The position numbers were made by a program, and so were the translations under genes. The notes below the pieces were generated by a model. The model was not told the origin of the DNA and made no database searches. It was given only the letters and a program-made list of their open reading frames with translations. Of a stretch of DNA of 28,951 nucleotides, positions 1 to 28,951 are shown piece after piece; the stretch's first letter is position 1, and each line of letters starts with the position of its first letter. This DNA is from a virus: positions 1-28,951 of IMG/VR virus record IMGVR_UViG_3300007539_000136, one strand, 5' to 3'.

Positions 1-90
1 ATTGCTATGATAATGAATTTAGACCCTAAATTCGGTGCGCCTATAAGTGGTGAACAATTTATGAGAGAAAATGGATTTAAAGGATTTTGA
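1..90 (+). CDS. C-terminal end of a truncated upstream gene
   Basis: The first base begins an open frame that runs to a TGA at 88-90, giving the last 29 residues of a protein whose start lies outside the window. The piece (with LDPKFGAPISGEQF in it) shows no family signature that I recognise. It is followed 16 nt later by the next start codon, the same tight spacing seen through the rest of the window, so it is probably the preceding gene of the same transcription unit. The frame could also be a chance opening, since only 90 nt can be seen. Confidence 0.45.
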   Translation: MAMIMNLDPKFGAPISGEQFMRENGFKGF

Positions 91-93
91 TGC

Positions 94-120
94 AGGAGAA
101 ATTACAATGAGTTGGGAAGA
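94..120 (+). repeat. gene-start direct repeat, copy 1
   Basis: A 27-base block from AGGAGAAATTACAATGA through the first tag codons recurs at 383-409 with two differences. It includes the ribosome binding site, ATG and W-tag codons, which points to duplication of a complete gene start. Confidence 0.75.
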
Positions 121-382
121 AATAATAAAAAACGATTTTCCTTCGGAAAAATATGCACTATTGGTTAAAGTAATAGATGATAGGTTTGGTAATGGTGCTG
201 AAAGGGTTAAGAGGATTAAAGAAGTTTATGATGATAGACCAAGCGGAAAACCTATGACCGATGATGAGTTTGTTAGAGCCTATATTAAAAATGAAATTTA
301 TATGGCAGATAGACAAAAAGACTTTACTATTGATGGCGAGAAATATATTTTTGAACTAAAAAGAATACTTGGCGAAATATGA
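107..382 (+). CDS. small protein with N-terminal W-ILK tag
   Basis: A 91-residue protein of unknown function. I start it at the ATG at 107 rather than an in-frame ATG at 71, because 107 is preceded by AGGAG at good distance and places MSWEEIIK at the very N-terminus, matching the tag of many neighbours. The rest is charged and probably helical (RFGNGAERVKRIKEVYDD), with no catalytic motif visible. The 27 bases around its start (94-120) recur almost exactly at the start of the next gene, 25 of 27 identical, which suggests the 5' end was copied. It is likely a virion-associated or cargo protein by the tag hypothesis; that role is inference. Confidence 0.8.
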   Translation: MSWEEIIKNDFPSEKYALLVKVIDDRFGNGAERVKRIKEVYDDRPSGKPMTDDEFVRAYIKNEIYMADRQKDFTIDGEKYIFELKRILGEI

Positions 383-409
383 AGGAGAAATTACAATGAA
401 TTGGAAAGA
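383..409 (+). repeat. gene-start direct repeat, copy 2
   Basis: Partner of the block at 94-120, 25 of 27 bases identical. A shorter relative, AAGGAGAAATTGAAATGAGTTGG, stands at 727-749 before the third tagged gene, so three successive genes share this start. Confidence 0.75.
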
Positions 410-728
410 TGTTGTTGCTTCTAATGAAAGAGAAGATGCTAAACCTAATCCTCTTTTAGAGTCTGTCATACAAGCATTAGAACTTCTTTATGGTAATAGG
501 CGACAAGTGATAGAATCAAACATTCTTGGCGTTCAGCGTGAAAGCGATTTAGATGCCTTAGTAAATATTGATAAAGAATATATTACAAATTTAATTGGTG
601 ATATAAAATTTGCATATAGTGATAGAAACCCAACAGGTAGCAAAGACCATTTAGATGCTATTAAGGCACTTAATGTTATATGGAGGGTAGCACCCGAAGG
701 AGACGGGTCATGGAGATACGGGCTTTAA
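396..728 (+). CDS. small protein with N-terminal W-ILK-like tag
   Basis: A 110-residue protein of unknown function. The ATG at 396 is chosen over an upstream in-frame start at 369, because AGGAG stands 8 bases before it and the protein then starts MNWKDVVA, a divergent form of the shared tag with V-V in place of I-L and no lysine. The body is mixed alpha/beta-looking, with NIDKEYITNLIGDIKFAY in the middle and a C-terminus ending GDGSWRYGL. The 5' end is a near copy of that of the gene before it. No known domain is recognised. Confidence 0.8.
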   Translation: MNWKDVVASNEREDAKPNPLLESVIQALELLYGNRRQVIESNILGVQRESDLDALVNIDKEYITNLIGDIKFAYSDRNPTGSKDHLDAIKALNVIWRVAPEGDGSWRYGL

Positions 729-740
729 GGAGAAATTGAA

Positions 741-1532
741 ATGAGTTGGTTTTCTGTTTTTAAGTCTCAGCCACATCATGAGGGTAGAACATATAATGAC
801 CCTAATAAACTTGGTAGAGAATTAAACCCAAAAGAGGTAAAAGAGAACGGAGAAATTTTTCTTTTAGATGCAATAAAGTCTATGCCTCATGCGGAGAAAA
901 GAGGAAATACAGTTCTTCTTGACCCTAATTGGTTAGATGGTATGCAACCGACTAACGGTTTATATGGTTCAGATTTTTTTATAGGAGATAAAGTATTTGG
1001 TTTTTCTTTTGACTTTAGAGATATTCATAAAGAAAGATTGTGCATTAACTTTTATTATCAAAGAGCCATTCGGGGAATTGAATTTGAAGATGTGCATTTA
1101 GACAGAACAGAAAGAGTAGGTGATTTTCTTAAAAAGAAAATGTGTATTGCTCATAGAAAAGTTCCGGATAATGTAGAGGGAGATGAAGATTTTTCTCAAG
1201 TGGATTATAAACGAACTGCTACACCAGCAGACGACTATGCGGCTCTTATTTATTTGACAAGCGATAAAGAAATTTTCAATGGTTTATGGAATACTGGGCA
1301 ACCAAGAGGAAAAGAAGGCAATTGGTCTGCCCGTAAGATAGTAGATAAATTTCAATTCAAAAGATTGTCCGATGGAAGATTAGAAAAGTTAGGTTTTGAT
1401 GATTTAAGTAATGAAGATATATTGGAAATGAAAAGGCTTTTGCGGCAATTGCCTAATAACCCGATAAGACTTGATGATGATTATTTTATTAGGGAATATA
1501 TGAGTAAGAGTAATGTAGGAGTGATAGCATGA
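741..1532 (+). CDS. 263-aa tagged protein of unknown function
   Basis: Starts MSWFSVFKSQ with a GGAG ribosome binding site in AAGGAGAAATTGAA. The remaining roughly 250 residues look globular, with aromatic stretches (FIGDKVFGFSFDFRDIH, CINFYYQRAIRGIEF) followed by a charged helical end (LSNEDILEMKRLLRQL). No family is recognised. The stop overlaps the ATG of the next gene (ATGA at 1529-1532), so the two are probably translationally coupled. It is the largest tagged protein in the first 1.9 kb and may carry an enzymatic or structural domain behind the tag, but nothing in the sequence tells which. Confidence 0.85.
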   Translation: MSWFSVFKSQPHHEGRTYNDPNKLGRELNPKEVKENGEIFLLDAIKSMPHAEKRGNTVLLDPNWLDGMQPTNGLYGSDFFIGDKVFGFSFDFRDIHKERLCINFYYQRAIRGIEFEDVHLDRTERVGDFLKKKMCIAHRKVPDNVEGDEDFSQVDYKRTATPADDYAALIYLTSDKEIFNGLWNTGQPRGKEGNWSARKIVDKFQFKRLSDGRLEKLGFDDLSNEDILEMKRLLRQLPNNPIRLDDDYFIREYMSKSNVGVIA

Positions 1533-1690
1533 TTTGGAAAAGCATATTAAAATTTGATATGACTAATGAGACAAAGAAGGCTATACGCATTGTTGAAGAA
1601 TTAAAAGAAAGTAGCGAAGATGAAAGAATACAAAAATTAGAAGATATATTATACGACATATTAGAAAATTTAAGAGGTTATAGGTTTTGA
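1529..1690 (+). CDS. 53-aa tagged mini-protein
   Basis: A 53-residue open frame starting inside the stop codon of the preceding gene (ATGA). It begins MIWKSILKFD, a clear copy of the shared N-terminal tag, and continues as one acidic amphipathic helix (VEELKESSEDERIQKLEDIL). It ends with TGA at 1688-1690, and the next ATG follows four bases later. It is below the length cut of many gene finders, yet the tag, the overlap start and the seamless packing make it a convincing gene. Function unknown; it is little more than the tag plus a helix. Confidence 0.8.
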   Translation: MIWKSILKFDMTNETKKAIRIVEELKESSEDERIQKLEDILYDILENLRGYRF

Positions 1691-1694
1691 TATT

Positions 1695-1949
1695 ATGAAA
1701 TGGAATGAAATACTTAAGATGAATCCTTATGATTGGGAAGATTTGGGCGATATTCTTACAGGAGAATATGATTATGAAAAATGGAAAGATAAGGCTATTC
1801 CTCCAGCACTAAAGGAACTACAAAATAAATTTAATGGTTCACCAAAAGGACTACAAAACGATATTAAGGCACTATTTAGAGACGCAAGTAGATTAAGTAT
1901 GAAACAAAAACAACAAGTTTTTGATATGATTAAGATATTATTGGATTAG
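1695..1949 (+). CDS. 84-aa tagged protein
   Basis: Starts MKWNEILKMN, one of the most canonical copies of the tag. The rest is an acidic N-half (DWEDLGDILTGEYDYEKW) and a basic, helical C-half ending MKQQVFDMIKILLD-like. No recognised domain. It lies between the 53-aa mini-protein and the 780-aa protein with gaps of 4 and 8 nt, so it is part of one polycistron. Likely a small virion or cargo protein by the tag hypothesis. Confidence 0.85.
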   Translation: MKWNEILKMNPYDWEDLGDILTGEYDYEKWKDKAIPPALKELQNKFNGSPKGLQNDIKALFRDASRLSMKQKQQVFDMIKILLD

Positions 1950-1957
1950 GTGTTTAA

Positions 1958-4300
1958 ATGTCTTGGTTTGAATTATTAAAATTAGTTCCGTTAGATAACT
2001 ATACTTTAGCATTTGTTATAACTAACGCCAAAGAAACGGAGAAAGCAATAAAAGAAATAGAAGCGTTAGAAAAAACACCTAAAGCACTTAAAGAATTATT
2101 AAGAAGTGTTGAAAATAAACAGTTAGATTTACAGAATTTAAAAGATTTATACGGTCAGCCGCCACATGGCGACCAAACTTTAGAACAAATGAAAGAAAAT
2201 GTGCAAAAAATAAAGGAAGCGGCACGATTTTTGACAATTGATGAGGTCAAAGAGTTAGTTGATGAAGCAACCGAAGCAAAAAGAAATGATAATCACCAAA
2301 GAGTTGAAGAAATTTTAGAAAATTTAGACCAAAATGCTGATTTGTCCGTTGCTACTCTTAAAAGATATAGAGATTTAAGAGATAAATTAGATTTATTGAG
2401 AACAAAAGGCAATAAATCTACTATAATTTTTGATAATCCTCCAAAAAATAAAAGTTTAATCACAGAATTTGCTAAATTAATTGGCGGAACTGTAAAAGGT
2501 GATGGAATTTTAGTTGATTTTAAGTCGGAAAGTGAAATTGTTGCTTTAATGTCAATAAAAATGAACAAAAACCGAGATAAAGTCTTAGATTCTAAAGCAG
2601 TTGTAGATAGAAAAAATAAAATTAAAGAAATTTACAATAAAATGCAAGGAGAAGAAAGAAATTTGGGTATGAAACTCAATATTGGCGATGACAATATTGA
2701 AATTGATGACTTAGTTAGACAAAAAAAGATATTTATTGCTTCGGATAGAAAATTAGAGTTAATTGAACCATTTACGGGTGCTTCTGTAATAAAATATGTT
2801 AAAGCAGTTGATAAAACTAAAGGTAGTGTAAGAGCATTTAGGCCAACAACACTTCCAAATGGAAATAGTCTCCCTTCTGTTCTATTTTTAGATAAATCAA
2901 GTTCAAATAGTATGAATCTAAATCCATATTCTTCTTTAGTTATACAAAATGATTTTTCCGAAAGCGAAAATTGGGAAAAAATGTTTTTTGATACTCTAAG
3001 AAGTAATGAAATGTTAAGTTTAGAACAGGCTAAAAGAATAATTATGGAAGAAATATACCAAGCAGTTGTAGCAGGTGAAGATAGAACCGTAAGTAATCTA
3101 TATATCGGGAGTCTTGTTGGGGAAAACGGTATTCAAAACCCACAAACTAAAACCAAAAAGGCAGTTAAGAAAGAAATTAATAACTTCATAAACTCAAGTA
3201 GGATTTTAGGAGAAGAAGTAGAAAATGCCAAATTAAACTTACAATCCGAGCAACTGCAATACTTGGGCGAGGATTTTACTATTCAAGAAGCAAATAACTT
3301 TGAAGAATTTTATAAAGTTCTAAGCGAAAGCGACCCCGAAGATTTCCCAATAGACGATTTAAAAATTAAATACTTTAGAAACGGTAGAGCATTAGACCCC
3401 GAAGAACCTCAACCTGTTTTAGAAGATGGTGTTCCAAAAAGAGACAATGAAGGCAATATTATTTTCTCAAGAGCAAATGTCAAGCAATATGCTAATCATG
3501 CTTCGGTATCTTTAGGTGGAGAAAAAATTAATCCAAGAGATGCTTATGAAATAGGAATGAAAGCAACAAGCCGTGATGCTTCGGAAGCCGCTAAAGAAAA
3601 AATTGATGATTTGATTAAGAATTTAGAAGAAAAAATACGCAAGGCTAAGGAAAAGTTGGATAAGTATTCTAAATTTAGTGCAGAAAATTTGCCTAAAGAT
3701 GAAAAAGGCGAACCAACTATGCAACCTCTTCAACTACAAGAACTACAAGAAGCAACCAAAAGAAATATTGCTCGCTATGAAATGAGACTGAAACAAACTA
3801 AAGATAGAAAGAAATCCGGCAAAACATTAACAGACTTTGGCGAACAAACCGCAAAATTAAGAGATGAACTTTTAACAACCGATAATTTTGCTGAATATGT
3901 TGTTTCTATGTCAAGAAAACTAAAAGATAAGGGAGGATTAGAAGAGTTTGTTAATACTATTGAAAGGTCAGCAACCGCTTTAGATAAGATTACTCCGGAA
4001 AGAAGTTTAAGTTTCCTTGCACAAATGGCTGAACATACTAATAATGATGAAATAAGAGAAGCCTTTATTAAAATTGATTCTAACGCAGAAACAGCAGAAG
4101 CCGAAGCAAATAAGTTAAATCAGCAAATGCCTAATATACTTAAAATAATGCAGGAACAATTAATCGGGGGTTTCAAGAATAAACTACAAGAATTTGTTGA
4201 TAAACCAGCGACTTTTCCCGATAATCAAGTAATAAATGCAAAGAAACAATTTATCAATCAAAATCTAATAAGATATGCAGACGCAACAGGAGAGGAATGA
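1958..4300 (+). CDS. 780-aa tagged, coiled-coil-rich protein
   Basis: Starts MSWFELLKLV after an AGGTG ribosome binding site. The first 140 residues are highly charged helices. A central part (about 150-300) has alternating short strands (STIIFDNPP, IGGTVKGDGILVDF). Residues about 565-650 form a strong predicted coiled coil (KIDDLIKNLEEKIRKAKEKL), and the C-terminal 150 residues are again helical. No enzyme motif is visible. The length, charge and position upstream of the terminase, in a gene array with the capsid-type tag, suggest a virion core or ejected protein, but tail-associated roles cannot be excluded. Its end overlaps no gene; the 827-aa gene follows after 4 nt. Confidence 0.88.
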   Translation: MSWFELLKLVPLDNYTLAFVITNAKETEKAIKEIEALEKTPKALKELLRSVENKQLDLQNLKDLYGQPPHGDQTLEQMKENVQKIKEAARFLTIDEVKELVDEATEAKRNDNHQRVEEILENLDQNADLSVATLKRYRDLRDKLDLLRTKGNKSTIIFDNPPKNKSLITEFAKLIGGTVKGDGILVDFKSESEIVALMSIKMNKNRDKVLDSKAVVDRKNKIKEIYNKMQGEERNLGMKLNIGDDNIEIDDLVRQKKIFIASDRKLELIEPFTGASVIKYVKAVDKTKGSVRAFRPTTLPNGNSLPSVLFLDKSSSNSMNLNPYSSLVIQNDFSESENWEKMFFDTLRSNEMLSLEQAKRIIMEEIYQAVVAGEDRTVSNLYIGSLVGENGIQNPQTKTKKAVKKEINNFINSSRILGEEVENAKLNLQSEQLQYLGEDFTIQEANNFEEFYKVLSESDPEDFPIDDLKIKYFRNGRALDPEEPQPVLEDGVPKRDNEGNIIFSRANVKQYANHASVSLGGEKINPRDAYEIGMKATSRDASEAAKEKIDDLIKNLEEKIRKAKEKLDKYSKFSAENLPKDEKGEPTMQPLQLQELQEATKRNIARYEMRLKQTKDRKKSGKTLTDFGEQTAKLRDELLTTDNFAEYVVSMSRKLKDKGGLEEFVNTIERSATALDKITPERSLSFLAQMAEHTNNDEIREAFIKIDSNAETAEAEANKLNQQMPNILKIMQEQLIGGFKNKLQEFVDKPATFPDNQVINAKKQFINQNLIRYADATGEE

Positions 4301-4304
4301 TATT

Positions 4305-6788
4305 ATGGCACTAAGCGAAAAAGAAATACAACTGTTGAATTTGTCTGATGAAAAAGTAAATGAATTAGCAGTTGCTAATACATTAGTAAGAAGGCAAGCA
4401 ATTGCGAAAATAGTTAATCAATTTAAAGATAAACTAAGAGATGAAGCAAGGGCAATTGACGATACGGAAGAAAGACAGGCTATGCTGAACTCCTTAGAAG
4501 AAAAAGGAAAAGAAGTTAGGGAACATATTAAGAATCGTATTAGTGGCGAGGCAAAGGGAGCAAAGGCTACTCAAGCCTCCTTCAATGTGTTATTGAAACC
4601 ATTAACTCAAATGAACCTATATGCAGACGGTCAATTGATTAATGAAAACTATCTTTTGAATGAAGAGATAAAAGGAAAAATAGACATAAGAAATCCTAAG
4701 CCGGAACTATTGGATAGACCGGATATTCAAAGAATGCTAACTGCCGAAGGAATGACGGAAGCATTTAGAAAAAATGTTCAAAAAATTCTACAAACTCTTG
4801 GAGATATTGCCGATGTTAGAGAGTATGTTCAACTTAAGAGTAAGTTTCCACGCAACAAATACTTGGGCGCAATCAATGTTTCTAAGAAACAAAATAGAAT
4901 ACAGGTTTATGATTATTGGGCTGATATAGGCAAAAAGTATGATGATTTTGAAAATGATTTAGCGGCATTTTTTGTTGCAGTTAAAAATGTTGAATGGGAA
5001 AATCCAAAAGTGGCGAAGTTGTTTAATAAATTATATAATGATGTAAATGATATTAACTTAGAATATATCGTAGAATTTCCAAATGTTGAAGAAGAGTTTT
5101 TAGCCCCACAACATAGATTTTTTAATTTAGTTGCATACAGAATGGTTTTAGAAGGCTTAACGAGAAGAGAAGATGCCGAATCAAATTATGGCGAAGAAGG
5201 GGAAACTCCACAGGAACAACAATATGCTGATATTAACCAAAAATTAAGAGAAGAGTTAGAATCGGGCATAGCGAGTTCAAGTAGCACACAGGGCGAAACA
5301 ATAGATATGGAAGATTATAGAAGTGAATTGTTTGATGAGCCGAGATGGGAAGAAGATTATGAATCCGTATTTGGTGCGGCAGACCCTCTATTAATTTATG
5401 AATATCAAAAGGGCGAAAGGTTGATTGCTATTAATGATGATATGGAAAGTGCTTTATTGCGACTCTTAAGACAAGTTGAAGATGCTATTGATGATGGAAA
5501 AGGAATTACATTAGACACATCAACTGATATTGAACAATGGTTTGATGAGTTAGATGATACCACAGTTCTTAATGACGGAGAAGTTAAAACAATGGCTTTA
5601 CCAATTTCTGTTATGAGTAATGTTGGTTTTGCTAAACTATATGATGAGGATAAATTCAAATCAATAGCAAATAACAAAGATATAGGTTTAGATAATCTTG
5701 ATGTTATCAAAGATTTCTTTGGTGATTTGTATAATCTTTTGAGTAGTGAAGATTTTAGAGCAGAAGTAGAAGCAAGAACCACAAAAGGAAGAAGGAGAGG
5801 TTCTGTTCAAGATTATAGAGAAGCAAGAGGAACAGACATAGAAGGATTAACCGGAAGTGCAAAAATTCCAATGTCATTAAATCAAAAAGGAGAATTTAGG
5901 GGAGTATTTGCTAAATTCCAAAGTGAACTACAAAAGATGATGGATTCAGCAATTGATTATTTCTTTGACCCCTTGTATAGCGGATTACTACCATTAGAAA
6001 TACCTCGCTTCGGTTCAAGTATTGGGTCAAAAGTTATGCAGACTTTAAGTTTAGATTTGGGATTAGAAACCGTTATGTCGGCTTCATATGATACCCTGTT
6101 TGAAGGTTCAGTAGAAGAAGTTGATGAAGGAGACTTACGAGCAATTGCTGATTTCTTGGATAATATATTTATGCCGAGTATTAAGATTGATGCAGATATT
6201 ATTACAGAAGGGGAATTTGCCGCAGAAGCATTGACTGAAATTTTTGGAAAAGAAGAAGCGAATAACAATTATTGTGCGGCTTTGATTCATCATTTTATGG
6301 AAGATACGGGAGATTTAAGCAGGGAAGAAAATGATTTTGATGGTAAGACTATCAAAGATAGAGCCGATTTATTTGATAAGCAATATATGGCGAGAAAACC
6401 ATTCCCTGTATTTGCACTTCCTCATTGGCTTGACATGAATCAAGGTATTCTAACAAAGAAAAGTCCTGCTATGAAAACAGAATATAACAGACTCAAGACT
6501 ATCTTTGAAAGCGCACAAACTGACTTACCTGTTCTATTGCACAAACTATTGAAAGCACATGACGCAGTAAGGGAGCAATTAGGGAAGCCCCTTGTTTATG
6601 GTTATGTTCCACTAAATGAATATGGAATTGAAAGAGTCATTAACAAGATGCAAGTTGAGGAAAATATTGACTTGACAATGTTTGAAGTGGAGCAAATTGT
6701 AAAGGCTGTTGATTCACATAGTAATATTTCAACTGAATATGGAATAAGTAAAGAACAAGTTTATTTGATTAAAGCAAATTTTAGGTGA
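4305..6788 (+). CDS. 827-aa acidic protein of unknown function
   Basis: I start it at the ATG at 4305 (MALSEKEIQLLNL), four bases after the previous stop; an in-frame upstream start at 4275 would overlap that gene. Unlike its neighbours it has no W-ILK tag. The N-terminal 130 residues are charged helices (LRDEARAIDDTEERQAML). The middle is strongly acidic, with runs such as GEEGETPQEQQ and MEDYRSELFDEPRWEEDYE. The C-terminal 300 residues look globular (FDPLYSGLLPLEIPRFGSS, FPVFALPHWLDMNQ). No family is recognised. Its pairing with the 780-aa tagged protein suggests the two act together in the particle; that is inference. Confidence 0.85.
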   Translation: MALSEKEIQLLNLSDEKVNELAVANTLVRRQAIAKIVNQFKDKLRDEARAIDDTEERQAMLNSLEEKGKEVREHIKNRISGEAKGAKATQASFNVLLKPLTQMNLYADGQLINENYLLNEEIKGKIDIRNPKPELLDRPDIQRMLTAEGMTEAFRKNVQKILQTLGDIADVREYVQLKSKFPRNKYLGAINVSKKQNRIQVYDYWADIGKKYDDFENDLAAFFVAVKNVEWENPKVAKLFNKLYNDVNDINLEYIVEFPNVEEEFLAPQHRFFNLVAYRMVLEGLTRREDAESNYGEEGETPQEQQYADINQKLREELESGIASSSSTQGETIDMEDYRSELFDEPRWEEDYESVFGAADPLLIYEYQKGERLIAINDDMESALLRLLRQVEDAIDDGKGITLDTSTDIEQWFDELDDTTVLNDGEVKTMALPISVMSNVGFAKLYDEDKFKSIANNKDIGLDNLDVIKDFFGDLYNLLSSEDFRAEVEARTTKGRRRGSVQDYREARGTDIEGLTGSAKIPMSLNQKGEFRGVFAKFQSELQKMMDSAIDYFFDPLYSGLLPLEIPRFGSSIGSKVMQTLSLDLGLETVMSASYDTLFEGSVEEVDEGDLRAIADFLDNIFMPSIKIDADIITEGEFAAEALTEIFGKEEANNNYCAALIHHFMEDTGDLSREENDFDGKTIKDRADLFDKQYMARKPFPVFALPHWLDMNQGILTKKSPAMKTEYNRLKTIFESAQTDLPVLLHKLLKAHDAVREQLGKPLVYGYVPLNEYGIERVINKMQVEENIDLTMFEVEQIVKAVDSHSNISTEYGISKEQVYLIKANFR

Positions 6789-6793
6789 ATAAT

Positions 6794-7147
6794 ATGACAT
6801 GGAAAAATATACTAAAAGAAGAAGAAGAAGAATTACCGGAAGATGTAAAGAGAGCAAGAGAAAGAGTTAGGCAAGGATTACCTTCAAAGGAGATGCCTCT
6901 TATTCCTCAATTTGAAGATGAAAAGAGAATGAAGAAATCAAAGAGTAATTTGCCCGATGAAGCAAAAGAGATAATAGAAAAAGTCGCTAAAGAAATGAGA
7001 GAAGCATTTGAAAAAATAGACCACGATGCGATATTAAGAATTTTAGACCCAACGGGTAGAAAACCCGTTATGAGTAAAAATGAATTAGTTGATATGTTAG
7101 TTGAGAATACTATTAAACGAATTAAGGCTGATAGATTATACAGGTGA
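6794..7147 (+). CDS. 117-aa tagged protein with acidic run
   Basis: The ATG at 6794 is chosen because AGGTGA lies just upstream and the protein then begins MTWKNILKEE; a GTG nine bases upstream is in frame but lies inside the ribosome binding site. The tag runs directly into a six-glutamate stretch coded by GAA repeats. The rest is charged helix (KRARERVRQGL, AKEIIEKVAKEMREAF), ending in a basic segment. No catalytic motif is seen. The next gene starts four bases after its stop, with the sequence GGTGATATT between. Likely a structural or DNA-associated small protein. Confidence 0.82.
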   Translation: MTWKNILKEEEEELPEDVKRARERVRQGLPSKEMPLIPQFEDEKRMKKSKSNLPDEAKEIIEKVAKEMREAFEKIDHDAILRILDPTGRKPVMSKNELVDMLVENTIKRIKADRLYR

Positions 7148-7151
7148 TATT

Positions 7152-7430
7152 ATGACATGGGAAGATATAATAAAGATAGACCAAAGACAAAGAGATTTAG
7201 GACTTGTAGCACAATGGTTAGATGAAACAAAAAAGAAATATGCAGGGAAGCAGTATAATGTGGCTCGTTTGCCTCCGCAAACACCCGTATATGATGCTTT
7301 CAAAAGATTATACGATGGGGGAGATAAACAACAATTGTATAATTTGACTAAGCAAACTTTTGGATATGCAGGTGTTAGTGTTGGAGATTCTTTAGAAGGC
7401 CGACAAGGAGCATATTACATAGGGTTGTAA
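7152..7430 (+). CDS. 92-aa tagged protein
   Basis: Begins MTWEDIIKID at the ATG at 7152, preceded by AGGTGATATT, a textbook GGTGAT-type ribosome binding site; longer in-frame starts would run into the previous gene and lack such a site. The body contains QWLDETKKKYAGKQYNVARL and ends in a glycine-rich segment (YAGVSVGDSLEGRQGAYYIGL). No family recognised. Its first 12 codons closely resemble those of the gene at 7450 at both DNA and protein level, so the tag-coding 5' ends may have been copied. Confidence 0.83.
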   Translation: MTWEDIIKIDQRQRDLGLVAQWLDETKKKYAGKQYNVARLPPQTPVYDAFKRLYDGGDKQQLYNLTKQTFGYAGVSVGDSLEGRQGAYYIGL

Positions 7431-7449
7431 AATTTTTGGAGAAATTAAT

Positions 7450-7710
7450 ATGACATGGGAGGATTTTTTGAAAGCCCGTTATTATGACGATGCTATGCAA
7501 ACTAATCCTCAATTGATAGCACAACAACTACGACAGGATTTTAGCAAAGCCCCTTCATTACATAAAGCAATTACTAATATTGTTCCTATTTTGGAAGAAT
7601 ATGCTTTGAAAGATAAAGCAAGAGCAGGTAGATATAGAGAGATTGCTAACAATCTAAGGAAGGTGGCTTCCGATATTAAACAAATGATAACCGAATATGA
7701 GAGGTCTTGA
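7450..7710 (+). CDS. 86-aa tagged helical protein
   Basis: Begins MTWEDFLKARYY, with GGAG in TTGGAGAAATTAAT before the ATG. It reads as an all-helical protein (LIAQQLRQDFSKAPSLHKAI, NNLRKVASDIKQMITEYE). No known domain. Its end overlaps the most upstream possible start of the next gene by 14 nt, and its last codons contain the GAGGT that could serve that gene's TTG start at 7712. Confidence 0.83.
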   Translation: MTWEDFLKARYYDDAMQTNPQLIAQQLRQDFSKAPSLHKAITNIVPILEEYALKDKARAGRYREIANNLRKVASDIKQMITEYERS

Positions 7711-9148
7711 TTTGTTTAAAGAAATGTCTAAAGAAGAACTCCAACAACTATGGAGCGAAACTATGGGCGATGAACCATTTCCTATGAATAGGTCGGAAAA
7801 TTCACCATTGGATTCTTTTTATCCTATTGATAATTTTATAGTTTTTATGAAAGAAGGAAAACCAATTTCCGGTGTTGGTTATTCTACAAGAGATGGTTTT
7901 AGTCTTAGAGGCGGGGCATTTACTATTCCCGAAGAAAGGGGCGAAGGAGTTTATAAAAAAGTATCACAGGAAGCAGATAGAATAATCCCAACTCCATATA
8001 TTGCAGGTTTTTCTTCATCTAATATTAGTTCAAAAGAATGGAATCAAACAGCAAAAGATAACGGTTGGTCTATCAAACCGACTGATGAAGAATTAGGAGA
8101 GTATGCAAACAATCCAACAATTAAAGCATTCAAAGACTATTATGATAATCACCCAAAAGGTGCGTCATGGGGAGTTAAAGGATTACCTTTGAAAAAGTGG
8201 TTTAGCATTCTTAAGTCATATAGAATAGAAATGGGTAAAGAGGGATATAATGTTCTTAATGCTTCGGGTAAAATTTTGAATTACAAAGGACTTAGCCGTT
8301 CACAGGCAAGAGCATTTGTTAAAGATTTAAAAGAAGGTAAAGATGTAAGCAGGTTCACTACAAAGCCCCGTAAAACAATTAGAGGCGGTTGGTTTAATCA
8401 ATTAAAAAAGTGGCTACCCGATGATAATTTTAAAATTGATACTGATGAAGATGGCGAAGAAATAATTTGGGAAGATACAAAGGACAACCCTTCACCATAT
8501 TATTATGACTCAAATAGAAACATATACATTAGACCCCATTACATAAATGTAGGAAAGGAAAGAACCCAAATGCAACCTTATGCTAATTCAACAGATATGA
8601 TAGATGAGTGGATTAGCAAAATATATGACAAGAACATTACAAGTAATGGTGCTTGGTTTTATGCTAATAACAAAAGTAGTGATTTAAGTTATGTTTTTGT
8701 TAGAAAAGCATCGGGAGATGCGAAACTATTAGGCTCAAAAAATCTTAAAAATAAAAAACCCACACCTGCTTTAATTTTTGACACTTTTAGAGGAAGAATA
8801 AAAACTAAAACTTCATCCTTTATTGGCAGACCGGAAAGCGGATTTTTAGATATTTGGGGAACAGGAATAAAAGCAGGACACAAAGAAGGCCAATTTATTG
8901 CTAATTCCGAACCACCACAAGAAACAGCGTATAGTAATGCTCAAACCAGCGATGAAGTTTATGAAGTGTTTAGTGTTATTAGGGCAAGAATAGAAGATAG
9001 AATAAAAACGGTAACTAATAGAAGAGATGGTGCAACTAATCCAGAAACAATAGAAAATGCAAATAAACAAATTGATAAACTAAAAACAAAATTGAATAAT
9101 GAATATAAAAAATATAAAAGAATACATAGAGAAATTGGTGATATTTAA
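7697..9148 (+). CDS. GNAT-like protein fused to a domain after an internal W-ILK motif
   Basis: A protein of 483 residues from the ATG at 7697, or 478 from a TTG at 7712 that has GAGGT six bases before it and would give MFKEMSKEEL; the second is slightly favoured by the ribosome binding site. Residues about 45-125 resemble a GNAT N-acetyltransferase core: strands around FIVFMKEGKPISGVGY, then TIPEERGEGVYKKV, similar to the acetyl-CoA binding loop. Residues 166-173 read KKWFSILK, an internal copy of the tag that opens every neighbour, and a second unrecognised domain follows to a coiled C-terminus. This suggests fusion of a GNAT-like gene to a tagged gene. The GNAT call is tentative. Confidence 0.7.
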   Translation: MRGLDLFKEMSKEELQQLWSETMGDEPFPMNRSENSPLDSFYPIDNFIVFMKEGKPISGVGYSTRDGFSLRGGAFTIPEERGEGVYKKVSQEADRIIPTPYIAGFSSSNISSKEWNQTAKDNGWSIKPTDEELGEYANNPTIKAFKDYYDNHPKGASWGVKGLPLKKWFSILKSYRIEMGKEGYNVLNASGKILNYKGLSRSQARAFVKDLKEGKDVSRFTTKPRKTIRGGWFNQLKKWLPDDNFKIDTDEDGEEIIWEDTKDNPSPYYYDSNRNIYIRPHYINVGKERTQMQPYANSTDMIDEWISKIYDKNITSNGAWFYANNKSSDLSYVFVRKASGDAKLLGSKNLKNKKPTPALIFDTFRGRIKTKTSSFIGRPESGFLDIWGTGIKAGHKEGQFIANSEPPQETAYSNAQTSDEVYEVFSVIRARIEDRIKTVTNRRDGATNPETIENANKQIDKLKTKLNNEYKKYKRIHREIGDI

Positions 9149-9462
9149 TGGAATTAGTTATGTGGCAAACTATTCTTAAGCAAGAGTATTCTTATGAATG
9201 GGTTGGTATTGTTGATGGCCGACCTATTATGTTAGTTGATGTTGAAGGAGAAAAAATATTATTTTATCTAAGAACAGGTAGTGGCGGTGCAGATGCGGAA
9301 GGAGTTGAAGAGGAAAACCAAATTAAAGCAGGTCAATTTGCACCCTTTTATGGATTTAGACATGATGGATGGTTTATTAAACCACAAGGAAGTAGAGCAG
9401 GAAATTATCTTAAAGTCGCTCGGTGGTTAGATAAAAACGCAACAAGGATTGGCCAAGAATAG
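9148..9462 (+). CDS. 104-aa protein with near-N-terminal tag
   Basis: The ATG at 9148 has GGTGAT five bases upstream, overlaps the previous stop and gives MELVMWQTILKQEY; an ATG at 9160 would put the tag MWQTILK at the very start but lacks a good ribosome binding site. The remainder looks like a small beta-rich domain (IVDGRPIMLVDVEGEKILFYL, FYGFRHDGWFIKPQGSR). No family is recognised. Three of the tagged proteins, including this one, carry GW or DW motifs further on, which I consider incidental. Confidence 0.8.
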   Translation: MELVMWQTILKQEYSYEWVGIVDGRPIMLVDVEGEKILFYLRTGSGGADAEGVEEENQIKAGQFAPFYGFRHDGWFIKPQGSRAGNYLKVARWLDKNATRIGQE

Positions 9463-9491
9463 AATCGGATAGATTTAAACTTAATAGAGAA

Positions 9492-9875
9492 ATGAATCAA
9501 AGAGGGGCTGTTTTGACTAATGGAATACATACGGCACAAATCGAACCTTTACTTATTGTAAGAACTAATATAGAAGAAATAAGAACAAAGGTCAATGAAG
9601 CATTTAAATCTATTAACACGATACGGGTTAGTGCTAATTATCCAAAAGAACTTACACATATGGAAATATTTCATAAAAAGATTAATAGAAAAAGGCGTAA
9701 TAATCACCCAAGATGGAGATATGTTTTTCATGAGGAAAAACAATATGAAAATTATAAAAAACTTGAAGAAAAAATTAATAACGAGTTATTATTATTTAAG
9801 AAATTGTTTGAAAAGGTTCAACTCACCAATACTTCAATTAATCTTGAATTAAAGCACACACTAATAAAGAGGTGA
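9492..9875 (+). CDS. 127-aa basic protein upstream of the terminase (function unknown)
   Basis: An open frame with ATG at 9492 and only a weak ribosome binding site (AGAGA). A TTG at 9513 has GAGGGG before it and is an alternative start; a TTTAAAC at 9474-9480 is TATA-like and would fit a transcript starting near 9500, though this is weak. The protein is basic, with KKINRKRRNNHPRWRY in the middle, and ends in a helix (EEKINNELLLFKKLFEKV). It occupies the usual place of a small terminase subunit, but I see no clear DNA-binding helix-turn-helix, so that role is only a possibility. A shorter frame (9595-9852) in another reading frame is regarded as spurious. Confidence 0.55.
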   Translation: MNQRGAVLTNGIHTAQIEPLLIVRTNIEEIRTKVNEAFKSINTIRVSANYPKELTHMEIFHKKINRKRRNNHPRWRYVFHEEKQYENYKKLEEKINNELLLFKKLFEKVQLTNTSINLELKHTLIKR

Positions 9876-9879
9876 TATT

Positions 9880-11310
9880 ATGGAATTAGAAACATTTAAT
9901 TTTGAACATGAAATGGATATGCAATTATCCAAAAACTCTTTTCCATATTTTTTTCAAAATGTATTAGGTTTTGATTTTCCTTCATACATACAAGAATGGC
10001 ATGAATTAATGAACTCTACACAAAGAACTGTAATTATTTGTTCAAGAGACCACGGAAAATCTGTTTTTATGCATAGTTGGGTTGTTTGGAAATTAATCTT
10101 TGAAGAACCCCCATATCAAATGTTATACATCTCTTCTAACCAAAAACAGACTTTAGTTCATATGAGAGATATTGATAAGATGTTTATGCACCCTATGTTA
10201 AAAAAGTTTAAACCCGCAAGAGGTTGGGCTATTGGTAATATTACTTTAACTAACGGAAATCAAATTCTTGAGCGTTCTGTCGGTTCACAGATTAGAGGAC
10301 TTCACCCTCAAGAGATTATTATTGACGACCCTTTGAAAGAGTTTAGTATGACGGGTATTCAAAAAGTCACAGATTGGTTTTATGGTGATATGATACCAAC
10401 ACTTCACCACACCGCTTCTCTAAGAGTTATTGGAACTCCATTTAGTTATACAGATATTTACCAACAGTTAGCAGAAAATGATGCTTATACTGTTAGAACC
10501 TATCCATGTCTTAATTCTCTTAATGAACCGCTATGGCCGGAAAGGTGGAACTATGATGCTCTAATGGCTCGTAAAGCGGAAGTCGGTTCTTTGATGTTCA
10601 CAAGAGAATATATGTGCGTTCCTATTTCAACGGGAACTTCTTTGTTTAGCCCCGAACATATGGAGAATGCTAAGAATAAGGATTTAGTTTTGAAGCCTCT
10701 AAAGCGTGAGGGCTACAAATATTTTATTGGTATTGACCCTGCTATTTCTACTGATGGCGACTACAATGTAATTACTGTTATAGAAATGGATAGTGATGAA
10801 AATAAATCCATAGTATATATTGACCGAGCGAAGAATGTTCAGTTCCGAGAGAATATACAGAAAGTAAAGTTGTTGGGTCAAATGTTTAGACCCGAAGTTA
10901 TATTGTTTGAGACAAATACATTTGCTAAGTCATTTACTCAAGAGTTAAGGCAAGTGGCTGATTTAAATGTTCATGACTTTAACACAACAAGAAGAAAGAA
11001 ACAGGAGATTATACTTAATCTACAAATGACTCTTGAGAATGGAAAACTAAATTTCCCTTATGGTAATGAAGAGAGCCGTAAGGTTTCATCATTGTTAATT
11101 GAAGAGTTATCTATGTTTGCTATTACTGAAAGAGGCAAGTTTGAAGGAATAGGAGCGCACGACGATATGGTTATGAGTTTAGCATTAGCAAATGCCGCAA
11201 CATACCAAGCCAACGATAACTTCATACTATTAGATGATTTAGGGTTATTTAATGAAACTCCTAATGATGGGAGAAAGCCTGTTAGAAATGCAATAGGATT
11301 AAATTTTTGA
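9880..11310 (+). CDS. terL: terminase large subunit (DNA packaging ATPase-nuclease)
   Basis: The 476-residue motor protein that pumps viral DNA into the procapsid through the portal and cuts it. N-terminal ATPase: Walker A variant CSRDHGKS (54-61), Walker B EIIIDDP (145-151) and a coupling motif GTPFSYTD (185-192). C-terminal RNase H-like nuclease: GIDPAIS with Asp286, FETNT with Glu344 and AHDDMVMSLA with Asp428/Asp429, supplying the metal-binding acids. The length is normal for the family and it looks intact. The start is fixed by GAGGTGATATT just upstream. It lacks the W-ILK tag, as expected if the tag marks packaged cargo, because terminase leaves after packaging. Confidence 0.97.
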   Translation: MELETFNFEHEMDMQLSKNSFPYFFQNVLGFDFPSYIQEWHELMNSTQRTVIICSRDHGKSVFMHSWVVWKLIFEEPPYQMLYISSNQKQTLVHMRDIDKMFMHPMLKKFKPARGWAIGNITLTNGNQILERSVGSQIRGLHPQEIIIDDPLKEFSMTGIQKVTDWFYGDMIPTLHHTASLRVIGTPFSYTDIYQQLAENDAYTVRTYPCLNSLNEPLWPERWNYDALMARKAEVGSLMFTREYMCVPISTGTSLFSPEHMENAKNKDLVLKPLKREGYKYFIGIDPAISTDGDYNVITVIEMDSDENKSIVYIDRAKNVQFRENIQKVKLLGQMFRPEVILFETNTFAKSFTQELRQVADLNVHDFNTTRRKKQEIILNLQMTLENGKLNFPYGNEESRKVSSLLIEELSMFAITERGKFEGIGAHDDMVMSLALANAATYQANDNFILLDDLGLFNETPNDGRKPVRNAIGLNF

Positions 11311-11319
11311 GGTTTTATT

Positions 11320-11724
11320 ATGGGTTGGTTTAGTATTTTAAAAATAGGAAATACCTATCCTTCACCAAAATATACAACCTTTATGGTTCATGATAATGTT
11401 TGGGATAGTGCTAATATGGTTAATAATGTTGGTGGTATTAGAGAATTAGAAATGTCTTTAGGTAGAGAATTAACCGAGAAAGATTTTACTGATGCTCCTG
11501 TTAATTGGTCTGACTCTTTTTGGAATGAAAATAGGGCAAAAAACGCACCATTTGATATTACCCCCGATGAAATAAATGCAGATAGTGATTCCATAAAAAG
11601 AAAAAAAGAAATATTAGGGGAAGAAGGAAGAAAAAAATTAGCAAGAAGTTATTTGAATAGCGATAGACCAAACAAATATCCGGATAGAATAAAAGAAGCA
11701 GAAAGAATATTGGGGGTTGCGTGA
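11320..11724 (+). CDS. 134-aa tagged protein between terminase and homing-type endonuclease
   Basis: Begins MGWFSILKIGNTY after the TGAGGTTTTATT junction, where the terminase stop codon forms part of the ribosome binding site. The central part is aromatic (NWSDSFWNENRAKNAPFDI) and the C-terminus is basic and helical (IKRKKEILGEEGRKKLARSY). No known family. Only a single base separates its TGA from the next ATG. A structural or cargo role is suggested only by the tag. Confidence 0.83.
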   Translation: MGWFSILKIGNTYPSPKYTTFMVHDNVWDSANMVNNVGGIRELEMSLGRELTEKDFTDAPVNWSDSFWNENRAKNAPFDITPDEINADSDSIKRKKEILGEEGRKKLARSYLNSDRPNKYPDRIKEAERILGVA

Positions 11725-11725
11725 A

Positions 11726-13102
11726 ATGTCGGAAGCAGGGGATAAATTTAGAGAAATGGCGACTGTGGCTGATGAAGTAGAAGAAGGTAAAAAACGCCTT
11801 AAGCAGAAAGAAGAAGAAATAAAAAGACTTAGTGCGGGAAAAAATGAAGAAATACAAACAAGTCTCTTTACAAATACTCATGTTCTATCCGAGCATGAAG
11901 AAATAACAAAACTTGCAGACCATCTTAACATAAATGCAACAGAAGCAAGAAAACAATTAGATAATTTTCCTAATGAATATTTAGTTCAAGACCATACTAT
12001 TCCCGACATTGTTAGAAAGATGAGGAAGGCTCGCAGGGCTTTGAAAGGTGAACAAAGAATCAAAATGTCAAAGGCGATTGACACAATGATTGATGCTTAT
12101 GCCGACCACTTACAGAAGTGCATTGATTCAATAACATGGTTAAATGACTATACAGTTCCTTTATCTAAAATGAGATATAATGAAAAGGACTTGGTTAAAC
12201 TAAATAAAATGAAGAGTAGTGAATTAAGAAGAGAAACAATTGATGCTCTTTGTAAATATTGGGAAGCAGAATTAGAACAAAAAGATATGGCTTATGGTAA
12301 AGAATATAGCGATTTATTTAAAACAATGAAATCTGCAAAGAAAGAATTTAGAAATGCAATAAATAAAATAACTAATCAATCTATTTCTAAAAGTAAAAAA
12401 CAAAGACAAGAAGAGTTTATTTTAAAAACTGTATGTGAAAATCCGGGTATTTCTGCTAAAGGAATACATGAAAGAATGCCGTCTCAATTGTTTAAAATAT
12501 CAAGTCCAAATAATATATCTAAAGTAATTAAAAAATTAGATATTGCTTCAAGTGATGGTTCTTATTATAAAATGCCGTCTTTGATTAAAAAGAATATTTG
12601 GGCTTATACTGCGGCATTTATTGACTCCGATGGATATATTACATTAGACCGTAATATGAATCCAAGAGTAGGTTTGGTTGCGACAGGTGAAAGAGGAAAA
12701 GTATTCATGAAAGAAATGCACAAGTCAATAGGTTTTGGCCGTATGCACTTAGACCAAAAATCACCGCAAGATACAAGGCCGATTAACAGGCTCAATTTTT
12801 ATTCTCAAGCAGATGTTAGTGAATTGCTAACTAAGTGCTTGCCACATTTTAGATTAAAGAAAGGTAATGCTAAATTATTATTAGAATTAATCCGTATGAA
12901 AAAATCATATAAGAAAGAAGATTGGTATAAACAACGGTGCGATGAAATATTTAAGTTAATGAAGTGGGAGAATCATAAAGACCATGTTGGTTTTGATTGG
13001 CTAAAAGAAGGAATCTATCTTGATGATATACAGAAATACAAAGACAACTGCAAAATGTCTGTTATGGATAGCCTTGAAAATATCGGAGGAATAATAGCAT
13101 GA
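11726..13102 (+). CDS. coiled-coil/winged-helix protein with LAGLIDADG endonuclease-like C-terminus
   Basis: The ATG at 11726 gives 458 residues; an in-frame TTG at 11717 overlaps the previous gene. Residues 1-225 are charged helices with a coiled-coil start (VEEGKKRLKQKEEEIKRL). About 228-287 resemble a winged helix (FILKTVCENPGISAKGIHE, then ISKVIKKLDI). About 292-395 match the single-motif LAGLIDADG endonuclease family: WAYTAAFIDSDGYITL holds the motif with its acidic residue, followed by basic strands and LLLELIRMKKSY. One motif implies a homodimer. This may be a free-standing homing endonuclease near the terminase, or a packaging DNA-binding protein into which an endonuclease domain was inserted. 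It does not carry the tag. Confidence 0.85.
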   Translation: MSEAGDKFREMATVADEVEEGKKRLKQKEEEIKRLSAGKNEEIQTSLFTNTHVLSEHEEITKLADHLNINATEARKQLDNFPNEYLVQDHTIPDIVRKMRKARRALKGEQRIKMSKAIDTMIDAYADHLQKCIDSITWLNDYTVPLSKMRYNEKDLVKLNKMKSSELRRETIDALCKYWEAELEQKDMAYGKEYSDLFKTMKSAKKEFRNAINKITNQSISKSKKQRQEEFILKTVCENPGISAKGIHERMPSQLFKISSPNNISKVIKKLDIASSDGSYYKMPSLIKKNIWAYTAAFIDSDGYITLDRNMNPRVGLVATGERGKVFMKEMHKSIGFGRMHLDQKSPQDTRPINRLNFYSQADVSELLTKCLPHFRLKKGNAKLLLELIRMKKSYKKEDWYKQRCDEIFKLMKWENHKDHVGFDWLKEGIYLDDIQKYKDNCKMSVMDSLENIGGIIA

Positions 13103-13302
13103 AATGGGAAGAAGTATTGAAAAAGAAAAAGAAGAAAAAATCACCTTATGCGAATCCTAAACTAAGAGCAAGTGTTGTTCAAGCCGCTAAAAATAAAGTG
13201 TTTGGAGATGGAAAAGGCGGAAACGCTAAAGGTGCTTGGTCAGGAAGAAAGGCTCAATGGGCGGCAAGAGAATATAAGAAGCGTGGTGGAACTTACAGAT
13301 GA
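13099..13302 (+). CDS. 67-aa tagged, very basic protein
   Basis: Begins MKWEEVLKKKKKKK: the tag passes directly into seven further lysines, coded by a near-homopolymeric A/G stretch. The rest ends WSGRKAQWAAREYKKRGGTY, similar to C-termini of small basic proteins of tailed phages and giant DNA viruses (SARKxQxxAxEYKKxGGGY, recalled from memory). ATG overlaps the previous TGA (ATGA). The charge implies nucleic-acid binding, and together with the tag suggests a DNA-condensing protein packaged in the virion. That function is inference. Confidence 0.85.
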   Translation: MKWEEVLKKKKKKKSPYANPKLRASVVQAAKNKVFGDGKGGNAKGAWSGRKAQWAAREYKKRGGTYR

Positions 13303-13571
13303 AATGGCGTAGTGTTCTTAAAGCCAAAACAAAGGCGCAACGAGATTTAACTCAATGGACTGATGAAGATTGGGGAACTCAAACAGAACATAGAGCCAAA
13401 GAAAAAGGCAAAACGCCAAAGAAAGAAAAAACAAGAGGGCGTTATATGCCGAGAGCAACTTACAAAAGAACCTCAAAGGGAACTTTAAATTATCAAGATA
13501 GAAAGAAAAGAAAAAGCGTAAAGGCAGGTAAGACAACTGCACCAACAGGAAAAAAGTTTAGTCAAAAGTGA
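13299..13571 (+). CDS. 90-aa tagged, very basic protein
   Basis: Begins MKWRSVLKAKTK, overlapping the previous stop as ATGA. Its C-terminal two-thirds are extremely basic (KEKGKTPKKEKTRGRYMPRA, then DRKKRKSVKAGKT), typical of proteins that coat or condense DNA. The RGRYMPRATYKR segment resembles small basic proteins of large phages and algal viruses, from memory. It belongs to a run of four small tagged genes (13099-14063), three of them strongly basic. No enzymatic motif. Confidence 0.85.
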   Translation: MKWRSVLKAKTKAQRDLTQWTDEDWGTQTEHRAKEKGKTPKKEKTRGRYMPRATYKRTSKGTLNYQDRKKRKSVKAGKTTAPTGKKFSQK

Positions 13572-13576
13572 TTATT

Positions 13577-13777
13577 ATGTGGAAAGATATATTAAAGCAA
13601 GACATAAAAGAAAAAATACTTGCTGAAATTAAAAAAGAAGGCGGGGCATTAGGTATGAAAAATCTAAAACAATTTGGTGAAGAAGCAGAAATAAAAAGAG
13701 CCTTAGCCGAATTAGAAAAAGATGGTAAAATATTTATGCACAAAGATGGAGATATTTACACGCATAACCCGAAGTGA
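13577..13777 (+). CDS. 66-aa tagged winged-helix-like protein
   Basis: The ATG at 13577 is preceded by GTGATTATT and gives MWKDILKQDI, the short form of the tag without the residue between Met and Trp; an in-frame GTG at 13568 lies in the ribosome binding site. The body reads as a compact winged helix: helices EKILAEIKKEG and EIKRALAELEKDG, followed by a beta wing KIFMHKDGDIYTH. It would be a small DNA-binding protein. The next gene's ATG follows after GTGATATT. Confidence 0.8.
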   Translation: MWKDILKQDIKEKILAEIKKEGGALGMKNLKQFGEEAEIKRALAELEKDGKIFMHKDGDIYTHNPK

Positions 13778-13781
13778 TATT

Positions 13782-14063
13782 ATGGATTGGCAGGAAATTT
13801 TAAAGAAAAAGCCTTTCAAGGGTTATAATAAAAAGATTCATGCAAGAACCGGAGGACTAAGTGCTAAAGGTCGTGCTAAATTTAAGCGTGAACAGGGTTC
13901 TAATCTAAAACCTCCTGTGACAACTAAACCGAGCAAATTAAAAAGAGGAAGTAAAGCGGCAAAGAGGCGCAAGTCTTTCTGTGCGAGGTCAAGAGGATTT
14001 AAGCGAGCCGATGGAACTTATAGTGAAAAAGCAAGAGCCGCAAGAAGAAGATGGAATTGTTGA
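13782..14063 (+). CDS. 93-aa tagged basic protein, DUF6321-like
   Basis: Starts MDWQEILKKKPFKGYN at the ATG at 13782, with AGTGATATT before it. The following sequence has GGLSAKGRAKFKREQGSNL, SKAAKRRKSFCARSRG and a C-terminal ARRRWNC. From memory this pattern belongs to small basic proteins of cyanophages and giant viruses annotated as DUF6321. In those proteins the family domain lacks such a leader, so here the W-ILK tag appears to have been added to a known domain. Probably nucleic-acid binding. The family name should be confirmed by a profile search. Confidence 0.85.
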   Translation: MDWQEILKKKPFKGYNKKIHARTGGLSAKGRAKFKREQGSNLKPPVTTKPSKLKRGSKAAKRRKSFCARSRGFKRADGTYSEKARAARRRWNC

Positions 14064-14066
14064 TAT

Positions 14067-14183
14067 ATGTTTGATTATTGCGGAGACTGTTATATAACAC
14101 CGAAAGTTTATCCATTCGGTCTTTGTCATAAATGTTGGGTAAAATACGGAAAGCCAATAGGTATGCAAGTAATAGAGGAATAA
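14067..14183 (+). CDS. 38-aa zinc-ribbon mini-protein
   Basis: A 38-residue frame with ATG at 14067, three bases after the previous stop, ending TAA at 14181-14183. It contains CGDC (5-8) and CHKC (20-23), two CxxC knuckles 11 residues apart, enough for one zinc site. The next ATG follows two bases after its stop, with AGAGGAATAATT as ribosome binding site, so the gap is exactly filled. It is shorter than many gene-calling cut-offs. It may act as a small nucleic-acid or protein-binding zinc finger; no tag is present. Confidence 0.65.
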   Translation: MFDYCGDCYITPKVYPFGLCHKCWVKYGKPIGMQVIEE

Positions 14184-14185
14184 TT

Positions 14186-14434
14186 ATGATTATGAAAAGA
14201 CTTTCATGGCAACAATTAAAGACAGGCATACTTAATGATGAGTTGCCTAAAGATAGAAGCAAATATGTTAGGTATAGTAATCTTGCTTCTATCAATAAAA
14301 AAATGGTTATTTATTATTTGCGCTCCGGTTTCAAAAGTCCGGAAAATAGGAGCAAATACCTGCGTGGTATTTTAGATGAAATGCTCCGTTCAAGTAATGA
14401 AAGGTATGACATTGAAGATGCTTCTAAACGGTGA
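14186..14434 (+). CDS. 82-aa helical protein with variant tag
   Basis: I start it at the ATG at 14186, preceded by AGAGGAATAATT; an upstream in-frame start would overlap the zinc-ribbon gene. The N-terminus is MIMKRLSWQQLKTGIL, in which Trp8 and the following Leu-Lys look like a shifted version of the shared tag. The remainder is basic and helical (NKKMVIYYLRSGFKSPENRS). No recognised family. A 54-nt gap before the portal gene contains only AAGGGG as ribosome binding site and no clear promoter. Confidence 0.72.
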   Translation: MIMKRLSWQQLKTGILNDELPKDRSKYVRYSNLASINKKMVIYYLRSGFKSPENRSKYLRGILDEMLRSSNERYDIEDASKR

Positions 14435-14488
14435 TAGCGAAGGCTTGATAACTGATAGGAGTCGTGCAATAATTCAAGGGGTATAATT

Positions 14489-16126
14489 ATGGTTGAGCAA
14501 AAAAGAAGATTTAGCCTAACCAACCTGTTTAGGCGTTCTACTCCCAAACCTGCGGATAGAACCGTATTTAATATGGGAATCCAAGAAAGAGAAACCCATC
14601 ATATGATGAATGGGCCGATTATTTACAATATTGTTAATCAGTCAGTTATTGCGAGAACTTGCATTACTCAACTAAAACAAGAGGTTTTTCGTAGGGGCTA
14701 CATTTGGGAAAAGGCATTTGAAGCCCGATGTGGAGATTGTAAAAAAGAACACAAAAGACCCGTTAAAGAATGTTCTCGTTGTGGAAGCACTAATTTAACA
14801 GTTCCCGATATTAAACAGTTAGAGTATGCCGAAGATTTTTTGGAAGGATATGTCAATAAATCGGAACAACTTTTTATTGATGTATTACAGGAATTAGAAG
14901 ATGATTTGAATATAATGGATGATGCCTATATTGTTTTGGTAAAAGAATACTTTTTAGACGGTAATGGTAAAATTAGAATGCATCGTATCAAAGAATTATA
15001 TCGTGGCGACCCTGTGACTATGTTTATTTATTCCGATGAATTAGGACAAAGAGGAACAAAAGGATTTACTTGTGTTAATCATCGTGATGTTATTTACAAA
15101 GACCCACATGAACCTTGCGAGCATTGTGGAGCAAATACTTTTCCTGTTCATTATGTAAATAGAGTTAATGGACAAGACCAACATTTCCTAAAGGGAGAAG
15201 TTTTGCATTTTAGTAAATACAGTCCATCAAGACTTTATGGTATGTCTCCTGTCATTACTTTATTCAATAATATTATGACTCTTATTGCTATGGAAAATTA
15301 TGTTAATTCTTCATATACAAAGAGCCGAATGCCAAAAGGATTACTTGCAGTTCAAACAAGAAACATGGATTCGATGAAATCTTTTTGGAGAGCAGTAAAA
15401 GAGAAAATGGAAGCCGACCCGCATTTTATTCCTGTTATGGGTATTGAAGCCGAGAATGGTAAAGGTGCGGTTGAGTGGGTCAAGTTCATGGATAGTCTAA
15501 AAGAAATGGATTATGTTGCTGTTAAAGATGATTTAAGAGATAGAATATCAGCATTTTATGGAGTAAGTAAAGTTTTCATGGCTGATAATACTACAAGCGG
15601 TGGATTAAATAATGAAGGTATGCAAATACTTGTCACTAATAGAGCAGTTCAAAAAGCACAAACTGTTTATAATAATTATGTATTTCCATTCCTCACAAAA
15701 CAATTTGGAATTACTGATTGGAATTTGAAATTACCACCAAGCGAAGAAGAAGATGAAATCGCAGTAATAAGAAAAAGAGAATTAGAAGTAGGAATTGCAG
15801 GTTCAATTAAGAATTTAGGATTTGATGTTGAAATGGATGAAGATGGAAACTTTACCTTTACAAAACCTAAACCGGAAGAAAAACCAAAAGAAGGGGGAGA
15901 AGAACCATATGAAAAAGACCCTTATGCCGGAACTAATATAGATGCCTCCCAATTAGGACAAATGCAGGAGCAAGCATTACAGGGCGGAAGTAAGCCACAA
16001 GCAAATCCAGCAACAACAAGAAATAAACCATCTATGAATCAAGGGCCGGATAAAAGAATGTCAGGATTACCATTAGAAGCAGGAAATCAAAATAATGATA
16101 AAAGAACTGAAAGGAGGATTAATTAA
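14489..16126 (+). CDS. portal protein with zinc-knuckle insertions
   Basis: A 545-residue portal, the ring at the capsid vertex through which DNA is packed. Recognised from the order of parts: an N-terminal clip with FNMG and a helix, the stretch VLHFSKYSPSRLYGMSP near 240-254 typical of HK97-type portals, the wing helix, and ISAFYGVSKVFMADN followed by NRAVQKAQTVYNNYVFPFL. Two cysteine-rich insertions are unusual: CGDC...CSRC (81-98) and C195...CEHC (210-213), which probably bind zinc. The C-terminal 90 residues are low-complexity, Pro/Gln/Asn/Lys-rich. It lacks the W-ILK tag. The start has AAGGGG upstream. Confidence 0.92.
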   Translation: MVEQKRRFSLTNLFRRSTPKPADRTVFNMGIQERETHHMMNGPIIYNIVNQSVIARTCITQLKQEVFRRGYIWEKAFEARCGDCKKEHKRPVKECSRCGSTNLTVPDIKQLEYAEDFLEGYVNKSEQLFIDVLQELEDDLNIMDDAYIVLVKEYFLDGNGKIRMHRIKELYRGDPVTMFIYSDELGQRGTKGFTCVNHRDVIYKDPHEPCEHCGANTFPVHYVNRVNGQDQHFLKGEVLHFSKYSPSRLYGMSPVITLFNNIMTLIAMENYVNSSYTKSRMPKGLLAVQTRNMDSMKSFWRAVKEKMEADPHFIPVMGIEAENGKGAVEWVKFMDSLKEMDYVAVKDDLRDRISAFYGVSKVFMADNTTSGGLNNEGMQILVTNRAVQKAQTVYNNYVFPFLTKQFGITDWNLKLPPSEEEDEIAVIRKRELEVGIAGSIKNLGFDVEMDEDGNFTFTKPKPEEKPKEGGEEPYEKDPYAGTNIDASQLGQMQEQALQGGSKPQANPATTRNKPSMNQGPDKRMSGLPLEAGNQNNDKRTERRIN

Positions 16127-16518
16127 TGAATTGGTTAAGTATTTTGAAGAATAAAAGAAGTTTCAAGGATTTGAGACAATTAAGAGAAGAAGGCGTTAGA
16201 GAAGGAAAACAAAGAAGAAAGCCTCCAACACCTATGGCGGGTGGCGACCCCCGACAAAACAAACACAAACTTACTCAAGCATGGACAGGTGGAAGAGAAG
16301 GTGGGTATTTAGATGAAAAAGAACCACTTGATGAAACCCATGACGACAAATTCACAAGAGAACAATTAGCAAATTCAACTCGCTTTGATTTAATGGAGAA
16401 GGTTCAAGATATGTTAGATGATTTAACAGAAGATGAATTGATTGATATTCTAATAACTTCTCAAGGAGAAGTGGGGCTGATGGGAATTGAAATCGCAGAC
16501 AGGAGAGGAAAGAAATGA
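16126..16518 (+). CDS. 130-aa tagged protein downstream of the portal
   Basis: Begins MNWLSILKNKRSF with a full AGGAGG ribosome binding site; its ATG shares a base with the portal stop (TAATG). The first 60 residues are basic, with REGKQRRKPPTPM. The C-terminal 60 are an acidic helix (MEKVQDMLDDLTEDELIDIL). No family recognised. A basic-then-acidic layout would suit a scaffold-binding or DNA-binding adaptor, but that is a guess. It overlaps the next gene by 4 nt. Confidence 0.85.
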   Translation: MNWLSILKNKRSFKDLRQLREEGVREGKQRRKPPTPMAGGDPRQNKHKLTQAWTGGREGGYLDEKEPLDETHDDKFTREQLANSTRFDLMEKVQDMLDDLTEDELIDILITSQGEVGLMGIEIADRRGKK

Positions 16519-16739
16519 CAGAAGATTTGAGACAAAAACAAATAAGACTAACAAAAGAGTTAGCACAGGTCAAGGCATTGACGGCACAAGAAAATAATAA
16601 AGTAAAAAAGAACAGGGATATGTCAGTAGGATTACCAACAGATACTACACATAAAGCAAGACCGGAATCAAATGGTAATCCCGATGTTATTTTGTTGCCT
16701 TCTAAGAAAAGAAAGAGTTCCGAAAACATTCCATTTTAA
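16515..16739 (+). CDS. 74-aa small charged protein
   Basis: Starts at an ATG overlapping the previous stop (ATGA) with AGGAGAGG upstream. The N-terminal half is a coiled-coil-like helix (RQKQIRLTKELAQVKALTAQ) and the C-terminal half looks disordered and basic (LLPSKKRKSSENIPF). No tag is present and no family recognised. Position between tagged and coiled-coil genes after the portal suggests a minor virion-assembly factor. Confidence 0.72.
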   Translation: MTEDLRQKQIRLTKELAQVKALTAQENNKVKKNRDMSVGLPTDTTHKARPESNGNPDVILLPSKKRKSSENIPF

Positions 16740-16748
16740 GGTGATTAT

Positions 16749-18365
16749 ATGTTTATTGAATTGCTTAAAGATAAGTCTTTAAAAAATGTTTTATTGAAGG
16801 CTGATTTAGATAACGAAACTAAAGAGTTAGTTGAAAGCGATTCAAATATTACCTTAATTAAGGAGTCTTTGATAAAAAACATTAATCCTAACAATATGGT
16901 TTCTTATAGAAAATATATTAAGAAAGCAGAAGAAGAGGAAGATGAACAATATGGAATTGCTGATGATGAAACAGGAGAAGAGGATTCATTGGGAACTTCA
17001 AGTGAAGATTATTTAAGTAGTGAAGAAAGAGATGCTAGATTAGAATCCGCAGAAATTGAATCCGACATTCAATTGATGGAAGATGAAAAAGATGCTTATA
17101 GATATTTAAGTGTATTATCATCTAAACTAAAACCTCTTCAAGATATAATGCAAAATGCAAGAATAGAAACACAAACTTTCAAGACAAGTAGGGCAGAAAG
17201 AGAGAAAGAGGTTGTTGTTGGAGGAATGAAAGATTTTCTTAAAGTAAGCGGTAGTGAAGATAATTCCGTTAAAACTCTACAAGATTTAAGAAACATTAAA
17301 ACAGATAATGATTATTTAATTAAAGAATATGGTCGTTTGCTAATTGACGGTGTTCTAAAAGGAAAAGATTTCAAAAGAGATAAGGACACTAAACAGTTTG
17401 AAGTCAAGTTAAATGAAAAGAAAGACATTGATGTAGAAGAACTACAAAATAAGTTTGTTTCACTATTGGCTCAAGATATTGAAGGCAAAAATGTTCTTGA
17501 CATTATGAAAATGTTGCATCAACAACAATACGGCAGAACACCAAAAACAATGCAGGATAGAGGTAAAAGAGCAAGAGAATTACGAGGCATAATGATGTTT
17601 GCTCAAGGTAAGAGCCAAAAAGTTGAAAGAGAATATAAAGCAATCAAAAATGATATAAAGCAACTTAGTAGTAAAACTGCTGAAATAAGGGTTAAAAAAG
17701 ATTTTGTTGAAGAAAAGATTCAAGAAATAGAAGAAATAATGCAAGAACCCGAAAAAATAGTTCAATTAAAAATTAAAAGACTAAGAGCAGGAATTATGAC
17801 GCTAATTAATTCCACAGGAACAAAACCCGATGAAGTCAAAAGACTAATGAATAGAATTAAAGAAATGGACACAGGAAAAGAAAGATTTATTCAAGAAGCC
17901 ACAGCAGAAATCCAAGAAGATTTAGAAGTTGAACAGGCCAAATTAAAACAATACCTAATTACTTTAAATGCGGCTGATAGACTCAAAGAACCTCTTAGTG
18001 GCTTTAGAAAAATAATTGGTATGTTCCAAGAAAATGACCCGATAGACGCTCTTAAAACAAAAATAACAAAAGCCGGAAATATTGTTATTAAACTTTATAA
18101 TCAAGCAAAAGGAATAGAAGCGTTTGCTTCTCGTCAAGAAGATGGGATTGAAGGAGGCATAAGTGCTTATTTAACAGATAATCCCGAAGTTAAATTGACT
18201 CTTGATGCAGACGGCTTAGATTTTGATGGCCTTCCAACAATTGATGCAGAAGCAGTTAGAAGAATGGGAGAATTTGAAGATAAGTTCAATGCTAAAGTTA
18301 GTGAGTTAGAGGAAATTGTTAATGAACTAAATAACATGATAGAAGGGAAAGGTGAAGATGAATGA
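16749..18365 (+). CDS. 538-aa coiled-coil protein
   Basis: Starts MFIELLKDKSLKNVLL with AGGTGATT before the ATG. The FIELLK beginning is at most a weak relative of the tag, as Trp is replaced by Phe. Residues 55-90 are very acidic (EEEEDEQYGIADDETGEEDS). About 290-410 form long coiled coils (KTAEIRVKKDFVEEKIQEIE), and helices continue to the end. No enzyme motif is seen. Length, composition and location between portal and protease are compatible with a core scaffold or internal virion protein. The end overlaps the next ATG by 4 nt. Confidence 0.85.
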   Translation: MFIELLKDKSLKNVLLKADLDNETKELVESDSNITLIKESLIKNINPNNMVSYRKYIKKAEEEEDEQYGIADDETGEEDSLGTSSEDYLSSEERDARLESAEIESDIQLMEDEKDAYRYLSVLSSKLKPLQDIMQNARIETQTFKTSRAEREKEVVVGGMKDFLKVSGSEDNSVKTLQDLRNIKTDNDYLIKEYGRLLIDGVLKGKDFKRDKDTKQFEVKLNEKKDIDVEELQNKFVSLLAQDIEGKNVLDIMKMLHQQQYGRTPKTMQDRGKRARELRGIMMFAQGKSQKVEREYKAIKNDIKQLSSKTAEIRVKKDFVEEKIQEIEEIMQEPEKIVQLKIKRLRAGIMTLINSTGTKPDEVKRLMNRIKEMDTGKERFIQEATAEIQEDLEVEQAKLKQYLITLNAADRLKEPLSGFRKIIGMFQENDPIDALKTKITKAGNIVIKLYNQAKGIEAFASRQEDGIEGGISAYLTDNPEVKLTLDADGLDFDGLPTIDAEAVRRMGEFEDKFNAKVSELEEIVNELNNMIEGKGEDE

Positions 18366-18730
18366 CATGGGATTTTTACGGTGAAGGAGAAGATTTTATT
18401 CTAAAAGCGGAAAAACAAAAACCAAAGGAAGTTCTTGATTCATTAGATGCTAAAGGTAGAAAAAAACTCAAAAAGACACTACAAGCGGCAGAACCCACAG
18501 AATTTTTTGGACAGGATTTTACTAAGTTGGGAGAACTAATTTCAACTCTTAGAGAATTAGATTTAACTAAGTCCGATAAAGTTCTAAATAAAAAAATGAA
18601 ATCAATGGATGAGCGCAACATTGATATTGTTGCTACCGCTACCAAACTTCGTAAAGAGTATGAACTTCTATATAGACAGTTGAGAGATATTGTTTATCCA
18701 ACAGGAGGAAAGAAGAATGACAGAAAATAA
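18362..18730 (+). CDS. 122-aa protein with interrupted tag
   Basis: Starts MTWDFYGEGEDFILKAEK: the MTW opening and a later EDFILKA suggest a tag interrupted by an insertion. AAAGGTGA lies just before the ATG, which overlaps the previous TGA. The rest is basic and helical (DAKGRKKLKKTLQAAEP, ERNIDIVATATKLRKEYELL). No known domain. It overlaps the start of the next gene by 14 nt. Confidence 0.78.
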   Translation: MTWDFYGEGEDFILKAEKQKPKEVLDSLDAKGRKKLKKTLQAAEPTEFFGQDFTKLGELISTLRELDLTKSDKVLNKKMKSMDERNIDIVATATKLRKEYELLYRQLRDIVYPTGGKKNDRK

Positions 18731-18971
18731 AACAATAAATGAAGAACTGCTAACAATAATTAAGGCTTTAACAACTAAAGTTGAAGAATTAGAAAGAACC
18801 GTATATTCAAAGGATAGTATTTTAAGAAAAGCCGGATTCGTTGTATCTAATAGCCCGACACCTGCTATTGATAATTCAATAGGCGGAATTAGTTCATTAC
18901 CAACAACAGATGTTAGCAATATGGATTGGTCGGAAATACACAAAATGGTAGAACAAGTGGAGGGAAAGTAA
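18717..18971 (+). CDS. 84-aa protein ending in the scaffold-like MDWSEIHKMV peptide
   Basis: The ATG at 18717, preceded by AGGAGGAAAGAAG, gives MTENKTINEELL; longer starts are less likely because they lie inside the preceding gene. The N-terminal 35 residues are a coiled-coil heptad helix (LLTIIKALTTKVEELERTV). After a disordered linker the C-terminus reads LPTTDVSNMDWSEIHKMV and six more residues. The protease-scaffold gene ends in nearly the same peptide (MDWSDIHKMV). This looks like a mini-scaffold: a coiled coil plus the scaffold C-terminal peptide. That function is inference from the shared end. Confidence 0.82.
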   Translation: MTENKTINEELLTIIKALTTKVEELERTVYSKDSILRKAGFVVSNSPTPAIDNSIGGISSLPTTDVSNMDWSEIHKMVEQVEGK

Positions 18972-19571
18972 ATGCCGGAAAGAGTTACAAGAGAAGAAAG
19001 AACAATTAGTTTAGCGATAGAAAAGGCTCGTAATGCAAAGGAACAACTTGCATTATCATTAGAAAATAATAGAAACCCAAGCAAAGATGAGTCCGAAGCA
19101 GTTAAACTAAAAAGACCAAAGGCTGAAAAAGATACTACTAAGTTTAAATCAAATGATGGGCCAACTACATTACATGCTTATGCAGGAGAAATTTCTAAAG
19201 CAATTATTCTTCTAAAAAATATCAAAGAAGAGGATTACATGACTAATCCCTTTTTAGATGCAGAAGATAGGGAAATGCTAACGGCAAGAATAGCAGAATT
19301 AGATAGAACAATAAGTGATTTATCAAGGCAATTTAGAGAAGGCGACCCTTCAAACAGAAGTGAAATAAGCAGAATGATTACTTCTTTATCCGGTCTTGTC
19401 ACCGACCTTGAAAAAGAGTTTAGAAAAATACCCGAACCAAGAGATGAAAAATCCGATGAAGCGTTAGACCCCGATTATGATAAGTTTATGCGACCTAAAA
19501 GACCATTAGCGGAAGATATGTCTCCGGAAATGGGTAGATTTACAAAATTCCCGCCTAGAGAAATTCGTTAA
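18972..19571 (+). CDS. 199-aa helical charged protein
   Basis: Begins directly after the previous TAA, with GTGGAGGGAAAGTAA as leader. It is charged and mainly helical: TREERTISLAIEKARNAKEQ at the start, a middle section with DREMLTARIAELDRTISDL, and a proline- and arginine-rich end (MRPKRPLAEDMSPEMGRF). No tag and no recognised family. Its position beside the 84-aa mini-scaffold suggests an assembly role, unproven. Confidence 0.78.
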   Translation: MPERVTREERTISLAIEKARNAKEQLALSLENNRNPSKDESEAVKLKRPKAEKDTTKFKSNDGPTTLHAYAGEISKAIILLKNIKEEDYMTNPFLDAEDREMLTARIAELDRTISDLSRQFREGDPSNRSEISRMITSLSGLVTDLEKEFRKIPEPRDEKSDEALDPDYDKFMRPKRPLAEDMSPEMGRFTKFPPREIR

Positions 19572-19587
19572 AAAACAAGGGATTAGA

Positions 19588-22098
19588 ATGAAACTCGGCT
19601 CTATTGAGAAGGATAAACAACCTTCTCAAGAAATATTAAGACTCTTTGAAAAAACAAGAGTTGCTTATTTATCAGCCGTTCATGACCCCGATGAATATGG
19701 AAGCCGTTGGAGAAAAGCGGTTGATTTAATCATAGAATCATATGAAGAGTTAGATGCCGCAGGTAAAGAGTTAAGGAATTTTATCAATGAAGATGAAATA
19801 GAAAATAAAGAGGCTAAAAACCCAATATCAAGAGAAGCGAAAGAACTGTTTGAAAAAATAAAACTCATTAGATACTCTTCTAAAATAGTTGCAGACCCTT
19901 TTGCTGAAATGTTCAAAGGTAGTGTCCTTGAAGAATTGTTGGATAATCCCGAAACTATGGTGAAATTCATTCATTATGCACTAAGAGACGATAATAAAGC
20001 ACTATCTCCGGACATTTTAGCCATTAAAGGTATGCAACCCGACACAATAACGGAGGGTCTTGCTGGACTTGACCTTGAATCGGATGATATTGCCCTCTAT
20101 ATTATAGAGCATTATGGTGATGGAAAAGACTCAAAGAAGGTTGAATCGAAAGTAAAGGCAGGAATGGAACTATTAGAACTTATTTTCTTTTCTCAACATG
20201 AAGAGAAAGAATGGTCAGATTTAAAAGAAATAGAAGGATTAGAGAAGTCACAAAAAGAATTAACAGAAAAGTCCATCTCTCAATTTATAGTTCCTAATAA
20301 ACCAATGTATAGAATATTTGATATAGACGATATTAATGAATTAAAAGGCTTTAGTGGTAATTGGTATGTTCAGGAAAAATATGACGGTATGAGAATACAG
20401 TTGCATAAAATAGATGGCTCGGTTAAAATTTATTCTTACAATGAAAAAGACATTACTGATAAGTGCAAAGAACAGGTTGAGGAACTCAAGAAAAAAGAAT
20501 ACGGGGATTGTATTTTAGATGGAGAGTTAATTCTTTTTGACGGTGATGATGCACTACATAGAGCAGATACTATTGCTCATGTTTTCAAAGGAAAATACAA
20601 AGATGCTAAATTAAAGTGTCATGTGTTTGATATTATTAGGCACGAATCCCAAACATTAACAGATGAAGATTTAGAAGATAGAATGACTATTTTATTCAAT
20701 AATTATTCAGCAAAGTCTAATCAAGCAATCGCTTATCCTTCTAAAAAAGATACAAGACAGGCTGATAGTCTAAAAGATGTTGAAAAGTATGCAAAAGAAA
20801 TGATGGATATACCCACTTCGGAAGGAGTAGTTATCAAAGACGCAACTTCAACATATTATATTGGAACTAAAAAGAATCCTAAATGGATTAAGTGGAAGAA
20901 GTTTGTTGATTTAGATGTAATTGTTTTAGACAAGAAAAAGACGAAAAGCAATCTTTATTCATATACTGTGGGCGTTGGGCCAATTCCGGAAGATATGGAA
21001 GGACAAGAAATTGATGGTAAAAAGTATCTTGGCGTGGGTAAAGCATTGAATACTAAAGTAGCGGTTGATGTTGGAGATATTGTTAGAGTCAAGGTTGATG
21101 AAGTTAAGAAAAAGGGAGATGGATTTAGTTTATTTTCAGCAAAGGTGATTGAAATACCGGAAGTTGAACACCCCGATAAATTAATTACTCTTGAACTTTT
21201 ATCACAAGATACTAAAAAATCACTTAATTATAAAGTGGAAGCACTAACAAAGGGAATTAGATTAACTGATTACATACATGGTGAAACAAATGTAATCATG
21301 AAATCGGATATGAATGGCTTTGTAATCTATGGTTTTGAAGAAGATAATCTAATGTCTAAGAATGCTTTGGCAGATTTGGATATGTGGAAAGCCCAAGCAG
21401 AAGAAATAATGAAAACTAAAGCAAGTGAATTAACGGTTGCTATTTTTCAGCATCTAAAAACGATGGGCGACAAGACAGTAAATGATGTTCATGACTTTTT
21501 GAAGGATAAGCATAAGGATATTTATGAAGATGTATTAGAATCTAAAAAGACTAAATTAAAAGATTGGGCGGAAAATAGAGACGGCATTTCAATTAAAGAT
21601 AAGAAACTTCATGCTGACGATGATAAAATTATGCAAGAAGAAGAGATTAAGAAAGAATACAAAACCCCAAAAGAAAAAAGAAAGGGGTTGTTTAAAATAT
21701 ATTCAAGAGAAGATGATAATATAACATTAGGCATTAAACTTGAAGATGAGAGTTTATTTTGGACTATTGACTTAGATAACCAAGAAGAAATGTTTGATTT
21801 GTTTGGTGCGGCTGGTAAATATCCGGCAGAAGTGGCTAAAAATGTTGAAAGAGGAAAGGTAGTTGATGCAGGGGATATTGAGTTAGGTGTCCAAAAAGAA
21901 GGCTATCATGAATACTTCTTGAAAGGTAATAAATTTGAAACTAAGATGCATTTTAGAGTAATCAAGGTTGAAGGAAAAGAAATGTGGCTTGCATGGACAG
22001 GCTATAAACAAGAACCTGCTGATACAGAAAGCGATAAAGGTTTATGGAATATATATGAAGATAAATACAGTAAATTGTCAATTCCGACTAAAAATTAG
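19588..22098 (+). CDS. ATP-dependent DNA ligase with extra C-terminal domains
   Basis: An 836-residue ligase that joins DNA nicks through a lysyl-AMP intermediate. Adenylation core at about 236-440: EKYDGMR with catalytic Lys264 (motif I), DGELILFD (311-318, motif III), EGVVIKD (412-418, motif IV) and WIKWKKF (433-439, motif V). An OB fold follows (about 441-530). The first 235 residues are helical and could be a DNA-binding domain, although not a standard one that I recognise. About 610-675 look like a winged helix. About 698-805 resemble the LigD 3'-phosphoesterase fold (IKLEDESLFWTIDL, KEMWLAWTGYK), but the expected catalytic histidine after the arginine is absent. It is the only obvious DNA-metabolism enzyme in a virion-assembly cluster. 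Confidence 0.95.
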   Translation: MKLGSIEKDKQPSQEILRLFEKTRVAYLSAVHDPDEYGSRWRKAVDLIIESYEELDAAGKELRNFINEDEIENKEAKNPISREAKELFEKIKLIRYSSKIVADPFAEMFKGSVLEELLDNPETMVKFIHYALRDDNKALSPDILAIKGMQPDTITEGLAGLDLESDDIALYIIEHYGDGKDSKKVESKVKAGMELLELIFFSQHEEKEWSDLKEIEGLEKSQKELTEKSISQFIVPNKPMYRIFDIDDINELKGFSGNWYVQEKYDGMRIQLHKIDGSVKIYSYNEKDITDKCKEQVEELKKKEYGDCILDGELILFDGDDALHRADTIAHVFKGKYKDAKLKCHVFDIIRHESQTLTDEDLEDRMTILFNNYSAKSNQAIAYPSKKDTRQADSLKDVEKYAKEMMDIPTSEGVVIKDATSTYYIGTKKNPKWIKWKKFVDLDVIVLDKKKTKSNLYSYTVGVGPIPEDMEGQEIDGKKYLGVGKALNTKVAVDVGDIVRVKVDEVKKKGDGFSLFSAKVIEIPEVEHPDKLITLELLSQDTKKSLNYKVEALTKGIRLTDYIHGETNVIMKSDMNGFVIYGFEEDNLMSKNALADLDMWKAQAEEIMKTKASELTVAIFQHLKTMGDKTVNDVHDFLKDKHKDIYEDVLESKKTKLKDWAENRDGISIKDKKLHADDDKIMQEEEIKKEYKTPKEKRKGLFKIYSREDDNITLGIKLEDESLFWTIDLDNQEEMFDLFGAAGKYPAEVAKNVERGKVVDAGDIELGVQKEGYHEYFLKGNKFETKMHFRVIKVEGKEMWLAWTGYKQEPADTESDKGLWNIYEDKYSKLSIPTKN

Positions 22099-22104
22099 TT
22101 GTTC

Positions 22105-22112
22105 TTTATATA
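22105..22112 (+). promoter_or_regulatory. archaeal TATA box for the capsid genes
   Basis: TTTATATA in the 43-nt gap after the ligase gene is a full match to the archaeal TATA consensus TTTAWATA. Archaeal transcripts usually begin about 25 bases further, here near 22135, close to the ATG at 22142. A short or leaderless transcript of the protease-scaffold and capsid genes would follow. No clear purine-rich BRE is seen directly upstream. It could be a chance match in AT-rich DNA. Confidence 0.45.
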
Positions 22113-22141
22113 GTGGATAGTATAACAAAGGGTTGAGAGGA

Positions 22142-23356
22142 ATGGTATCATCTGTAATGAATAGAAGCAGACACGATTTCAGGATTCTTAAAGCGCAAGA
22201 CGATTTAATGATTGGAGGATATGCAAGCATAGAAATCGTGGATAAGCAAAATGATTTAATCACACTCAAAGCACTTAACGAGGCAGTAAAAAAATATATG
22301 GAGAACCCCAAGTTTAGAAATGTAATGACAAACCATTCAAATGTTCAAGTGGGAGAAGTAGTAGAATCATATAGAGATAAAACAGGGAGATTGTGGAAAA
22401 CAGAAGTAGATGATGTTGGATTCTTTGTTGTAATTAAGTTGAGAGATGATATAGAAAAAGCCAAAGAAATTAATAGAGGCATAAGAAAAGGTTCATTGAG
22501 GTCATTTAGTATTGGAGGACAGGCTTTAGAAAAGGTAAAGAAAAACCATCAAGAATTAGGCGACTACAATGAAATTAGCAAACTTGAATTACATGAAGTT
22601 ACAATATGTGAAAAAGGAATTAACCCCGAAGCAAGATTTGATATTTTAAAACAAGAAAAAAACACAAAGGAAGTGAAAAATATGAGCAAGATAGAAAAAG
22701 CACTTGAAGAGTTAGATGCGCTAATGGCTGAAGTCAATACTCTACGCAAGGAAGAAGAAGAAGAAGATAAAATGGACATGGATAAGCCTAAAGACCCAAT
22801 GATGGATAAAGGCGATTACATGAAAGAACCAATGATGGACAAAGAAGATGAAGAAAAAGAGATGTATAAAGACGAAGCAGAAAAGGCCGTTCTAAATACT
22901 CTTGATGCTGGTGGAATTGAAATTGGCGAACCTGCTGATAGAATCGTTATTTCTGGTGGAAAGCCAAAGGCTTCCGATTTGCCCGTTGTTAAAGCATTTG
23001 ACAACAGCGAATTAGAAACTCTTGATTTGTCAGTTTCTAACATTGAGAAGGCTTACGAGGCTTTCCGTCAAGAACAACTTGAAAAGTTGGCTTACGACAA
23101 CCTTCAAAAGTCATTTGAAGCAAGGTTTAACCAAGAAGTTTCTGCAAAAGAATCTATTTTGGCAAAGTCTCAATATGATGCGGCAAGTGAAATTGCATCT
23201 CTAAAAGATGAATTTACCGCACTAAGAAAGTCTCTAACTGCTGAAAAGGAAACAATCCTAAAAGCACAAGAAGAGGCAATTGTTGAACTCCCAAGTATGG
23301 ATGAATTGGCTGAAATGGATTGGTCAGACATTCACAAAATGGTAGGAGGTTATTAA
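22142..23356 (+). CDS. prohead protease fused to scaffold protein
   Basis: A 404-residue protein from the ATG at 22142; other starts are a TTG at 22133 and an ATG at 22157. Residues 1-170 match the U35/XkdF-like prohead serine proteases: GYASIEIVDKQNDLI, TNHS with His65, GSLRSFSIGG with the likely nucleophile Ser118 or Ser121, and LHEVTICEKGINPEA. The protease trims scaffold and capsid proteins after assembly. From about 180 it is a scaffold: a helix, a Met/Asp/Lys-rich linker with PMMDK twice, long helices (EKAYEAFRQEQLEKLAYDNL), and the C-terminal peptide MDWSDIHKMVGGY. Its own scaffold may also be made from an internal start at 22682. Confidence 0.9.
   Translation: MVSSVMNRSRHDFRILKAQDDLMIGGYASIEIVDKQNDLITLKALNEAVKKYMENPKFRNVMTNHSNVQVGEVVESYRDKTGRLWKTEVDDVGFFVVIKLRDDIEKAKEINRGIRKGSLRSFSIGGQALEKVKKNHQELGDYNEISKLELHEVTICEKGINPEARFDILKQEKNTKEVKNMSKIEKALEELDALMAEVNTLRKEEEEEDKMDMDKPKDPMMDKGDYMKEPMMDKEDEEKEMYKDEAEKAVLNTLDAGGIEIGEPADRIVISGGKPKASDLPVVKAFDNSELETLDLSVSNIEKAYEAFRQEQLEKLAYDNLQKSFEARFNQEVSAKESILAKSQYDAASEIASLKDEFTALRKSLTAEKETILKAQEEAIVELPSMDELAEMDWSDIHKMVGGY
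22682..23356 (+). CDS. possible nested scaffold protein from an internal start
   Basis: Inside the protease-scaffold frame an ATG at 22682 (MSKIEKALEELDALMAEVNT) is preceded by AAAGGAAGTGAAAAAT, a usable ribosome binding site at correct spacing. It falls exactly at the boundary between the protease and scaffold parts, and would give a 224-residue scaffold in the same frame. Phage lambda uses such an in-frame start (C and Nu3) to make many copies of scaffold per protease. This is predicted from layout only. Confidence 0.4.
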   Translation: MSKIEKALEELDALMAEVNTLRKEEEEEDKMDMDKPKDPMMDKGDYMKEPMMDKEDEEKEMYKDEAEKAVLNTLDAGGIEIGEPADRIVISGGKPKASDLPVVKAFDNSELETLDLSVSNIEKAYEAFRQEQLEKLAYDNLQKSFEARFNQEVSAKESILAKSQYDAASEIASLKDEFTALRKSLTAEKETILKAQEEAIVELPSMDELAEMDWSDIHKMVGGY

Positions 23357-23357
23357 G

Positions 23358-24710
23358 ATGACAGGATATATTAACACAATAGCAGATTTAGAAGCACAAA
23401 CCTATGGAACAGGTGCAACAGGCCATATTAGCAATCAATTGCTTAAAGCCGCAGGAACAGTAGCAGGTATTCATACTGCACACGATGGTTCGTTAAGCGC
23501 ACCATCGGGTATTAACGCAAATCTTTACAACAAGATTTACGGTCAAAAAGTATGGTCTATGCTAAACCGAGAATGTAATGCACTATCAGTTATTTCAAAA
23601 AGACCTTATTCATCAAGTGGTTGGAGAATTTTGAAGAAAAGACCTGCTGGTGGAGCAGGAAACAAATTAGATGTTTCAGCCGCTTCAAATACCGCTTTGG
23701 CTGATTCTCTATATGGTGCTGATGCACTTAGAGCAGACCGAATTGGTGGCGTTGTTGAAAATGCTTCATTAGATTCTAATACTGATGGTTTGATTTCTAT
23801 TGCACCGGAGTATGATACACTATTTACAAGCCCTAAGATTATTGCACATCAATTCTCTTTCAGCGAATTGGCGATGGAAATGGCGGCAATTGATGATGGA
23901 ATTGGCGATATTAGAGCGCAACTAAGAGAAGATATGGGTAAGCATCACGCAGAAGTCCAAAACCAAATGCTTGTTATGCCTTTGGAAAACTATTCTCCAA
24001 CAACTGCATATAATACTGCAAATGCCATTGATAGAGGATATACTTCTCTATTGAAGATTGTTTCTAACTCCGATGAAATTGCAGAATTGGCTGACAATTC
24101 GGGTGGAAATCTTGTAGGTAGCGAAACAGACCAACAAATAGACACACTCTATGGAAAACTGCGAAGTGCAAGTGGAAATGAATATCTTGACTCCGAAGTT
24201 TCTTTCGGTGATGGCTACCTTTCAGCAGAAGCACGACAATTGACTCTAACTGTTCTAAATGATATGATTAGAAGGCTAAGAGTTGCTGGTGGTTCACCAA
24301 AGGTTATTCTAACAGGATATGATACTCTACAAACTATTTCCGACTTGCTACAAGCACAAGAAAGATTCATGGATAGAAAAGAGATTGTTCCGACTGTTAA
24401 TGGAGTAAGAGGCGTAAAGGGTCAAGAAGTTGGATTTAGAGTTTCAACATACTACGACATACCAATGATTCCGGTTGCGGCTATGACTCAAACAGGAACA
24501 AACACTTCTTTGATTAGTGATATGCTTTTCCTTGATACAGACCATTTGTGGCTATCTGTTATGAAGCCAACTCAATACTTTGAAGATGGTATTTCAAACG
24601 GAAACCCATTCGGTGTCGGTTCTCTTGGAAACAAGGCTCTTTACCGAACAATGGGAGAAATGGGCTGTTCATACTTTAAGGGTCAAGGCAAAATTACAAA
24701 CCTTCTGTGA
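23358..24710 (+). CDS. major capsid protein (HK97 fold)
   Basis: The 450-residue shell protein, directly after the protease-scaffold gene with one base between, and an AGGAGG leader. Recognised by position, length and typical sections: a flexible N-arm rich in Gly/Ala/Thr, YNKIYGQKVWSMLNRECNAL at 57-76 as in HK97-type capsids, a long spine-like helix (AIDDGIGDIRAQLREDMGKH), and a C-terminal half with GFRVSTYYDIPMIP and DTDHLWLSVMKP. A glycine- and serine-rich loop lies near 240-270. Codon use is richer in C-ending codons than in neighbours, in line with high expression. No W-ILK tag at the N-terminus. The capsid identity rests on context as much as on sequence. Confidence 0.88.
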   Translation: MTGYINTIADLEAQTYGTGATGHISNQLLKAAGTVAGIHTAHDGSLSAPSGINANLYNKIYGQKVWSMLNRECNALSVISKRPYSSSGWRILKKRPAGGAGNKLDVSAASNTALADSLYGADALRADRIGGVVENASLDSNTDGLISIAPEYDTLFTSPKIIAHQFSFSELAMEMAAIDDGIGDIRAQLREDMGKHHAEVQNQMLVMPLENYSPTTAYNTANAIDRGYTSLLKIVSNSDEIAELADNSGGNLVGSETDQQIDTLYGKLRSASGNEYLDSEVSFGDGYLSAEARQLTLTVLNDMIRRLRVAGGSPKVILTGYDTLQTISDLLQAQERFMDRKEIVPTVNGVRGVKGQEVGFRVSTYYDIPMIPVAAMTQTGTNTSLISDMLFLDTDHLWLSVMKPTQYFEDGISNGNPFGVGSLGNKALYRTMGEMGCSYFKGQGKITNLL

Positions 24711-24723
24711 GGTGATTTAATTG
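24708..24723 (+). promoter_or_regulatory. stop-ribosome site-TTG start junction (copy 1)
   Basis: TGAGGTGATTTAATTG joins the capsid stop codon (TGA), a GGTGAT ribosome binding site that uses its last bases, and a TTG start. A second version stands at 25081-25096, 14 of 16 bases the same. This decides the TTG starts of the two following genes and suggests translational coupling to the capsid gene. Confidence 0.65.
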
Positions 24724-25083
24724 ACACATACAGTAAGTTTGTTAGCAGACCATAAAGGTTTTACAAAGCCAAAAGTGGTTGGCGATGAATATATGGTTGA
24801 TGGTTTCGTATATGTAACAGAAGCAACAGCAAATGGAGAAGTAGTACAAGCAAGTTCTTTTGGACTAAGTACAATAAGCCATGTATCAATAGGTGGACAA
24901 AGCACTCATAGTTCATTACAAGTTAGTGTTGAAGCAGGTGGACACCCTGTAAATAATACAGGTGAATATGAGAGCGTTTCATCTTTTGCGCTAATTTTTG
25001 TAGCAAATGACGGAACAAATGCGGCCGCAGATGGAAACATCACAGATATTTGCGTTAGAGTAAGAGTTTATGGAAACCTTTGA
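24721..25083 (+). CDS. 120-aa putative capsid decoration protein
   Basis: Begins with TTG at 24721 (MTHTVSLLADHKGF); the next Met is at residue 25, too late to include the conserved-looking start, and the GGTGAT site is well placed for the TTG. The sequence is beta-rich with Thr/Ser/Val/Gly runs (GFVYVTEATANGEVVQASSF, SFALIFVANDG). Place after the major capsid protein and size suit a head decoration or stabilising protein. No known family is recognised. Confidence 0.75.
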   Translation: MTHTVSLLADHKGFTKPKVVGDEYMVDGFVYVTEATANGEVVQASSFGLSTISHVSIGGQSTHSSLQVSVEAGGHPVNNTGEYESVSSFALIFVANDGTNAAADGNITDICVRVRVYGNL

Positions 25084-25096
25084 GGTGGTTTAGTTG
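25081..25096 (+). promoter_or_regulatory. stop-ribosome site-TTG start junction (copy 2)
   Basis: TGAGGTGGTTTAGTTG repeats the layout seen at 24708-24723: a TGA stop inside the ribosome binding site, then a TTG start at 25094. The similarity suggests the two genes after the capsid were joined to it by the same cassette-like junction. Confidence 0.6.
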
Positions 25097-25414
25097 GCAA
25101 CAATTAAATTAACCAAAGGAGCAAGGTCTAAAACTTTGTTAATGTTTGGTAAAATACTAAATAGAGACTCTTCTATTGAAGTTGAGGCGGCTGATGCTCT
25201 TAGAGTATATGGTGACTCTAACTTAGATATTTCCTTTACTGAAGATGATAGAAAAGATTTGAAACAAATTGACCCTAATATGCTTACAAGGTTAGGAGGG
25301 GCTTTTGGTAAAGTAATAACTACACATGATGAATTGTGTAAAGAATTATTACCTGCTAAAACAAAAGCAAAGAAAGCCCCTGCTAAACCTAAAAAGTCTG
25401 CTTTAGAAAATTAA
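25094..25414 (+). CDS. 106-aa small virion-region protein with basic tail
   Basis: Starts with TTG at 25094 (MATIKLTKGARSKTLLMFGK). The first 85 residues look like a small alpha/beta domain, and the last 20 are Lys/Pro/Ala-rich (KTKAKKAPAKPKKSA), similar to basic tails that touch DNA. No known family. Location among capsid and decoration genes suggests a head completion or minor head protein. A stem-loop begins at its stop codon. Confidence 0.72.
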   Translation: MATIKLTKGARSKTLLMFGKILNRDSSIEVEAADALRVYGDSNLDISFTEDDRKDLKQIDPNMLTRLGGAFGKVITTHDELCKELLPAKTKAKKAPAKPKKSALEN

Positions 25415-25445
25415 TGCACCCATAGCATTAATAGGGAAAGCCCCT
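25410..25445 (+). other. two adjacent stem-loops in the longest gap
   Basis: ATTAATGC (25410-25417) and GCATTAAT (25425-25432) are perfect inverted repeats around a 7-base loop; the stem covers the stop codon of the gene before. Directly after, AGGG (25433-25436) pairs with CCCT (25442-25445) across AAAGC. No T-run follows, so an intrinsic terminator is unlikely. It may be an RNA processing or operator site in the 57-nt gap before the gene at 25472. Confidence 0.4.
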
Positions 25446-25471
25446 GTTCGTGGTTTGAAGGAGATAGAAAT

Positions 25472-25747
25472 ATGCCGAGTTGCAGAAGTAGCGGAGTATT
25501 AACCGCAAGTGGTCTTGTTTATTCAGGAAAATGTAAATTGATTTCAATTCATGCTTGCGAGGTTGGTGGTTCTGCCGCTTCTATCAAAGTATATGATAAC
25601 ACAAGTGCCGCAGGTAAAGAAATCGCAAGAATTGTTTTAACTGCGAATCAAACATTAGAGTTTGATATGCATGGAGTTATCTGTTCAAACGGATTATTCT
25701 TTGAGGAAGCATCCGGTTCAGTTGCAGTTTCTATCGAATTTGCTTGA
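25472..25747 (+). CDS. 91-aa beta-rich small structural protein
   Basis: Starts MPSCRSSGVLTASG with AAGGAGATAGAA before the ATG. It is built of Gly/Ser/Val/Ala strands (KVYDNTSAAGKEIARIVLTA, GSVAVSIEFA) with four cysteines. Short beta proteins of this appearance, with a DNTSAAG-like turn, occur as head or neck decoration proteins in marine phages (from memory). TGA is merged with the ribosome binding site of the next gene (TGAGGTTTTATT). Confidence 0.75.
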   Translation: MPSCRSSGVLTASGLVYSGKCKLISIHACEVGGSAASIKVYDNTSAAGKEIARIVLTANQTLEFDMHGVICSNGLFFEEASGSVAVSIEFA

Positions 25748-25756
25748 GGTTTTATT

Positions 25757-26140
25757 ATGCCAGCGTTAAGCCAAGATACCCGTTTAGTTATGACTATACT
25801 TTTTGTTGGAGCATTAAGTGGAACAAATGTATTTGCTTATGCTCAATTTGGAACAGGTTTCCCATATGGGCCATTAGCACATTCAGTTTTATTTGGGTTA
25901 GGAACAATAGGTGCAATTATGGTTATGAAAGCCATATTTGATTTAGTCTTGAATGACAAGATAGAAATGTGGCTTCTTGATAGAAAGATAGCGGCATTTT
26001 GGGAAAGAAAAGCAAGAGACGAACAACAAAGACAAAAAATGCGTGAAAGCGCACGACAATACAATACCAATATTTATCAAGGTATTTCCGAAGAAGAAGA
26101 GAATACTGTCGGAAATGAGTTCTTAGCCGCACTACAATAG
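25757..26140 (+). CDS. 127-aa membrane protein with charged tail
   Basis: Starts at ATG 25757 after GAGGTTTTATT. Two hydrophobic segments are seen: residues about 10-30 (VMTILFVGALSGTNVFAYA) and about 42-68 (LFGLGTIGAIMVMKAIFDLV). The remaining 60 residues are charged and helical (ERKARDEQQRQKMRESARQY). It is probably an integral membrane protein with a cytoplasmic tail. It is the first of a four-gene set with another membrane protein and a small GTPase, which suggests that they work together at the host membrane or in a virion membrane-like part. Confidence 0.82.
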   Translation: MPALSQDTRLVMTILFVGALSGTNVFAYAQFGTGFPYGPLAHSVLFGLGTIGAIMVMKAIFDLVLNDKIEMWLLDRKIAAFWERKARDEQQRQKMRESARQYNTNIYQGISEEEENTVGNEFLAALQ

Positions 26141-26151
26141 GCGGTGAAAGA

Positions 26152-26370
26152 ATGGTCTTTGGAGATATAATGGGTTTCTCGGACTCGGATTATGCTTATA
26201 ATCAAACAAGAGCGCATTCTGCCGATATTTTCTTCTTGAAAATGAGAGCGTGGTTTTGGGGAAGTTGCTCCACTCTCGCTATGTTTCTAATTGGTAATAT
26301 AATGGGCGTATTTGATATTAATGTAATGGGTTGGATTATAGACAGGGTATCGGATTTATGGAGTCATTGA
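26152..26370 (+). CDS. 72-aa membrane protein
   Basis: Starts at ATG 26152 with GGCGGTGAAAG before it; a later ATG at 26170 is possible (GGAG upstream). The first 28 residues are polar, then one or two hydrophobic helices cover about 30-62 (WFWGSCSTLAMFLIGNIMGV), ending in DRVSDLWSH. Together with the gene before, it forms a pair of small membrane proteins just ahead of the GTPase. No family recognised. Confidence 0.8.
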   Translation: MVFGDIMGFSDSDYAYNQTRAHSADIFFLKMRAWFWGSCSTLAMFLIGNIMGVFDINVMGWIIDRVSDLWSH

Positions 26371-26371
26371 T

Positions 26372-27040
26372 ATGTCAATAATGACAGGCTTTGCCATATT
26401 AGTTGGTGAGGCAATAATAGGCTTTTACAAAAAAGTCCATGCAATTAACTTTGGAGTTTATGGTTCTACAATGGTTGGTAAAACAACATTAAGCCACCAA
26501 TTAAGAACAAGAGGGGAAGTGCCTCAAATAAATCAAAGAACCGTAGGATTACATAGAGCAACAAGAAAGAATGTAAAAATTGATGGTGATTCTCATACAA
26601 TAAAAAGTGCTGACATTGGCGGTGAAGCAATATATTGGAAAGAATGGGTAAAAGATATGCAAAAGCGTAGGGTTAAATATATTATTTTTATGATAGACCA
26701 TAGGCACTTAGATAACGAAGCAAACTTAGACCACCAAGTAGCATGGAAGTTTTTAGTTGATACTATTGTATCAGATTTATGGCCAACAGGTAGAAGAAAA
26801 AGAGAATCGGATTATCCAATGGCTATAGGGATATGGGCTAATAAATATGATATATGGGGAGAAAAATATCCATTAGAAGAAGGCCAAACCATAGACAAAC
26901 ATAAAATATTTGAACCTTTTAAGTATGGAATGAGACAGTTAAACGACAAGGGAATACCATGTTTCAAATATATAGTATCAGCAAAGTCCGACCCCGAAAT
27001 GGTATATAGAGGCGTAATGACTATGATAAAAGATTATTGA
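26372..27040 (+). CDS. Arf/Ras-like small GTPase
   Basis: A 222-residue GTPase. G1 P-loop GSTMVGKT (31-38), G2 RTVGLHR with Thr57, G3 DIGGE (81-85), G4 NKYD (157-160) and G5 SAK (203-205) are all in order, so nucleotide binding is expected. The D-x-G-G form of G3 is typical of Arf and Arf-like proteins. The catalytic Gln that normally follows is Glu85 here, so hydrolysis may be slow. The first 20 residues are hydrophobic (MTGFAILVGEAIIGF), comparable with the membrane helix of Arf proteins. It directly follows two membrane proteins. I expect a membrane-linked switch used during infection; the process is unknown. Confidence 0.82.
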   Translation: MSIMTGFAILVGEAIIGFYKKVHAINFGVYGSTMVGKTTLSHQLRTRGEVPQINQRTVGLHRATRKNVKIDGDSHTIKSADIGGEAIYWKEWVKDMQKRRVKYIIFMIDHRHLDNEANLDHQVAWKFLVDTIVSDLWPTGRRKRESDYPMAIGIWANKYDIWGEKYPLEEGQTIDKHKIFEPFKYGMRQLNDKGIPCFKYIVSAKSDPEMVYRGVMTMIKDY

Positions 27041-27050
27041 GGAATGAAAG

Positions 27051-27713
27051 ATGTATAACAACCAATTGATAGGACAAAATGCTCCGCAACAATTTAGCCC
27101 GATACTAACACCCCTGCAACAAGCAAGAGCAAGTGGGGTTGTTCAAGAATACAAGTTTGTTTCATTTAAACCTAAGAAACAACAAAAAGAACTAATTAAA
27201 GTTTTACAAGCCGAGCCTAAAAAGTTTATAGGAATTAAATATGGTAAAAAGTTTAATTTAAAAGATAGATGTGTTGTTTGTGGATTTCATCATATTTGGG
27301 AACAAGGAGACTATATGCGACCACCTATTCCTTTAGATGGTGTAATTAAAGGAAGGCCGTTAAGAGGAACATATTGCCCTAAACATGCATCACATTATAT
27401 GCAGTTAGAAATGCTACAACAGCAAATACTTGCAGATAAACATGGATTAGACTTTAAAGCGTTTAAACCTAAAATGCCTAAGATGCTAAAAAGTGGCCCA
27501 ATCAATACTTTAACAAGAGAAGATGTTTTGTCATTAACTAACGCAGGTTGGTTTATAACCCCGCCCGCCTTAGCGGATAACAAGACGGCTACCGATGAAG
27601 TAATACGATTAATTACAGAAATAAACATAATGACAGATAGAATGAATCATCTAATGCTAAAGCACAACATTAAGGCAACAAACGAAGAACCAATAGAAAA
27701 TAAGGAGGACTGA
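27051..27713 (+). CDS. 220-aa protein with zinc-binding knuckles
   Basis: Starts at ATG 27051 after TGAGGAATGAAAG. Residues 1-60 are basic and Gln-rich. CVVC (74-77) followed by HH (80-81), and YCPKHASH (108-115), give Cys/His ligands for at least one zinc ion. The C-terminal half is helical (QLEMLQQQILADKHGLDF, EINIMTDRMNHLMLKHN) and ends acidic. No family recognised. It follows the GTPase closely and may be its partner or a structural protein. Confidence 0.78.
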   Translation: MYNNQLIGQNAPQQFSPILTPLQQARASGVVQEYKFVSFKPKKQQKELIKVLQAEPKKFIGIKYGKKFNLKDRCVVCGFHHIWEQGDYMRPPIPLDGVIKGRPLRGTYCPKHASHYMQLEMLQQQILADKHGLDFKAFKPKMPKMLKSGPINTLTREDVLSLTNAGWFITPPALADNKTATDEVIRLITEINIMTDRMNHLMLKHNIKATNEEPIENKED

Positions 27714-27715
27714 TT

Positions 27716-28372
27716 ATGGGAATATTAGGAACAAGTAATGGAACAGTTTTAGGCGCAGTTCAAGCACAAAGCGACCAACAATTCAAGAATGTAAATAATT
27801 TACTTTCTTTACAAGATAACCATGTTGAAGAGTTCTTTCAATATCATGGTGAACAATTTTTAACTTCTCTTGAAAAACTAATGGAAGATGTAGTTCAGCG
27901 TGTTGTTTCTCAAATGCTTAGTAAATTAGCATTTACAACTAACGGTGCATCTATAACAATCAATGCTGATGCTATGAGAGAATTTGAAAAGATTACTCAA
28001 GAGAACATTGATTTAGATATTCAAAAGTTGTTAAATGCGGCAATCAATACAGAAGTTGTTAATCAAAGAAAATTAGCAAAGCAACAATACTTAGAATCTC
28101 AAGGATTTAGTGGTGGTGGACAAATGCCTATTCAACCAACTGCGGCTTCCGCAGTAGCGGGATTAACAGGTAATATGCAACAATATAATCAAATGCAAGG
28201 TGCTATGAATAATGGTAGTGGTTATCCTATTCCTCCTTCGGGAACAGACGGATATGGAAGGCCATATTGGATAGATGCTCAAGGACAAATGAGTTATGAA
28301 CCCCCACAAAGCGGTTTAGGATTAGGTTCAGCAATACAGAAAGGTGCGGCTTGGGCTAAATGGCTAATGTGA
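27716..28372 (+). CDS. 218-aa Gln/Gly-rich protein
   Basis: Starts at ATG 27716 with AAGGAGGACTGATT upstream. Residues 1-130 are helical (VEEFFQYHGEQFLTSLEKLM, QRVVSQMLSKLAF), followed by a disordered Gln/Gly/Met/Pro-rich region (GFSGGGQMPIQPTAASAVAG) and an end with Trp residues (GAAWAKWLM). No family recognised; it may be a structural linker protein. The frame is intact and fully spaced from its neighbours. Confidence 0.78.
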   Translation: MGILGTSNGTVLGAVQAQSDQQFKNVNNLLSLQDNHVEEFFQYHGEQFLTSLEKLMEDVVQRVVSQMLSKLAFTTNGASITINADAMREFEKITQENIDLDIQKLLNAAINTEVVNQRKLAKQQYLESQGFSGGGQMPIQPTAASAVAGLTGNMQQYNQMQGAMNNGSGYPIPPSGTDGYGRPYWIDAQGQMSYEPPQSGLGLGSAIQKGAAWAKWLM

Positions 28373-28384
28373 GGGGGAATAATT

Positions 28385-28951
28385 ATGGTCGCTTTTAGAT
28401 GGGGTAATCAAAACTTATCCTTACCAAATTCCGCTAACTTTCTTAAGACGGAAATGAATGACTATCTCAATACAGGCGATAGAAGTTTTATAGTTAAATT
28501 TAAGCGAGCAAAAGAAAGCGTTCAAGGTAGCGGTTTAAATGAACAAGAGTTTATCGGTGAGTTTAAAAAAATTTATGAAGAAGTCATAGACCAGCCCCTA
28601 AGACCTCTTTTAGAAAATAAAGATGGTTGGAAACAATTTTCAACAGTAAAAAATAAACCTAACCTAGCCAATATTAAGTTTATTGACAATCAAAAAATAA
28701 AAAATCTTACTGATGCTAAAGTATTAACGAGGTTAAAGGGCGCAGGTGCGCTTGAATTTGCTAAGGAAGGTAGTGTTGAATTACCACCATTTCCCTTTGA
28801 AGAAAAATTTCCTAAAAATGAGTTTGATTTCGGAAAAGGAAAAAATTTAGAAAAATATATTGACGATGATGTTAGATTAAGAGTTAATGCACAAGGCGAC
28901 GGTTGGAATTTAGCATACAAAAAACAAGATGCAAGATTAGATGCACATATA
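28385..28951 (+). CDS. N-terminal part of a gene cut by the window end
   Basis: ATG at 28385 after GAGGGGGAATAATT opens a frame of 189 codons that continues past the last base. It begins MVAFRWGNQNLSLPNSANF and contains EFIGEFKKIYEEVIDQPLRP, then LTRLKGAGALEFAKEGSVEL. No known family is seen. No W-ILK tag, in keeping with all genes after the capsid gene. Product and full length cannot be told. Confidence 0.75.
   Translation, partial: MVAFRWGNQNLSLPNSANFLKTEMNDYLNTGDRSFIVKFKRAKESVQGSGLNEQEFIGEFKKIYEEVIDQPLRPLLENKDGWKQFSTVKNKPNLANIKFIDNQKIKNLTDAKVLTRLKGAGALEFAKEGSVELPPFPFEEKFPKNEFDFGKGKNLEKYIDDDVRLRVNAQGDGWNLAYKKQDARLDAHI

Follow-up and report, generated by a model that had tools for sequence, protein, structure and literature searches.

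A W-x-x-I-L-K peptide shared by unrelated head-operon proteins of magrovirus-type archaeal viruses, a probable signal for docking into the virus head

The window (the whole 28,951-base stretch of DNA analysed here) is a virus record whose gene content corresponds to the head module of an archaeal tailed virus of the magrovirus type, including genes for the large terminase, the portal, a S78 prohead protease with a scaffold-like tail and the major head protein (Table 1). The portal shares 28% identity with its counterpart in the haloarchaeal virus HCTV-5 and shows a more distant similarity to the portal of a Methanomassiliicoccales virus. More than 400 relatives of this virus are present in IMG/VR, the near-complete ones measuring 91-96 kb. 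The order Magrovirales comprises archaeal tailed viruses of 90-100 kb with low G+C, an ATP-dependent DNA ligase and HK97-type head genes, distantly related to the Druskaviridae (PMC10768690). The window virus and its relatives share the gene set, size and G+C of this order (Aoguangviridae and relatives); the collection searched contained no sequence directly matching the ICTV type genome of the order. These features fit a magrovirus of marine Poseidoniales archaea, the host being taken from the literature (PMC10768690).

Table 1. Tagged genes, C-terminal motifs and main head genes of the window.
Feature	Tag or motif	Position	Strand	Remark
Tagged protein	MSWEEIIK...	107..382	+	tag at 107-130
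Protein with partial tag	MNWKDVVASNE	396..728	+	without K
Tagged protein	MSWFSVFK...	741..1532	+	263 aa
Tagged protein	MIWKSILK...	1529..1690	+	53 aa
Tagged protein	MKWNEILK...	1695..1949	+	84 aa
Tagged protein	MSWFELLK...	1958..4300	+	780 aa, largest tagged protein
Tagged protein	MTWKNILK...	6794..7147	+	
Tagged protein	MTWEDIIK...	7152..7430	+	
Tagged protein	MTWEDFLK...	7450..7710	+	
Two-domain protein, internal tag	WFSILK	7697..9148	+	tag at residues 168-173, nt 8198-8215
Tagged protein	MWQTILK...	9160..9462	+	ORF opens at 9148, better start 9160
Large terminase		9880..11310	+	untagged
Tagged protein	MGWFSILK...	11320..11724	+	
Tagged basic protein	MKWEEVLKKKK...	13099..13302	+	
Tagged basic protein	MKWRSVLK...	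13299..13571	+	
Tagged protein	MWKDILK...	13577..13777	+	weak winged-helix matches
Tagged DUF6321 protein	MDWQEILKK...	13782..14063	+	
Protein with variant tag	..MKRLSWQQLKTG..	14132..14434	+	starts at 14132/14186; orthologues MSWRELHK, MKWKDFTK
Portal protein		14489..16126	+	untagged
Tagged protein	MNWLSILK...	16126..16518	+	adjoins portal
Coiled head-module protein, F-variant tag	MFIELLK	16749..18365	+	538 aa
Protein with split tag	MTWDFYGEGEDFILK	18362..18730	+	clean tag in clade B orthologues, MSWQSILKAS
C-terminal motif of small head protein 18690-18971	MDWSEIHKM	18921..18947	+	
C-terminal motif of S78 prohead protease-scaffold 22133-23356	MDWSDIHKM	23315..23341	+	
Major capsid protein		23358..24710	+	candidate receptor for tag

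The first-pass annotation listed 16 proteins of the window that begin with a common peptide. Fifteen of these starts indeed carry the pattern W-x-x-[ILVFM]-[hydrophobic]-K one or two residues past the ATG, the exception being the protein starting at 396. Three weaker forms that it had marked, at 14186, 16749 and 18362, appear to be real variants, as seen from tagged orthologues of the first and the last and from the F variant of the second. The consensus of the tag is M-[SKNT]-W-[KQFE]-[DNES]-[IV]-[LI]-K. In an alignment of 98 tagged or tag-bearing proteins, W and K are the only invariant positions, in line with the initial impression that these proteins are otherwise unrelated. Within tagged families, many of the proteins scored as 'untagged' come close to the pattern, e.g., MTWQDILQKK or MDWRELISKRK. 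The major capsid protein also contains a W-x-x-V-M-K sequence (LDTDHLWLSVMKP), which we took as unrelated to the tag since its location, within a conserved stretch, is fixed.

The tag is far more frequent than expected by chance. Among the 39 plus-strand genes called in the window, 14 are tagged (shuffled mean 0.033, maximum 2 in 2000), and a tag is opened by 17 of 819 ATGs on the plus strand versus none of 310 on the minus strand. The enrichment in related contigs that had been proposed as a check was also found: of the 1332 unique proteins encoded by 81 related loci, 242 have a motif whose first residue falls at positions 2-9, for an expectation of 1.15 (200 shuffles, maximum 4). In these loci, it follows 16% of the ATGs located in the first 10 codons versus 0.15% of internal ATGs. 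The position just past start codons could point to a repeated DNA or RNA element involved in translation or regulation; this is hardly conceivable, since synonymous codons vary like the background and internal and C-terminal copies of the tag exist (see below). The Ile and Lys codons within the tag match background usage, indicating that the tag is not a copied DNA element, and this codon choice shows that selection acts on the tag peptide.

Tagged genes are concentrated in the head module. In three near-complete genomes (91-96 kb), we counted 16, 23 and 14 N-terminally tagged genes. Every one of them shares the strand of the head genes, and almost all lie upstream of the gene for the capsid protein, whereas about 200 genes of the opposite strand have no tag. 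The head module of one of these three genomes wraps round the contig end. Among orthologues, the tag is present in 0 of 81 portals, 0 of 78 DNA ligases and 1 of 52 terminases, the lone tagged terminase being considered a chance match, and the 11717-type (HNH-like) protein encoded in the same operon lacks it. The tag occurs in three virus clades, and neither the tag nor the C-terminal motif described below was found in the head modules of HCTV-5 and vir335. The tagged proteins fall into about 97 families, many of them seen once, with matches to GNAT acetyltransferases, PAP2, pentapeptide repeats, zinc ribbons, DUF6321 and, weakly, DUF5872. As a whole, this set is large, changes fast and groups proteins that have no other relationship. 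A tryptophan and hydrophobic residues followed by a lysine could also make the tag an amphipathic anchor to membranes or a generic stabiliser of N-termini, a very improbable role for a tag of just six residues that occurs inside linkers, is sharply limited to one operon and keeps W and K invariant.

The tag, described as N-terminal in the first-pass annotation, is not strictly so. The two-domain protein starting at 7697 belongs to a family in which a GNAT-fold domain (GCN5-type by Foldseek, E 2e-5) is followed by the tag. The tag lies between the domains in two-domain members and forms the C-terminus in one-domain members (e.g., ...SWHLILKRY, ...NWKDILRR), its W being near-invariant across two clades. 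In the AlphaFold model of the 7697 protein, pLDDT exceeds 90 over most of the GNAT-fold domain (residues 1-163), drops to less than 50 at residues 165-172, where a short helix is predicted at the tag, and returns to confident values in the part that follows. The tag is therefore position-independent, being found at either terminus or in a disordered linker. The internal WFSILK at this domain boundary had been missed earlier, as had the C-terminal motifs of the 18690 protein and of the protease-scaffold.

Since the virus encodes a prohead protease and the capsid-targeting sequences of T4 are cleaved (PMC9026906), the tag could be a T4-like propeptide that directs proteins to the head before the S78 protease removes it. 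We consider this improbable, because a C-terminal or inter-domain tag is unfit to be a removable N-terminal propeptide and because residues +6 to +11 show no preference. No conserved residue or cleavage site was thus detected in this interval past the tag, as already noted from the window.

The proteins with a DUF6321 domain, which is mentioned nowhere in the literature searched, offer a comparison between virus lineages. Magrovirus copies with the SFC[AG]R core are W-tagged in 23 of 24 cases, the 24th being truncated at its 5' end, and in three loci (L034, L038 and L068) the tag stays beside the domain though another segment precedes it. In T7-like cyanophages, pelagiphages and other phages, the domain occurs without any tag; one such untagged gene sits between the scaffold and capsid genes. 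In T4-like cyanophages, DUF6321 is preceded by peptides such as MKTFNQFQAE or MKTFKEFQEG, to be compared with the starts of the T4 internal proteins IPI-IPIII, MKTYQEFIAE or MKTFKEF (read from NC_000866). A T4-type start is present in 11 of 14 unique short DUF6321 proteins versus 16 of 233 other short proteins of the related loci (p = 9e-10), in a search whose peptide patterns included MKTFNQFQ and thereby favoured such starts. The exact MKTFNQFQ occurs in two near-identical loci only (one unique start), so that the result is independent of this pattern. DUF6321 hence carries a lineage-specific address, which matches the prediction of a capsid-targeting role for the W tag.

Two head proteins end in a motif related to the tag. 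Strict matches to MDWS[DE]IHKM were found at the C-terminus of all 68 protease-scaffolds and of 73 of the 75 small 18690-type proteins, and a viral-contig scan with the corresponding DNA pattern gave matches almost only from this clade. Both proteins share the more general motif M-x-W-x-[DE]-[IL]-[HN], and W is present in all 292 protease and small-protein C-termini of clades A-C. In the more distant clades B and C (portals about 70% and 59% identical), the motif has [DE] at +2, mostly I or L at +3 and mostly a residue other than K at +5, whereas the cargo tags of these clades keep L-K. The tag and the scaffold C-end have the core W-x-[DE]-I in common and differ at +4, with H/N in scaffold C-ends versus L/I in cargo tags. 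Scored with the tag-profile PSSM against internal W sites, scaffold ends reach about the 95th percentile in clade A and lower values in clades B and C. The idea that the tag tracks the scaffold C-end is thus only partly true in these divergent clades. An AlphaFold model of the scaffold tail with the capsid protein (locus L003) was of low confidence (pLDDT 41).

With a shared core and different +4/+5 positions, cargo tags and scaffold C-ends are best treated as distinct motif classes, possibly related by common descent or by a common receptor. The related ends of the protease-scaffold and of the second head protein suggest, speculatively, that the cargo peptide may be a variant of the scaffold end. 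A bolder proposal is that cargo peptides evolved as mimics of the capsid-binding C-terminus of the scaffold, this HK97-fold virus running an open, encapsulin-like loading system. We regard this as a tentative and rather doubtful idea, partly supported only, because of the differences at +4 and +5. If correct, it would imply competition between the scaffold and tens of proteins for one docking site on the capsid protein.

Late co-expression alone would account for the clustering of tagged genes in one operon, and the peptide could recruit its carriers to another late hub, such as a host factor, the virus factory or the terminase/portal complex, virion location not being required. The mismatch of cargo tags with the scaffold C-end would agree with such a hub. 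This alternative nevertheless appears unlikely to us: the terminase and the ligase, encoded in the late operon and acting outside the particle, lack the tag, DUF6321 proteins of T4-like phages bear T4-type capsid-targeting peptides, and the protease-scaffold itself ends in a related motif.

We therefore favour, with a probability of roughly 0.7 and from sequence comparisons, the reading of W-x-x-I-L-K as a short linear docking signal that would bring cargo proteins into the assembling virus head. The docking signal for procapsid loading proposed in the first-pass annotation is supported in part, namely by the confinement of the tag to the head operon, by the untagged terminase, ligase and 11717-type protein and by the T4-type peptides on DUF6321 proteins of T4-like phages; entry of the tagged proteins into the head, its timing before that of the DNA, their transfer to the host and the identity of the receptor are what we infer. 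The tag, predicted to be helical, is probably a short amphipathic helix exposed on a flexible terminus or linker. This helix would bind a conserved site on a head component, either the inner face of the HK97-fold capsid protein or the core of the protease-scaffold. Any domain gaining the peptide at its N-terminus, at its C-terminus or in a linker would then be carried into the procapsid, and the packaged cargo would presumably enter the archaeal host together with the DNA, by analogy with the T4 internal proteins.

The literature searched contained no description of this tag nor, to our knowledge and in that literature, is there a report of a capsid-cargo signal in any archaeal virus. The known capsid-cargo signals, those of T4 and P1, are confined to a few proteins. 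In magroviruses, a single consensus marks 14-23 proteins per genome as candidate cargo, and the families concerned, about 97 in all, include acetyltransferases, a PAP2-type phosphatase, pentapeptide-repeat proteins and small basic proteins. Magroviruses are very abundant in the ocean and uncultured, and the tag may make the set of proteins injected by such viruses predictable from sequence. It would also provide a direct test of cargo selection by HK97-fold heads and a short portable loading tag.

Several known systems resemble the one proposed here. In encapsulins, portable terminal cargo-loading peptides load unrelated proteins into a HK97-fold shell; in magroviruses, the container would be a virus head with scaffold and protease, and we claim no sequence relation. 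The scaffold protein SP of phage 80alpha and CpmB of SaPI1, like the protease-scaffold and the 18690-type protein, have a short C-terminal motif in common. This shared scaffold-end motif (the RIIK helix-and-hook) binds the capsid protein in a solved structure (PMC5644958). It is present on two scaffold-like proteins only, whereas the magrovirus cargo variants are mostly N-terminal. In the tailed phage P1, a N-terminal peptide of DarB likewise directs this protein to the inside of the head (PMC9024508). The N-termini of P1 Dar proteins have no common consensus (PMC9024508), in contrast to the single consensus of the magrovirus tag over about 97 families.

The closest parallel is the capsid-targeting sequence of T4, which has been shown experimentally to package foreign proteins (PMC9026906), whereas the present tag, a putative packaging signal, belongs to an uncultured archaeal virus. 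As in T4, a short start peptide with aromatic and hydrophobic residues is found on many unrelated, often small basic proteins encoded by an accessory, fast-changing gene set, and the DUF6321 cargo domain is common to T4-like cyanophages and magroviruses. The parallel with IPI-IPIII drawn in the first-pass annotation holds for this short start peptide on unrelated proteins; it does not extend to residues and spacing, which differ between MKT[YF]xxF and M-x-W-x-x-I-L-K. Unlike the T4 peptide, the tag lacks a cleavage site, also occupies C-termini and linkers and is found on far more families per lineage. The best reading is that the tag represents a putative capsid-targeting signal analogous but not homologous to that of T4.

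The tag, a W-x-x-I-L-K peptide found on otherwise unrelated head-operon proteins, is absent from the ATP-dependent DNA ligase in 78 of the 78 loci. A conserved protein of about 840 aa, likewise untagged, keeps its position in clades A to C of the magrovirus-like groups and has no match in Pfam or PHROGs. The GTPase-like call relies on motifs spotted by eye in the sequence.

Untagged and GTPase-like genes in the window
Product	Position	Location	Motifs
Conserved untagged protein, about 840 aa	4275-6788	between cargo genes and terminase	
ATP-dependent DNA ligase	19588-22098	within head-gene operon	
Small GTPase-like protein	26372-27040	downstream of capsid gene	P-loop GSTMVGKTT, NKYD

In clades A and B, homologues of the domain encoded by the window ORF at 18362 have a small gene of their own; in clade C (e.g., L224:9152-10903) they make up the end of a larger protein, 401-583 aa long. 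The magrovirus-like contigs L223 and L224 are included in bacterial MAGs (Maricaulis, Altibacter), presumably through misbinning. The 184,733-b contig IMGVR_UViG_3300021958_000021, which carries two head modules (L037 and L053) with differing portals (86% and 79%), is probably two virus genomes joined.

In T4-like cyanophages, standalone DUF6321 proteins (L331:1698-2060, L343-L398) present T4-type capsid-targeting peptides at their N-terminus, and these starts suggest that DUF6321 is a general head-cargo domain.

Follow-up and report, generated by a model that had tools for sequence, protein, structure and literature searches.

The window, by which we mean the whole stretch of 28,951 bases that was analysed, is a complete IMG/VR record. 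Its genes (Table 1) include a terminase, a portal, an ATP-dependent DNA ligase and, side by side, a prohead protease fused to a scaffold and the major capsid protein (MCP), together with a series of proteins that start with the same short peptide, referred to below as the tag.

Table 1. Positions of the genes and peptides of the window that are discussed in the text.
Feature	Positions	Strand	Remarks
Tagged protein MSWEEIIK...	107..382	+	
Tagged protein MNWKDVVA...	396..728	+	
Tagged protein MSWFSVFK...	741..1532	+	
Tagged protein MIWKSILK...	1529..1690	+	53 aa
Tagged protein MKWNEILK...	1695..1949	+	
Tagged protein MSWFELLK...	1958..4300	+	780 aa
Tagged protein MTWKNILK...	6794..7147	+	
Tagged protein MTWEDIIK...	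7152..7430	+	
Tagged protein MTWEDFLK...	7450..7710	+	
483-aa protein	7697..9148	+	internal tag-like KKWFSILK and GGWFNQLK, the two best internal matches of the window
Tagged protein MWQTILK...	9160..9462	+	variant without residue 2
Terminase	9880-11310		
Tagged protein MGWFSILK...	11320..11724	+	
Tagged small protein MKWEEVLKKKKKKK...	13099..13302	+	very basic
Tagged basic protein MKWRSVLK...	13299..13571	+	
Tagged protein MWKDILK...	13577..13777	+	listed ORF starts at 13568, MIIMWKDILK
Tagged protein MDWQEILK...	13782..14063	+	DUF6321 domain (PF19846, E 3.3e-15)
Portal	14489-16126		
Tagged protein MNWLSILK...	16126..16518	+	family found at 41 loci, one of the widest spread among those with a tag
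Protein with variant tag MTWDFYGEGEDFILK...	18362..18730	+	cluster t320; canonical tag in divergent-clade relatives
Small 84-aa protein	18717..18971	+	coiled-coil-like by sequence; same C-terminal peptide as the scaffold
C-terminal peptide of the small protein, MDWSEIHKMVEQVEGK	18921..18968	+	
ATP-dependent DNA ligase	19588-22098		
Prohead protease (Peptidase_S78) fused to scaffold	22142..23356	+	ATG at 22142, stop at 23356; PF04586 E 3.7e-10; PHROG head maturation protease; adjoins MCP
C-terminal peptide of the scaffold, MDWSDIHKMVGGY	23315..23353	+	last 13 residues, pattern from 23315; conserved; scores as a tag; own short helix in the model
MCP	23358-24710	+	Pfam SU10_MCP E 5.5e-6; PHROG major head protein 1.4e-19

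The closest annotated relatives are haloarchaeal tailed viruses, e.g. HCTV-1 and HVTV-1, with identities of 25.5% for the MCP, which is homologous to that of HCTV-1, about 28% for the portal and about 30% for the protease. Magroviruses, linked to marine Poseidoniales, measure 90-110 kb, carry a DNA ligase and are close to the Druskaviridae (PMC12999244). A further mark of the group is that morphogenesis and replication genes occupy opposite strands. Because the MCP, portal and protease are nearest to those of the HCTV-1/HVTV type, the records of many environmental relatives measure about 88-98 kb and a DNA ligase is present, the virus of the window fits the published description of magroviruses and may be taken as a relative of them, its host and family being putatively assigned by that likeness.

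Several further observations were made on these genomes. A record of 184,733 bases (IMGVR_UViG_3300021958_000021; loci L007 and L175) carries two different magrovirus-type MCPs and may therefore be two joined genomes, and two contigs that bear the label of a metagenome-assembled genome of Maricaulis (L237 and L238; NZMJ01000024.1 and NZMJ01000101.1) contain this virus family, probably through a binning error. In the window, a 461-aa protein adjoining the terminase (11717-13102) has a weak HNH endonuclease match (phrog_5046) in its C-terminal part, and a small GTPase-like protein (26372-27040; weak Pfam matches) lies 3' of the MCP and is kept in the relatives read.

The assignment of the protease to Peptidase_S78 is clear (PF04586, 40.6 bits for a curated cut-off of 21). 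Its scaffold end has the M-x-W-x-x-I-x-K pattern, and this motif is kept in 206 of the 209 near relatives recovered, so that the conservation expected by the initial annotation is borne out; a divergent clade keeps a looser core. Trp394 is invariant across 139 distinct scaffolds and, when the 60 C-terminal residues of a set of 53 diverse scaffolds are compared, belongs to the seven that never vary. The peptide has a mean entropy of 0.62, as compared with about 2.1 for the acidic linker upstream of the long helix, and is thus far better conserved.

The same annotation had placed the element on the scaffold alone, which has to be revised, since the small 84-aa protein finishes with the same kind of peptide (...NMDWSEIHKMVEQVEGK, including MDWSEIHKM). 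Its motif is found in 164 of 167 near relatives, and the exceptions for both proteins have related ends, e.g. MSWADLNRLAGN and MSFDDMAKIIQKME. In the divergent clade, reached by a second MCP search, nearly all copies of the scaffold and of the small protein retain the core M-x-W-x-[DE]-[IVL], with ends such as MSWGDIHNLA and MDWDDIHKIV. The 84-aa protein is a probable second scaffold or core protein. A second N-terminal pattern (MTWDYY or MTWDFY...I(L)K) adjoins the small protein; it is found at 18362-18730 of the window and in three tandem copies at positions 5115-5800 of another locus (L234).

Outside this group the scaffolds of HCTV-1 and HVTV-1 are without the motif. The Methanofastidiosa virus vir519 (L168, BK063666) has, 5' of its MCP, a scaffold-like protein (11851-14250) that ends in KMTTEEIERQFGGE, a sequence which aligns by eye with the motif with Thr in place of Trp; a search for vir519-like loci gave none.

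The N-terminal tags follow the logo M-[STN]-W-[KEFQ]-[DNSE]-[IV]-[LIV]-K and stand on about 15 proteins per genome (range about 10-20), nearly all of them on the morphogenesis strand. In five genomes, 71 of the 290 genes of the morphogenesis (+) strand have a Trp at residue 3, as against 9 of 238 on the opposite one (for the + strand, P about 1e-75 at a background of 0.0097). A search of 26 records with the tag DNA pattern gave 287 matches on the morphogenesis strand, a count that includes scaffold ends, against 12 on the opposite strand and 13 for the reversed control on both strands. The codons vary synonymously within the motif, both in tags and in scaffold ends, and selection therefore acts on the peptide; a nucleotide-level signal as the cause of the motif is ruled out by the same variation. 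Some tags lack residue 2 (MWFDILK), which indicates that the Trp core counts for more than its spacing from the start.

Once the tag is stripped, the bodies of 371 distinct tagged proteins can be sorted into about 155 clusters, for the most part unrelated to one another; 33 of these have at least three members, and some of the singletons are probably out-of-frame noise. The enzyme functions guessed for some of them (metalloprotease-like, GNAT-like, nucleotidyltransferase-like) gave no Pfam match above the cut-off and are not claimed. Unlike the basic cargo of T4, only 14% of the bodies are strongly basic and their mean net charge is about zero, and the neutralisation of DNA is therefore not a general role of this set. 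The very basic tagged proteins at 13099-13571, close to the DUF6321 protein at 13782-14063, are candidate DNA-binding internal proteins. Tandem expansion of a tagged family was seen in one relative (G006, oriented positions 93236-95526; L152), where five neighbouring related proteins begin with MWWDILK.., MMWWDIIK.. or MMWFDILK...

The peptide is not confined to N-termini. In a homologous-looking pair of proteins from different relatives (L165, G012:76789, and L161, G010:4455) it lies at the extreme C-terminus, the ends being KQWREILKGL and LKWDEVLRV, from which it follows that it is used at either end, and some proteins have it internally. In the window, the two internal tag-like sequences of the 483-aa protein possibly mark fused cargo domains. 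No prior description of such a peptide was found in the openly accessible literature searched.

To assess how far the scaffold end resembles the tags, we derived a profile from N-terminal tags alone (64 of them, taken from the window and from four long relatives), with Met1 left unscored; all internal 8-mers were scored, so that the pattern was not picked by eye. Among the 8,668 internal 8-mers of the window the scaffold end ranks third and the end of the small protein (18921) fourth, behind the two stretches of the 483-aa protein. When the last 24 residues are compared over all 40 genes of the window, the scaffold scores 10.0 and the small protein 8.2, while the best tail without the motif reaches 0.6. 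Shuffled tails matched the real score in 19 of 20,000 cases for the scaffold and in 173 of 20,000 for the small protein. The ranking is weaker in the long relative G010, whose scaffold ends in MDWSDIHR. The match to the tag pattern that had been noted by eye is thus upheld.

The further proposal that the tags mimic the scaffold end stands as regards the kind of peptide, which is used at N- and C-termini. The two are not identical in detail: scaffolds systematically have His (or Asn) at position 7, where the tags have Leu, Ile or Val. In view of this difference an exact copy is less likely than mimicry in which one side chain has been tuned, and the exchange of His for Leu leaves room for overlapping rather than identical contacts by the two peptides. 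A joint change of tags and scaffold end was looked for among clades and no decisive case was found. Ser2 differs between clades in tags (71% and 32%) and shifts in untagged genes too (30% and 16%); covariation of position 2 between tag and scaffold was accordingly rejected as evidence, being partly matched in untagged genes and not independent of lineage.

The scaffold was modelled with AlphaFold (AF2; 53-row alignment, mean pLDDT 63.6). In the model the protease (about residues 23-156) is followed by an acidic disordered linker (about 206-287) and by an 82-residue helix (298-379); after a break come a short helix (386-391) and a last one (394-401) that begins at Trp394. The scaffold end is thus predicted as a separate short helix, and the layout is that expected where the last helices touch the coat. 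No sequence relatives of the scaffold or of the MCP were found in the PDB. A Foldseek search of the scaffold model against the PDB gave weak matches only, headed by two assemblin proteases of herpesviruses (E 0.016-0.021), and against BFVD there were 130 structural matches at E<=0.001, mostly prohead proteases among the matches listed. We also modelled an artificial construct in which the scaffold tail was tethered to the MCP by reading the stop as Gly in relatives with in-frame genes (41 rows), no read-through being claimed; this model (mean pLDDT 38.8, pTM 0.16) carries no docking information.

Thus, we propose that the peptide is a capsid-targeting helix common to scaffold and cargo, which docks during head assembly and by which cargo is packed through imitation of the scaffold, a reading to which we give somewhat better than an even chance. 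The peptide would be a short amphipathic docking helix with the core W-x-[DE/N]-[IV]. In this mechanism the protease-scaffold and its small partner would present their C-terminal helix within the procapsid as it grows and dock there, with the MCP (the coat protein) as the presumed partner and its inner face as the likeliest site. About 10-20 other viral proteins per genome with the same helix, N-terminal in most cases and sometimes C-terminal or internal, would occupy similar sites and so be co-packaged, and the packed cargo would then remain with the DNA or pass to the host. The binding partner, the packaging and the delivery are the parts of this model that we infer; no virion analysis of these viruses was found in the literature. 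A wider form of the proposal, in which an eight-residue helix resembling the putative coat-binding end of the scaffold is a general cargo code that admits to the capsid a large protein set of rapidly changing composition, delivered along with the genome, is more tentative, and we place it slightly short of even.

The main rival places the contact on the scaffold itself, the tags binding its C-terminal helix or coiled coil rather than the coat, so that cargo joins the scaffold core. The same helix on many partners could indeed pack helix to helix, the capsid targeting sequence (CTS) of phage T4 sends proteins into the scaffolding core (PMC3012670, PMC9026906) and the ejection proteins of P22 are believed to attach to the scaffold column (PMC12005531). 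However, the motif lies beyond the long helix and separate from it, as for a coat-binding end, and two scaffold-like proteins that are alike only in their C-terminus are better explained by a common external partner; we regard scaffold-core binding as unlikely, though it is the rival that survives best.

Less probable still is a role in processing, in which the prohead protease would recognise the peptide and both tags and scaffold end would be maturation substrates. The fusion of the S78 protease to the scaffold and the cleavage of the T4 targeting sequence (PMC9026906) speak in its favour, but no conserved cleavage-like residue is found at positions 9-12 after the tag, the scaffold motif lies at most 13 residues from the end, so that cleavage would free almost nothing, and the conserved residues follow the pattern of an amphipathic helix. 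We give the same small chance to a reading in which the coat plays no part and the peptides all dock elsewhere, for example on the portal, on the small coiled-coil protein or on a host protein: even though the P22 and herpesvirus scaffolds contact the portal too (PMC12005531), 10-20 kinds of cargo and two scaffold-type proteins suggest an abundant partner, whereas a 12-mer portal has few sites, and a general host partner would not be expected from tags so nearly confined to morphogenesis genes. A coincidental or non-functional likeness, to which the difference at position 7 and a scaffold-end profile score below that of true tags might point, is very improbable, given that hundreds of genomes keep the motif at two independent C-termini, the sole such ends among the window genes, and that canonical tags are found at C-termini as well.

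The capsid-targeting reading may be compared with known packaging systems, and in the first place with T4, whose internal proteins have differing bodies behind a common N-terminal targeting sequence, Tyr4 and Phe7 being its most important residues (PMC9026906). As with the CTS of IPI-III and Alt, a short N-terminal peptide is borne by unrelated proteins, aromatic and hydrophobic residues are spaced i, i+3 (Tyr4/Phe7 in T4, Trp3/Ile6 here) and most of the information lies in the first 8-10 residues (PMC9026906). The tags share this residue spacing and are otherwise dissimilar to MKTYQEFIAEA, and where the CTS has an [LI]-x-E prohead protease site they have no conserved residue at positions 9-12. 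Furthermore, the end of the T4 scaffold gp22 is not CTS-like whereas the scaffold end here matches the tags, and the kinds of cargo are many more, with occasional C-terminal or internal tags and with packaging as a proposal. The best reading is that the tag would work like the T4 targeting sequence, and also like the scaffold C-termini of herpesviruses, without belonging to the T4 type by sequence.

In herpesviruses the protease-scaffold UL26 and the scaffold UL26.5 have a common MCP-binding C-terminus (PMC12474303). The window likewise has a conserved C-terminal tail common to the protease-scaffold and a second protein, which here is a separate gene alike only in the peptide, and the binding of the coat is presumptive. 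We know of no herpesvirus counterpart of the cargo tags.

The scaffold of P22 binds coat via a C-terminal helix-turn-helix (PMC9962691; PMC12005531), and cargo fused to its end is packaged in engineered particles (PMC9962691). The likeness is one of layout, without a claim of sequence similarity: a pair of short C-terminal helices follows a long helical scaffold, in our case in the model. While the P22 fusions are engineered, this virus itself seems to use them, with an eight-residue element mostly at the N-terminus of the cargo. Encapsulin cargo-loading peptides are short and stand at either end of varied cargo of an HK97-fold shell (PMC7355545), a placement that is also found here; they are unrelated in sequence and have no scaffold to imitate, and binding to the shell, which for encapsulin peptides takes place in a pocket on its lumenal face, is in our case a proposal. 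The N-terminal signal of phage P1 DarB suffices to send a reporter into the capsid (PMC9024508), but it measures 30 residues, belongs to one protein and has no motif in common with the scaffold.

If the proposal is true, the choice of which internal proteins are packaged would become a testable one-motif question in abundant viruses for which metagenomes are the sole source. For about 155 clusters of proteins, most of them without annotation, it would predict a location inside the head and perhaps suggest a role, in early host takeover or in DNA organisation. T4-type targeting peptides and scaffold tails that bind the coat would come together as a single mechanism, and scaffold mimicry would represent a natural cargo-loading principle that can be read from sequence alone and by which the internal proteins of uncultured viruses could be recognised.
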